Assembly (NCBI GenBank): GCA_024734495.1
Contig: JALMQS010000841.1
Coordinates: 977,626 to 1,041,625, forward strand
Direction of reading: 5' to 3'
From: Forficula auricularia
Taxonomy: Eukaryota > Arthropoda > Insecta > Dermaptera > Forficulidae
DNA: 64,000 nucleotides
Every line of letters begins with the position of its first letter. The stretch's first letter is position 1. The notes beneath the pieces are model-generated. The model was given only the letters and a program-made list of their open reading frames with translations, searched no databases and was not told where the DNA came from. Below are positions 1 to 64,000 of this stretch, piece after piece. Both the position numbers and the translations under genes were made by a program.

Positions 1-410
1 ATTATTATTATTTTCATTGTTGTGACTTTTCAATTTAATAAATATTTATTTAATAATTAATTATTTAATCATTATTATTTGATAATTAAATTGAATAATT
101 GTTAAAAATAATTATTAAGATTTTTTTGAGATATAATTGATTCATTTATTTTGATTATTTGATGTCGTATAAAAAAATAGTTCTTATGAAAGTTGTTCAG
201 TTTTTTTTTGTGTAGATTAAGGATTAGGGTTCCGTTTAAAAGACAGAACTTGACCTTGAAATATCCTTGAAAGCTTGTTCTAGGTCGACAAACAATAGCG
301 TAATTTAGTTTCCCCCTCGATAAAAATAAACATTTATTTGAAACTTTTTTTCATATAATGCACTTTTTTTGAGTTATAAGACTGTCTCAAGATAAAAAAC
401 TCACCTGGTA
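1..410 (-). mobile_element. Family A long-TIR element, terminal arm (cut by window start)
   Basis: This is one terminal inverted repeat of a family seen at least eight times here. In its forward orientation the arm begins TACCGGGTGAG, reads through a block matching 'cttgagacagtcttataact', and continues to an AT-rich stretch ending near 'gtcacaacaatgaaaata'. Here it is reversed and ends at the family terminus CTCACCTGGTA. The rest of the element lies outside the window. See 46223-47458 for a complete copy. Confidence 0.8.
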
Positions 411-1076
411 TATTTCTATAGAATCGATTTTTAACAGTTCGATAAAAATCACGGTTTCCATGGTAGGGTTTTTGGGTCAATAAATCGTTCTCAAGATCCC
501 ATCTTCGGGTAAGTTTAATTTGATTGATTTTTCTTAATTAAAGTAAATTATTCACAGTTAAAAAAATGCTAAATTTAGATTCTTAAAAAAAAGGTCTCTT
601 TTTCACTTTTATATCCGCACAGATAAATAATCGACTGGGCCAGATTATTTTTCTCAAAGACCGACTTATTATAAATAAAAATGTACTGTTACGCTTAAGT
701 GATACGTTGAAGGATCTCCGAAAGTTCTTCACCGATTTCTTTGAAATTTTCACACAAAATTCCATTCAAATGTTTTTATATATAGTGTTTTTATAAATAT
801 CACACCTGTGGCATGTAAAAAAAAATGTTTTTTTCGAGGAAACAACGTCAGCGCCTCTCTGGGGGGTAAAAGCAAACAAACAAGATAGCCGATAATAGCT
901 TTTTGGAAAGCTTTCAACTGTCAATATTATTTTAGGTTAAGGGAACAATTTTGACAAGTAATATATAATTTATTTACTGTTTCCTACCTATTCTATAATT
1001 ATTTTTTAAATTTATTTAAATTTTTGATCAAATCAATTTTGGTCAGCTATCATCTATATAAATTTTAACCATAAAA
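411..1076. other. Repeat-derived, no gene seen
   Basis: The left part (about 412-560) is a decayed copy of the family H repeat ('gatcccatcttcgggtaag' block; see 7999-8230). 560-1076 is AT-rich, with a minus-strand open frame (765-583) that has the low-complexity look of repeat DNA. No splice-bounded coding exon was seen. Confidence 0.5.
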
Positions 1077-1077
1077 C

Positions 1078-1135
1078 GAGACGCTCCCCGCCAGGGGCAA
1101 GGTGGCGCCAGGCCGAAGGCTCGGGCGTCAGCTAG
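1078..1135 (+). mobile_element. Helitron-like 3' end
   Basis: A GC-rich island in AT-rich DNA ends in CTAG followed by T (1132-1135), just after a GC-rich segment with short hairpins (GCCAGGCCGAAGGC region). This layout matches Helitron 3' ends (hairpin, then CTRR, inserted between A and T). Related GC islands occur at 12100-12156, 14064-14147, 31210-31306 and 52926-53010. The 5' end of this copy is not clear; it may start near 414. Confidence 0.45.
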
Positions 1136-1293
1136 TATTATATAAATATTTTTCTCCAGATACCTAGGTTTGAATTAAGTATTTAATAAACGTTTTATGA
1201 TAGTTGTGTTATAAACCAATTGTTTATTCATTTATTATAATAAAAAAAAAAAAAAAAAAAATTATTTCAAAATATATAGATATACCTATTAAT

Positions 1294-1915
1294 ATACCGA
1301 GTTTTTTTTTATCTTGAGACAGTCTTATAACTCAAAAACAGTCCATTATATGAAAAAAAGTTTCAAATAAAAGTTTATTTATATCGAGGGGGAAACTAAA
1401 CTACGCTATTGTTTGTCGACCTAGAACAAGCTTTCAAGGGTATTTCGAGGTCAAGTTCTGTTTTTAAATAGAAACATATATTTTTCTGTACATATTCTGA
1501 ACCTACAAAAAAAAACTGAACAACTTTTATTAGAATTATTTTTTTATATGACTACAAATAAAAAAAATATTAAATCAATTATATCTCAAAAAATCTTAAT
1601 AATTATTTTTAACAATTATCAAATAATAATGATCAAATAATTAATTATTAAATAAATATTTATTAAATTGAAAAGTCACAACAATGAAAATAAGTGTTTA
1701 TAATGATTTTAAAACTTCATTATACACAGATTTAAGAGATTATTTTCTACTTAATTGAACTACTTAAAATTCGTGAGCTTAAAAAAGTTCCAGTAGATAG
1801 TTAACTTATATTGTATTACCATAATAAAAATGGAGGATTTTTTTGTTGAAGAAAGAATTGAAATGGTCTTAATTTATGTGATGGGGGGGGGGGGGGGGAT
1901 CTTAAAAATTATGAT
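1294..1915 (+). mobile_element. Family A element: left arm plus start of internal region
   Basis: It starts at the terminus 'taccgagttttttttt' and runs through the conserved arm to the internal region ('atgaaaataagtgtttataa' at about 1684). The internal region encodes, in other copies, a helix-turn-helix-like fragment. The copy stops at a G homopolymer near 1882-1897, and the right arm is missing. Confidence 0.75.
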
Positions 1916-2699
1916 GTCACAAAAGTCAAATTAAAAATTTCAAATATATTTTCAATTATATTTTTTAAAATTCAGGTTATTATTATTCTAACCTGAAAAT
2001 GTTGATAAAATATGGTAAAGACAAAAAATGTCTACAATTATTAAATTATAGGGTATAAAAGTGATAGTGTGACGTCACAATACAGGGGGACTTAATTAAC
2101 TAGTGTGACGTAATTTAATTAGTGGTCATTCAATTAAAGCTTGTAAGTAATTAGGGGAAATAAATTTATAGAAATATTCGAGAGAGGGCAGAGGTGTCGT
2201 AAAGTCACGTGATCTGCTTTATTATACGTAATAACAATACATCTAGAGAAATAATTGTAAGTACCTATAATCAGAATTGGTTTGATCGAATTTGTATTAG
2301 TAATATGAATTAATGAAAGAATTTGTATTCGGTATATATTTGCATAAATATGTAAGTCTTTAGTGAAAGGTTTCAATCAGATGAGTAATAAACTAAATTT
2401 ACTCGGCAAACAAAGAACAAATAAATAATATGGAAATATTATTCTGCAAATTAGGTATTTATTATTCCTCAAGAGTTTTCTCAAAGAGAACAAATAAAAT
2501 TGACAGGTGGCTGAAAAGTGAAAGCATACCGCACATAATAAACATGTTTGTTATTTACTGATTTCATTCAGGTAGATAATATGTATTTAGTATTTAGGCC
2601 TTACAGCGGGCGGCATCTCGGGATCCTCAAAAATTAGCATTCTTCACCACCAGAAATATTTCTAAAACGAAAATATTTTTACACAATAAACTAAGAAAA
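1916..2699. other. No gene recognised
   Basis: AT-rich DNA without a recognisable gene or repeat match inside the window. A minus-strand frame at 2376-2134 (80 codons) has no splice context or family resemblance that I can see. Confidence 0.4.
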
Positions 2700-3390
2700 A
2701 TAAGCTGACGTGTTCTGATGTGGCCATCCACTTGACTTTACCATACAACCTGGCCCCTCACTTATATGTAATATTTAATAAAATTAATTATAATCATGTA
2801 GGGGGGGGGTTAGTTTTTGCATTTTTAAACTCCTAGGGGTACACTGATTATGTATACAAAATTTGGTTGAGTTTGGTACAAGAGCCTAGATTTTAATTTT
2901 TGCCCCCCTCCCCCCTTTGGGCGGTTAGTTTTTGCATTTTTAGACTTCTAGGGTCCCACTGATTATGTATACAAAATTGGTGGTCAAATGGCCTAGATTT
3001 TTAATTTTTAGCCCCCCTCCACCCCCCTTAATTTTGGGTCGATATGCACCAAAATCTAATCAGCTCTTAATCACAATGGACCAAAACTACCTGTGAAATT
3101 TGGTTTCGATATTCTGACTATTTTTTGAGCTAGCTTGCCCACAAAATTTGCTAACGCACAGACTAACTAACAGATATTTTGACAAAAAATTATTATCTCG
3201 AAAAATATAATTTTTTCGATGTTCACTTATTAGGGCTTTTTTGTAGAGCGGAAATGCCATGGTTTCGCTCAATTTTTTTAATCGAAATAGTATCAGCCGT
3301 TTTTGAGATATTTAGAAAAAAAGAAGGAAAAAACACTTTTTTCATGCATGATTACAATACTTGACCATACCCTGTATGGTAAAGTAATAA
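2700..3390 (+). mobile_element. Family C element, copy 1
   Basis: Family C starts 'aagctgacgtgttctgatgt', carries ACTTTACCATACA near its left end and TGTATGGTAAAGT near its right end, and is 0.7-0.9 kb long. The body has repeated C-rich phrases ('ccccctcc') and a conserved right half ('gacaaaaaattattatctcg'). This copy ends 'ccctgtatggtaaagtaa'. Other copies are at 14429, 27356, 59034 and 60195. No transposase frame is present, so it looks like a non-autonomous DNA element. Confidence 0.75.
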
Positions 3391-3837
3391 AATGACATTC
3401 CTTCTTGGTAAGATTGATGTTCGGTTTTTGAATAACTAATAATTAGTAATCGAATATATTGTTTTGTAGAAGTCAAAACTCTTTAGCTATAAATGTAGCG
3501 AATTTCATATTTTAAAAAGAGGAATATAATTCGTTATTAGTTTCATTTATCACTATGGATATTTATAATTTGACACGTTCACAAAGATTCGCCTAAAAAA
3601 ATGAGTTGTTGATCCATAGCCACCTCCTTTTTTTTCAAAGTCGGTTAATAAAAAGAAATCAATGACGTTGTCCTCTGTTTGAATCAAATAAACATATACA
3701 AATACATATTTAAACATATTTACCTAAAAATATCCGAATATTCTAAAACTCGTCAGTTTTTGCAGACACCTTTCATTCTATCATGTTTATAATAATAATT
3801 ATATTCATAAGAATTTTGCTAGCTTGGTGTGAACTGG
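3391..3837. other. No gene; fragment of family D end
   Basis: Nothing coding is seen. About 3612-3650 ('cacctccttttttttcaaagtcggttaa') is the end of the family D repeat, which terminates in AAGTCGGTTAA (also 16690, 49446, 49709). Confidence 0.4.
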
Positions 3838-3920
3838 ATATATTAATTTTTTATTGTTAAAGGATAACTAAATTGAATTGCTTCTTTCCAGTAATTTATT
3901 TTATTATTCAAATGGTTAAT

Positions 3921-3966
3921 CTAAATATTTCGAGAGCGCTTTCGGCATCTCTTCCTCAGTGGAAAC
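3921..3966 (-). ncRNA. Hammerhead-like motif HH1
   Basis: On the minus strand: CTGAGGA core, extra A, stem II closing with TCTC, then GAAA and TATTT. Stem I is weakened compared with HH2 and HH3, because TGG has become TAG. It is probably a decayed copy. Confidence 0.5.
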
Positions 3967-4720
3967 TGTGGGACCACACAATAGGCAAGTCAGTGAGTTA
4001 TTATTAATTACAGATGTCAAAAGGTACTCACCCACCTTCTAATTTACTAATATTAACATATTAATTAGCATGGTTTCCCATCTAGTCTGCTTATAAGTAT
4101 TTCAAATCAAAATTTCTAATATAATATATTCACAGAATTACATTAAAAAAATAATATATTAAGGATATATATATATTTCTATATATATAAAGTTTTATTT
4201 ACTATATAAGATTAATGAATTCTATTATTGTTTACTACATTGTTACCCATGTAAACAGTAAACAAACGGAAATTAGTTACTCTATTTCTTTTGGTCTCCC
4301 CAAATTTGGCCATTTTATTTCAATCAACTCAGATTTTTATATAAATATATCGAGTTTTTGTTTCTACTTCCTTTTCAAGATGATGGCTAAACAAGAAACA
4401 GGCTATTAGTTGGATGGAATTAAAATTGCATGGGTTTTTCTAACTTTGAAATAGTATTTGTAATTACTTCAGCCCCCCCCCCCAGTTCCCATACCCATTT
4501 TGGATAGTTTATTTTCTTTGTTAAATGTTTTACAGTGCTTAAAGGCTAACTGTGAAAGATTTGGTCCAAATTGGACAGAGTTTATTTAAAATTTTAGCAG
4601 GAAAGACCACTATTAAAGACAAACATAGAAAAACAATTAATATAATAATTTTTTATTGTTAAAGGATAAATAAATTGAATTGCTTCTTTCCAGTAATTTA
4701 TTTTATTATTCAAATGGTTA

Positions 4721-4766
4721 ATCCAAATATTTCGAGAGCGCTCTCGGCATCTCTTCCTCAGTGGAA
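4721..4766 (-). ncRNA. Hammerhead-like motif HH2
   Basis: Minus-strand order: stem I strand TCCA, core CTGAGGA, one extra A, GAGA...TCTC stem II, GAAA, short palindromic stem III (UA), U-U, then stem I strand TGGA. Every helix of a type I hammerhead is present. The motif is mirrored by HH3 in the other palindrome arm. Confidence 0.6.
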
Positions 4767-5129
4767 ACTGTGGGACCACACAATAGGCAAGTCAGTGAGT
4801 TATTACTAATTACAGATGTCAAAAGGTACTCACCCACTCCCCACCAATGTGCCGACCCCATCAGTTTGTACAGAACATTGATAAAAGCTTGATTATACAA
4901 CACACACATACATATATATATACATACATATACAAATTTAAATGAGATAACATACAAATATATACAATTATTTACATCTCATATGTATGTGTGTGTTGTA
5001 TAATCAAGCTTTTATCAATGTTCTGTACAAACTGATGGGGTCGGCACATTGGTGGGGAGTGGGTGAGTACCTTTTGACATCTGTAATTAGTAATAACTTA
5101 CTGACTTGCCTATTGTGTGGTCCCACAGT

Positions 5130-5175
5130 TTCCACTGAGGAAGAGATGCCGAGAGCGCTCTCGAAATATTTGGAT
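5130..5175 (+). ncRNA. Hammerhead-like motif HH3
   Basis: This is the plus-strand counterpart of HH2: CTGAGGA at 5135-5141, GAAA at 5163-5166, and stem I TCCA/TGGA at 5131-5134 and 5171-5174. Because HH2 and HH3 face opposite ways, a transcript from either strand would carry one sense motif. Confidence 0.6.
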
Positions 5176-6130
5176 TAACCATTTGAATAATAAAATAAAT
5201 TACTGGAAAGAAGCAATTCAATTTATTTATCCTTTAACAATAAAAAAATTATTATATTAATTGTTTTTCTATGTTTGTCTTTAATAGTGGTCTTTCCTGC
5301 TAAAATTTTAAATAAACTCTGTCCAATTTGGACCAAATCTTTCACAGTTAGCCTTTAAGCACTGTAAAACATTCAACAAAGAAAATAAACTATCCAAAAT
5401 GGGTATGGGAACTGGGGGGGGGGCTGAAGTAATTACAAATACTATTTCAAAGTTAGAAAACCCATGCAATTTTAATTCCATCCAACTAATAGCCTGTTTC
5501 TTGTTTAGCCATCATCTTGAAAAGGAAGTTAGAAACAAAAACTCGATATTATTTATATAAAAATCTGAGTTGATTGAAATAAATGGCCAAATTCAGGGAG
5601 ACTAAAGAAATAGAGTAACTAATTTCCGTTTGTTTTACTGTTTACATGGGTAACAATATTAGTAAACAATAATAGAATTCATTAATCTTATATAGTAAAT
5701 AAAACTTTATATATATAGAAATATATATATATCCTTAATATATTATTTTTTTAATGTAATTCTGTGAATATATTATATTAGAAATTTTGATTTGAAATAC
5801 TTATAAGCAGACTAGATGGGAAACCATGTTAATTAATATGTTAATATTAGTAAATTAGAATAAATAACAAATCTCAAGGTATGTTTAATAATTGTTTATA
5901 ACGTGTTATTAACGTAATGTTACGTCCGGTCTAAAGTAAAACCCTTTTAAATATAAAATATATGTGTGAAAATTTAAATAATTGTTTCCAAATTAAAAAA
6001 TTGATAAAAATTTTACATTTAATTTTTTTTTTCACGAGAATAGTAGATTTGTCGAATTTTTTCAAAATGAAGATGGAGGTCGTCAAGCTTTTGAGAATTT
6101 AGACTATCAAATAAAATGATATATATATAT

Positions 6131-6692
6131 ATATAGGGTGTTTTTTTTAAAGGTTCCTAACTTTAAATTAAAATAAAACAAAGAAAAATATTTTTAATAT
6201 CAATGAAACTGGATTTTTTGGAAAGATAATTTTATGTCATTAATATTTGAATATGATTTGGGCCATGTGGGCCGCAACGGCTAGCGCCTAGATGGCTTAA
6301 TCTGGATTTCCAATTTTCACCCACTTTTCGCAGCAATTGCGGCCGTATTTCGCCAATATTTCGCCGAATGTTGTGTTCCAAGTGTTCAATCGTCTCTGGT
6401 TTGTTAGGCTTTGGGATATGTCAAGTCACTTGTCTAGGCAGATAAACCAGAGACGATTGAACACAACATTTGGTGATTGCAATTGCTGCGAAAAGTGGGT
6501 GAAAATTGGAAATCCAGATTAAGCCATCTAGGCGCTAGCCGTTGCGGCCCACATGGCCCAAATCATGTTCAAATATTAACGACATAAAAATATCTTTCCA
6601 ATAAAGTCAGTTTCATTGATATTAAAAATATTTTTCTTTGTTTTATTTTAAATTAAAGTTGTAAACCTTTAAAAAACACCCTATATATATCA
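6131..6692. mobile_element. Foldback MITE inside family E palindrome
   Basis: Its termini are 'tatatagggtgtttttttt' and the reverse 'aaaaaacaccctatatata'. The arms are almost fully complementary down to a loop near 6400-6445, with inner arms such as 'caatcgtctctggttt' and 'aaaccagagacgattg'. The 61-codon frame at 6337-6522 is an artefact of the palindrome. Confidence 0.75.
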
Positions 6693-7239
6693 TTTCATTT
6701 GATAGTCTAAATTCTCAAAGGCTTGACCTCCATCTTATCATATTTTCAATTTTCACACATATATATTTAAAAGTGTTTTACTTTAGTCCGGAGGTAACAT
6801 TACGTTAATAACATGTTATTAACAATTATTCTAATTATTAAACCTACCTTGAGATTTGTTATTTATTCTAATTTACTAATATTAACATATTACTTAGCAT
6901 GTTTTCTCTGGTCCCCGTCTAGTCTGCTTATAAGTATTTCAAATCAAAATTTCTAATATAATATATTCACAGAATTACATTAAAAAAATAATATATTAAG
7001 GATATATATATATTTCTATATATATAAAGTTTTATTTTCTATATAAGATTAATGAACCTCTATTATTATTTACTACATTGTTACCCATGTAAACAGTAAA
7101 CAAACGGAAATTAGATACTATATTTCTTTTGGTCTCCCCAAATTTGGCCATTTTACTTCAATCAACTCAGATTTTTTTTATTTTTTTTATTTTTTTTTAT
7201 TTTATCTTAATTTTTTTTAAATTTGTTGTTTTGATTTTT

Positions 7240-7325
7240 GTAGAGTTAATGTGAATATATTGGCTGGCAAAATGGGTGTGTGCCCGATGCCAATAAATAA
7301 TATAAAAAAAAAAAAAAAACTCAAT
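7240..7325 (+). mobile_element. LINE 3' UTR fragment with poly-A
   Basis: A short block ('ttggctggcaaaatgggtgt', then 'gccaataaataatat') ends in a run of about 15 A and interrupts the palindrome arm. The reverse arm at 5489-5600 lacks it. This looks like the extreme 3' end of a non-LTR retrotransposon that inserted with 5' truncation. Confidence 0.5.
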
Positions 7326-7401
7326 TTTTTTATAAATAATATCGAGTTTTTGTTTCTAACTTCCTTTTCAAGATGATGGCTAAACAAGAAACAGGCTATT
7401 A

Positions 7402-7998
7402 GGTAACATAAGTACAAACATCAAACTTACCAACAAGAAAGAATGTTATTTACGTTTATTCTGTTCATTTTTATATATACGAAAAATAATTTTTCTCCAA
7501 AATCAAGATTATTATAGAGTAGCTATCTACCTATAGATAACTAGGTTTCAATTTTGGGGAAAAATATATTTTGATAGGTTTTTTTAATTTTTAATTACAT
7601 AATTATTAACAGGTAGTTGAATAAAAATGAATCATGTGGTTGAATCAAAACAAAACAAGTGGTTGATAAAATAAACAATAATTAAAATTAAAAAAAATAC
7701 AAAGCGAAAAGCTCTCAGTCGGCCAGAGGAGGAGGTATTTATCATAATTTAACCCTGCCAAGTCTTGTGTAAACAGAGAATAGACACAGAGTGGACAAAC
7801 AGACACACACCACTTCACCTTGGATATACAACTACTATAGGTATATATCATTTAACGAATTCTACACAAGAGTCACGAAATATCTCTCACGCATTTTAGA
7901 CCCTAGAACAGTCAGTGATGGCGAACCTTTTGAGTTTGGTGTGTCAAAATTCAGGAAAAACCTGACTTAACTCGGCTGATGTGTCACATCTAGAAATC
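7402..7998. other. No gene; hAT-like terminus at about 7909-7990
   Basis: No coding region is supported. The block starting CAGTGATGGCGAACCTTTTG (7911) resembles hAT superfamily ends (CAGnGnTGGCGAACC), but no partner end or transposase is visible, so only a fragment is called. Confidence 0.4.
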
Positions 7999-8230
7999 TA
8001 GTCTTATTAAACAAGCAAAAATTGTATATACCTATATATCCTATAACAATCCAATCGGTTTCTCGAAAACGGCTCTAACGATTTGGATGAAATTCACGGG
8101 TTAGGAGGGTTTTGTGTTAGACATTCGATCTGTCACGGTCTCATCTTCGGCTAAGTTTTTTTTTGATAAGTTTTTTGTTAATTGAAATAATTATTCACAG
8201 GTGGTTGTCTCGATAAAAATGTATATTTAC
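7999..8230 (+). repeat. Family H interspersed repeat
   Basis: It starts near 'tcttattaaacaagcaaaaa' and contains 'ggctctaacgatttggatga' and 'gtctcatcttcggctaag', ending near 'attattcacaggtggttg'. Other copies are at 9500-9695, 19440-19690 and 25020-25230 (all reversed), with fragments at 412, 31780, 45396 and 47820. It may be the 5' part of a Helitron-like family; no coding content. Confidence 0.6.
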
Positions 8231-8239
8231 ATTTTTATT

Positions 8240-9127
8240 CAATTACCTTTTAATTATTAATTGGTTTTTTTAATTTTATATCCCACTAATAGATCATTAC
8301 AAATATTATATATATATATATTAAAAGTTAGACATTTTAATTGTTTAAAAATCGAATTTTTAAATCCCACAAACGTATTTTTCTGTATTAAAATTTAGCA
8401 ATTTAATTGATAGACTCAAAAATTGTTATTTAATTAAAAAATTGTTATACGGTATTTATTTATATACCTATACATATATATATACACATAATTTTCTAGT
8501 GGCCCACAGATTATGTATTAGTATAGGTATATAAATAAATTCCGTATAATTAATTTTTTTTAATTAAATAACAATTTATCGAGTTTTATAATAATATATT
8601 AATAATCAGTAGAGATTGTGGTGCAGTATCCTTAACTCATAGTAAATCCATATTAAATAAAATATCTATTTACTCTTATCTTTTTTATAATATATTAAAT
8701 TGGCAAATTCTAATATATATAATCATATTTCTTATTAACTCTGTGGGATTTTATACTCAAATGTATAAACAATTAAATTGTTTATTAAATTTTATTAAAC
8801 CAATTATTTTACATTAATTAATGTATACATTGTATTTTGCTTCGATTCCGGAGATTACTTCTCCACCATCGAGTGTCCTTATTTATCTTTAGTCCTTGTT
8901 TTTAATAAGAGGAAAAATCTAATTAGATAAAAAAACCTCTTTTCCGATAATTATTTCAATTCCATTATTCCCCAATCAAGTCGATTGGTTTTCCGCCTCC
9001 TCCAATTCCCAAGTTCAATCCATTAAATTGTTTAATTTTAATATACATATATATATATTAATATTTGCTATAACCTATTAGTGGGTTTTAAAATTAAAAA
9101 ACCAATTAAAAATAAAAGATAATTGAA
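8240..9127. mobile_element. TIR element with about 75-bp ends, carrying a nested short element
   Basis: The left end ('accttttaattattaattgg' ... 'cccactaatag') is mirrored by the right end ('ctattagtgggttttaaaat' ... 'ccaattaaaaataaaagata'). The inside is AT-rich and non-coding, apart from the short element at 8785-9022. A related end (CCCACTAATAG) recurs near 37645 and 37770. Confidence 0.6.
8785..9022. mobile_element. Short retroposon-like element, copy 1
   Basis: The core (8795-8994) is almost identical to 37387-37585. Copy 1 is flanked by an apparent 13-bp duplication ATTAAATTGTTTA (about 8772-8784 and 9023-9035). The element contains GCTTCGATTCC, which is close to a pol III B box (GGTTCGANTCC). 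No clear A box or poly-A tail is seen. It could be a small SINE or a MITE. Confidence 0.55.
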
Positions 9128-9137
9128 AAAAAAACGT

Positions 9138-9440
9138 AAAAAAACGTCCCCATTGTGTATGTGTGAACTTACCAGTGAGGGGCTCAATCATGTACTGCTT
9201 GAATGTGAGCTAAACAAAAAGTGGACACAATTGCTATACTGTGAAATCAACGAAAGTGTAAAATTCCCACTAAATAGTGATTATCTTTTGTCCTTGTGTG
9301 AGTGCAGTGAAAATGTTGTGATGGCTCTTCGAGAGATTTGTACTAAGGGCTAGTGTAAATATTTAAAATTATAAAATAATACAAAGAATGTGATTGGCTA
9401 AATGGTTCTGACCAAAAGCCAGGAAAGGGGAAAAAACGTA
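9138..9440 (+). pseudogene. 3' fragment of a non-LTR retrotransposon ORF
   Basis: The frame ending at 9351 encodes about 70 residues with SPLCMC, HVLLECEL and a C-terminal tail. This is the cysteine/histidine C-terminal pattern (C-x-C...H-x4-C) found after the reverse transcriptase in several LINE clades. The 5' part is missing. The 3' UTR has 'ggctaaatggttctgacc' and an A-rich end. It is a dead 5'-truncated copy. Confidence 0.55.
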
Positions 9441-9499
9441 AAAAACTTTTTTATTGAGATTTTCATCTATCAATAATTACTTTAATTAAGAAAAGATCA

Positions 9500-9695
9500 A
9501 TTAAGATTAAATTTGTCGAGGTCCAGACCTAGCCAGATTGTTTTCTCATCCTCAAAATTTGTTAATAGAATTTGTTTCATCAAAATCGGTAGAGCCGTTT
9601 TCAAAATAGAACTAAGATACAAACAAATAAATATATAAATATATAAACAAACAATTTTTGCTCGTTTAATAAGAGTAGATTTATTCAAAAACAAA
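9500..9695 (-). repeat. Family H repeat, reversed
   Basis: It matches 7999-8230 in reverse, with 'agagccgttttcaaaataga' and 'ttgctcgtttaataagagta'. No coding content. Confidence 0.6.
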
Positions 9696-9709
9696 ACCTA
9701 ATTATTCTT

Positions 9710-9905
9710 TAATTCGCCGATTGGTTCCGTATAAATTTCATTGGTTTTGGACCTTTTTTGTTATGTATGTTCACCCATAACTTCTTTGTTTATATACTGA
9801 TTTTGATGAATTTTTCTTTATTGGAAAGGGGATACCTTACGGGTGGTCCCATATTAATTTGGTCAAGTTCTGATGATATGATCGATGACAAAATAACTAA
9901 ACTAA
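9710..9905 (+). repeat. Family D fragment
   Basis: It shares 'ggaccttttttgttatgtat' and 'gttcaccca' with the complete family D copy at 49446-49709, and 'catattaatttggtcaagttctgatgat' in reverse with 16390-16440. No terminus is present. Confidence 0.45.
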
Positions 9906-10339
9906 ACCCATATCGATCCATGGAAATCTCGAAATAATCGAAATTATAATAAATAAAATCTTTATAAAAACAAAAAACAATCTTAAAACGTTCATTTAAA
10001 ACCCGCTAACGTTTCGAGATAATTTCTCTATTAATAAATTGAATTTTATAATCAATTTCTGATTCCTTCTTTGTTTGTTTCTAGGATAGGAAATAAGTGA
10101 GTGGTTGGATCTAGGGTTTTATTTTAGGAGGTCATTGACCTCAATGTGTGTGTGGTGGGGGGTGGGGGGGGGGGGGTCTTTCTCTCAGTTCATGAATAAG
10201 TGAAGGTCTAGGCCACGTGGCCTAAGGCTTAATCTTTTACTGCAATACAACTTTATATTAATCGATACGCTCGGGCAAGCTTTGCCTTCCGGGCGGGCTC
10301 AACTATTGATTTGTTTTTTAATTAACATTTTGAAATGCG
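9906..10339. other. No gene; possible decayed hammerhead-like block
   Basis: On the minus strand near 10003-10045, 'TCTCGAAACGTTAGCGGG' follows a GAGA...TCTC helix and resembles the second half of HH11, but the CUGANGA part is lost. The rest is AT-rich with a G run at 10156-10174. Confidence 0.3.
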
Positions 10340-10492
10340 AGCTAACCAGGGGACCCGGGTTCGAATCCGACTCGAGGCATCCAGCTAAAATCTGACCCCG
10401 GGGTAGAGACAAATTTAAAAAAAATATAACTCAGTATCGTAATTAGGCTTATGGCTAGAAAGGCCGAAAAGCCAACAAAAAAAAAAAAAAAA
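10340..10492 (+). mobile_element. tRNA-derived SINE, copy 1 (5' part decayed)
   Basis: It has the B box GGTTCGAATCC followed by the family body ('gactcgaggcatccagctaa', 'aggccgaaaagcca') and a poly-A tail. The A-box end is poorly preserved. Copies 2 and 3 are at 14551-14719 and 30233-30415. Confidence 0.75.
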
Positions 10493-10572
10493 ATTTGAAA
10501 TTGTTTTTATAAAATGTTTTTTTTTTAATTTTATAGCCCACGTCGGTCTCGTCGCGCAAGCCGATTATAATA

Positions 10573-10738
10573 AGATATAGACGAGGGGTGTACCGAGACT
10601 TAAAATGCGTACACCTACTTCCACTTCCACTTTCATTTCCAAGTAGAAGACAATAATAGATGACAATAGATTATCTAATGAATTCCAAAGACGCTGTACA
10701 CCTAATTCCAATCTCGGTTTCACCCTGAGATATAGATA
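10573..10738. mobile_element. Family F MITE, copy 1
   Basis: The termini CGAGGGGTG and a decayed CACCCTGAG enclose 'gtacacct' repeats in inverted orientation. Better-preserved copies at 35230-35477 and 61793-61945 end in CGAGGGGTGAACC and GGTTCACCCCTCG. Confidence 0.6.
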
Positions 10739-10792
10739 AATATAGACAGTATCAATCAAGGGTCGTTATTTTTACTATTTAATTTATATATA

Positions 10793-12156
10793 TCTATATA
10801 ATAAAAATGAATTTCTGTTTCTTCGTAAGCGCAGATCAAATGCCTGGACCGATTTGGCTAATTTTTTTTTTTATGTTCGTAATAGTCCAATTCAGGTTAA
10901 TACGTAAAAAAAAATTGGAAAAGTTGCCCGGAAAATTGGAAAATTCAGGAAAAACTAAAAAAATTCAGGTTAGCCAACATAGCTTGCCAAACAATAAAAG
11001 AACTAAACTAGCAAAAAAAACAAGTGTTGGCGGCCCTGTTTGTAAGATTTTTGAGTGTCATTCATTCTCAATAGTTCTAACTACATTATCGTTGAATAAC
11101 AATTTAATACCGCAACAAAGATTTAAAAAAACTATCTATTTTTTAAAGTACATTTAAAACCAAAAATTTAAAAAAAATCGTCATGATAACTAAATTTTTG
11201 AAAAAGTTATGGTTATTTAAAAAAAGCTATTTTTTTCAAAAAATTCCTAACTTCTTTTGGGTTGGGTGAAAAAAATTTTAAAAAATTCTGAAAACCGTCT
11301 TTAATAGGGTAGAAAAAAATAAAAAAGTTTCAGCCAAGCTTTTGATTATATATATAGATGAAAAATATTTAATTTAAAATAAAATATGTTATTTAAAAAT
11401 CATTTTTCTTAAAAATACCCTTGGGAATCTCACCTCATCTTTTTTCTATTGTATTTAAGACCCTCAGCCATTTCAAAAGAACTAAGCCTTTTGGCTTTTG
11501 TATTCGAGCTCATTCATTCATTTCAATATTATTTATTTATTTCAAAGTTAATTATAAAGGATTATTGAAACTATACTAACTAAACTAACTGAAAGGAATT
11601 CATTAGCTTTTGGAATTTCTTTAAAAATATATTTTAAAGATTAAAACCAAAATTCAATTAGCCCGTAGAATTCTTTAAAGAAAACAAAATCATTTGAAAA
11701 CCCATTGTTATATTGTTTTGAAATCTAGGAAATTTCAGCCTATTGAAATTATTAAAAACCTATTTTGAGCCTAATTAAACCTAAATTTTCTATAAAATAA
11801 TAATAAACTTTAAAAGTTTATTATTTTTGATTTTTTAATTGGATAATTCTCCCCAAATGACGATTTTTACAAGACAAAAACTTTATTTTAATTTAAGTTG
11901 AAAGGTTCTTTTTGCCGAATAATTGAGTAGCAGAAGGGGACAATAAAATTTTGTCTTCTGCTGGAAAAATAAATTTTTTAAATTCATTCATAAAGAGATA
12001 TACTTTGTCCTCTTCATCAATCTATTACAATTAATTCACAAGAGTAGATATATGAAAGTGCTCTTTACACGTGTATAAAACAGCCAAGTGGGGGTCAAGA
12101 GGGCGAAGGTCTCTGGCTCAACAAAAGGCCCGCCGAAGGCGGCGGCTTGAAGCTAG
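10793..12156 (+). mobile_element. Helitron-like non-autonomous element 1
   Basis: The 5' end is TCTATATATAATAAAAATG preceded by A. The 3' end is a GC-rich hairpin (CCGCCGAAGGCGG) followed, 11 nt later, by CTAG at 12153-12156 and then T. This is the A|TC...CTRR|T geometry of Helitrons, without TIRs or a target duplication. No Rep/helicase frame is present; the 116-codon frame at 10807-11157 is Lys/Phe-rich and not recognisable. Confidence 0.6.
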
Positions 12157-12409
12157 TATATATATATTTATTTAATTTGACTCACTTTTGGATTTATAGG
12201 TAAATACGATAAGTTTTATAATTAGAATTCAAGTTTTTTTTAAAGAAAATAGTCATTTCAGTCATTTATTTATCTTTCTCTCTGATAGATCTAAACTAAT
12301 TTATTTATTCTAATTACGTTGCCATGGCAACAACAAATATGATCTTAATATGAAAATAAATAAACATTTGCTTCGTACTAACCTAAAATGTTTTATAATA
12401 TATTTAGTA

Positions 12410-14147
12410 TCTATATATATAAAATTCTTTGCCCGATACACTCACTCACTCACTCATCATCAAAACAGCCAGAACCACTGGACATAGAAACATGAAATTT
12501 GGAGAGGATATTACATCTATGACATAGGGGTTCACTAAGAAAGGATTTTTCGAAATTCGACCCCTAAGGGGGTCAAAGGGGGCAAAGTGTGTTTTCACTG
12601 ATTATGCGATATCTCTTAAGGACAATAAAATATCTATTTATTTATTTATTTAAAACAATGCTCTGAGGTGGCTACCTCGTAGAGCAGAAACAGAAAGAAT
12701 ATATAACATTTAAATGAGAAACAGAAAGAATATAGGTATATAGTAAGATTTAAATGAGCAAGACTCTCCCAGCCCAGTGAGCAACCCAAAGTCAGCACAA
12801 GCAGGCGAATAGACCAGTGACACATTACTCCAACCCAGCTCCCCCGAGAAGATGCACCCTGAGTGAGCGATGAAAAGATGATGTAGACGACAAAGGATCT
12901 AGTGGCGATCTCAGTACGATGATTTGGAATATGGATTTGTCTGCCGTCAGCTCTTAATACCTGAATTAATGGATGGATGATTTGAAAGTGAACATGTTGT
13001 ATATGTATTTGGGGTGAAATGTGCTGAATAGTTTGAAAATGAACCTGCCAAGCACGTAGAGGCGTCTCTGGGAAGCCCTAAGCCAGCCAAGCCGACCGTA
13101 ATATGGCGTAATATGCGCATGCCTCGGGACATCAAAAATGAACCGTACGCATGAATTCATCACAACATCAAGCCGAGCCGCGCGGACCCCAGAGACGTCC
13201 CCACACACGAGACAACAATAATCAAATATTGGCATGATCAATGAATTTACCAAGTGCGCGCGAGTAGTCACAGGATCTACTTGATTTTTACTTATAAAAA
13301 TACTAAATTAAAATATCTAAAAAGTGATTTCAGGATTTTTTGAAATTTGACCCCTAAAGGGGTCAAAAAGGGACAAAATATCTTTGCAATGTGTTTACAC
13401 TAATTATGCATTTTCAATTAAGAACGATAAGATATCTACTTGATTTTTACTTAATAAAATTCTAAATACAAATATCTAAAAAGTAATTTTCAGGATTTTT
13501 TGAAATTCGACTCCCAACTATCCAAAATGTGAGTGGGGGCAAAAATTAAAACCTCTCTCCTATCTTGATCAAATTTTGTAGAGTTATTCTTTATTACTTT
13601 AAGAAACTATTCCTGTAAAATCAACTATCAAAATTGACTGTATGGGGGCGAAAGGGGGGGGGGCAAATTATAGAAATTTTTAACTTTTTAGTATATTTAC
13701 TCTTTAGAAAACTGAGAGTTATTTGTTTGCAAATATCTAAAAAATAATTTCAACCTCCCAAAATGTCAGTGGGTGCAAAAAATTAATACTCTCTCCGATA
13801 TAGATCAAATTTTGTAATGTTAGTTTTTAAGACTATATAAAATGTATGCTGTAAAAATGAGTGCGTGGGGGCGAAAGAGGGGGCAAAATATTACAATTCT
13901 AAACACTGTTCGATCTGGAACAAAATTACTACAGTTATTCTTTTAAAAACTGTGAGTAAACTTTTGTATCATTTTTATTCAAATTACATAAATTTATTTC
14001 AAATTATATACTTTTTTGGGAATGGAGCTTTTTTTAAATGAATTTTGGAGACCTAATAATTACATGCCGAGACGCCACCCGCCAGGGCCACCTGCTCGGA
14101 GGGCCGAGGTGTAGAGGGCGTGCCGAAAGCACGCCTGGAGCAGCTCG
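12410..14147 (+). mobile_element. Helitron-like non-autonomous element 2
   Basis: It starts A|TCTATATATATAAAATTC and ends with the hairpin GCGTGCCGAAAGCACGC followed by CTCG|T (14144-14147). That departs from the usual CTRR at one position. The body repeats a phrase of the type 'cccctaagggggtcaaa' several times. A LINE fragment (12636-13272) is nested inside. Confidence 0.5.
12636..13272 (-). pseudogene. 5'-truncated LINE fragment (reverse transcriptase C-terminal region)
   Basis: The minus-strand frame 13271-12966 encodes about 100 residues with 'LVNSLIMPIFDYCC', 'NSCVRFIFDV' and 'YYGRLGWL'. These are typical of the thumb and C-terminal region of CR1/Jockey-group reverse transcriptases. A (TTTA)n tract at the left (12636-12653) is the reversed 3' tail. 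Flanking ATCTAT/ATCTAC looks like a short target duplication. It is truncated and inactive. Confidence 0.75.
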
Positions 14148-14233
14148 TTATATTATATAGTAATTTGTAAATCAATATCAGTACTTAAGCCTTTTTATTT
14201 TTTCCAACGCTATCTCTCAACTGTCAATTTCAG

Positions 14234-14321
14234 AGTAATGAAATATATACCTAACCTTAAGTTGTTTATCGGCTCGAGATATCACAGGAAAGTATTATTA
14301 ATGCTAATCAGCCAGTGGGAA
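14234..14321 (+). CDS. Orphan exon candidate, product unknown
   Basis: A pyrimidine-rich tract ending in CAG (14231-14233) precedes, and a consensus donor GTAAGT (14322) follows. Between them only one frame is open: one leading base plus 29 codons, with 'GSRYHRKVLLMLISQWE' at the end. Base composition is less AT-rich than its neighbourhood. No protein family is recognised and no partner exon was found, so this may be a real micro-exon of a plus-strand gene or chance. Confidence 0.3.
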
Positions 14322-14428
14322 GTAAGTACACCTAATACTATTTTTCTTTTCTTTATTAATACTAACTAGTGTTTAATTTTTTATATTTTTTTAAGTTAAA
14401 ACACTATAGGTATAAAGATTTTATTATT

Positions 14429-15325
14429 AAATAAGCTGACGTGTTCTGATGTGGCCATCCACTTGACTTTACCATACAACCTGGCTCCTCACTTATATTT
14501 AATATTTAATAAAATTATTTATAATCATGTAGGGGAGGAGGGGGGGGGGTCAGATAGGCTAGTCGGTAGCGTATCATCCTGCTAACCAAGTGGTCCCGGG
14601 TTCGAATCCGACTCGAGGCATTCGGCTAAAATCTGACCCCCGGAGTAGAGACAAAATTTAAAAAATATATAGTATCGTAAAATGGCTTATGGTTAGAAAG
14701 GCCGAAAAGCCAAAAAAAATGTAGGGGAGGGGGTTAGTTTTTGAATTTTTAGATTACTGTGGGCCCACTGATTGTGTATACAAAATTTGGTTGAGTTAGG
14801 TACACGAGCCTAGATTTTCATTTTTTGACCCTACACCCCCACCCCCATTTTGGGCGGTTAGTTTTTGTATTTTTAGACTTCTGGGGTCCCACGGATTATG
14901 TAAACAAAATTTGGTTGAGTTTGCTCAAATGGCCTAGATTTTTAATTTTTATCCCCCCTTTTACCCCCCTTAATTTTAGGTCGATATGCACCAAAATCTA
15001 ATCAACTCTTAATCTCAATGGACCAAAACTACGTGTGAAATTTGGTTTCGATATTAAAACTAGTTTTTGAGCTAGCTCGTCCACAAACTATCTAACTAAC
15101 TAACAGACAGATTAACAGACATTTTGACAAAACAATTATTATCTCGAAAAATATAATTTTTTCGATGTTCACTTATTAGAGCTTTTTTGTAGAGCGAAAT
15201 GTCATAGTTTCGCTCAATTTTTTTAGTCAAAATAGTTTCAGCCGTTTTTGAGATATTTCGAAAAAAAAGAAGAAAAAAAAACACTTTTTTCATGCACGAT
15301 TACAATACTTGACCATACCCTGTAT
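14429..15325 (+). mobile_element. Family C element, copy 2, with nested SINE
   Basis: It begins 'aagctgacgtgttctgatgt' and ends 'gaccataccctgtat'. A SINE (14551-14719) interrupts the C/G-rich left part. The right half is nearly the same as in copies 1, 3 and 4. Confidence 0.8.
14551..14719 (+). mobile_element. tRNA-derived SINE, copy 2
   Basis: A box TAGGCTAGTCGG (14555-14566), B box GGTTCGAATCC, a conserved body, 'aggccgaaaagcc' and a short A tail, about 170 bp. The target duplication 'atgtaggggaggrggg' flanks it, showing retroposition into family C. The head looks like a tRNA D-arm/T-arm pair, but the parent tRNA is not identified. Confidence 0.85.
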
Positions 15326-15825
15326 CTGTGACAATTTCAATGGATTCTTAATAAATAAATAAATGTGTAGTTTTTTTTGTTTATTGCGTTATTTTTCATT
15401 TGCATCTTTATACACTGAAAAAACGATATATTTATAGTTAAGAAATTATATTTGATATGAATAGATGGTGAAGTTAATTATGGCGAAATCGATCTCTGTT
15501 CAATATGAATAAATGATATACGTATTTTAATTATTCTCATATTTTTGGAGCAACTCTAGATATATTAATAGTTAAGATGCCGCTATTCGAACCAAACACC
15601 AATATGTAAATTATGAAAATATTGTTATTTGAGTAAAATAGTGAAATTGGTAAATTTAATAGTTGGGTATAATATGTTATTACGACAAGAAATGAGATAA
15701 ACTTTTTATTTAAATTTTGAAATCTCGACTAAATGGGCCAATTTTTTAAATAACTTGCCATTCTTGTTTAGTAGACTTTTTTTACTTGACCATACAGGGT
15801 ATTTTGCTTCTTTTTTTCGAAATAT
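15326..15825. repeat. Family K repeat, no gene
   Basis: 15450-15665 ('gaacagagatcgattt' reversed, 'ggagcaactctagatatatt') also occurs, reversed, at 22395-22880 and 23545-23845. The remainder is AT-rich with nothing recognisable. Confidence 0.55.
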
Positions 15826-16875
15826 CTCAAAAACGGCTGAAACTATTTTGATTAAAAAAATTGGCCGAAACCATCTGGATTGTTCTAAACTGGCCTATCC
15901 CCCGTTTACGGTTTATCGTTATGATAAGGGACATCCTGTATAACCGCAATTAAAGAATATATAATAGATATCAAAATTTTAAGAAAAAATATAAAAACCG
16001 ACTTCAAAAAATTAAATGCAACAAATATAAAAATACACTAAAAGGTATAAAATAATTATTATCTTATTTAGTTACAACTAAACGACGAAATATTAACACG
16101 AAATTACTTTTTAAAGTCGGTGCCAAACAAACTATACCTATAAGCGAGCGTACCTGCCAAACGTACTAAGTAAGATCCGTCGAGTGCGATTCATAAAAGG
16201 TATATGTTTGGCACCAACTTCAAAAAGTAATTTCGTGTTAATATTTCGTCGTTTAGTTGTAACTAAATAAGATAATAATTATTTTATACCTTTTAGTGTA
16301 TTTTTATATTTGTTGCATTTAATTTTTTGAAGTCGGTTTTTATTTTTTTCTTAAAAAATTTTTATTTTTCTCTTTTTAGTGATGTTATTAATAGTGATTA
16401 TATCATCAGAACTTGACCAAATTAATATGACACCATCCCTAAGACACCCTCTTTCGGATAAAAAAGAACCATCGAAATCGGTTCATAAACAAAGAGGTTA
16501 GGTCTGAAACAAACAACTAATAAAAAAGGTCTAATACCTATGAAAAAAATCGAAAAAAAATGGGACCAATCGGAAGCTAGACTGGACCCAATGCAAAAAA
16601 AATTTTCAAAATCGGTTGACAATTGGCGGAGATATGAGGTAACATAGGCACAAAAAAAAAAAAAAAAAAAAAAAAAATTCAATCGAATAGAGAACCTCCT
16701 CCTTTTTTGAAGTCGGTTAAAAAACGGCTGAAACTATTTTGATTAAAAAAATTGGCCGAAACCATCTGGATTGTTATAAACTGGCCTATCCCCCGTTTAC
16801 GGTTTATCGTTATGATAAGGGACATCCTGTATGACCGCAATTAAAGACTATATAATAGATATCAAAAACTTATAC
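15826..16875. repeat. Direct 150-bp repeats flanking a foldback and a family D copy
   Basis: 15826-15980 and 16724-16875 are direct copies ('ggccgaaaccatctggattg', 'gataagggacatcctgtat'). Between them lie the palindrome 15981-16351 (arms ending in 'accgacttcaaaaaatt') and a family D copy (16380-16722) with 'cctcctccttttttgaagtcggtta'. The flanking direct repeats suggest insertion plus duplication. Confidence 0.65.
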
Positions 16876-17224
16876 AAAATTGAAATACAAATAGGTTATT
16901 ACTTGTTGTTTAAGTAGATGTATAATTATCTAAAAAAAAATACGTTTTGATTCTTTCAGTTTTAGTAATTTCTATTTTTACCATTTATGTTTTTCATCGA
17001 CGCTCAGTTTAAAAATAGATGTTCGTTCATGGCGAGATATTTCATTCAGTAAAACTCTACGTGGGTGGTGTTGGGTAGGTATTTCCTTCCTAAGGGGCAT
17101 GTGTCTAGCCTCCCCCTCTCTCCCAGCAAGATTTAAATTTAATTAATTAAAAAAATAAATAAACGAAAGTAAATTTACAAAATATCCTATTCCTATATTA
17201 TTAAATGAGCAATTCTTGTATATA
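16876..17224. other. Nothing recognised
   Basis: AT-rich DNA with a short GC-richer block at 17045-17125. No open frame with splice borders and no repeat match in this window. Confidence 0.4.
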
Positions 17225-17650
17225 TACCGGGTGAGTTTGTTTATCTTGAGACAGTCTTATAACTCAAAAACAATGCATTATATGGAAAAAAGTTACAAAT
17301 AAAAGTTTATTTATATCGAAGGGGGAAACTAAACTACGCTATTGTTTGTAGACGTAGAACAAGCTTTCAAGGGTATTTCAATGTCAAGTTCTATTTTTTA
17401 AATAGAACCATATATTTTTCTATACGTCTACTTTAATCTACAAAAAAAACTGAACAACTTTCATAAGAACTATTTTTTTATACGAAGTCAAATAAACAAA
17501 ATAAATGAATCAATTAGATCTAAAAAATCTTAATAATTAATTTTAACAATTGTTGAACTTAATTATCAAATAATAATTATTAAATAATTAATTATTAAAT
17601 CGAAAAGTCACAACAATGAAAATAAGGGTTTATAATGATATTAAAACTTG
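17225..17650 (+). mobile_element. Family A left arm, solo
   Basis: It starts at TACCGGGTGAG (17225) and runs through the whole arm to the beginning of the internal region, then stops. The right arm is missing. Confidence 0.75.
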
Positions 17651-18439
17651 AAATTCGAAACTTAAGCTCGATATAGGCTAGGAGTACAGCAAGGTTTTGG
17701 TTGAAATCGGAAAACCAGAAGTTGACATTTACATGAAAGATTTTTCTTTTTTTTTTCCTCAAACGATTTTTTAAAAAATTAGTGTATTTATCAAGTGTCA
17801 TGAGTTATTAGTTATGTCAAATTTTTAATCCGAAATTGAAATAAAGGAAGGGGGTGTAAATTAGGAGTGTCGTAAAATCATTCATAAATCGTCTTCAGTA
17901 AGTCGCAGAGCGTTGAAATTTGAAACTTAAGCTATTTAGAGGCAAAAAGTTACCGAGCATCGCTCGGTGCTCCAGGCACATTAATATTATACGGTATTAG
18001 ATTATCCGAATACCGATAGGCCTACTTTAAAGTACTCTATTTATGCAGATACCAACGGTGAAGCCTTCGGGGGGGGGGGGCATCTTGCTGGCCAGAAAGG
18101 GAAATAAATATTTTGTAGTTAACCTGAAAGAGTTTGAGTGACCTTCTGTGCAAAATAAACCGATCGAAACGTCCTATTTATATTATGTTATTTATGTAGA
18201 AAACATAGTTATAATTAATTATATGTGATTGAAATAAAAACTTAACCTTCATTTCTTGAATATTATTTGTGTATTATAGCGTCAGAATGACGTAAATGGC
18301 TGTGGATTTTTCATATGGAAATTGCTTATTACTCTGAAGAAAACCATTTCTTTATAATAAATATATTGAAAGAGTTGAGCATTTTTAATTATTAATATTC
18401 TTTTTAATTTAAAATTCTGATAAAAATACAAATATATAT
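17651..18439. other. No gene; palindromic 15-mer at about 17956-17970
   Basis: CCGAGCATCGCTCGG forms a 6-bp hairpin in 'gttaccgagcatcgctcggt'. The same hairpin is at 24434-24452, 45334-45352 and, decayed, at 63790-63806, so it belongs to a dispersed repeat, perhaps a Helitron-like 3' hairpin. No coding region seen. Confidence 0.45.
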
Positions 18440-19020
18440 ATATAGTACATGGCCCCTGGGACGCCCGAACCCCCTACCACTGCACCCCCCACATCTACCC
18501 CCATCCACGCACCCAGTCTCTAGCCTTCTAGTGGCCTACAGATTATTTGTATATTGATATATAAATAAATTTGGTATAATTATTTTTTTAATTAAATAAC
18601 AATTCATCGAGTTTTATAACTAACTGAGCTGCAAGGCCAGCCTTCGGCGGCCCTCTTGCTAGCCAGGGGACACGCCTCCTAGACCCCCGACCCCCAACCC
18701 CCCCCCCCCCCGCCCCAAACCCCCCCCCACACCATGCACCCGTTCTCAACCCCCGCCTCCCACCACCATCCACATCGGACCCCGGACCCCACCCCGCGCC
18801 CTCCAACCCTGCGCCCGCACCCCCGCCTAGCTCCCTGGACCTCACCCCCGCTATGCCCCCTGGACTCCACCCCGCACCACCCCTGCACCCCCACCCTACT
18901 CCGCCTCACTCCTCACCCCACCACCCCGCACCCAGTTTTTGCATTTCTAGCCTTCTAGTGACCCACAGATTATGTATACAAAATTTGGTTGAGTTTGGCC
19001 CAAGAGAAAGAATTTTCATT
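18440..19020 (+). repeat. C-rich low-complexity repeat
   Basis: About 500 bp of CCCC/CAC-rich DNA is followed by 'cagtttttgcatttctagcc'. The open frames on both strands (for example 18845-18588 with many Gly, 18734-18958 with many Pro) come from composition alone. Related blocks are at 24570-24665 and 63800-63965. A downstream phrase ('acaaaatttggttgagtttg') is shared with family C. Confidence 0.6.
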
Positions 19021-19439
19021 TTTTGACCCCCCCCCCCCCCCCGCCATTTTGAGTGGTTTTTTGGGGAAATTTTTTTAAACAAAAGTTGTCATAAATCACA
19101 TCCCCTACAACTTTGTTTATCATAAAATTTGCTGTAGTGTTAATAGTTTAAGAGTTATTTGATAATTTTGATTCGTGCGCCCCCCCCCCAAACCCCCTTC
19201 TGGGGTCAAAATATCAAAACGTTATATAGCTAAAAACGTAAGTTAGAAGACATCTGATGTAAATATGAAATTTCATAATAATCCCTTTAGCCGTTTTTAC
19301 GTGAATCGTGAGCAACTAACTTTTCGGAAACCACTGAAACAGACAGACAGACAGACAGGAATTTTGTTGAGGGTGTTTTCGTTCATAACTTTGCTTGAAA
19401 CGTGTGCAACCAAAATTTGGCGTGATTTGGAGCAATGTA
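19021..19439. other. Dispersed repeat, no gene
   Basis: Holds a C run near 19028, a (GACA)n tract at 19340-19358 and phrases typical of non-coding insect repeats. No gene seen. Confidence 0.4.
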
Positions 19440-19690
19440 CAGACAAAACCTTAATTTTTTATTCAAACAACCACCTGTGAATAATTATTTCAATTAACAA
19501 AAAACCCATCAAAAATAATTTAGTCGAATATGAGACCGTGTCAGATCGAATTGCCAACCCAAAAAACTCCAAACCCGTGAATTTCATCCAAATCGTTAGA
19601 GCCGTTTTCAAAATAAATAAAATATACAAATAGGTATATAAATATATATACAATTTTTGCTCGTTTAATAAGAGTAGATAGATAGATAGA
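19440..19690 (-). repeat. Family H repeat, reversed, well preserved
   Basis: The longest family H copy here runs from 'aaccacctgtgaataattat' to 'tcgtttaataagagtagata', followed by a (GATA)n tract. No coding content. Confidence 0.65.
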
Positions 19691-20223
19691 TACACGACGT
19701 TTCGATCTATATATCATTATTATTAGTTTTTTGATAAATATATAATAGTAAAATGTGGTTTTTAATCAAATGTTTTAATAAGAATTCGTTATCTGTTTGT
19801 TTGTTGGCCGGTCGCCCCTAACATAGACCTTTAACGTTTAATCTATTCAAGATAAATACGTGGAAATTCAAACGAGTAGCTAGAGTTGTTGGATTATACA
19901 AAGATATCCCGATTTTCAAGGCCAAAAAAAAAAAAAAAAAAAATTAAAATAAAATAAAATGTGGCATTTCTACAAACAATAACGGGATAGGAAAAAGTGA
20001 AAACTTTGATGATTTATCACCAGTTTGAGTGTGGAGATAAAATTAAATAAAATTGTATTAAGGAATTGTAAAACCTTTTGATTTAAAAATTAATAAGAAT
20101 TCGTAAAATTTGATTATTAAGTGCGTATTATTTTGAATGAAGATTATAATATAAATTAGCATGAATGAGAGAGGAGAAAAAATCTACGGAACCCTAGATT
20201 TGCGAATTATTCTTGTTCTTTAT
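19691..20223. other. Nothing recognised
   Basis: AT-rich, with an A run at 19925-19943. No gene or repeat assignment. Confidence 0.4.
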
Positions 20224-21470
20224 TATTTCATTCAATTATAAACAATTTTTGAATAAATAATTAATAATAAATTCAATTTTCTGTATGTATAGATGAGTTG
20301 ATTGTTGATGATCTAGTAGGCGTAGACAAAGAATATTAAAAGAGCTAGCGCTTTGTTGTTTGAACCGGTTTTTATAATAAATAAAATAAATTAATAATTA
20401 ATCATTTTAATTAATAAAATTAAACAAATAAAACAACAATGGGAATCATAATATATTTACATAATACTTAAGTAATATATTTTAATAAATGTAATATTGA
20501 CAAACAACATAAACAATATTAAACAATTTCCTTATTTATTAAAAATACGAAGATTTGATCTTTGACTTTTATTCTCAAGTGAGAAACGATTATTAATTGA
20601 GCATTGATGTCATGGCTTGCTTGATTCTTGCTTCATTTGTCAACAATGGTATTTGACAAATTAGAGATGAAATTAATAGAAAATATTCAAAATAAATTTG
20701 AAAAAATTTAGTCTAGAAGAGGTGAAGATTTTTTTAAAAAGGAAATTTCAATTTTTTTTTTTTATTGTGTATTGAAAATTTTATTTATTTATTTATATTT
20801 TTGGAGTGGGTAAATTAAATTGTTTAGGGTTGTTATCTATTTCATTCAATTATAAACAATTTTTGAATAAATAATTAATAATAAATTCAATTTTCTGTAT
20901 GTTTTGGATTTGATTTGGCTATAGATATAGATGAGTTGATTGTTGATGATGATCTATCTAGTAGGCGTAGGCAAAGAATATTAAAAGAGCTAGCTTGTTT
21001 TATAAATAAAAATAAATTAATAATTAATCATTTTAATTAATAAAATCAAACAAATAAAACAACAATGGAAATCATAATATATTTACATAATACTTAAGTA
21101 TATTTTAATAAATGTAATATTGATAAAAAAATAAATAATATATTAAAAAATAATGATGATTTGATCTTTGACTTTTATTCCCAAGTAAGAAAGGATTTAA
21201 TTAATTGGGCATTGATGTCATTCTTTCATGGCTTGCTTGATTCTCTCTCTTCATTTGTCAACAATGGTATTTGACAAATTAGGGGTGAAATTAATAGAAA
21301 ATATTCAAAATAAATTTGAAAAAATTTAGCTAGAAGAGGCGAAGATTTTTTTTAAAAAGGAAATTTCAATTTTTTTTTTTTTTTATTATATATTAAAAAT
21401 TTTATTTATTTATTTATTTATATTTTTATACTGGGTAAATTCAATTTTTTAGTGTTGTTAACTTTCAAAT
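20224..21470. repeat. Tandem duplication, period about 614 bp
   Basis: 20224-20837 and 20838-21470 align end to end ('tttcattcaattataaacaa', 'gagttgattgttgatgat', 'caacaatggtatttgacaaa'), with small indels. No coding potential in either unit. Confidence 0.75.
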
Positions 21471-21911
21471 CAATTTTTTTTTTTTTTTTAATATTAAAAC
21501 CAAAACTTATCTTTCTCCTATTCAAGGGATTATTTATTATTTAGAAAGTTAATAAGAGGTACTACTTAATTAGAAATTCAAATTTCATGATAAATCACTA
21601 TTTTATTGTTGGTCATTGTAGGCTAGAATCATTTAAAAAAAAAAAAAAAAAAAGAAATCAAACAGAATTGTTTTCTAAACCTTGTAAAAAAAGGATGCAA
21701 CCAACACGACTAAAATAATTTGACTTTTCAAAATAAAATAAATGAATAAATAAATAATTAATACAGGTTAACAATCTAGATCTAGAATAAGGCTTATACA
21801 TATCGTTATATTATAATTGGCTAATTATTATTATAATTTCCGTCAATAATTTGTATTAATTTGAAAGTTTATGACAGGAAAATAAGCACAAGTTTTTATG
21901 TCTGCCTTTTT

Positions 21912-21953
21912 TAAGCCCTGAAGAAGTCGGCAAAATCGACGAAACGTTGGCTG
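21912..21953 (+). ncRNA. Hammerhead-like motif HH4
   Basis: Order: stem I AGCC, core CTGAAGA (position 7 is free in hammerheads), extra A, stem II GTCG/CGAC, GAAA, C-G, U-U, stem I GGCT. The palindromic stem III of two pairs would need a dimer to form. Confidence 0.6.
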
Positions 21954-22613
21954 ATAAATAATAAAAGTCACACATAAAAGCTAAATTCTCTTAAAAAACG
22001 AAATCACCAGAATACTTTTCTAAACCTTTTAAAAGGGATGCAACCAACACGACTAAAATAATTTGACTTTTCAAATTAAAATAAATGAATAAATAAATAA
22101 TTAATACAGGTTAATAATCTAGATCTAGAATAAGGCTTATACATATCGTTATACTATTGGATAAATTCTCTTAAAAAAATAAAATCTCCAGCATACTTTT
22201 CTAAACATCCTGAAAGAGATGCAACCAGCACGACTAAAGTAAGTAATTTGATTTTTCAAAATAAAAAAATATTTTTTTTGTTGTGAGGTCAATGATCTAG
22301 ATTTAAAAGACTTATTTATACGTATATATATATATATGTATATATTATTTCAAAGAATAGGTTATATATACTTCTTTGACAAAAACTCTAATTAAAATGT
22401 TGATCACCAAACTATTAAATTTAACAATTTCACTATTTTACTCAAATAACAATATTTTCATAATTTACTTATTGGTGTTTGGTTCGAATAGCGGCCTCTT
22501 AACTATTAATATATCTAGATTTAAATAGGGAATATTTTCAATCTGTGCCTATAAGTGTTTGCTAAGAATGAATATTTATGGAATGACAAATATGCAAAGA
22601 AATTAATTTGTTT

Positions 22614-22653
22614 AAGCCTTGATGAAGTCAACAAAGTTGACGAAACGTTGGCA
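22614..22653 (+). ncRNA. Hammerhead-like motif HH5 in a dated insertion
   Basis: Stem I GCC/GGC, core TTGATGA (C3 changed to U), extra A, a perfect stem II GTCAAC-aaa-GTTGAC, GAAA, CGUU. The surrounding insertion is flanked by ATTAATATATCTAGA on both sides (about 22492 and 22737), a 15-bp target duplication absent from the second tandem unit. The C3 change would be expected to harm cleavage. Confidence 0.55.
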
Positions 22654-22925
22654 TAAAATAAAAAATACTTGCATAAGCTACTGTCCTTATTTCCCTACAA
22701 CAACTTATTTATTTAATCGATGGACATAAATAATCACATTAATATATCTAGAGTTGCTCCAAAAATATGAGAATACTTAAAATATGTACGTATATCATTT
22801 ATTGATATTGAACAGAGATCGATTTCACCATAATTAACTTCACCATCTATTCATTTCAAATATAAATAATACCTATATCGTTTTTTAAAATAAAAAATAT
22901 GATTGTTGACTTTTATCAATAAAAT

Positions 22926-23308
22926 TAAACAATCAATATTATTAATAATTAAATATTTGATTATTATTATTTGATAATTAAGTTGAATGATTGTTAAAAA
23001 TAAAATTTTTTTGAGATCTAATTGATTTAATATTTTTTTTTATTTGATGTCGTATAAAAATATAGTTCTTATGAAAGTTGTTCAGTTTTTTATGTAGATT
23101 AAGTAGACGTATAGAAATATATAGGTTTCTGTTTAAAAAACAGAACTTGACATTGAAATACCCTTGAAAGCTTGTTCTACGTCGACAAACAATGGAGTAG
23201 TTTAGTTTCCCCCTTGATATAAATAAACTTTTAATTGAAACTTTTTTTTTAATATAGTGTACTGTTTTTGAGTTATAAGACTGTCTCAAGATAAAAAAAA
23301 CTCACACA
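22926..23308 (-). mobile_element. Family A arm, solo, reversed
   Basis: Right-type arm ending 'gataaaaaaaactcacaca'. Terminal bases are changed from CTCACCCGGTA. The 103-codon frame on its minus strand is a chance frame of the arm. Confidence 0.75.
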
Positions 23309-23970
23309 GTAGTTATATTATTGGCTAAATTTTCTTAAAAATTGGAAATCACCAGAATACTTTTCTAAACATCCTGAAAGAGATGCAACCAACACGACTA
23401 AAGTAATTAATTTGATTTTTCAAAATAAAAAAATATTTTTTTGTTGTGAGGTTAATGATCTAGATCTAAAAGGTTTATTTATACATAAAAAATATATTAT
23501 TTCAAAGAATATGTTATATATACTTCTTTGACAAAAATACTAATTAAAATGTTGATCACCCAACTATTAAATTTAACAATTTCACCATTTTACTCAAATA
23601 ACAATATTTTCATAATTTACTTATTGGTGTTTGGTTCGAATAGCGGCCTCTTAACTATTAATATATCTAGAGTTGCTCCAAAACTATGAGAATTATTAAA
23701 ATACATCATTTATTCATAAATACTATGAATGTATACTATGAAATACTATGTTCATATTGAACAGAGATCGATTTCGGCATTTATTAACTTCACCATCTAA
23801 TCATATCAATTATAATTTCTTAACTATAAATATATCGTTTTTTTTTTAAATAAAAAATGTGATTGTTGACTTTTATCAATAAAATTAAACAATCAAAACA
23901 ACAATATCAACAAATAACAGTGAAATATAAATAAAATAAATATTGTGAATGTAGAATAACAACAACTTAC

Positions 23971-24064
23971 CCGGTATCTGAACATATAAGGAGATAAATG
24001 CCAACAAATAAATGACAGACATTGTCCGAAGGAAAAGATTTCTCGTATATCGTATGCCCTCCAT
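23971..24064 (-). CDS. LMF2: Lipase maturation factor 2-like, first coding exon
   Basis: The minus-strand ATG (24064-24062) opens 31 codons plus one base, ending at a consensus donor GTAAGT (23970-23965). The peptide carries 'RNLFLRTMSVIYLL', 'AFISLYVQIPG' and one hydrophobic membrane segment (about residues 13-28). This matches the N-terminus of LMF2, where 'LFLQ...FAFASLYTQIPGLYG' is conserved. LMF proteins are multi-pass ER membrane proteins that help secretory proteins fold, with lipases the classical clients of LMF1. The next exon should begin so as to complete Gly and then encode Leu-Tyr-Gly; I could not find it left of here, so the gene may have long, repeat-filled introns or be interrupted. 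Confidence 0.65.
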
Positions 24065-25019
24065 TTTTAATGTATTAAAAAACACACACACACACACTCA
24101 AAATAAACACTTTATAAAATAATTTTTTTTTTATTAATCACTTTTTGAAATATGTTTGCATGTTTGAATTGAACGGGATTGGTTAGGCTGTCTGTGCCCC
24201 CGGCATGCACGCCCTAATGTAAGCGGAAAGCTGAGAAGAAACCAGCCAGCCAGCCAGCCAAACTTGAACCAATCCCCCCCACTCACTCACTATACACGGC
24301 GAGAACTCGGTCACGCATCAACCAGTATGAACATAGCACCAATATTGATTGACATTCTAATAAGGGAACGGCAACACCCAAACACACAAGCCAACTCACA
24401 AATACGAACCTTATTTCTATCAAAGTACCTGGAGGCACCGAGCGATGCTCGGTAACTTCTTCCTTCAGTTAAAAGCTTTTTTTAATATTATTTTTAATTT
24501 AAAATTCTGATAAAAAGGTCGATTTTTATTTGAGAGCCGTTTTCAAATTAAAAACAATACAAATATATATAATATTCGCCCACTCTCCCCCCCTCCCCCA
24601 CCTCCACCCCGCTAGACCCCACCCCCGAAACCTCGGCCTACCCCCGGATCTCCCACCACTGCACCTGTTTTGATTCAACCATATGATTTATTTTTATTCA
24701 TCCAATTATTAATAAATAAAACCTATCAACATTTGTTATTTTTTCAGGAAATTGAGACCTGCTTATGCGAAATATATTTTTAAATAAATTTTTGATTATT
24801 TTTTATTCTATTAAATAAATAAAGTTCTTTATAAAAACAATTATAAAATGTTTATTAATATTTCTAACGTTTAGGGAGAACAAAAAAATGTTAAAATCCA
24901 CAATCACAATACTTCTTCAAGGCCTTTGAGAACAATGAATTATCAATCCATTGTCTGCCTGGGTACAAAAGAAAAGAGAAACCCTTTTCAAATCCCTAAG
25001 ATTGGCATTTTTCTACCTG
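24065..25019. other. Region upstream of the LMF2-like exon; repeats, no second gene
   Basis: It would hold the 5' UTR and promoter of the LMF2-like gene; no TATA box can be singled out in such AT-rich sequence. It contains a (CA)n tract at 24082-24098, a (CCAG)n tract at 24243-24259, the CCGAGCGATGCTCGG hairpin (24437-24451) and a C-rich block (24570-24665) like 18440-19020. Confidence 0.45.
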
Positions 25020-25230
25020 AGTACAATTAATTTGTTTACGAAAAAAAAACCATCAAAAACAATTTTGTCGAAGATGAGACCGTGACAGATCGAATTGTCA
25101 ACCCAAAAACCCCCTAACCCGTGAATTTCATCAAAATTGGTAGAGTCGTTTTCAAAATAGAACCAAGATACAAATATATATATATAAATAAATATACAAT
25201 TTTTGCTCGTTTAATAAGAGTAGATAAATA
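25020..25230 (-). repeat. Family H repeat, reversed
   Basis: Contains 'cagatcgaattgtcaaccca' and 'tttgctcgtttaataagagt', matching 19440-19690. Confidence 0.6.
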
Positions 25231-25552
25231 CGCAAATCTATTATAAAAAAACAAACTTCAAAAAGTTTCGGAAGAATTTCTCTCTTTATCAATGAAATTT
25301 AAACAATTTATTTTTAAAAAGAAAAAAAAGTGCCTAAAAATTAGCTAATTTCGGGATTTTTTCAGTTTTTCTTGAATAACTCTAAAACCGCTTATCAAAT
25401 TAAAAAGATATTTATTAAGTTAAATTAAATTAAAGCTTTTTTTTTTACTTAGAGAAAGTGGTGTAGGTTTTAGGTGAAACATGATATTAATTAATAAAAT
25501 AAAGGGTGTGTAGTTTCACAGTGAATGAAACAAAACTTAAAGAGGTTTATAC

Positions 25553-25603
25553 AAACTCAATATATTTCGGATTTATATTATATTAGTCCATCATCAGGAG
25601 TTT
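25553..25603 (-). ncRNA. Hammerhead-like motif HH6
   Basis: Minus strand: stem I AAACTC, core CTGATGA, extra T, stem II GGA...TCC, GAAA, stem III palindrome TATA, U-U, stem I GAGTTT (six perfect pairs). This is the best-paired stem I in the window. Confidence 0.6.
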
Positions 25604-25943
25604 ACCAAGGGCGGATCCAGGGGGGGGGGGCGGAGGGGCGACCGCCCCCATAGAGCACGTGCCCGGCAAAAAAAATTTGTAAAAAAAACATTAATATTTT
25701 TTTTTAATATTTTAAAATTGAAAATAAAGTTTTATGTTTGTGTGTGGGGGGCGGCGGCGTCTCTGACCCCCCCCCCCCCCCCGCTTGGACAATTCGATCG
25801 CGACACACTTTCGAATAAAAAGTAGATCTTATATACATCGGGCACCTTATATACATTACCCCCCTTATATACATTACCCCCCCCCCACAATTTTTGAATT
25901 GAAATTGTGATCGCACGTTCAAATATTATTAGTTTTCACCTGT

Positions 25944-25990
25944 AAACTCACCTGATTATGGACTAAATAATCCGAAATATATTGAGTCTG
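25944..25990 (+). ncRNA. Hammerhead-like motif HH7 (degraded)
   Basis: Mirror of HH6 in the other arm. The core reads CTGATTA (G8 changed to U) and stem I has two extra bases, while GAAATATATT is kept. G8 is a catalytic residue in hammerheads, so this copy is probably dead. Confidence 0.45.
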
Positions 25991-26046
25991 TATAAACCGC
26001 TTTGAGTTTTATTTCATTCACTGTGAAACTACACACCCTTGACTTT

Positions 26047-27355
26047 ATTAATTAAATTAAAGCTCTTTAAATTCTGCGCAAAATGATAAAAATTTCATCC
26101 ATTTCGGTTTAGTAGAACCGGTACTACCGTTAATCAAAAAATATCACTTTTGAAGTGAAACTTCTTTAACCGCGCATGGGAGAAACTAAACACTTGTAAT
26201 TGTCTGTGTAACTTTATCTTATTGGCCATTGTTTATTATTTATGTATTGTTGATATGTAATTATTTTTCTTAAAAATACACTCTTCTAAGTGTTAGTGTA
26301 ACTAATCTAATTGGCCATTGTTAATTATTTATGTATTGATGTTTTGATGTCTAATTATTTTCCTCAACAATAATACACACTTCTATAAGTGGTAGTGTTG
26401 TGCCGTCGAGAATTTTTTCCTTAAATATAAATATAATTATTCTTAAGGGTAATATTTTGGCGGCCGGCTTCCCCTTTTGATCCTCGAATGTGACCATTTA
26501 ACAATGGGTAAGGGATTTTACAACTTCCTGGACGTAAATGTCAAATGGCTCTTAACACATATCGATTATAAAAGTCATTTTTGCGTGGGAAATTTCTAGA
26601 AATGGGAGGGCTAATGATTTTGAGATACGCCCCGCTAATTAAGAATTTGGCCTATGAGAAGTAATTTTAAAATTTCAGACTCTTCAGGCAGGGTTTGAAT
26701 CATTCAGAGTGTTAGCAGTTCTAAGCTGAAGCCCATTTGGGGTGGTCAGTTGGAGTTGAGAGACGAGTTTTAAGCTCTCCAGCCATCAGCATGGAGAAAT
26801 GTAAATTTATAAAATAACTAATAAAAAAACCAATATTAAATAATACTCTTTTCTTAAATACATCTCTCCTACTTCAATTACCATCAAATCAGCATCAGGA
26901 CTGAAACAGGTCGAATTGCTTGGGCGCGTTACCAAGACCTTTCAGCGGAGACCTTCTTCGAGATAAATCTACAAATCGTCAACCTTTCTCTGGTCAAGAA
27001 GGGTTGCAACCAAATCTAAATGTTGTCGTAACAGTAGTGTAAACAATCTAATTGACCATTTAATTGAAAGTTGTTTTTTTTTAATTTTAACTGGCTCCTA
27101 GCTAAGTAAAATTTTTTAAAATTCTTATGCCCCCTAAGTAAATTTTTTTTTGTTTTATGTATATAAATTATATTATTAAGTTATAAAAAAAAGCAACCTC
27201 GTCTAACGCGAAAGAATTGTTTTTCTAACTATAAATTTGACCGCTTTGAGTTTAACAGATGGCAGCACTGGATGGTAACGCCTGTATTTAGACAACCACG
27301 ACAGACGCTACCAATGTGACCGATCAGAGGAGTCTTACCAATACATTTATTTATA
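26047..27355. other. No gene; diverged relatives of the 98-bp satellite
   Basis: 26215-26400 holds two diverged tandem units ('ttggccattgtttattattt', 'tgatatgtaattattttt') related to the array at 38327-40470. 26440-27040 is less AT-rich, but no splice-bounded open frame or known family was seen in it. Confidence 0.45.
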
Positions 27356-27987
27356 ATTTTTACTTTACCATACAGGGTATGGTCAAGTATTGTAATCGTG
27401 AGTGAAAAAAAGTGTTTTTTCCATCTTTTTTTGAAATATCACAAAAACGGCTGAAACTATTTTGATTAAAAAAAATTGAGCAAAACCATGACATTTCGCT
27501 CTACAAAAAAGCCCAAATAAGGGAACATCGAAAAAATTATATTTTTCGAGATAATAATTGTTTTGTCAAAATGTCTGTTATAGTCTGTGCGTTACCAAAT
27601 TTTTGTGGACGAGCTAGCTCAAAAACTAGTGTGAATATCGAAACCAAATTTCACACGTAGTTTTGGTCCATTGAGATTAAGAGCTGATTAGATTTTGGTG
27701 CATATCGACCCAAATTAAGGGGGTGGAAGGGGAGGGTTTAAAATGAAAAATCTATGCCATTTGAGCAAACTCAACCAAATGTTGTATACATAATCAGTGG
27801 AACCCCAAAAGTCTATGATAAAAATGCAAAAACTAACCGCTCAAAATGGGTGGGGGGGAATTAAAAAATGAAAATCTAGGCCAGGGGTCGGCATCCGGCG
27901 GCTTGCGAGCCGCATGTGGCTCTTTCGATGTCAAGATGCGGCTCTCCAGTTCCATGCGCAAATATTAATAATTATATTACTTAATTT

Positions 27988-28488
27988 TATTTAATTAATC
28001 TTAAGAAATTCAAAGAGAAATTCAAAGATGTTTTTATAAAGCGAAATTTAGAGAATACTTAGCGAGACTACCGTTTTATAAGAACCATTGAGGTCCAGCT
28101 GATTCTCCATCCTGAACCAAGAAAGCGAAAAAAGATATGGTCCATCTAGATGTTACCCGGTATCAATCCGCGTATAGCCCGCATGATACCCCACCCCGGA
28201 CCACCCAGAGGGACATGGCATCTCAAGTTCTTATATATTACTCACTCGATATATAAGAACTTGAGATGCTATGTCCCTGGGTGGTCCGTGGTGGAGTATC
28301 ATGCGAATACACGGATTACGGGTATCTAGATGGACCATATCTTTTCGCTCTCTTGGTTCAGGATGGAGAATCAGCTGGACCTCAATGGTTCTTATAAAAC
28401 GGTAGTCTCGCTAAGTATTCTCTAAATTTCGCTTTATAAAAACATCTTTGAATTTCTCTTTGAATTTCTTAAGATTAATTTAATTAAT
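27988..28488. repeat. Foldback inside the hAT (arms about 240 bp)
   Basis: 'aaattcaaagatgttttta' ... 'ggtccagctgattctccatc' is mirrored after a short centre near 28240 ('tatatattactcactcgatatata'). Mismatches are few. No coding content. Confidence 0.8.
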
Positions 28489-28613
28489 TTGATAATTTTC
28501 TATATTTGTATAAATATACTAGAAAAACAAATTTACTTATAATTTGTTAAAAATTCCGTTGAGTGGATTTGCTCGCGAGTTTACTCCGCGGAATTCTAAA
28601 TTAATTTTTAATT

Positions 28614-28912
28614 TTATTTTCAAAACTCATTAAAAAATAGGAAACAAGAGAGAAACCATTCAGAGATGGTGAGTACGTCAAAGATTGTTTCATACGTTGA
28701 GCTGAAGAACTGTTTCGTGATTTCAAAAACAAAACAAAAATCATGAAGAGAATCAAAGATTGCCATTATCCGCTAAAAAAGTACAAGATAGAACTGCTAA
28801 AATATCTTCAAATGTTACACATATGCAAGTGGAAGACATTCAACTGGCTTCTGCTTTATCACTTGCTATGGATGAGCCAGATTTAACCAAACTTTCAAAA
28901 GGCATGTAAGGC
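28614..28912 (+). pseudogene. hAT transposase remnant (ZBED5/SCAND3-like)
   Basis: Reading across shifted frames gives 'AKKVQDRTAKISSNVTHMQV' and 'EDIQLASALSLAMDE'. This matches the segment before the first catalytic Asp in ZBED5/SCAND3-type hAT transposases ('LPLSAKTVQDRT...FFSLALDES'). Several stops and frameshifts occur, and the zinc finger and the later catalytic region are absent. It supports the hAT call for the surrounding element. Confidence 0.65.
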
Positions 28913-29020
28913 CAATGCTCACATTGATGTAACTATCTATTATTCAATAATTATAGTTATATTATTTGATTACGAATTTTATTATTCTAGAAGAGCTAGC
29001 TAAAATACTTTAATATGTTT

Positions 29021-29595
29021 GTTTCTTGTGTGATTGCCAATTACCGACTAAGTCAGCCGGGCAAGGCTCTATCCACCTAGCTGGCGGGTCAAGAGGCTGC
29101 TTGCTTTGCAATCACGTCGGGGTCACCAGATATTGTTAGGGCTCTCCGTGAGGTGAGGTGCTGTGTGAGTGCTTTGTGCCCCCCCCCCATCAAGTCGATG
29201 GGGTCCTAACAATCTGTTGAGTGCAGGTTGTAGGTTGCGTGTTCATATAGGGGTGTGTGCAGGGGAGGGGCTGCTGGTTGGCGTTTGGCCCCTCCAGATT
29301 CGAATGTCCGAATCCGTTCGTTACCACCGAATCTGGAGGGGCCAAATGCCAACCAGCAGCCCCTCCCGCACGCACCCTATATGAACACGCAACCTACAAC
29401 CTGCACTCAACAGGTGTTAGGACCCCATCGACTTGATGAGGGCGCACAAAGCACCACACAGCACTCACCTCACGGAGCCTAACAATATCTGGTGACCCTG
29501 CTGTGATTGCAAAACAGGCAGCCTCTTGACCCGCCAGCTAGGTGGATAGAGCCTGCCCGGCTGGCTAGTCGGTAATCGGCAGTCACACAAGAAAC
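29021..29595. repeat. GC-rich, nearly perfect 575-bp palindrome
   Basis: Left arm 29021-29305 is mirrored by 29312-29595, with few mismatches ('gtttcttgtgtg' to 'cacacaagaaac'). The sequence is far more GC-rich than its surroundings. Inside each arm sits an 80-bp unit bounded by ATTGTTAGG and CCTAACAAT (29134-29213 and its mirror). The three frames on both strands are palindrome artefacts. Confidence 0.85.
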
Positions 29596-29606
29596 AAAGG
29601 AGTGCG

Positions 29607-29797
29607 TGTAGCGGCCCGTTCTTGCTCATGTGCCTCGAGCCTTGAGACACGGCCGCTAGATGACTCAATCGAATCGAGTCGCTTTAATATAGCATGGGTG
29701 ATAATATTTCACTCATGCTAAACGATCGCAACGATCCGACTGAGTCATCTAGCGGCCGTGTCATCCAGAGCTCACAGGCAAGAACGGGCCGCTACAT
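29607..29797. mobile_element. Foldback with TGTAGCGGCCCG ends, copy 1
   Basis: TGTAGCGGCCCGTTCTTGC ... GCAAGAACGGGCCGCTACA, with arms of about 90 bp and an AT-rich centre. A related left end starts at 43157. TG...CA ends would also suit a head-to-head LTR fragment. Confidence 0.7.
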
Positions 29798-30232
29798 GTT
29801 TTGTGCGAATGAATAAATATTATTTCATATTTAAAGCTATTTATTTTAAATCAAAAATCAAATTTATATACCTAACCCTAATCAAATACCATAATATTGA
29901 AACAAAAATGTTAGTGGCTCTTTAAAAACTAGGAAATTTTGTAAATCTAGGCTCTTGTACCAAACTCAATCAAATTTTGTATACATAATCAGTGGGCCCC
30001 CGGGAGGCTAAAAATGCAAAAAACTAACCCCCCTCCCCGAGATGGTTATAAATAATTTTATTAAATATTAAATATAAGTGAGGGGCCAGGTTGTATGGTA
30101 AAGTCAAGTGGATGGCCACATCAGAACACGTCAGCTTATTTATCACAAGAACAAACTTTCTAGGACTTTCCTTTCTTTTGAGTTAACATGGATTTGACAA
30201 ACAAAGAAAAAAAACATTCTTGAAAATAATTT

Positions 30233-30415
30233 GGGTAGGCTAGGCGGTAGCATGTCAGCCAGCTAACCAAGAGGACCCAAGTTCGAATCCGACTCGAGGC
30301 ATCCGGCTAAAATCTGACCCCCGAGGTAGAGACAAATTTAAATAAAATAATTAGTATCGTAAATGGCTTATGGCTAGAAGGGCCGAAAAGCCAAAAAAAA
30401 AAAAAAAAAAAAAAA
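30233..30415 (+). mobile_element. tRNA-derived SINE, copy 3
   Basis: A box TAGGCTAGGCGG, B box variant AGTTCGAATCC, the same body as copies 1 and 2, and a long A tail (about 30390-30411). It is preceded by GC-poor sequence, and no clear target duplication was seen. Confidence 0.8.
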
Positions 30416-30689
30416 TAAAAAAGTTTTTTTGTTTTTTTGCTTTTTTATAAATAAAATAATATTTTATAAACATTTATACATAATATTTAATTTATATAAT
30501 ATCATTAATAAAATGTAGATAAAAATAACATAATATTGTTTATAACAATAATAAAATAATTCTAATAATAAAAATCAAATAATTTTATAACAATACAATT
30601 TTATATTATTATAAACAAAAAAAAAAATAAACAAAAATACTATATATATTTGTCTAGATTAATTTGTAACAACGCTTAGAGAAATTTCT
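30416..30689. other. AT-rich spacer, no gene
   Basis: More than 85% A+T by eye. Nothing recognisable. Confidence 0.4.
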
Positions 30690-31306
30690 CTAAAAAAATT
30701 ACGCTCTTGCCTAGAATCGAACCGACGAACTCTTGAACTATGGGCATTAGCTCTAGCGATTACACCATTGCAACATTAATATTTGTATCTTGATTTTTCT
30801 TACTAAAACTAGATATTTTTGATTTGGACTTTGTGTCGAGATAATATTGTATTCATTTGAACTCGAATGAAAATGAAAAAACACCAATTGATTTTAAATT
30901 AAGAAACATTAAATATATATTAATTAACGAGGCAAATTTGAAATATAATTGTCAGCTCGGATTTTAAACTGATGGCTCCAATCGATTTTCATTAACCAGG
31001 CAAATTTGAAATTCTAATTTCTAATTTGGACTCGAATTTTGAAATGAAAAGACTCAATTCATTTTAAATTAAGAAACATTAAATATATTGATAATTATTC
31101 CTCCCCCAGCCCCCTTCGCCACTCAAAAGTTAAAGAGGCGAAACTTTTAGAGACGATGTATTTTCGGTAGTTTACGGGTATACATTTGGAGTGTGGTTTT
31201 TTTAAGAGGAATAAAATTTTTGGACCGAGACGCTGCCCGCCAGGGCACCAGCCTGGAGGGCCGAGCTTCGAGGGCGTGCCGAAGGCACTCGAAAAGCTCG
31301 TTAATA
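30690..31306 (+). mobile_element. Family I element, copy 1, with a tRNA-like block
   Basis: The right end is the GC-rich Helitron-like block with hairpin CGTGCCGAAGGCACG and AGCTCGT (31300-31306). The left end carries a reversed tRNA-like segment (30698-30775). The body ('aaattaagaaacattaaata', 'cattaaccaggcaaatttga') matches 53104-53600 in reverse, where the intact LINE is inserted. Confidence 0.6.
30698..30775 (-). other. tRNA-like sequence (not a functional tRNA)
   Basis: The minus strand reads 'aatggtgtaatcgctagagc' (A-box side) and 'gtcggttcgattctaggc' (T-arm with B-box GGTTCGATTCT). The acceptor stem ends do not pair well. A near-copy follows the LINE at 58961-59033. Confidence 0.5.
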
Positions 31307-31825
31307 AATATTTGGACACTTTCACATTTAATAAACTTTCTTTTTTGCAAACCGAAACGTAAGAATTTTTTTTTATTATTTTTAAAGAGTGTGTTTTTTT
31401 CATGATGTTGCATTTTAAAAAATATTTTAAGCCGAAATAATTTGGGAAAATGAGAAGCGCTAGTCAACAGGGAAGAAAATATATTATTCTCATGGGAAAA
31501 AAGAATTTGTTTCCATGATAACTTTCCGGCAATTGATGTAAGAATAGGTGAATTCGATATTACAATACATGTAATTATTAATATTATATATCTCTTAGAG
31601 ATGTCAAAACTATCGTGATTTTCTCTAGTAAAAAGGGAAACGTAAATAAACTGAATATAATACTATTTATTTGGAAAAAACTAAAAAAGTACAGTAATAT
31701 AAGTACTAATGTTTGTCTAACGATATGTAACCAAAAATTAATCGAGGCTTAATTTTGTTAAAATAATAGTAGGTATTCAATTTCATCCAAATCGTTAGAG
31801 CCGTTTTTGAGAAACCGATTCTATA
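31307..31825. other. No gene; family H fragment near 31775-31825
   Basis: 'catccaaatcgttagagccg' belongs to family H. The preceding 450 bp are AT-rich without a recognised feature. Confidence 0.4.
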
Positions 31826-32053
31826 TACCGGGTGAGTATTCTTGAGACAGTCTTATAACTCAAAAACAGTGCATTATATGGAAAAAAGTTTCAAATAAAA
31901 GTTTATTTATATAGAGGGAGAAACTAAACTACGCTATTGTTTGTCGACATAGAACTAGATTTAAAGGATATTTCAAGATCAAGTTCTGTTTTTTAAATGG
32001 AAACTTATATGTTTCTCTACATATTTTTAATCTAGAAAAAAAACTGAACAACT

Positions 32054-32326
32054 ATATCCAAACGCCTCCCAATCGATCACAAAACCAAAGGTCGAAAATA
32101 ATTTTGTTCTTCACTCCAGGCCGCAAACACAATGAGGCCGAGTCGAAAGACAATTATAAATTAAATTGAATTAGATTAGAGAACGAAGAAAAGATTTTTA
32201 AATTATAGACAAAATATATATAAATATTATAAAGGCATCGCAGCGCACATACGAAGATCCCAGGTTCGAATCCCGGCTGATCCTTTTTGTCTACAATATA
32301 AAAATATTTTCTTCGTTCTCTAATTT
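32054..32326 (+). mobile_element. tRNA-like palindromic insertion T3
   Basis: It is flanked by a 13-bp duplication AAACTGAACAACT (32041-32053 and 32327-32339). Inside, 'agagaacgaagaaaagattt' (about 32174) and 'aatattttcttcgttctct' (about 32303) form arms around a B-box segment 'cccaggttcgaatcccgg'. A single retroposition-like event is implied. Confidence 0.7.
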
Positions 32327-32429
32327 AAACTGAACAACTTTGATAAGAACTATTTTTTTATACGACATCAAATAAACAAAATACATGAAGTAATTAGATC
32401 TCAAAAAATTCTTAATCAGAATATCAGAA

Positions 32430-33225
32430 TATATTTATTTATTTATTAAAACATTGTATCTATAGGGCCATCTGGCCCCTTTAATGTACAATTTTAGACC
32501 AAAATATTTACAAAAAAAAAATTAATTAAAACAATACAAGAAAAAACAAAAAATCAAAAAGAAGAAAAATTCATACTTACTAAATGAAACAAAAATAAAA
32601 AAGATACAAAATATATAGAATGAGAGGAGGAGAAAAAGAAAAAAATTACAATATATAGGATATAAGAAAAAAAATTACAATATGTATGATATAAAAACAA
32701 AAATTACAATAAACAGGATATAAAAACAAAAAAATAACAATATATAGGATATAAAAACAAACATATATATATATATTAGGCTAGGTGCCTCCGTAGCTCT
32801 GCTTCTTCAGGGCGAAGTGTACTGGTTGGTTGCTAGTTTAAACCTCGCTGAATGCATCGGAATTGCTAGGCTAAATGCCGGTGGAGTTCTGTCTCAAAAC
32901 GATCAGGGCGCACTATCCTCCTCAATTCAACCGGCAACGCGTTCCACACTTTCGTCGCCGTCACTTTGAAAGAATCCGCCACCATCTTGCTCCTGTGGGG
33001 TGGACAGACCAGTGCACGCGCCCGCTCCGAGGGCCCACAGACTAGCGCGCGACCGAGGTAGTCGGGCGCATGTCCCAAGAGGACCCCATGCACAAACTTC
33101 GCATATCTATACATACGATATGCACCAAGGCTCATCCCCACAATCCTGGCCGCGAACCTGGACACACTAGCTCTAGGCTCCAAGATTGTATATGTACCTT
33201 GCACAGGCATTGAAGGCAATCTATT
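32430..33225 (-). pseudogene. 5'-truncated LINE fragment (reverse transcriptase C-terminus)
   Basis: The minus frame 33219-32866 encodes about 117 residues with 'VSRFAARIVGMSLGAYRMY', 'SFKVTATKVWNALP' and 'RPDRFETELHRHL'. This is the extreme C-terminal pattern ('F..A..LWN.LP..IR...S...F...L') of CR1/Jockey-group ORF2. The 3' UTR runs left to a (TTTA)n tail at 32430-32446. It begins roughly where the fragment at 12966-13271 stops, so the two may be one family. Confidence 0.75.
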
Positions 33226-34580
33226 TTTAACAATTATTTAAAGGAATTACCAAATAATAATGATTAAATAGTTAATTATTAAATAAATAATTTAATAATT
33301 TTGCGACACTGCTCTGAGACATTCCAGAGAGTACCTATCGCAAGTCTTCTGGATGAATTCCAGTTCCAATTTCCTTATTTTGGCCTCTTCCAGTTTCTTC
33401 GTAGCCTTTACATTTCCTGTTTTTTTAAACAGATTATTTAATATAATAAAATGAAGTTTTTGCGGGTGTATTCCTATAAGGAAAACGCTCGGCATTCATT
33501 TCAATAGCAGCCCCTAACACTTCACTAGCATAAATTAAGACCATTTTAATTCTTTCTTCAACAAAAAATGCTCCAATTTTATTATGACAATACAATTCCA
33601 TAACTATCTACTGAATTGACACGAGAAATAAACTTTTTAAAACCCAAGAATTTTAAATAGATCTATTAAGTAGAAAATAATTTATTAAATCTGTGTATAA
33701 TGAAGTTTTAATATCATTATAAACACTTATTTTCATTGTTGTGACTTTTCAATTTTAATATTTATTTATTTAATAATTAATTATTTAATCATTATTATTT
33801 GATAATTAAGTTCAACAATTGTTAAAATTAATTATTAAGATTTTTTTTGAGATCTAATTGATTCATGTATTTTGTTTATTTGATGTCGTATAAAAAAATA
33901 GTTCTTATGAAAGTTGTTCAGTTTTTTTTTGTAGATTGATCAAATATTTAATTATTAAATAAATAATTTAATAATAATTAATCATTTAATAATTTCCCGA
34001 CAATGAGTGTATCGCAAGTCTTCTGGATGAAACATCTTTCTTCAACAAACAAAAAATGCTCCATTTTTATTATGGTAATACCATCTACGGAATTCACGTG
34101 AGAAATAAACTTTTTAAACTCAAGTAATTTAAGTAGAAAATAATCTCTTAAATCTGAGTATAATGAAGTTTTAAGATCATTATAAACACTTATTTTCATT
34201 GTTGTGACTTTTCATTTTAATAAATAATTATTTAATCATTATTATTTGATAAATTAAGTTAAATAATTGTTAAAAATTATTAAGATATTTTTTTGAGATC
34301 TAATTGATTCATGTATTTTGTTAATTTGATGTCGTATAAAAAGATAGTTTTTATGAAAGTTTGTTTTGTAAATTTAGGCAATGTAAAGAAAAAGATAGAG
34401 TTTCCTATTTAAAAAACAGAACTTGACCTTAAAATACCCTTGAATGCTTGTTTTAGGTCGAAAAACAATAGCGTAGTTTAGTTTCCCCTTGATATAAATA
34501 AACTTTTATTTGAAACTTTTTCATATAATGCACTGTTTTTGAGTTATAAGACTGTCTCAAGATAAAAAGCTCACCCGGTA

Positions 34581-35229
34581 TAGTATTATACATATAAGTA
34601 TATATTAGTTGGAGGTAAAATTGATTGAAAATGATTTGTTGAAATAAATAAATTTTTGAGCAAATGTAATAATAGAGTCAGCGCAAAATGGATCGCGGAT
34701 ATAACCTTTTTTTTAATAATTAGAAATTCATTATTAAACATGTTTTATTATTCGTATTGTATTGAATTAAAAATTAATCAATTGTTTTTCTTTTTGTATA
34801 CTAATTAATTATAAATTATAGCTAATTAAATATATACCTACCTAATATATTAATTCAATTCAGAACATCAACAAACATAGCATAATTAAAAACAAAATGG
34901 CTGACGAATATGGCGGATGCATTGTTGGTGTGTTTGTTACTATTATGACGTTATTCTGATTAACCTAAAATTGACGTTTTCTTTGAAATATTACAAAAAT
35001 TAATATATTTCTGTAATTAAAATGGAATGAAAGAAAATATAAAAGTGAAAGCCTTTCAGTTGTTTTATGTTTTCTATTTTAAATCAACTATTTTTCCAAA
35101 TTTACATCGATAAATGGAGTATTTGTTCAGAAACGTTGTGAGATTGTTTTTAAAAAATAGTTGTATTTATTTAATACAAAAAATAATTAATAAATTATTT
35201 CAAAATATATGTAGGTATATAGGTATACC
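34581..35229. other. No firm gene; 20-codon ORF at 34897-34959
   Basis: AT-rich apart from a less AT-rich patch with a good start context (aaacaaaATGG) opening 20 codons to TGA (34957-34959). It might be a tiny ORF or the beginning of an exon with a weak GTGTGT donor. No family recognised. Confidence 0.25.
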
Positions 35230-35477
35230 CGAGGGGTGAACCACGATTGGAAGTAGGTGTACACCTCTTTGGAAGTATTTTGGAAGTAATTGGAAATATT
35301 TGGAAGTACTTGGAAATATTTAGAAGTACTTGGACATATTCGGAAGTACTTGGAAATATTTGGAAGCACTTGGGAATATTTGGAAGTACTTGGGAATATT
35401 TGGAAGTATTTGGGAATATTTGAAAATACAAGTGGATGTAGATGTACACCTAATTCCAATCACGGTTCACCCCTCGG
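35230..35477. mobile_element. Family F MITE, copy 2, with internal tandem repeat
   Basis: CGAGGGGTGAACCACGATT and AATCACGGTTCACCCCTCG are the termini. The centre (35265-35428) is a tandem of about 11-12 bp units (TGGAAATATT / TGGAAGTACT), which the other copies lack. It lies just downstream of the CRAL-TRIO stop codon, and the overlapping frames on both strands come from the tandem. Confidence 0.8.
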
Positions 35478-35618
35478 GTATACCTAATGTTAAAAGTAAC
35501 ATCTGTGATCACATAAAAAAAAATTGTTATTTGTCTTATTCATTTATATATACAACACAGATACTCACACATACACATAGATAGCAAGAGGTGTTCTTAA
35601 ATAATATTTAGGGGTTGT

Positions 35619-35818
35619 TTAGTCGACTTCCAGTTTCCGGAAACTGCCAGTGATTCCCTGAAGTTCGTTATTGCCGCCGCATTGGTTGGCACAGGATTCC
35701 CTCAACGCCGACACCGCACCCTCGCGGGCTTTTGGACTAAACATCTCCACGTTCACAGACATTGCATCGGAACGCAAAAGCAACTCTCGGCCAGCTAGTA
35801 ATTCTTTTTTCCACAAAT
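35619..35818 (-). CDS. CRAL-TRIO domain protein (alpha-TTP-like), last exon
   Basis: CRAL-TRIO (Sec14-like) proteins bind lipids such as retinoids, tocopherol or phosphoinositides in a hydrophobic pocket and move them between membranes in the cytosol. This exon completes an Asp codon split over the intron (G|AT), gives 'LWKKELLAGRELLL', then a less conserved tail and 'GSFRKLEVD' before TAA (35621-35619). The GSFRKL ending is typical of insect members. The acceptor is TAG at 35819-35821. Together with 36213, 40661, 40857 and 42340 it gives about 221 residues, against a usual 280-320, so roughly 70-90 N-terminal residues (the CRAL-TRIO-N helical part) are missing. The ligand cannot be told from sequence. 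Confidence 0.9.
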
Positions 35819-35887
35819 CTACATAACAATAATGTTTTCAATTAAATAAATTTACTTTAAACTTTAGTTTTTAATTATTTTTGAGCA

Positions 35888-36157
35888 AATGAATCGCGTA
35901 AATCAAATAATTTATTCTGACTGTTAATTTTACATATTTAGAAATTATTTGTTATTTTTTAAAAAAAGAAGGACCCGACAGGATTCGAACCTACGATCTT
36001 TCTGTTTAGCCCAACCAACCAGGCATCATTGAGCTATACCAAAAGATCGCAGGTTCGAATCCTGCCGGGTCTTTCTTTTTTTAAAAAATAACAAATAATT
36101 TCTAGATATATAAAATTAACAGTCAGAAAAATTATTTGACTTTGGCGGTTTATTTAC
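35888..36157. mobile_element. tRNA-like foldback T1 in a host intron
   Basis: Arms 'tgttaattttacatatttag' and 'ctagatatataaaattaaca' surround two opposed T-arm-like segments: reversed 'gacaggattcgaaccta' (35975-35991) and forward 'gcaggttcgaatcctgc' (36052-36068). An A-box-like 'tgcctggttggt' is on the minus strand. It lies in the last intron of the CRAL-TRIO gene. Its arms are homologous to those of T2 (51413-51972). Confidence 0.75.
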
Positions 36158-36212
36158 TTACCAATTGACAAAAACCAGAAGACAAACAAACAAACAAACA
36201 AACAAATTTTAC

Positions 36213-36306
36213 CTATAAGTTCTGCCATTGGTCTCTCGCCTCCGTATTCTTTAGGGAGCATTTTTCGATCGACAAATGAATAGGTCTCATCGATATTTGT
36301 ACAAAC
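36213..36306 (-). CDS. CRAL-TRIO domain protein, penultimate exon
   Basis: The acceptor is CTAG and the donor G|GTAAAA. The exon is 94 nt: 31 codons plus one base. It encodes 'ETYSFVDRKMLPKEYGGE' and 'PMAELI', the conserved end of the CRAL-TRIO domain ('LPKEYGG'). Upstream it joins the 40661 exon in phase 0; downstream it is phase 1. Confidence 0.9.
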
Positions 36307-37039
36307 CTAGAGTGGAAAAAGAAAAAATGATAGAAAATTATTTATAATAAATAAATACAAAGGAACTTAAAAAGCAATATTCTCGATGCGTTTAATAATA
36401 AGTATACTGTCAAATACGATTTAGGCTTGTTAGTAAGTCACTGGTTCAAACATATACTATATATGTGGAGATTCTTCAATAAAATTTCTATCATAACAAC
36501 ACCTTAAAATCTCAATAAAATCATCTCGAAAAATGATGATTTCGGTTAAATATTTAAATGAGAAGCTATAGAAGCTAAAATTTACTTAGTTCTTTCCATT
36601 GGAAATATACATATTTTGACACTAAAACAAACTTTCTACGATTTTTGAATCTTAACTTCTTGTGTAAAAGACCAATCTACGTTAAATACGAGTTAAGTTT
36701 GTAAGTAAGTCACTGGTTCAAACATATATATATATGGAGATTCTTCAATAAAAATTGTATCATAACAACACCTTAAAATCTCAATAAAATCATCTCGAAA
36801 AATGATCTTTTCTGTTACATATTTGAATGAGAAGCTCTGAAGCTAGAGAGTCTAAAATTTATTTAGTTCTTTGCAATACAAATATACATATTTTGACACT
36901 AAAACAAACTTTCTACGACTTTTGAATCTTAGCTTCCTGTGTAAAAGTCCAATCTACCAAAAAAGGATGCTAAATGTTGGTAGAGGAATTTCTAGCAGTT
37001 TAATTAAGTGATATAAAATAGTGTGGGAATCCCTGCTCT

Positions 37040-37105
37040 AAAGCTTCTTATTTCTCTTGAATAAGCTTGAATCCCCAATCGACAGCGAATTCCAATTTAA
37101 TTAAA
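37040..37105 (-). pseudogene. Partial copy of the CRAL-TRIO exon 40661-40777
   Basis: 'gaatccccaatcgacagcga' and 'tttctcttgaataagc' match 40674-40730, and the flanking intron phrase 'ctgctctaaagc' is shared too. The donor side is deleted and the other half is missing, so it cannot be spliced as the parent exon. It shows that intron and exon DNA were copied together. Confidence 0.75.
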
Positions 37106-37391
37106 GTCGTATCATAACAACGCCTTAAAATCTCAATATATTTTCAAAAAATTAGATTTTCTGTATTTTTGAACAAGAATCTTTGAGGAGCTAGAAAGTC
37201 CAAAATTTAATTAGTTGATCGGATTAGAAATATACATATTTTGACACTAAAATACACTTTCTACGACGTTTCATTCTTGAGCTATCAGGGATTAACTCTA
37301 ACTAGAAATGCATACTATCTTAGTTGTAAAAAGTATAATCAACGCAAAAAGTATGTTAATTTTTGGTTCAGAGATTCCCTACTTAGTTAAA

Positions 37392-37587
37392 CCAATTATT
37401 TTACATTAATTAATGTATACATTGTATTTTTGCTTCGATTCCGGAGATTACTTCTCCACCATCGAGTGTCCTTATTCATCTTTAGTCCTTGTTTTTAATA
37501 AGAGGAAAAATCTAATTAGATAAAAAAACCTCTTTTCCGATAATTATTTCAATTCCATTATTCCCCAATCAAGTCGATTGGTTCCAA
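37392..37587. mobile_element. Short retroposon-like element, copy 2
   Basis: 196 bp flanked by the 14-bp duplication CCTACTTAGTTAAA (37378-37391 and 37588-37601). Almost identical to 8795-8994, including 'gcttcgattccggagattac' and 'tcttttccgataattattt'. Near identity in this decayed landscape argues for recent movement. Confidence 0.75.
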
Positions 37588-38326
37588 CCTACTTAGTTAA
37601 ATGTCGAAATTTTGATATATAATAATATTTGTAATAAACTATTAGTAGGTTTTAAAATAAAAAACATTTATTAATTTTTTTTATTCTTTTATCATAAAAT
37701 AATATTAAAATATATTTTTTCCAATAATTTAAAGATTAATTAAATAATAAAATTAGTTATTTTAAAACCCACTAATAGTTAACTATAAATGATTATATAA
37801 TTATTAAGAAATTGAATTTATGCCAAGTTAATTATGTATATGATTTAAAATACAATTTTAATATCTTTTCTGTGAAGATAGCAAGGACACTTATCTTTAA
37901 TACAAATTTTATCATAACATCGCCTTAAAAGTTCAAAAAATGATGTTTTCTGCACTTTTGAAACAGAAGTTCTAAAGCTAGAAAGCCTACAATTTAATTA
38001 ATTCTCTGTATTTAGAAATATACATATTTTGACACAAAAATTTGGGGGGGGGGCAGTTCAATTCAATTCAAGCTAGCCCCCCCGTGACAAAAGCAAAAGA
38101 CCTAGATCCTGCTCTGCTAGAAGAAACCTTGCACCAAAAGATCTTTACCTAGAACACTTTGAACTGGGACTCTAATCAATATAACCTTCACCCGCAGATA
38201 CCTTCGACTCCGACCCAATCCTTAAATCTCTTCTTATTTTCACGATACAAGGGTCCACCGCCGACTATAGAAGTTGTACCTTTTTGGTGCAACTTCTTCT
38301 TGGGTCAATGTCATTATAAATAAAAA

Positions 38327-40470
38327 ATCTTATTGGCCATTGTTTATTATTCATGTATTATTGTTGATATGTAATTATTTTCTTCAACAATGCACGGACT
38401 TTTAAAAGGCATTGTAATTAATCAATCTAATTGGCCATTGTTTATTATTCATGTATTATTGTTGATATGTAATTATTTTCTTCAACAATGCACGGACTTT
38501 TAAAAGGCATTGTAATTAATCAATCTAATTGGCCATTGTTTATTAATTATGTATTATTGTTGATATGCAATTATTTTCTTCAACAATGCACGGACTTTTA
38601 AAAGGCATTGTAATTAATCAATCTAATTGGCCATTGTTTATTATTCATGTATTATTGTTGATATGTAATTATTTTCTTCAACAATGCACGGACTTTTAAA
38701 AGGCATTGTAATTAATCAATCTAATTGGCCATTGTTTATTATTCCATGTATTGTTGTTGATATGTAATTATTTTCTTCAACAAATGCACGGACTTTTAAA
38801 AGGCATTGTAATTAACCAATCTAATTGGCCATTGAATTAGTATTATTGTCGATATGTAATTATTTTCTTCAACAATGCACGGACTTTTAAAAGGCATTGT
38901 AATTAATCAATCTAATTGGCCATTGTTTATTAATTCATGTATTATTGTTGATATGTAATTATTTTCTTCAACAATGCACGGACTTTTAAAAGGCATTGTA
39001 ATTAATCAATCTAATTGGCCATTGTTTATTAATTATGTATTATTGTTGATATGCAATTATTTTCTTCAACAATGCACGGACTTTTAAAAGGCATTGTAAT
39101 TAATCAATCTAATTGGCCATTGTTTATTATTCATGTATTATTGTTGATATGTAATTATTTTCTTCAACAATGCACGGACTTTTAAAAGGCATTGTAATTA
39201 ATCATTCTAATTGGCCATTGTTTATTAATTATGTATTATTGTTGATATGTAATTATTTTCTTCAACAATGCACGGACTTTTAAAAGGCATTGTAATTAAT
39301 CAATCTAATTGGCCATTGTTTATTAATTATGTATTATTGTTGATATGTAATTATTTTCTTCAACAATGCACGGACTTTTAAAAGGCATTGTAATTAATCA
39401 ATCTAATTGGCCATTGTTTATTAATTATGTATTATTGTTGATATGTAATTATTTTCTTCAACAATGCACGGACTTTTAAAAGGCATTGTAATTAATCAAT
39501 CTAATTGGCCATTGTTTATTAATTCATGTATTGTTGTTGATATGTAATTATTTTCTTCAACAATGCACAAGGCATTGTAATTAATCAATGTAATTGGCCA
39601 TTGTTTATTAATTATGTATTGTTGTTGATATGTAATTATTTTCTTCAACAATGCACGGACTTTTAAAAGGCATTGTAATTAATCAATCTAATTGGCCATT
39701 GTTTATTAATTATGTATTGTTGTTGATATGTAATTATTTTCTTCAACAATGCACGGACTTTTAAAAGGCATTGTAATTAATCAATCTAATTGGCCATTGT
39801 TTATTAATTATGTATTATTGTTGATATGCAATTATTTTCTTCAACAATGCACGGACTTTTAAAAGGCATTGTAATTAATCAATCTAATTGGCCATTGTTT
39901 ATTAATTATGTATTATTGTTGATATGTAATTATTTTCTTCAACAATGCACGGACTTTTAAAAGGCATTGTAATTAATCAATCTAATTGGCCATTGTTTAT
40001 TAATTATGTATTGTTGTTGATATGTAATTATTTTCTTCAACAATGCACGGACTTTTAAAAGGCATTGTAATTAATCAATCTAATTGGCCATTGTTTATTA
40101 ATTATGTATTATTGTTGATATGTAATTATTTTCTTCAACAATGCACGGACTTTTAAAAGGCATTGTAATTAATCAATCTAATTGGCCATTGTTTATTAAT
40201 TATGTATTATTGTTGATATGTAATTATTTTCTTCAACAATGCACGGACTTTTAAAAGGCATTGTAATTAATCAATCTAATTGGCCATTGTTTATTAATTA
40301 TGTATTATTGTTGATATGTAATTATTTTCTTCAACAATGCACGGACTTTTAAAAGGCATTGTAATTAATCAATCTAATTGGCCATTGTTGTATTAATTAT
40401 AGTATTATTGTTGATATGTAATTATTTTCTTCAACAATGCACGCACTTTTAAAAGGCGTTGTAATTAATC
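38327..40470. repeat. 98-bp tandem array, 22 units, inside an intron
   Basis: Units are marked by TTGGCCATTG at 38335, 38433, 38531, 38629, 38727 and so on to 40380. The spacing is 98 bp in all but four steps. Each unit reads 'ttggccattgtttattaatt' ... 'caacaatgcacggactttta' and is highly uniform. One unit has a deletion in 'cacggacttttaaaaggc' (about 39565) and one lacks part of 'tgtttattaattatg' (about 38833). The first and last units are more diverged. The array lies between CRAL-TRIO exons 36213 and 40661. Confidence 0.95.
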
Positions 40471-40660
40471 TACTCATTTTGACACCAAAATAAACAATTG
40501 GGGACTACTTTTGACTATAAACGGATACTCTTATCAGATGCACAAAGTCCAATCTACGAAAAAGGTATGCTAAAAGTTGGTACAGTAATTTCTTACAGTT
40601 TAATAAGTGGTATAAAAAAAAAGTTAGTTAATCTCTGCTCTAAAGCAAAACAAGTGTTAC

Positions 40661-40777
40661 TTTGATTCGTTTCCTGAATTTCTCTTGAATAAGCGAGAAT
40701 CCCCAATCGACAGCGAATTTCAATTTGGGATTGATGTTGAAGCCGATGCCCTCCTTGTGTCTCATCGGGACTGTCCT
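40661..40777 (-). CDS. CRAL-TRIO domain protein, internal exon
   Basis: 117 nt, 39 codons, phase 0 at both ends. The acceptor is TTTTTTTCAG (40778-40787, minus) and the donor GTAACA. The peptide includes 'RTVPMRHKEGIGFNINP' and 'FSLIQEKFRKRIK'. This matches the family segment 'P.R.K.IHF.N.P......F.P.L..K...R'. It splices directly to 40857 (GAG|AGG). Confidence 0.92.
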
Positions 40778-40856
40778 CTGAAAAAAACAAAAAACAAAAC
40801 AAAATGAAAACATTTTTGGACCACGGAATGGGGAGAGGGGGGGGGTTTTATCTAAC

Positions 40857-41050
40857 CTCTCCGTTTTTGATAATCCTGACAGCCTCCTTGGGTGTGAACA
40901 GGGTCAAATAGGGGAAGCCGACTCCCTGGGCGTCCACGTAGTGTACAAACCCATGCACCTGGTTGTCCTCGTTCTCGAGCAAGGTGTCATAGGCGATGGC
41001 GTGGACCCGAATCATATCCTCTTTGTTGTATTTATACGGGTCAAACACAC
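40857..41050 (-). CDS. CRAL-TRIO domain protein, internal exon (core of lipid pocket)
   Basis: 194 nt: two bases completing Ser, then 64 codons. Contains 'VFDPYKYNKEDMIRVHA', 'DNQVHGFVHYVDAQGVGF' and 'TPKEAVRIIKNGE'. The QVHG.....D..G pattern is the heart of the CRAL-TRIO fold. The donor is GTTAG; the acceptor is AAG before a TG-rich stretch with weak pyrimidine content. It is separated from 40661 by a 79-bp intron. Confidence 0.92.
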
Positions 41051-41126
41051 CTTCAAACAACATCAACAACAACCGTCTTACATTTGATTCACAGGAATTA
41101 TGTATGACATTTATTGCTGTGAATCA

Positions 41127-41182
41127 ATTATAATAGACTGATGAAAAGGGCAAAGCTCTCGAAACTATAGTCTCGTTATAAA
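41127..41182 (+). ncRNA. Hammerhead-like motif HH8 in a host intron
   Basis: Core CTGATGA, extra A, stem II near AAGGGC-aaa-GCTCTC with mismatches, GAAA, stem III palindrome CTATAG, GTC, then TCGTTATA, which pairs with the upstream TATAATAGA with one bulge. It lies antisense to the CRAL-TRIO gene, between exons 40857 and 42340. The tail 'ccagcagaagacacactctt' matches the tail of HH10. Confidence 0.6.
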
Positions 41183-41249
41183 TAAATTAAAAATTTATAA
41201 TTCCAGCAGAAGACACACTCTTTTATTGTCTCGTTTTTTTTTTTTGTTA

Positions 41250-41294
41250 AACCTCCTGATGAAGGGTTCATAGCCCGAAATATGTATAGAGATA
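41250..41294 (+). ncRNA. Hammerhead-like motif HH9 in a host intron
   Basis: Stem I CTC/GAG, core CTGATGA, extra A, stem II GGG-ttcatag-CCC, GAAA, TATGTATA. Following DNA ('ttttatttccactttgtgaa') resembles the outer arm of the 25500-26046 element, so both probably come from one family of ribozyme-bearing elements. Confidence 0.55.
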
Positions 41295-41384
41295 AATAAA
41301 AAATCTGCAAAATAATTTAAAAGATTTTTTAATTTTATTTCCACTTTGTGAAACACCACTATAATCCGTTAAATAATTCCTGTG

Positions 41385-42184
41385 TTTAATTATTAAATTA
41401 ATAATTTAATCATTTTGCCCTCAGAAGCTTCATTTTATCGTGTTGTAAATCCAATACAAAATAAACAGGAAATGTAAAGGCTACGAAGAAACTTAAAAGG
41501 CCAAAATAACGAAATTGGAACTGAAATTCATTCAATTCATCCGGAAGACTTGCAATACACTCATACACTCTGGAATGTCTCAGAACATTATTAGTAAATT
41601 ATTAATTAATAAAGTAAATGGGTGTGTAGTTTCGACAGTGAATGAAATAAAACTCAAAGAGTTGATGAGGAGTCAGTATAAACTTCTCTTTGAGTTTTAT
41701 TTCATTCACTGTGAAATCTACACACCCTTTACTTTATTAATTAATATCATGTTTCACCTGAAACCTACTCCACTTTCTCTAAGTAAAATTATTAATTATT
41801 ATTAAATTATTTATTTATTCAATAAATTATTATTTGATAATTAAGTTGAATGATTGTTAAAAATAATTATTAGAATTTTTTTGAGATATGCTTAATTGAT
41901 TTAATATTTTTTTTATTTGATGTCGTATAAAAAAATAGTTCTAATGAAAGTTGCTCAATTTTTTTTGTAGATTCAGAATATGTACAGAAACATATAGGTT
42001 TTTTAATTAAAAAAACAGAACTTGACCTCGAAATACTCTTGAAAGCTTGTTCTAGGTCGACAAACAATAGCGTAGTTTAGTTTCCCCCTGATATAAATAA
42101 ACCTTTATTTGAAACTTTTTTTCATATAATGCACTGTTTTTGAGTTATAAGACTGTCTCAAGATAAAAAAAAACTCACCCGGTA
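41385..42184 (-). mobile_element. Family A element with internal region and right arm
   Basis: 41455-41600 carries internal coding remnants ('ggctacgaagaaac', 'ttggaactgaaattcattca'). A hairpin insertion sits at 41612-41742. Then the right arm runs to CTCACCCGGTA (42184). The left arm is missing. Confidence 0.7.
41612..41742. repeat. Compact hairpin from the 25500-26046 foldback family
   Basis: 'aataaagtaaatgggtgtgt' ... 'aataaaactcaaagag' is mirrored by 'tctttgagttttatttcat' ... 'acaccctttactttatt' around a loop of about 25 nt (41660-41685). No ribozyme core is left in the loop. Confidence 0.8.
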
Positions 42185-42339
42185 TATATCTTAGGAAAAA
42201 AAACTCCGATAAAAAGTGATTTTGAAGCGCTTACAATAAGAAATTGTAATATTTATTTTTTTCAATATTCTAAAATTTTAAAATTAAAAAAAAAAAAAAT
42301 TTTAATTCCAAAAGATCGATTATTATCTAATATTCTTAC

Positions 42340-42401
42340 TTGGGCGATAGAGAATAACTCGACGATTTAATTTATCTCGTCCAGGTAACGGAATCAGGTA
42401 A
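42340..42401 (-). CDS. CRAL-TRIO domain protein, most upstream exon found
   Basis: 62 nt: one base, 20 codons, one base. The acceptor is TTCACAG (42402-42408, minus) after a pyrimidine tract and the donor GTAAGAATA. Encodes 'YLIPLPGRDKLNRRVILYRP', matching the family segment '...LPLP..D..GR.V...R.G..DP' that joins 'VFDPYKY' in the next exon. The split codon A|GT gives Ser. The preceding exon must end two bases into a codon; none was found to the right within the window. Confidence 0.85.
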
Positions 42402-42840
42402 CTGTGAAAAAGAATAAAACAAAAATAAAACAAACAAATAATAAAAATATTTAAAATATTAGAATTCTCTAGATATTAAAAAGTCGTAGAATGGAAATTT
42501 GAAAAAAAATTGATAATGGCGGGTATGAAAATGGATTTTTACCACCACTCTCTCACTCTATTTTACTTTCTATGTGATAGCTTAAGGAGCCCAAAGGCTA
42601 CACACTATCCCATGTCCCTGAATTGAATTTAACTAACTTTGGACGAATAATTAATCCCCAAAGGGATGCCTGTGTACACCGCGTGGAGGTGGATTCGTTC
42701 AATTTGGTTCTAGCCATATCTAAGAAAATATTAAATATACCCATTTACAGTTTGCTTTGTGAGTGGCCTGGTTCTATTAACCAGGGTAGGATTTTTACCA
42801 CCAGTGTAATAATAATATAAATTCTATAGCGAGTAAAATC
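42402..42840. other. No confident gene; unassigned block 42590-42810
   Basis: This block is less AT-rich than its surroundings. It is open on the plus strand (42623-42820) and partly on the minus strand, but has no recognised family and no convincing splice sites. It may be a repeat without a second copy here. Confidence 0.3.
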
Positions 42841-43156
42841 CACTGGCGTAGTTAGGGAATTTTCCTAGGGGGCCAGCCGCAGTGGCGGAGCCAGGGTTGA
42901 GCGAGGTGTGGCGACCGCCCAACCAAATTTTTGTTGAAAAACTGCAATTTTTGCAAAAAAATCGCAGTTTTTCCTTCATAAAATGAAAATTACTGATCCT
43001 AGGAACCTGATTCCTATTTCATTCTGTAGGAAATCTTATTGACTCGAACGTTTACTTGGACCACTTTTTGATAAAACTCTTAGATTTATAGATATCCAGC
43101 ATTTTCAATGACGCTTTTGAGGATTCGGATCATATTCTGTCCGGAAAATGTAGAAT

Positions 43157-43474
43157 ATGTAGCGGCCCGCTGTTGCTTTGGCTACGAGCTTTTAGACACG
43201 GCCGCTAGATGACTCAGTCAGATCATTGCGACACTTTTGCATGACTGATAATATTTCAGTCATGTTATAAGTGAAGCAATTCGATCTCGACTGATCATCG
43301 AAGGAGGAGCCATCCACCAACTCGGAGCTCCTCGCCCGCTAACTAGGCGGGTGGCGCCCAGCCCGGCTTTTTACCAGGGACGAACATCGCCCTGTACAAA
43401 TCATTGTTAGGTCCCCTCCAACTAGGAGGGGAGCGAGGACACGCACCACGCACTCAACCGAGGCCCTAACAAAT
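43157..43474 (+). mobile_element. TGTAGCGGCCCG element copy 2 with an ATTGTTAGG unit
   Basis: The left part matches 29607-29700 ('cacggccgctagatgactca'). The right part (43409-43474) is the ATTGTTAGG...CCTAACAAAT unit also found twice in the 29021-29595 palindrome. GC-rich against its surroundings. It sits at the centre of the 42940-43620 inverted repeat. Confidence 0.65.
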
Positions 43475-44111
43475 ATCTATTAATCAAAGAGTTTTAACAA
43501 AAAGGTGGTCCAAGTAAAACAAAAAGTCAACAAAATTTTCTAGACAATGAAATAGGAATCAAGTTTCTAGGATGAGTGGTTTTCATTTTATTAAGGAAAA
43601 ACGGAGATTTTTTGCAAAAATTGTATTTTTTCAAAGTTTCAACCTCATTGCCGCACGGATTACCATTATCTAATTAATATGAAACTTTATTTAAATTGTA
43701 GCAAATTTAATCTAGTTTAAAAATGTATGGGGTCTTCTTTGTTGAAAAGGTGCTCCTTCATGGTCAAAATGGGAAAAAATCAAAAAAAAGTACGAGTTTT
43801 TGGGATATTCAAAAGTGGGGGCTGTTTTTTGAATCCCCATTAAAAAACGAACTACTGGACCAAATTTGCATTTATTTTTTTAATCAACGCAAAAATTTGT
43901 CCTCTTTAATTTATTATAGAACGGTTATTTATCAAATATGAACTGTTTTCGAGTTATCTTGAAAAAGTCCGAAAATTTTGAGTTTTTTCGGCGGCCAAAA
44001 GTTGTCCCCCAGGCTTTCGAGGTCGGAAACTTAGATTTGGCATATCCACAGCAATACCAAACGACCCAAGAAAAAATCTTTTCCAGCAATTAATATAAAC
44101 TCAAACCCTCC

Positions 44112-44872
44112 TATACAGGGTGTTGACTTGGCCGACTCAGCATAGCGATTACAATGTTAATTTTTGAATGTGCATTTATTTGCTCCCCTAATTATTTTAG
44201 AGTTAAAGTTCTTTATAGGTTTTTTGTAGAGAAAAAAAAATACTGAATCCGAACATATTTTTGTTTTCCAATTTTGACATTTCAGAACCGTAATAATCAA
44301 CATTATAAATAATTGTATTTTTATAAAAATCACTGAGGCCATCGAATTATTAAAACAAACAAGGCATTTTCATTAAAACAATAAAACTTAAACAATCGAC
44401 AACAATAAAAGTTTTGAATTTAAATTTTTTAAATAAATATCTACATTTTTAAAATTGTTTTTTTGGACTTTTAAATTATGAATTAGACAAAATCTGATGT
44501 AATTATCTTTTAGAATTTTAATTCTGCTCAGTTTTTTGTATTCTAATTATGCTCTAAAATAATCACTAAAGACATCACTATTAAACGTCAAATAGAAACA
44601 ACAAATGAAAATGCCTTGTTTGTTTTAATAATTCCATGGCCTCAGTGATTTTTGTAAAAATACAATTATTTATAATGTTGATTATTACGGTTCTGAAATT
44701 TCAAAATTTGAAAACAAAAATATGTTCGGATTCAGTATTTTTTCTCTACAAAAAACCTATAAGAACTTTAACTCTAAAATAATTAGGGGAGCAAATAAAT
44801 GCACATTCAAAAATTAACATTGTAATCGCTATGCTGCGTCGGCCAAGTCACCACCCTGTATACTGGGCTATA
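44112..44872. mobile_element. Foldback MITE with TATACAGGGTG ends
   Basis: 'tatacagggtgttgacttgg' is mirrored by 'ccaagtcaccaccctgtata'. Arms of about 255 bp, with a central unique AT-rich loop (44370-44605). No coding content. Confidence 0.85.
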
Positions 44873-45045
44873 TGGGAAGATAATTTTTATTTGAGATCTT
44901 CATTTTTCAATCTGTATTGATTTTTAAGAATAAAATTAATCTCATAGCATAAATAGTTATTGAGATATTGACTCAATTTTTCTAGAGGGGGGGGGCAGTG
45001 CCCTCCTTGCCTCCCGCCCACACTTAACTACACACATGGGAAAAT

Positions 45046-45482
45046 CATAGTAGTGAAAAAATATATCCTAAGTTACCGGATAGCGAATCTCAATATTTAT
45101 TGAGGCTTAGTAAATTTCTTTCAAACTTAAAATCCTATATAACTAAAGATTACTTTTTTTCGAAAATATTTAGTTTGGAATGTTTTTCAAAAAATCAGCT
45201 CGGGTTAAAATTAACCAATAAAAGAGAAGGAATTTAATTTTTAGGACAAATTCTAGGATTTTAGTAGAAATATTTTTATATTGCGATATCAGAAAGGATT
45301 CATCGAGTTTTCTTTTATAAAATGAAGTCCCTGGAGCACCGAGCGATGCTCGGTAACTTTTTACTTCAGTCAAAAGCTATATATTAATATTATTTGTCGA
45401 ATTGTTAACCCGAAAACCCCTAACCCATGAATTTCATCCGAGCCGTTTTCGAGAAACCTATTCTATATATTAGATATAGGTA
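45046..45482. other. No gene; CCGAGCGATGCTCGG hairpin and family H piece
   Basis: The hairpin at 45334-45352 is followed by family H text ('aattgttaacccgaaaaccc'). The minus frame 45373-45170 has no recognisable domain. Confidence 0.4.
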
Positions 45483-46222
45483 TATACAGGGTCATAGGAA
45501 AGTCCCTTTAACCTGAAAATACTTGCGAACGGAGAGTGCTACAGCCATGCAAGTGAAGTAACGGTATAGTAAAGCGACTATGCCCGACCTAATGCAAACG
45601 ACACCAGCGCCCCTAGTGCCGAAATGTGGAAGTTAGCCATTGCAAATCAAAAACGAAAAGAGATAGAGCAAAATTTCCGATTAGAAAGTTTTAGAGCATC
45701 AATTAATTAGTACGAAACGATATTTGGTTTACACGGAAAGGATAAATTACTGCCTGTATCCAAAATCTATGCGCGACTGTTCTACTCTACATATTTACAT
45801 TTCGGAAATGTAGCAGTATGCAAATGCAGTTTGTGACTTTGTACTGTATCTGTAATGTTTGAAAACTTTAATTTCAATGCATTTAAAATTTTAGTTTAAA
45901 AGGTGTTGGCGCTCGCTTGATACAAACAACATAATTTTTGGGGTATACAGGCGCCAATTTATCTTATCCGTGTAAACCAAATATCGTTTCGTACTAATTA
46001 ATTGATGCTCTAAAACTTTCTAATTGGAAATTTTGCTCTATCTCTTTTCGTTTTCGATTTGCAATGGTTAACTTCCACATTTCGCCACTAGGGGCGCTGG
46101 TGTCGTTTGCATTAGGTCGGGCATAGTCGCTTTACTATACCGTTACCTCACTTGCGTGGCTGTAGCACTCTCCGTTCGCAAGTATTTTCAGGTTAAAGGG
46201 ACTTTCCTATGCACCCTGTATA
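45483..46222. mobile_element. Foldback MITE with TACAGGGTCATAGG ends
   Basis: 'gggtcataggaaagtccctt' ... 'cgaaacgatatttggtttac' is mirrored by 'gtaaaccaaatatcgtttcg' ... 'aagggactttcctatgcacc'. Arms of about 265 bp and a 200-bp loop. It abuts the next element at 46223 without a spacer. Confidence 0.85.
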
Positions 46223-47458
46223 TACCGAGGTGAGTTTTTTATCTTGAGACAGTCTTAAAACTCAAAAACAGTACATTATATGAAAAAAGTTTCAAATAAA
46301 AGTTTATTTATATCGTGGGGAAACTAAACTACGCTATTGTTTGTCGATCTAGAACAAGCTTTCAAGGGTATTTTAAGGCCAAGTTCTGTTTTTTAAATAG
46401 AAACCTATATATTTCTTTTTATATTTATAATCTCCAAAAAAAACTGAGTAGCTTTTATAAGAACTATTTTTTTATCCGACATCAAATAAACAAAATATTA
46501 AATCAATTAGATCTCAGAAAAAAACCATAATAATTATTTTTAACAATTATTCAATTTAATTATCATATAATAATAATCAAATATTTAATTATTAAATAAA
46601 TAATTTAATCATTTTCCGAAACTGTTCTGTGATATTCCATAGTATTATCGCAAGTTTTCTGAATGAATTCCAGTTCCAATTTCGTTATTTTTTCATCTTT
46701 CAGTTTCTTCGTACCCTTTACATTTCCTGATGTTTTTTAACATATTTTACAACACGATAAAATGAAGCTCGTGAGGGTGTATCCCTGTCAGGAAAACGCT
46801 CGGCATCCATTTCAATGGCAGCCCCATAACATTTCTTCCACATTCACCATAAATTATGACCATTTTAATTCTGTCTTCAACAAAAAATGCTCCATTTTTA
46901 TTATGGTAATACAATATAACTATCTACTGAATTGACACGAGAAATAAACTTTTTTAAAGTCAAGAATTTTAACTAGTTCTATTAAGTAGAAAATAATCTC
47001 TTAAATCTGAGTATAACGAAGTTTTAATATCATTATAAACACTTATTTTCATTGTTGTGACTTTTCAATTTAATAATTATTTATTTAATAATTAATTATT
47101 TAATCATTATTATTTGATAATTAAGTTGAATAATTGTTAAAAATAATTATTAAGGTTTTTTCTGAGATCTAATTGATTTATATATTTTGTTTATTTGATG
47201 TCGAATAAAAAAATAGTTCTTATGAAAGTTGTTCAGTTTTTTTTGTAGATTCAGAATATGTAAACAAATATATAGGTTTCTATTTAAAAAACAGAACTTG
47301 ACCTTGAAATACCCTTGAAAGCTTGTTCTAGGTAAACAAACAATAGCGTAGTTTAGTTTCCCCCTCCATATAAATAAACTTTTATTTGAAACTTTTTTCA
47401 TATAATGCACTGTTTTTGAATTATAAGACTGTCTCAAGATAAACAAGCTCACCAGGTA
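46223..47458 (-). mobile_element. Family A element, complete reference copy
   Basis: 1236 bp from TACCGAGGTGAG to CTCACCAGGTA, flanked by TA. The terminal inverted repeats are about 390 bp each. The middle (46600-47050, minus strand) encodes, through several stops and frameshifts, a helix-turn-helix-like fragment with 'MVIIYGECGRNV', a 'RFPDRDTPSR'-like stretch, and 'KLELEFIQKTCD'. The GRN...RFP.R..PS...F pattern resembles Pfam DUF4817, an arthropod HTH domain found at the N-terminus of mariner-like transposases. No DDE domain is present. Confidence 0.75.
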
Positions 47459-47859
47459 TATATATACGAGAATTGACTCGTTTAATATAAATAAGATAGG
47501 AATGAGATATTTATGTTAAACAGACCAAATAAATAAATTTTAAAGAATTTAAGAAAAAGTACTTGCTTACTGTAGAGTAAAGTACTTTAAAGTGTAATTT
47601 TACTAAAAACTTTATATAAGCTTTTTGGTGGACCTCAAGGTACTTAAATAGAATATTAAATTTGATCAAAATTCGTTAAGCCATTTTCAAGATATTTAGA
47701 AAAAACTAAAAAAGTACAGTAATAAAGTACTAATGTTTGTCACACGCGATATGCGTACCAAAAATTAATCGTAGACTTAATTTTGTTAAAATATCGATAG
47801 CAGGTATTCAATTTCATCCAAATCGATTGAGCCGTATTTTGAGAAACCGAATTAGTGTA
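47459..47859. other. No gene; family H fragment at 47800-47855
   Basis: AT-rich spacer between two family A elements. The block 'gtacagtaataaagtactaa' also occurs at 31690, so the family A copies at 31826 and 47860 share about 150 bp of left flank. Confidence 0.45.
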
Positions 47860-48990
47860 TACCGGGTGAGTATTCTTGAGACAAGTCTTGTAACTCAAAT
47901 ATGACAGTGGATAATATGGAAAAAAGTTTCAAATAAAAAGTTTATTTATATAGAGGGGGAAACTAAACTACGCTATTGTTTGTCGACGTAGAACAAGCTT
48001 TCAAAGGTATTTCAAGGTCAAGTTTTGTTTTTTAAATAGAAACATATATATTTCTTTACGTATTAATAATAATCTAGAGAAAAAAACTGAACAACTTTCA
48101 TAAGAACTACTTTTTTATCCGACATCAAATAAACAAAATATCACGAATCAATTAGATCTCAAAAAAAATCTTAATAATTATTTTTAACAATTATTCAATT
48201 TAATTATCAAATAATAATGATCAAATAATTAATTATAAATAAATATTATTAAATTGAAAAGTCACAACAATGAATATAAGTGTTTATAATGATCTTAAAA
48301 CTTCGTTATACACAGATTTAAGGGGTTATTTTCTCATTAATGGAACTATGCACTTAAAATTCTTGATTTAAAAAAGTTTGTTATCGTGGCAAACCAGTAG
48401 ATGATAGTTGCTATATTGCCATTACCATAGTAAAAATGGAGTATTTCTTTTGAAGACAGAATTGAAATGGTCTTAATGTTGGAGGAAGTGATGTTATGGC
48501 TACAATTGAAATGGATGCTCAAGCGTTTTTCTAATAAGAATACACCCTCACAAGCTTCAAAACTTTATTTAGCGTTTGTAAATCTGTTCAAAAAAATAAG
48601 GAATTGGAATTCAACCAGAAGACTTGCGATACACTCTGGAATGTCACAGAACATAGTCGGAAAATTAATTAATTATTATTAAATTATTTATTTAATAACT
48701 AATTATTTGATCATTATTATTTAATAATTAAGTTTAATAATTGTTAAGAATAATTATTATTTGGATTTTTTTGAGATCTAATTGATTTAATATTTTGTTT
48801 ATTTGATGTCGTATAAAAAATAGTTCTTATGAAAGTTGTTCAGTTTTATTTGGAAATTTAGGAATGGTAAAGAAAAATATAGGTTTCTATTTAAAAAACA
48901 GAAGTTGACCTTAAAATACCCTTGAAAGCTTGTTCTTAGGTCGACAAACAATGGCTTAGTTTAGTTTCCCCCTTGATATAAATAAACTTT
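47860..48990 (+). mobile_element. Family A element, truncated by an assembly gap
   Basis: Left arm from TACCGGGTGAG, internal region 48270-48660 (frames include 'KIRNWNSTRRLAIHSGMSQN', matching other copies), then the right arm up to the N run. The element probably ends inside or just after the gap. Confidence 0.75.
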
Positions 48991-49090
48991 NNNNNNNNNN
49001 NNNNNNNNNNNNNNNNNNNNNNNNNNNNNNNNNNNNNNNNNNNNNNNNNNNNNNNNNNNNNNNNNNNNNNNNNNNNNNNNNNNNNNNNNN
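48991..49090. other. Assembly gap (100 N)
   Basis: Exactly 100 N, the usual placeholder for a gap of unknown size. It falls in the right arm of a family A palindrome, a structure that often breaks assemblies. Confidence 0.98.
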
Positions 49091-49445
49091 GGATATGAAA
49101 TAATTTAATTAATAAATGTAATAAATAAATGTCTTTTGACACGAGTCAAGTGATTTATTTATTTTTAAGTGAAGCGGACTGATATTTTCGATCATTTAGA
49201 TTTGAATATTTACAAAACCCTGGGTCAGAAAGTTTTTTTTAACGTTACCTACGATAATTTATCTATATAAGTAAATAAAAGTTTTTTTTTTTTCTCTTCA
49301 TACAATTTGGCTAGATTAATTGAAATATATGCTTTCAGCCAACATTCCCTATTCACTACGTGTAAAAAGTCCGATTTTTAATAATTAATTACATGAAAAC
49401 CCTTGGTCAGAGCTTTTCGAAAAAATCATTTTATATGTATTTGTT

Positions 49446-49709
49446 AACCGACTTCACAAAAGGAGGAGGTTCTCAATTCGAGTGAATTTTTTGTCTATGT
49501 TACTCGATATCTTCGCCAAATAATGAACCGATTTTTGATGATTTTTCTGCATTGTGTTCATTATAGTTTCCGATTGGTAAAAACTAAATTTAATTGCTAT
49601 TGGACCTTTTTTGTTAAGTATGTTCACCCAAACTTCTTTGTTTATGAACCCGTTTATTTTTTATGTTTATTTGTTTTGTTTTTATAATTTTGAAGTCGGT
49701 TTTTTTTTG
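49446..49709. mobile_element. Family D element, complete
   Basis: AACCGACTTCACAAAAGGAG at the left and 'attttgaagtcggtt' at the right form short inverted ends. The inside has the dispersed phrases 'gaaccgatttttgatgattt' and 'ggaccttttttgttaagtat'. Non-coding. Confidence 0.6.
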
Positions 49710-49769
49710 TTTGTATAAAAATTATGAATTATTATCTATTCATATTAATTTAATTATATTTTTCTCCAG

Positions 49770-49852
49770 GTTCTTCTGCTATGCTGTTTTCTTCTATACG
49801 TATTCGTTTATCTACTCATCATTTAATTCTGAACTTCAGCGACCCATATAAA
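49770..49852 (+). CDS. Orphan exon candidate, product unknown
   Basis: The acceptor TTTTTCTCCAG (49759-49769) and donor GTGAGT (49853) are both strong. In one frame (two leading bases, 27 codons) it encodes 'SSAMLFSSIRIRLSTHHLIL' and 'NFSDPYK'. Another frame is open to a TAA inside the exon. It is clearly less AT-rich than its surroundings. No family recognised. Confidence 0.3.
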
Positions 49853-50034
49853 GTGAGTTACAATTACTTTTCATTAGCATGGTATATAATTTAATATTTT
49901 GTAGATTTTCAAAAAAAATTAATCAGAATAGAATATTAAGTGAAGTATTTTCATCTTCCTCTCTAATTTCACCTTAACTAGATATTGTGACAAAGGATCA
50001 AAGTAGACTTTATTAAATATAAAGTTTTTTGTCG

Positions 50035-50275
50035 AGAGTAAGCAGAATTTTTATATATTGAAGGAGACAATAAGTGAGTGTGTCGCTCTGCTGGAATTAT
50101 AAATTTTATTTATTTATAACGAGACTATAGTTCATAAATTAATTCCTGTGAATCCATTGTAATAGACTGATGAAGAGGGCAAAGCCCTCGTTCTATAGTC
50201 TCGTTATAAATAAATAAAGTTTACAATTCCAGCAGTAGACACACTCTTTTATTGTCTCCTTCAAAGTAGACTTTG
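50035..50275. repeat. Inverted repeat carrying hammerhead-like remnants
   Basis: 'gaaggagacaataagtgagt' ... 'ataacgagactatag' (50060-50130) is mirrored by 'ctatagtctcgttataaata' ... 'ttattgtctccttcaaa' (50193-50268). The tail sequence equals that after HH8. Confidence 0.75.
50156..50205 (+). ncRNA. Hammerhead-like motif HH10 (core damaged)
   Basis: CTGATGA, extra A, a perfect stem II GAGGGC-aaa-GCCCTC and CTATAGTC are kept. GAAA has become GTT, which removes catalytic residues, so it is expected to be inactive. Confidence 0.5.
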
Positions 50276-51412
50276 TTGGTAGATTAGATTTTCGAAAAAT
50301 CTTTAAAATCAGTAACTTCCTTTGGATGTTTGGCTCTAGAATTATTATCGATTAATAACATATTAAAAATTCAGATTTTCAATCCAACATTGCCATAATG
50401 TCAAGCAACCTTAAGAAAGGGTTTTTTACGAATGGGATTTCCAAGCCACCACTTCTTTATTATAATCTATTTTCTTTATCAGTATGAGGAAGTATTATAA
50501 TTGAACAGATCTCTGGTGATATTTGGTAGAAGGTAGTCATAATAGTTTAAAAATCGTCATGATCTCTAAAAATAGTTAAAGCTTCTTATATTTAAAATTT
50601 TATAAATATTGTTCAAACGGTTTAATAAAAAAATCTTAACTTCAAATCTTTTGCACAAAAACAATACTTCTATTACTACAGACAAAAGTCCTGTTTCTAT
50701 TTGGCAATGAAAATAAAATTGTATACCTACATTTAAGGGAAGTTGAATTTTTTTAGTGACACAAGTCAATACAAATTTTAATATTCAATTTAATTTTTAA
50801 TTTTAAATATTTTATAGAATTTTTTTTGTTTAGGTTTAAAATAAGCGACGTGCAGCTTCCATTTTCTTTTTATTTATCAATTCCCACTAACGTTTCGGCC
50901 ATTGGTTATGGCCATCTTCAAAGCGGGAATTAGTCAATATTTATATAAAAAAATTTTGATACACTTGTCATTAGTTAAAATTATATACAAGAAACATAAA
51001 TAGGATATATACAAAACTTTTTATAGGGTAGTTCGCCAGAAGGCCGAAAGATATAATGTTCTTAAGACTATAATTGTATTTTTTCCTTCAAGACGAAATG
51101 TCGATTTTATAGAATATTTTATTTATTTATTTTTATTTTAGAAAGACTCTATAGCACCCAAATATCCTCTATAAACAGCAAAGATTCTGACATATGGACC
51201 GTTTATTTTGAAAGTAGTATAAGTTCATATTTTTTAAGTGAGATATCACATAATTTGTGATTAATTTCGTGTAAACTTTTTATTTATAGATAGTTAATAT
51301 CTTTAAAAATGCTTTGTTCATTTAAAATTGCCCAATAAAAGAAATTTCGTAGCGATTAAGATACTAAACTTTAGACAAATTAACTTTTGAACGTTAGTTT
51401 TAACTTTTTCTT
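50276..51412. other. No gene recognised; contains HH11
   Basis: Unique-looking AT-rich DNA. The minus frame 50769-50566 has no recognisable domain or splice support. The only structured element is HH11 at 50881-50931. Confidence 0.45.
50881..50931 (-). ncRNA. Hammerhead-like motif HH11
   Basis: Minus strand: stem I CCCGCT, core TTGAAGA (C3 is U), extra T, stem II GGCCAT-aacca-ATGGCC, GAAA, CGUU, stem I AGTGGG. Two strong helices of six pairs each. The C3 change is the one doubt about activity. Confidence 0.55.
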
Positions 51413-51972
51413 AAAGCACTTTGAGCCGCGAAAATTAAATAATGTAATCAATAATTTCTTATGTTAATTCTACACATTTTGAAAATTATTTTATTATTTT
51501 TTGAAAAGAAATAATGAAATGAGCACCCGACGGGATTCGAACCCTTGTCTCTCTCCTTTAGCTGAAGAGCGCCTTTACCAAGTAGGCAACTGGTGATCCC
51601 ATCAGGAAAGATCTTTAGATTGAATATCATTTTTCCTTTTCGCGACTTTTTCTATTTAAAGTATAGTTACTTATGTTTTAGACAAACTTTCGTTTAAAAG
51701 TTAATTTGTTTAAAACATAACTATACTTTAAATAGAAAAAACCGCGAAAAGGAAAAATGACATTCAATCAAAGAACTTTCCTGGCGGGATCATCCATTGC
51801 CTAGTTGGTAAAAGCTCTCTTCGGCTAAAGGAGAGAGACACGGGTTCGAATCCCGTCGGGTGCTCAATTCATTTTTTTATTCAAAAAATAATAAAATAAT
51901 TTTCTAAATATGTAGAATTAAAATAAGAAATTATTGATAGATTATTTAACTTTCGCGGCACAAATTGCTTTA
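51413..51972. mobile_element. tRNA-like foldback T2 (560 bp)
   Basis: The arms match over about 270 bp. Each contains a complete tRNA-like half: minus 'cgacgggattcgaaccctt' (51527-51545) and plus 'acgggttcgaatcccgtc' (51840-51857). Each also has an A-box-like 'tgcctagttggtaaa' and the end 'cgggtgctc'. The 5' acceptor strand that should pair with GGGTGCTC is absent, so it is not a normal tRNA. Outer arms are homologous to T1 although the tRNA-like cargo differs. Confidence 0.8.
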
Positions 51973-52925
51973 TACTAACCATTAATTTTCTCCAAACAAC
52001 AAAAAATGGACTTGCACCACTATCAAAATAAACGTTCCAAATGTATTGCATTTTCTTGCTTGTTATATTTTATCATTAAAAAAGAAAAAATACCTTTATT
52101 AATTTCATTTTTAATTGATTTTTTCCTTTCTCTATCTCAATGTATATTTAATAAAATGTATACCAATTTATTCAAAAATATTACCTCTATATAAATTATC
52201 CAATATTTTTTTTAATCATCCCCATTGCTTTTTTTCGCTTCTAAAATCCGTTGAGCAGAAACAAATGGAAGCCATCTTTTCGATATTTCAATTTTCCAAA
52301 ACAAATTACCTTCAGTGTGCGCAGAAGACTCCAGAGACCTGATAAAACCATCCATACTTTCCATAGACATTTTTTTATCTCGTTCCATTCAAACAATTCA
52401 TTTTTCTCATTACTTGATTTCCTTCTCATTTGTTTTTTCAACTTTTATTCGTTCAGTTTTTTATTGAATAAGATAATGACATTGGATTAATACAACTTGG
52501 ATGGGAAATACAATTCGCAGCGCGATTAAAAGATAACATTGGTAGAATACGTATATTAATTTGATGTTTGGTTCAAATATATCGTCGGTTTAGAACAAGA
52601 CTATAATATCTGATGGTGGAGGTGGTAACTTAAACGAAAAAAGCAACAACATTTTATTGAATGTCTCTGAAATGTGTACCTAGGTATGTACTACAAGGGC
52701 CTCTGTGGTTATGTTTAATTTTAATTAATTTAAGGTAGTTGTTTCACATATGAATTTTCTTGAAATTTAGACAGATTATTATTTAAATACTTTTGCATCG
52801 AATGGTGGCAAAGCGAAATTTATGAACAATATAGTTCCGGAGATATTAAATTCCAAATATAGAGATTTTCAGACACTTATACATTGCACTATACAGGATA
52901 TCGGAAAGTTTACATACATATTTTA
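51973..52925. other. No gene supported
   Basis: AT-rich. A minus-strand start at 52371 opens a frame 'MSMESMDGFIRSLESSAHTE' followed by a GTAATT donor-like site. It could be a first exon of the CRAL-TRIO gene, but no intermediate exon supports this. Overlapping frames at 52115-52490 look spurious. Confidence 0.3.
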
Positions 52926-53620
52926 TTACGAGCTTTTCGTGCGTGCCTTCGGCACGCCTTTGAAGATCGGCCTTCCGGGCTGGTGCCCTGGCGGGCAGCG
53001 TCTCGGTCAAAATTTTTTATTCCTCTTAAAAAACCACACTCCAAATGTATACCCGTAAACTACCGAAAATACATCGTCTCTTAAAAGTTTCGCCTCTTTA
53101 ATTTTTGAGTGGCGGAGGGGGGGGGGGGGAGGAATAATTATGAATATATTTAAATTTAAAATTTAAATTTAAATTTCATTTTTCCTTTTCAAACAAAAAC
53201 AATGAAATGAATTATGAACTGCAAAAAATTCGCAGGCTGAATCATGGAAATTATTCAAATTTACGCGATTCAATTAATTTAATTAATTACAAAGAATATA
53301 TTTAATGTTTCTTAATTTAAAATGAATCGGAGATCTTTCATTTCAAAATTACAATTATATTTCAAATTTGCCTGGTTAATGAAAATCGATTGGAGCCATC
53401 AGTTTAAAATCCGAGCTGACAATTATATTTCAAATTGCCTCGTTAATTAATGTATATTCAATGTTTCTTAATTTAAAATCTATTGGTGTTTTTTCATTTT
53501 CATTCGAGTTCAAATGAATACAATATTATCTCGACACAAAGTCTAAATCAAAAATTTATAGTTTTAGTAACAGAAATCATGGTATAAATATTAATGTTAG
53601 AATGTTCTAGTGGTTAAAGC
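52926..53620 (-). mobile_element. Family I element, copy 2, interrupted by the LINE
   Basis: It matches 30700-31306 in reverse: Helitron-like end ACGAGCT with hairpin 'cgtgccttcggcacg' at 52938-52955, a G run at 53117-53129, and the body 'ctcgacacaaagtctaaatc'. It stops at 'aatgttctagtggttaaagc' (53601-53620), the start of its tRNA-like block, where the LINE begins. Confidence 0.65.
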
Positions 53621-55288
53621 TACAGTTCTCTTTCAACTTTCAAAGGAGCAACATCGTACCATTGATCCCATTGAAACCCGAACCTTTCTACCTGCAAACG
53701 AGCCCCTAGCGGCACCAGACACAGTGAGTGCCCCTTACAAGGAAGACTCACAAATAGTCAATGATTTTAGTATACTAACTAAAACTCCTCCAACGAAATT
53801 GAGCTATAAACAAATAGCAAAAAATATAATAAACCACAAAGGACATATTAGTACTAGAAGCATTAGGGGGTCCTTGGACCTTTTCAAAAAATCCAAGGAA
53901 AATCTTAAGAAAAATCGAAACAAGATGGCAAACAGTGAATATCAAAATCTTCTAAAAAAATTCGAAACTCTTCAAAAAGAAAACGAAAAACTTAGAAGTG
54001 AACTAAAAAAAAACTAAAGTGCATTTTATACACGAAAACCCGTTCGAGTGCCTCAGCCAGGAGGATGACATGGAGACAGAAGCTGAAGAACCTAACACAA
54101 AAAAACCCCGAAAGGAGGATAACATTGAAGCAAACAAGCCTCAAGACCTCAAACCACCTACAGCGCATCCTCAACACATGGACAAAATAAGGACTTCTAC
54201 AACCAAGCAGGTACAAGCTTTAAAAAAACCGAATAAAGAAACACGTGGCCAGCCAACAACACAACCTCCGACAACTCCCAAGCAAACTATCCAGAAGGAA
54301 GTAAAAGAAAAAATCCCTCCTATAAACATCAAAGGAGCTTCAACAGCAACAACCATAAATATAATGACAAAAAAAATTAAGGTAACTGACTTTAATATAA
54401 AAAAACATAGCGAACAAAATCATACTCTATTCGTAAAAACACTCGAAATTTACAAAAAAGCTATATATGAATTAAAAAATGTACAAATCCCATTCTACAC
54501 GTATACCCCAAAAGCAGAAAAAAATCAAACTTTTATACTTAAAGGTCTATCAAAAAATATAGATATCGAAGAGATCAGAACCTCCCTTCAAAACTTCGAA
54601 AATATTAAATTCATAAAAATTGAAAAATTTAAAACACCTTTATCGGAAAAAAAAATATGATCTCCCTCACTTATTAGTACAAATATCACCCGATAGCAAG
54701 CCCGAAGAGCTCCTCAAAATTAACTTCTTATATCACCACAAGGTGAATTGGGAAAAATTAAAAAAAACAGGCGTCATAATTTGTAGAAATTGCCAAGGCT
54801 TAAACCATTCCGCAATCAATTGCCAAATGGAATTCCGATGCTGTAAATGCAACTTACAACACCAACCAGGGGCTTGTAATATCAAAAAAGAGTCACCAAT
54901 TCCAAAAGAGCAACTTTTTTGCGTTAGATGTAACACTGCAGGTCACCCAGCATCTTATATGGGATGTAAAAAAATTCTAGAGCACCTAGATCGAGTAGAA
55001 GCAAAAAAAAAAGAAAACCTTGAAAAAAAACAAAATACATTAAGAACAATCCACCAGTACATAAACCCCAATAAATCATTTGCAGCAACTGTAAACAAAT
55101 CACAAACGCCAACCACCCAAAACATAAATAATACTAATACCTCCGACATTATTAATAATGACATCCTGATAGCTCTACACAACATTCCAATCACACTCCA
55201 AACCCTAAACGCAAGCATATCTCAAAATATACAAAACTTAACAGATATAATTACCAAATTAGTTAATGCCTCAAAACCCTCATCTTAA
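53610..55288 (+). pseudogene. LINE ORF1 (gag-like, RNA-binding), split by two +1 shifts
   Basis: ORF1 proteins coat the element RNA. The first in-frame ATG is 53925 ('MANSEYQNLLKKFETLQ', a short coiled coil), though the frame is open upstream to 53601. Frame 1 stops at 54015. The sequence continues one base ahead (54007-54660: acidic and Pro/Thr-rich linker, then an RRM-like region at 54520-54650), stops, and continues again one base ahead (54647-55288). The last part has three zinc knuckles (54782-54964): CX2CX4HX4C, CX2CX3HX4C and CX2CX4HX6C, the Jockey/I pattern. Each shift lies at a run of nine A (54005-54013 and 54647-54655). It ends 23 bases inside ORF2. Confidence 0.8.
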
Positions 55289-58200
55289 TCAAATAAAAAA
55301 ACTAAAAATAATTTCACTGAACGCTAATTCGATAGTCTCAAATCAAAGAAGACACAACCTCTTAACCTTATTAAAAAAATGCAACCCAGATATAGTGTTC
55401 ATCAGTGAAACTAAATTAAACAGTAGGCATATCATTGACTTTGCTGACTACTATTGCGAGAGGACAGACAGGCCCGATTCTATACAAGGTGGCGGAACAG
55501 CTATCTTAATAAAAAAAGAAATAAAATACAAACGAATCAATATCCCAAAATTAACCCATACAAAAATAATAGAAACCACTACAATCAAAATTTCATTAAA
55601 AAACTCAGAAAAACTATACTTAATTTCAGCATATGCAACCAACCACAATAGTATAGAATTCATAACTGAATTTGAAAACATTTTCAGCACATTAAACCTT
55701 GAAAACCTCTCAAATTATTTCATCATAGGAGGGGATTTCAATGCAAAAGACAATAGCTGGGGAAACCAGGTAAACAACCAAAGAGGAACCAAGCTCAAAA
55801 AATGGATAGATGATAACGACATTCAATTTAAAATAAAATTATATGCTTCTAAATTCCCTTCATTCCCAAGAACAAGCTCCTTCTTGGATTTACTATTCAC
55901 TGACGCAAGGTTAAAAATCCTAAACAAAATAGATGACAATCATCTCCCCCTTTTGGATTATGATAGCGACCACAATGCCCTAGTGGCTGAAATTGTTACA
56001 CACTCCACAAACACGTTAGAAATTGAATTAACAGAACAAAAATCAAATTTTATTTACAAAAATGCTAACTGGCACTCATTTGCCAATTATTTAAATCACC
56101 ATTGCAAAATCGAAATTCCCTCAGACTCTAATCTCTCAAACGAAGAAATAGACTCTAAAATTATCCAGCTAGAACAATTAATCCACACCGCAATTGAAAA
56201 AAATATTCCTAAAACAAAAGCTAAAAACTCAGTAGAATCCTATATCAACCCAAAAATAAAAAAACTTCAAAAATATAAAAGCTTTTTACTTAGAGAAATA
56301 AATAATTATTACCGAAACTGGTTAAATAGAGACACGGAAAATTTCAGACTACTAAAAGGTTTACTGGCAGATGTAAAAAGTCAATTGAAACAGGAATTCA
56401 AAAAATCCACAGATAAATATTGGAAAGAAAAAATCAAAAACATTCCATTAAACGACTCTCTCAACATGTTCCCTCAAATAAACCAGATCTTCAGAAAAAA
56501 ACACTATTCTGCCCTACCAAATGAAATTAAAATTCCAAAAGACAAGATACAATTAGTCACAGAGGCAAAAATTAATCCCCAAACAATAGACAAAGATGAA
56601 AATGATAATTTTGTAATATCAGACCACACTGAAAAACTAAACCTATTAGGAGCTCATTTCGCATCAATAAACATTCAAAATAAAGACATGGGGAAACCTT
56701 TCTTCAATAACATAATAGAAAGGGATACAAATCTTATAAAACAGGAAATGGACCTAGAAAGGGAAACAAAAGCCACTGTGTGTACCTTCTCCAGGCAAAA
56801 TAACTCGCTTGACCCTATCTGGGAAGAGGATTATTTCTTTACAAATGAAAATTCCGTAAAAGGTCTCTTCAAAAACTTAAACAATAAAAAATCCTCTGGC
56901 CCAGACAAAATTCCTAACATTGTTCTCAAACATATCCCAAAAAAAATTACTAAAACATATACAATACTATTTAATAACGCTATAAACAATAGATATTTCC
57001 CAAATCACTGGAAAAAGGCAAATGTGGTAGCTATTCAAAAAAAGAAAAACAATTGCACCAGTCTCTCGAATCTAAGGCCGATAAGCCTTCTCTCAAATGT
57101 GGGCAAAGTTTTTGAAAAAATCATTAATAATAAGTTAGTTGCCTTCTGCGAGGATAATAATATTATATCAGAATACCAATTCGGTTTCAAGAAAAGGCAC
57201 TCAACCATACATGCTATTTCAAAATTAACTTCAGATATAAACTGGGCCCTGAACAACAAAGAAAGCGTAGGGGCATGTTTAATAGATGTCGAAAAGGCAT
57301 TCGACACAGTATGGCATGAAGGCCTAATATATAAATTAATCAAAAAAGGTTTTAACAAAAATCAAATAAAAATGATTTGGAATATGATTGATGGCAGAAC
57401 TTTTGTAGTATCTGACAAAACAGAAGAACAATCTTTACGCTTTTATGTGAAAAATGGATTACAACAAGGAACAATTAATTCGCCTATCTTATTTAACATA
57501 TTCATTAGTGACTTGTTGAAATACTTCAATTTAAATAGCGACCCAAACATGAAAGCACTTGCTTTCGCGGATGACTTAATTATATATGTGTCAGGGAAAA
57601 AACCGTCCATCATACAAAACCATTTGCAAAATCTATTCGAAAAAATACACACTTTTTATGAAACGTGGAAACTAAAAATAAATACACAAAAATGTGAAAC
57701 GATTCTTTTTAGAACTATTCTCTCAAAAGGTAACTCAAGCCTAAGAAAAGAATGGAAAACTTTTCATATTAAATTCAACAACACCGAAATTCCACATAAA
57801 AATATAGTAAAATATCTAGGAATACATTTAGACAATTATTTATATTTTGACCTACATAGAAATATTCAATTGCGAAAAGCCAGGGCTGCATTTATGAGTC
57901 AAAAAAGATTGTTCTTCTGCAAGCATCTGGACCCAGAAATAAAACTGCAATGCTACAAACTATTGGTCAGACCAATAATAACTTATGGCTGCAATATTTG
58001 GTTCAATCAAAGTGCATCGGGCATGGAACAAATCCGAGTCTTCGAAAGAAAATGCCTAAGATCATGCTTAGGCAAACATAGATCTACACATTCGAACTTC
58101 CAACATTACATTAGTAATGAAAAAATTTATAACTTAGCCAAAATTAATAGAATAGACTGCTTTATGCTAAAATTAATAAGAAACCACTACTGCCAAGTTG

Positions 58201-58520
58201 CAAATGTTTTCGAAAACAGTCTAATATTCGGATCACTCTATCCGAACGATCAATATTTTGAAATAACAAAATCTACCGGATTTATCCCACCCGAAGCTTT
58301 TTTATTTTTGGATAATAAAGGATATATACAAGATGAAAACGGGATCCCCATCATCTATCATGTGTTTAGGAGAAAAAACAATAAAAGTATAGAATACGAC
58401 GCCCACCTAGATGGTTTGGACCCGTATAGAATATATAGATTTAATAGAGCCATCTCTGAAAAAGACAAGACTGAAAGGAAAAATATAAAAAAATACTGGT
58501 GGATTGAAAATTATCAATAA
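55266..58520 (+). CDS. LINE ORF2: AP-like endonuclease and reverse transcriptase
   Basis: 1084 codons, uninterrupted. The start ATG at 55266 overlaps the ORF1 end. The endonuclease occupies about residues 13-245, with the usual residues visible: Asn in SLNANS (19/21), Glu48 in SETK, Asp157/Asn159 in GGDFNA, and SDH at 234-236. The reverse transcriptase spans about 540-830: SSGPD (543-547), LRPISLLS (603), the first catalytic Asp674 in DVEKAFD, GLQQGTINSPILFN (731) and FADD (767-770). No RNase H or C-terminal zinc knuckle is seen. This suggests the Jockey group; the clade is uncertain. It is longer than classical Jockey ORF2 (about 900). All catalytic residues expected for target-primed reverse transcription are present. 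Confidence 0.95.
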   Translation: MPQNPHLNQIKKLKIISLNANSIVSNQRRHNLLTLLKKCNPDIVFISETKLNSRHIIDFADYYCERTDRPDSIQGGGTAILIKKEIKYKRINIPKLTHTKIIETTTIKISLKNSEKLYLISAYATNHNSIEFITEFENIFSTLNLENLSNYFIIGGDFNAKDNSWGNQVNNQRGTKLKKWIDDNDIQFKIKLYASKFPSFPRTSSFLDLLFTDARLKILNKIDDNHLPLLDYDSDHNALVAEIVTHSTNTLEIELTEQKSNFIYKNANWHSFANYLNHHCKIEIPSDSNLSNEEIDSKIIQLEQLIHTAIEKNIPKTKAKNSVESYINPKIKKLQKYKSFLLREINNYYRNWLNRDTENFRLLKGLLADVKSQLKQEFKKSTDKYWKEKIKNIPLNDSLNMFPQINQIFRKKHYSALPNEIKIPKDKIQLVTEAKINPQTIDKDENDNFVISDHTEKLNLLGAHFASINIQNKDMGKPFFNNIIERDTNLIKQEMDLERETKATVCTFSRQNNSLDPIWEEDYFFTNENSVKGLFKNLNNKKSSGPDKIPNIVLKHIPKKITKTYTILFNNAINNRYFPNHWKKANVVAIQKKKNNCTSLSNLRPISLLSNVGKVFEKIINNKLVAFCEDNNIISEYQFGFKKRHSTIHAISKLTSDINWALNNKESVGACLIDVEKAFDTVWHEGLIYKLIKKGFNKNQIKMIWNMIDGRTFVVSDKTEEQSLRFYVKNGLQQGTINSPILFNIFISDLLKYFNLNSDPNMKALAFADDLIIYVSGKKPSIIQNHLQNLFEKIHTFYETWKLKINTQKCETILFRTILSKGNSSLRKEWKTFHIKFNNTEIPHKNIVKYLGIHLDNYLYFDLHRNIQLRKARAAFMSQKRLFFCKHLDPEIKLQCYKLLVRPIITYGCNIWFNQSASGMEQIRVFERKCLRSCLGKHRSTHSNFQHYISNEKIYNLAKINRIDCFMLKLIRNHYCQVANVFENSLIFGSLYPNDQYFEITKSTGFIPPEAFLFLDNKGYIQDENGIPIIYHVFRRKNNKSIEYDAHLDGLDPYRIYRFNRAISEKDKTERKNIKKYWWIENYQ

Positions 58521-58960
58521 TAATTCAATCTTTTTATAACCTTAAATTCTTCTGCTTATACTTGAATAACTTGATAAATTATGTAATCTAAATTGTAAAG
58601 TATAAATTAAGTAAAAATTGTAATAAATAATTCTATATATTAACCTCCTTGGAACAACAATAAACTGTATGGCCGGGTTTTTTCAAAGCCTTTTCCCGTG
58701 CAAAAATTAAAAAAATTTAATTATACAAATGTAAATAAAAATTACAAAAAAAAAAACTTATTGTAAAATTAAAATTAAAAAAAAACTATATTATGTAAAA
58801 AAAAATCTACTGGGATCCATTTAAAATGGCCCTTTTCTTTTTTCATTGTATTAAATTTAAGATACTATACTTCTTTTGGATTGTTAGAAGTAACTTTGTA
58901 ATAAATTGTATATATTTTTTTTTTCTGGCTAATAAAAACATCCTCTTAAAACTAAACTAA
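58521..58960 (+). other. LINE 3' UTR
   Basis: AT-rich, with AATAAA-type signals (58622, 58660 and 58931 areas) and several A runs. It ends 'cctcttaaaactaaactaaa', where the tRNA-like sequence begins. Confidence 0.7.
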
Positions 58961-59033
58961 AATGGCGTAATGGCTAGAGCTAATGCCCTTAGTTCAAGAG
59001 TTCGTCAGTTCGATTCTAGGCAAGACGGTAATT
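58961..59033 (+). other. tRNA-like sequence directly 3' of the LINE
   Basis: 'atggcgtaatggctagagct' (A-box side) and 'cagttcgattctaggcaag' (B box AGTTCGATTCT). It is nearly identical to the reversed block 30698-30775 and continues family I. The start of the same tRNA-like sequence, more diverged, lies before the LINE (53601-53622). Confidence 0.6.
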
Positions 59034-59600
59034 TCTGGGAGCCCACTGATTATGATAACAAAATTTGGTTGTGTTTGCTCAAATGGCCTAGATTTTTATT
59101 TTTTGACCCCCTAATTTTGGCACCAGAAAAAAATAGTTTCGTTATTATAGGTTCATTTTATTGTATATTTCATTTTTCTTGTTTTTTTAGTTTGAAAATA
59201 TTATAATTTTAAATTTTACCCCCCCTCGTCCTCGTCCTCGTCCTCCTTAATTTTGGCTCGATATGCACCAAAATCTAATCAGCTCTTAATCTCAATGCAC
59301 CAAATCTACGTGGGAAATTTGGTTTTGATATTCAAACTAGTTTTTGAGCTAGTTCGTCCACAAAATTTGGTAACGCACGTACTAACAGACTAACAGACAT
59401 TTTGACAAAACAGTTATTATCTCGAAAAATATAATTTTTTCGATCTTCACTTATTAGAGCTTATTTGTAGACCGAAATGCCATGGTTTCGCCCAATTTTT
59501 TTAATCAAAATAGTTTTAGACGTTTTTGAGATATTTCGAAAAAAAGAACCAAAAAACACTTTTTTCATTACAATACTTGACCATACCCTGTATGGTAAAG
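59034..59600 (+). mobile_element. Family C element, copy 4 (left part missing)
   Basis: It starts in the middle of the family at 'ctgggagcccactgattatg' and ends 'gaccataccctgtatggtaa'. Contains an extra A/T-rich block (59110-59210) and a (CCTCGT)n tract at 59224-59243. Confidence 0.75.
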
Positions 59601-60194
59601 TAAAAAATTCACTTTATACAAAAATACTCAGTAATACAAAATAATGTCAATATAATCAGACCCAGATGAACTCGAAGACATATACTCCGTGAGTCCGGTC
59701 ATAACAATTGACAATACTATATATAATTCAATACAATACTCGATGAGTGTTCATTTTTGGAGTGCATTTCTTTAGATAATCTCAATTTAGAGACTTAGTG
59801 CGTTGAATTGGGAAAGGATGTTCTCTTCTCTTGGCGGTCGTTTGTTCGCCGCAGGCTTTCTTTCTGCTGTTCTGGTCAAGCATTCCTTCGTAATGAAGCC
59901 CCTTTAGTTGTTTACTTGAACCTACGAAACTTACCAGCTCGAATAATTAATCAAATACTATCCTAAAAACTAAAAAGTTCATTTAAAATGTCTTCTCATT
60001 TATTTTTCATTCCATTTAGTTAATGATTAATTGATTATTCTAATGAATGATAGTCTAATATTGGGTTCGTCAACCTACGGCCTGCGGGTCTGATCCGGAC
60101 CTCAAGGAGATTTCATTCGAACCTAAAACATTAAAACATTTATATAAAAATTTAAAAAACAGTATTTAAGAAAAACTTTTAAATCAACAAAATT
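59601..60194. other. No gene; hAT-like fragment at 60066-60125
   Basis: 'gttcgtcaacctacggcctg' followed by 'cgggtctgatccggacc' resembles hAT/SPIN-type ends; no partner end is seen. The rest is unassigned; the less AT-rich patch 59815-59900 has no splice-bounded open frame I can support. Confidence 0.35.
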
Positions 60195-60835
60195 ATTTTT
60201 TTACTTTACCATACACGGTATGGTCAAATATTGTAATTGTAATCGTGCATGAAAAAAGTTTTTTTTTTGCTTCATTTATTCGAAATATCTCAAAAACGGC
60301 TGAAACTATTTTGATAAAAAAAATTGAGCGAAGCCATGGCGTTTTAGTCTATAAAAAGTCTTAATGAGTGAACATCGAAAAAATTATATTTTGCGAGGTA
60401 TTAATTATTTTGTCAAAATGTCTATTAGTTAATACGTTACGAAATTTTGTGTACCTACGCTCTAGCTCAAAAACTAGTGTGAATATCAAAACGAAATTTT
60501 ACATGTAGTTTCAGTGATTTTGGCTGAAATCGAACCAAAAATTAAGAGGGAGGTACAAAATTTCGCATAAGCACTCTATCTATTCGAGCTTTTGAAAATT
60601 GACTCACTATGTTAAATTGATAGTGACTAAAAAGAGGGGGGGGGGGGTTCAAAAATATTTTCAAACAAAAATCGAAAAAAGCTGACATTTATCCTAATAG
60701 AATAGACTCATAATTAAAAAGAGATAATATTAATTGCTAATAGGCCCAAAATTAAGAGGGGGTTCTTAATTATAATATTAAATATAAGAGAGGGGCCAGA
60801 TGTATGGTAAATTTATGTGGATGGCCAAATCAGCT
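60195..60835 (-). mobile_element. Family C element, copy 5, reversed and decayed
   Basis: From 'actttaccatacacggtatg' to 'tggatggccaaatcagctta'. More diverged than the other copies, with an 11-bp G run near 60637. Confidence 0.7.
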
Positions 60836-61792
60836 TATTTTTTAATACTATAATTAAAAATGTTTATTTCACATTTTTAAAATTTTTTATTAAATTATAA
60901 AAAAAATGTGATCTTGTTTGTAATGATAGTCAAATCCTATTTTAATTGATTACAGACCCTGAAGAGAGGGAATAGCCTCCGAAACGTCTGTTTATGAATA
61001 AAAAAATAGTATAAATTATCTTCTTCTTTTTTGGACTGCCTCATCAATATCCACTCAATTATAAAATTATATTTTCAATATTTTTTATAAAATTAAATTT
61101 TCAAAATTTATAAAATTTATTTATAAATTGAAAAAAATACACTTTTTCCGACTATAATTGGCAACTAAGACAGAGTTGTATGGTAATTGTAAAGAGAGGT
61201 CGCGAACTCTTCTATAGAATATAATTTTTCATTAATATTTAGTTATTTAAAGCATGTAACGTGAGGTTTCAAGACTCAGTGTGTGGCATCTCTCAGTAAC
61301 TTGCTGAGGTTCAGTTTAGCTAAGCCAACGTACTACGCCTTCTATTGTTCTTAATTGAACCTATTAATCTTTTTTTTATTAACAATTCTATCCAATTTTC
61401 TAGAGGAGTCTCTCCTTTTTTTGGCTCAATTTAAACGTTTAAAAGTAAAGTAGAAAAAGTAAAAAGAAGGAAGTATACGATAAATCAATTAGTTTTCCAT
61501 GTCGTGTTTTATTGAATATTTTTTCTCTTTTTTGTTTTTTACTATAATTGAACATTGATTGAATTTTCTACATGTTTCTACAGACTCACTAAAACGATAT
61601 CATCTTATTTTTTTATCTAAAAAAGAAAGTAATATTTTACTTTTACTAAACTTATTTAAATCTACAATATTGTCTATCTCTTTTAAATGAAAAGATCAAT
61701 GAGAACTAAAATTCTTATTAGAGTTTTCACCCGAAATACATGCTTTTCGCTTCTCTAAATAACCACAATAAGAACATTTTCAGCCGAGGGGT
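60836..61792. other. No gene; contains HH12
   Basis: AT-rich. The only recognisable feature is the hammerhead-like motif and its A-rich tail at 60948-61020. No coding exon supported. Confidence 0.45.
60948..60998 (+). ncRNA. Hammerhead-like motif HH12
   Basis: Core CTGAAGA, stem II GAGG-gaatag-CCTC plus one unpaired C, GAAA, CGUC, and a downstream strand TGTTTATG that pairs imperfectly with the upstream ATTACAGACC. Here the extra base is on the 3' side of stem II. GUC is the canonical cleavage triplet. Confidence 0.55.
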
Positions 61793-61945
61793 GAACCGCG
61801 ATCTAATATCCTGTACACCTAATTCCACTTCCACTTTCCAAGTAGAAGACAATAGATGAAGGGGCATTATTTAATGAATTCCAAAATAATTCCACAAAAT
61901 TCCAAAGCGGTGTACACCTAATTCCAATCACGGTTCACCCCTCGT
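61793..61945. mobile_element. Family F MITE, copy 3
   Basis: CGAGGGGTGAACCGCGAT and ATCACGGTTCACCCCTCG are well-preserved ends. 153 bp, with 'gtacacctaattcca' near both ends. It lacks the internal tandem of copy 2. Confidence 0.85.
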
Positions 61946-62825
61946 TTTCAGCCATTTGCCTGTCGGTATGTACATAATGTAAAATGTTACCTCAAAAATG
62001 ATACATTTCGCGGTAATCTAATTTAAAACAAAAACTAGGTATCCATATTGCGTCTTTCATACCATAGGCAGGTTTTAGTTCAAATTATTATTTCGAAAAT
62101 TTCCTTTTACTTTAAATTTTTAAAAATTTTTTAAATTATAAACCAAAAAGGTGGAAAAACTGAGACATTATGTTCCTTCTATCTATCAAATACCAGTAGC
62201 TTTTAAACTAGTAAAACTAAGAATATGTCATGTAGTTAAAGTCTAATCATCCGTCCAATCGTCAAAAATGATTTTGATGAAGCACCTTTTCGAACAGTAT
62301 TGCTAACTAAAAAATATTCCCCCACTACATTAAGTGGAATAGCGATGAATAAGACTTAAATTAAATACTGCTAAACATGTTTTCTCTTCATTTTTATTTT
62401 GATTCCTCAAATGCAAATAGTTCGACTGGCAGCACCCCTCTAACCTTAACCATTTGGCTTTAAAATATGTAAAAATTGATTAAAGTAGCTTAATGTGAGT
62501 ACTTGAATTGAAAATTATTTATCTGCTATAAAATAATTAATTTTAGCTTTGCAAAATTTTGCCCAAATGGGAGTAAAAATTCAAATTTTTAAAATTCCTG
62601 CCCTCATAATTTTACGTCTGATTTCAATCAAAATCTAGTCAGTTCTTATCTCAATATAAAATATCCAGATATAAAATTTCATTTTGATTCTTTTAATTGT
62701 TTTTGAGCAAGAGTATAGGTACACATAATTTGGTAACACCCGGACTCACCCACTAACTGATATTTTGACCAATTAATTAATATCTCCTTAGGCTAGGCAC
62801 ATACAGTCAGTTTTCAGTCGAGCGG
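61946..62825. other. Nothing recognised
   Basis: AT-rich. A few phrases ('gctcttatctcaatat', 'tttgagcaag') hint at a very decayed family C copy at 62570-62790. No gene. Confidence 0.35.
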
Positions 62826-63800
62826 GCTCGGTGGCTCCAGGTACTTAAGTTTAGTGTAGGTGCATACACAACACAACTTCAGATCAACTCGATTATTTAA
62901 TCAAAATCGATCGATGAGCACTTATGATAAAAAAATCGGGCTTAGTTAGTTAATTAGAGTTGGTTATAAATTGATAATTCATCACGATTTCAAACCAACC
63001 CAACTAAATTGTTGGGTCGACTGAAAATCGACTGTGAGAAGAAATGGTTATTTCGTACCTTTTGTATCAGGGTTTATCTATTGAGAAATCACGATTGATT
63101 CATCCCGAAGTAAAATGGGCTATTTTGAAGGAATTTCACAATAACATATGTGTGTTGAACATCAAAGTAGGGACCAAAAGTTAACGATATCTGGTTACTC
63201 TAGAAATAAATGTAATTTAGAAGGGTTAAGTATGATAATTAATAAATCAGAAATTGGGACCCATGAAAACTAGTAAAGGCTTACCTTTATTATTAAATTA
63301 TAAATAAGCAAAGAGAAAGGGAAAATTGGGCTTGAAGGTGGGCTTATATAAAACAGACATGAACGATTGATAAACAAGCTTGTTTGATTTAACCGACCAG
63401 GGGTGGCATCAATTTTTACTCCCAATGCGGGTACTGCTCATGAATGAAGAACATCGGACGCTGTTACCAATGCCCGGACTTGCGTTCGAACGGGCAATAC
63501 GACGTTATTATCTACCCCCAATAACCCAAACCCCGCAGATCCCAATTCCCTCACAGGTACTACATATATAAGAATCGAACTCCACGTCCCCAAAATCAGA
63601 GTATTCATAGCTTGTGCCTAACCCAACAATTTAGTTGGGTTGGTTTGAAATCGTAATGAATTATCAATTTATAACAAAATCCAATTAACTTTTTATCAAA
63701 AGTGCTCATCGATCGATTTTGATTAAATAATCGAGTTGATCTGCAGTTGTGTTGTGTATGCACCTACATTAAACTTAAGTACCTGGAGCCACCGAGCGAT
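62826..63800. repeat. Inverted repeat with a 600-bp centre
   Basis: Arms: 'ggtggctccaggtacttaag' ... 'accaacccaactaaattgtt' (62828-63015) and reversed 'aacaatttagttgggttggt' ... 'cttaagtacctggagccacc' (63625-63793). The centre is unique and less AT-rich. Confidence 0.8.
63380..63571 (+). other. Open frame in the inverted-repeat centre, coding status unclear
   Basis: 63 codons, with '[20 protein letters not shown]' and a Pro-rich end. CAG|GTACTA at 63555-63560 could be a donor site. Composition is closer to coding DNA than its surroundings. No family recognised and no acceptor defined. It may be cargo of the palindromic element. Confidence 0.25.
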
Positions 63801-64000
63801 GCACGGTAACCCCTGACCCCTCCTCCCGAAACCATACACTCCACCCCACCACTGCACCCACCTCCACCCCAACCGAGCTTCCCACCCCCGGATCCCCCAC
63901 AACTGCACCCCACCTCTTGCACCACCCACAGCCACCCCACCCCGCACCCAGTTTTTGCATTTCTAGCTTTCTAATGGCCAACATATTATGTTAATATTTG
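63801..64000 (+). repeat. C-rich low-complexity repeat, as at 18440-19020
   Basis: CCCC/CAC-rich block followed by 'cagtttttgcatttctagct'. It joins the decayed hairpin CCGAGCGATGCACGG (63791-63805). The Gly-rich minus frames are compositional. Confidence 0.6.

Follow-up and report, generated by a model that had tools for sequence, protein, structure and literature searches.

The motifs found in the window, by which we mean the whole 64-kb stretch of DNA analysed, are very probably hammerheads of type I order with a core one base larger than usual, derived from the terminal repeats (pLTRs) of Penelope-like elements (PLEs), a reading which takes in the processing and spread proposed below. Scanning with a strict descriptor (CTGANGA, 0–2 extra bases, stem II of at least 3 bp, GAAA, a short stem III, H, and stem I of at least 3 bp) returned five complete motifs in the window, with core starts at 4761(-), 5135(+), 21918(+), 25597(-) and 41256(+), and the number of extra bases was one in each of the five. 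In 60 dinucleotide shuffles of the window there were four strict matches in all (mean 0.067, maximum 1), none with one extra base. When one core mismatch was allowed the scan also returned 22619(+) and 50921(-), both of which read UUGANGA (U at position 3), together with a low-complexity match at 20722; the mean over 30 shuffles was 1.23 and the maximum 4. A strict (zero-mismatch) scan covering random genomic stretches such as L009 gave 17 motifs.

A covariance model of 22 rows, five of them taken from the window itself, gave 33 window matches at E <= 10, of which 11 had E <= 0.064 and spanned 3916-60996. Two of the 22 weaker matches (E > 0.064) were counted, 11983-12027(-) at E 0.44 and 25945-25989(+) at E 1.4, because both align to families found in the window, and similar-scoring matches with no window relatives (18327 at E 0.48, 16373 at E 1.3 and the rest) were left out. 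The window total is 13 copies, including these two decayed relatives, neither of which is significant by itself. The hammerhead-like motifs reported in the initial annotation were confirmed, with the count corrected from 12 to 13, and its observation that most have one extra nucleotide after CUGANGA was borne out, since by reading one A or U sits between CUGANGA and stem II in 12 of the 13 copies (nine with A and three with U; the residue is not clean in 60952-60996). Five of the 13 have an intact core and a full set of stems; the other 8 are damaged in core or stem (3916, 22612, 50881, 41131, 50160, 60952 and the two remnants at 11983 and 25945).

The GAGA/UCUC family is represented by 3916..3966 (-), which has an extra A, stem III AUAU and a stem I reduced to 1 bp, and by two copies with complete core and stems, 4718..4768 (-) and 5128..5178 (+), arranged head-to-head; a motif at L009 2939(-), which follows a remnant of PLE coding sequence at a distance of 441 nt, is of the same family. 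A CUAUAG family, also seen beside GIY-YIG coding sequence (L031, L042), comprises 41131..41176 (+), with an extra A and the first stem II pair broken, 50160..50199 (+), with an extra A and GAAA lost, and the decayed copy at 11983..12027 (-), which aligns to both, reads UUGAUGA, has an extra A and has lost GAAA. The copy at 21911..21956 (+) has a complete core, an extra A, stem II GUCG/CGAC, stem III ACGU and stem I AGCC/GGCU, and is followed at 22612..22657 (+) by a copy with C3 changed to U, an extra A and stem II GUCAAC/GUUGAC. At 25553..25604 (-) a complete core with an extra U, stem III AUAUAU and an 8-bp stem I belongs to a family also found in 113-nt tandem units of locus L006, and head-to-head with it lies its decayed relative at 25945..25989 (+), with G8 changed to U and an extra U. 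Other copies are 41249..41292 (+), with a complete core, an extra A and stem II GGG/CCC, 50881..50928 (-), with C3 changed to U, an extra U, a 6-bp stem II and an 11-bp stem I, and 60952..60996 (+), a GGAGG-family copy in which the extra base and the stem II register are lost. All are short copies lacking coding sequence, some of them head-to-head, and no PLE coding sequence, including any frame with reverse transcriptase (RT) and GIY-YIG domains, was found in the window itself. By their letters, 6 of the 13 copies match families seen beside PLE coding sequence elsewhere in the genome.

In the subclass with a GG..CC stem II the extra base prevails genome-wide: exact matches in the 1.06-Gb genome numbered 55,763 for the pattern that has it and 502 for the pattern that lacks it, the letters of 6 of the latter having been read. 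The added base was U in 31,017 of the 55,763 and C in just 170, the rest being almost all A, and backward-pattern controls returned 6, 7, 2 and 1 for the counts 55,763, 502, 31,017 and 170 respectively. Copies with U at position 3 numbered 2,264, with 19 for the backward pattern. Selection by core only gave 61 combinations of a core and a GAAA, so that cores having two GAAA count twice; a stem II of at least 4 bp could be formed with 0, 1, 2 or 3 extra bases in 0, 23, 2 and 1 of them, and one of at least 3 bp in 2, 37, 9 and 5, while 17 paired in no register. Pairing with one extra base was thus observed in 38%, compared with 12% in the swapped control. In the consensus (Rfam-type) hammerhead A9 is joined directly to stem II; here one extra A or U intervenes, and because of this residue (55,763 copies versus 502) we class the motifs as PLE-type variants and not as consensus-core hammerheads. 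The residue, which would form a bulge between A9 and G10.1, is a constant of the enlarged core that several PLE families share. The extra residue of a viroid hammerhead is reportedly an A at the same place, with U faster and C or G poor; such a preference would match the A and U seen here, although its carrier is a viroid RNA and not a retroelement. A natural viroid hammerhead whose catalytic core has one additional nucleotide is the subject of de la Pena and Flores 2001.

No Rfam hammerhead match was obtained in the window at E <= 10, or in 21900-22700, the home of the two best-scoring copies. A genome-wide run of the Rfam Hammerhead_1 model gave no match, a result that carries no information, since just 73 of the 118,820 candidates received a score and control genomes were silent too. 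In the window, Rfam hammerhead models miss these motifs, and searches that forbid an extra base would miss them as well.

Both stem I and stem II are paired and show covariation, and stem III is loopless and self-complementary, in agreement with the short palindromic stem III described in the initial annotation. A lack of compensatory changes had been named there as refuting; instead, among related copies stem II is altered on both sides (GAGGGC/GCCCUC, GAGGAC/GUCCUC, GAGUGC/GCACUC, GAAGAC/GUCUUC). The covariation score was 0.754, compared with 0.159 for shuffled and at most 0.289 for slid alignments, while two of the five measures in this test were barely or not above shuffles (pairs changed on both sides, 3 vs 2.7; further pair types, 11 vs 8.3, a value reached by 21 of 500). 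For stems I and II together the score was 1.015 vs 0.229 shuffled, with 7 vs 5.7 pairs changed on both sides. Stem I, which was not a selection criterion here, had 3 bp or more in 16 of the 28 types of stem-loop II, and swapped flanks did so in 14% on average and 33% at most. Most rows of alignments A2 and A3 were picked by scans demanding core and stem pairs, so that their paired percentages are partly by construction and, the core having been part of row selection, its constancy in them proves nothing; the L007 row of A3 is one base short and misaligned in stem I. Energy folding of 11 window copies gave a stem II probability of at least 0.55 in 7, with 0.04-0.07 for 41256 and 0.13-0.14 for 25597. 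Type I order, a conserved core and a stem III that is absent or a short palindrome, the features of minimal PLE hammerheads, are all present, and 5 of the 13 window copies are complete.

The carriers of the motifs are Penelope-like elements. Thirty loci, many of them near-identical copies, were fetched solely for a GIY-YIG domain and without regard to the ribozyme; in 24 of them a same-strand motif with one extra base lies 304-983 nt downstream of GIY-YIG, and in 22 a downstream same-strand core CTGANGA..GAAA is exact. The remaining six consisted of four with no motif, one with a motif on the opposite strand only and one with only a U3 motif having a 3-bp stem II. In the tandem PLE array L046, with a 2,908-nt period, the motif lies between two RT/GIY-YIG frames, and an 858-aa open frame of this array contains RVT_1 (1.6e-16) and a C-terminal GIY-YIG (8e-6), the frame expected of a PLE carrier. 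Named relatives of the PLE protein come from insects and other animals. Random stretches L001-L015 (15 of 20 places drawn, mostly on small contigs and one short) contained three PLE coding remnants, each with a same-strand motif 221-441 nt after it. Close motif pairs were head-to-head in 23 of 27 cases and in the same direction in 2 of 27 among 150 listed places, namely the first 100 of the extra-base list and 50 more of extra-U copies only, from a genome count of tens of thousands. Head-to-head is called the most frequent arrangement for Penelope (PMC3846280), and tandem and head-to-head copies as well as a hammerhead motif in the terminal repeat are PLE traits present here. These results confirm the link to PLEs made in the initial annotation, whereas its idea of one lineage of ribozyme-bearing retroelements was not demonstrated: at least six stem-loop II types adjoin PLE coding sequence, the families found there account for only 6 of the 13 window copies, and the enlarged core is shared by several PLE families that are not demonstrably one lineage.

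PLE hammerheads with no stable stem III were already known. As described in reviews (PMC6155905, PMC7761336, PMC6466107), the minimal PLE hammerheads of Cervera and de la Pena 2014 and Lunse, Weinberg and Breaker 2017 have type I order and a missing or palindromic stem III, are proposed to act as dimers, and occur in PLE pLTRs and, scattered through the genomes of many animals, in thousands of copies; going by these descriptions the motifs reported here share their order, stem III, pLTR place and dispersal. Cleavage as dimers is stated in the title of the 2017 paper. The Anolis PAc element (PMC11167929) is alike in pLTR place, tandem arrangement and a GIY-YIG and RT frame, and its hammerhead needed protein for cleavage. 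Rotifer terminons (PMC6431247), which derive from PLEs, also bear a hammerhead motif close to their 3' end; terminons are joined to telomeric repeats. When transcription reads through tandem copies, two motifs in the RNA would pair through stem III to form a double hammerhead, perhaps aided by the PLE protein, and a cut after H17 would release a unit-length RNA. If PLE copying begins near the 3' end and often ends early, short dead copies would keep the motif, which would explain its high copy number. The fold predicted by energy for the L006 tandem differs from a double hammerhead.

We consider it unlikely, though worth serious attention, that the motif acts in cis as a signal in the reverse transcription of PLEs or in the binding of protein, with the hammerhead fold kept for its shape and cleavage of little or no importance. 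In the Anolis PLE (PMC11167929), hammerhead mutants had no effect on insertion in vitro, no reads were detected that start or stop at the cut site, and cleavage requires added protein; here the loopless stem III makes a single motif, judged on paper, a poor ribozyme. Against this, the core is exact in the 22 of 30 loci described above, many of which are near-identical.

Distinctly less probable is that the short copies include non-autonomous retrozymes, which would be small tandem units made circular by way of the hammerhead and mobilised by PLEs. The metazoan retrozymes in the literature consist of tandem units bearing a type I hammerhead, and PLEs have been put forward as the elements likely to move them (PMC7761336, PMC7229834); comparable are a 113-nt tandem array at L006 2394-2698 (2.7 copies at 97%) with a hammerhead motif within the unit and, in C5, three same-strand U3 motifs spaced about 169 nt. 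The published retrozymes, however, carry type I motifs of the classical kind, in which the loops make contact, in units of about 150-300 nt (PMC7229834, PMC7761336), whereas the unit here is smaller, the core is of PLE type, one array was read and, as noted, close pairs seldom point in the same direction. Chance matches in AT-rich, repeat-laden sequence have a negligible probability: CTGANGA alone is mildly in excess in the window (23 vs 13.8), but the shuffles and backward-pattern controls given above rule out a chance origin, and the covariation scores also speak against it.

Under the PLE reading of the window, we further suggest, tentatively and as somewhat short of probable, that the PLE hammerheads of this genome are a structural class of their own, with a tenth core residue restricted to A or U across the stem-loop II types that adjoin PLE coding sequence, a loopless self-complementary stem III, and dimers or protein-bound RNA as the acting form, the extra base being selected for dimeric or protein-assisted catalysis and not a tolerated oddity. 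For a single unusual hammerhead core the genome thus offers natural variation on a very large scale, with 55,763 copies against 502 in the GG..CC subclass alone and with A or U as the added base in almost every case. This opens the role of the residue to direct tests, both in dimers and in the presence of the PLE protein. Fifty-four loci on viral contigs, considered as PLE relatives (25-49% identity over RT stretches), were taken for other reverse transcriptases from tabulated matches alone and set aside. The window also contains a LINE, the named relatives of which are mostly from bees and wasps.

The window is AT-rich (G+C 22%–35% in 4-kb steps) with abundant repeats and palindromes, in a genome of 1.06 Gb. 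A scan with a strict descriptor recovered five complete hammerhead motifs, in all of which exactly one extra base separates CUGANGA from stem II. Dinucleotide shuffling of the window, repeated 60 times, gave four matches in total (mean 0.067), and the single extra base was absent from all four. When one core mismatch was permitted (shuffle mean 1.23), matches were gained at 22619 (plus strand) and 50921 (minus strand), in both of which U replaces the C of position 3, and at 20722, which is low-complexity. A covariance model of 22 motif rows, five taken from the window and eight from 15 stretches elsewhere in the genome (L001–L015), gave 33 window matches at E ≤ 10, 11 of these at E ≤ 0.064. 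Among the 22 weaker matches, those at 11983 and 25945 are decayed but related to motif families present in the window; these two and the 11 stronger matches form the set of 13 used here, the remaining 20 being excluded. The initial annotation had placed twelve motifs between 3921 and 60998; the covariance model and reading confirmed this span, and the number was right to within one. By reading, the extra base was kept in 12 of the 13 (A in nine, U in three), and core and stems were all complete in five.

The 15 additional stretches (143,243 nt, mainly small contigs) contained 17 motifs without core mismatch, every one with a single extra base in a scan which permitted none and two equally. Of four one-mismatch motifs displayed for these stretches, three carried a single extra base and the fourth, L013 5757, carried none. 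The covariance model matched there 40 times at E ≤ 0.1, eight of its 22 rows originating in the same sequence. A search on the core only, in the window and these stretches (207,243 nt), returned 61 core-GAAA combinations, among which stem II of at least 4 bp was found 0, 23, 2 and 1 times with 0, 1, 2 and 3 extra bases, respectively. The exact pattern CTGANGA-N-GG..CC-GAAA had 55,763 copies genome-wide (backward control 6), versus 502 (control 7) when the extra base was omitted from the pattern. A single extra base is thus the genome-wide rule for these hammerheads. It was U in 31,017 of the 55,763 copies (control 2) and C in 170 (control 1), the remaining 24,576 being A or G jointly, with G bounded only through the 502. 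About 99% of copies have A or U, since the pattern without extra base, which covers nearly all extra-G cases, totals only 502 and since 98 of 100 genome places displayed with letters read as A or T. Copies of this GG..CC subclass with U at position 3 numbered 2,264 (control 19), about 4% of those with C, and may represent decay or a living variant. Three same-strand motifs with this U were seen at a spacing of about 169 nt at G000:C5:1273763-1274125.

The carriers proposed for the motifs were Penelope-like elements (PLEs). The genome was searched for the GIY-YIG domain without reference to the ribozyme; 3,423 candidates yielded 150 scored matches, and 30 were obtained as loci. A one-extra-base motif lay 304–983 nt downstream on the same strand in 24 of the 30, many of them near-identical copies and therefore not 24 independent cases; the core was exact in 22 and CTGTTGA in two. 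Of the other loci, L034 had a motif with U at position 3 and a 3-bp stem II, L036 had one on the opposite strand only, and no hammerhead motif was seen in L016, L017, L030 and L037. In the two CTGTTGA motifs (L020 2648–2694 and L021), downstream of the GIY-YIG domain, A6 is changed to U and the stems are sound. Contig C563 carries a head-to-tail array with a period of 2,908 nt, in which the motif is placed between two frames, one of them open over 858 aa and containing both a reverse transcriptase and a GIY-YIG domain. Three PLE coding remnants in L001–L015 were each followed by a same-strand motif, at 394 nt (L001), 221 nt (L007) and 441 nt (L009). From these loci, array and remnants, at least six stem-loop II types adjoin PLE coding sequence. 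The L009 motif is of the same family as window motifs 3916, 4718 and 5128, and 11983, 41131 and 50160 belong to the family with stem III CUAUAG, as seen beside GIY-YIG coding; relatives of six of the 13 motifs in the window therefore adjoin PLE coding. Judged by sequence, the other seven are linked to PLEs through the common core only. PLE coding sequence was searched for within the 64-kb window and none was found.

We read the Forficula motifs as PLE hammerheads, which are already known, in a core variant counted here in large numbers. PLE hammerheads and their action as dimers are reportedly already known from Cervera and de la Pena in 2014 and Lunse et al. in 2017. De la Pena and Flores reportedly described in 2001 a viroid hammerhead whose core has one additional nucleotide, an A or U located between A9 and G10.1. 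In vertebrates, PLE termini reportedly read CTGATGAAG..GAAACG, which would give them the same extra A. The literature searched, which did not extend to the main PLE hammerhead papers, gave no description of PLE hammerheads whose extra base is constant.

Stem II sequence varies among families with pairing retained. Within the CUAUAG family, both partners are altered in the same stem II pairs between copies: GAGGGC/GCCCUC (L031), GAGGAC/GUCCUC (L036), GAGUGC/GCACUC (L042) and GAAGAC/GUCUUC (L022 and many others). The covariation score was 0.754 for the 22-row alignment, versus 0.159 ± 0.040 shuffled and at most 0.289 slid, and 1.015 versus 0.229 for stems I and II in 12 rows, these rows having been selected mainly by scans that require pairing. 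Two weakly informative measures on the 22 rows gave 3 versus 2.7 (both-side changes) and 11 versus 8.3 (further pair types). Stem I of at least 3 bp was present in 16 of 28 stem-loop II types selected blind to stem I, versus a mean of 14% and a maximum of 33% with swapped flanks; in the CUAUAG family, stem I adjoining the core is only 1–2 bp.

The sequence of stem III is self-complementary: ACGU, AUAU or a longer run (ACUAUAGU), AGCU in L020, and AUAUGUAU, including a G-U pair, at window 41249. Looped stem III hairpins were permitted in the scans and self-complementary runs were found nonetheless. As read from these runs, a lone motif with ACGU or AUAU would be unable to close stem III, longer runs could form a hairpin of 2–3 bp at best, and the full run can potentially pair between two motifs.

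Among 150 listed motif places there were 27 neighbours within 600 nt: 23 head-to-head, two tail-to-tail and two in the same direction. Head-to-head copies are near-perfect palindromes in L003, L011 and window 4649–5247, with the motif 56–132 nt from each outer end. For Penelope, one report gives head-to-head inverted copies with junction palindromes as the commonest arrangement and attributes them to self-priming (PMC3846280). L006 2394–2698 is a tandem array of 2.7 copies of a 113-nt unit containing a PLE-type hammerhead motif, and in this it is similar to animal retrozymes, which are built of small units in tandem (PMC7229834, PMC7761336).

From the anatomy observed here we infer a probable mechanism in which tandem PLE copies would be transcribed by read-through, and two adjacent motifs would form a double hammerhead by pairing of their stem III sequences, which would cut after H17 to give unit-length RNA, perhaps with protein help. 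According to two reviews, PLE motifs are devoid of helix III and may work as dimers (PMC7761336, PMC6466107), and the Anolis PLE motif cleaved only with its protein present and did not influence insertion in vitro (PMC11167929). When the L006 tandem was folded by energy, the double hammerhead form was not obtained. We read the high copy number as a consequence of the motif lying close to the 3′ end, the place at which copying begins.

Other repeats were also observed in the window. A 98-bp tandem satellite occupies 38312–40470 (22.1 copies at 96%), with a related lone stretch at 26216–26389. At 51522–51864, both arms of an inverted repeat contain tRNA-like matches slightly below the Rfam cut-off, on opposite strands. 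A LINE at 54007–58520, with named relatives mainly in bees and wasps, has an endonuclease and reverse transcriptase frame (55263–58520) preceded by two open frames. A dispersed repeat of about 400 nt with TTAATAATTATT-type runs was seen in ten or so places, including 8–427, 1271–1878, 17180–17649, 22931–23320, 31668–32450, 33222–34606, 41785–42191 and 46219–48990.
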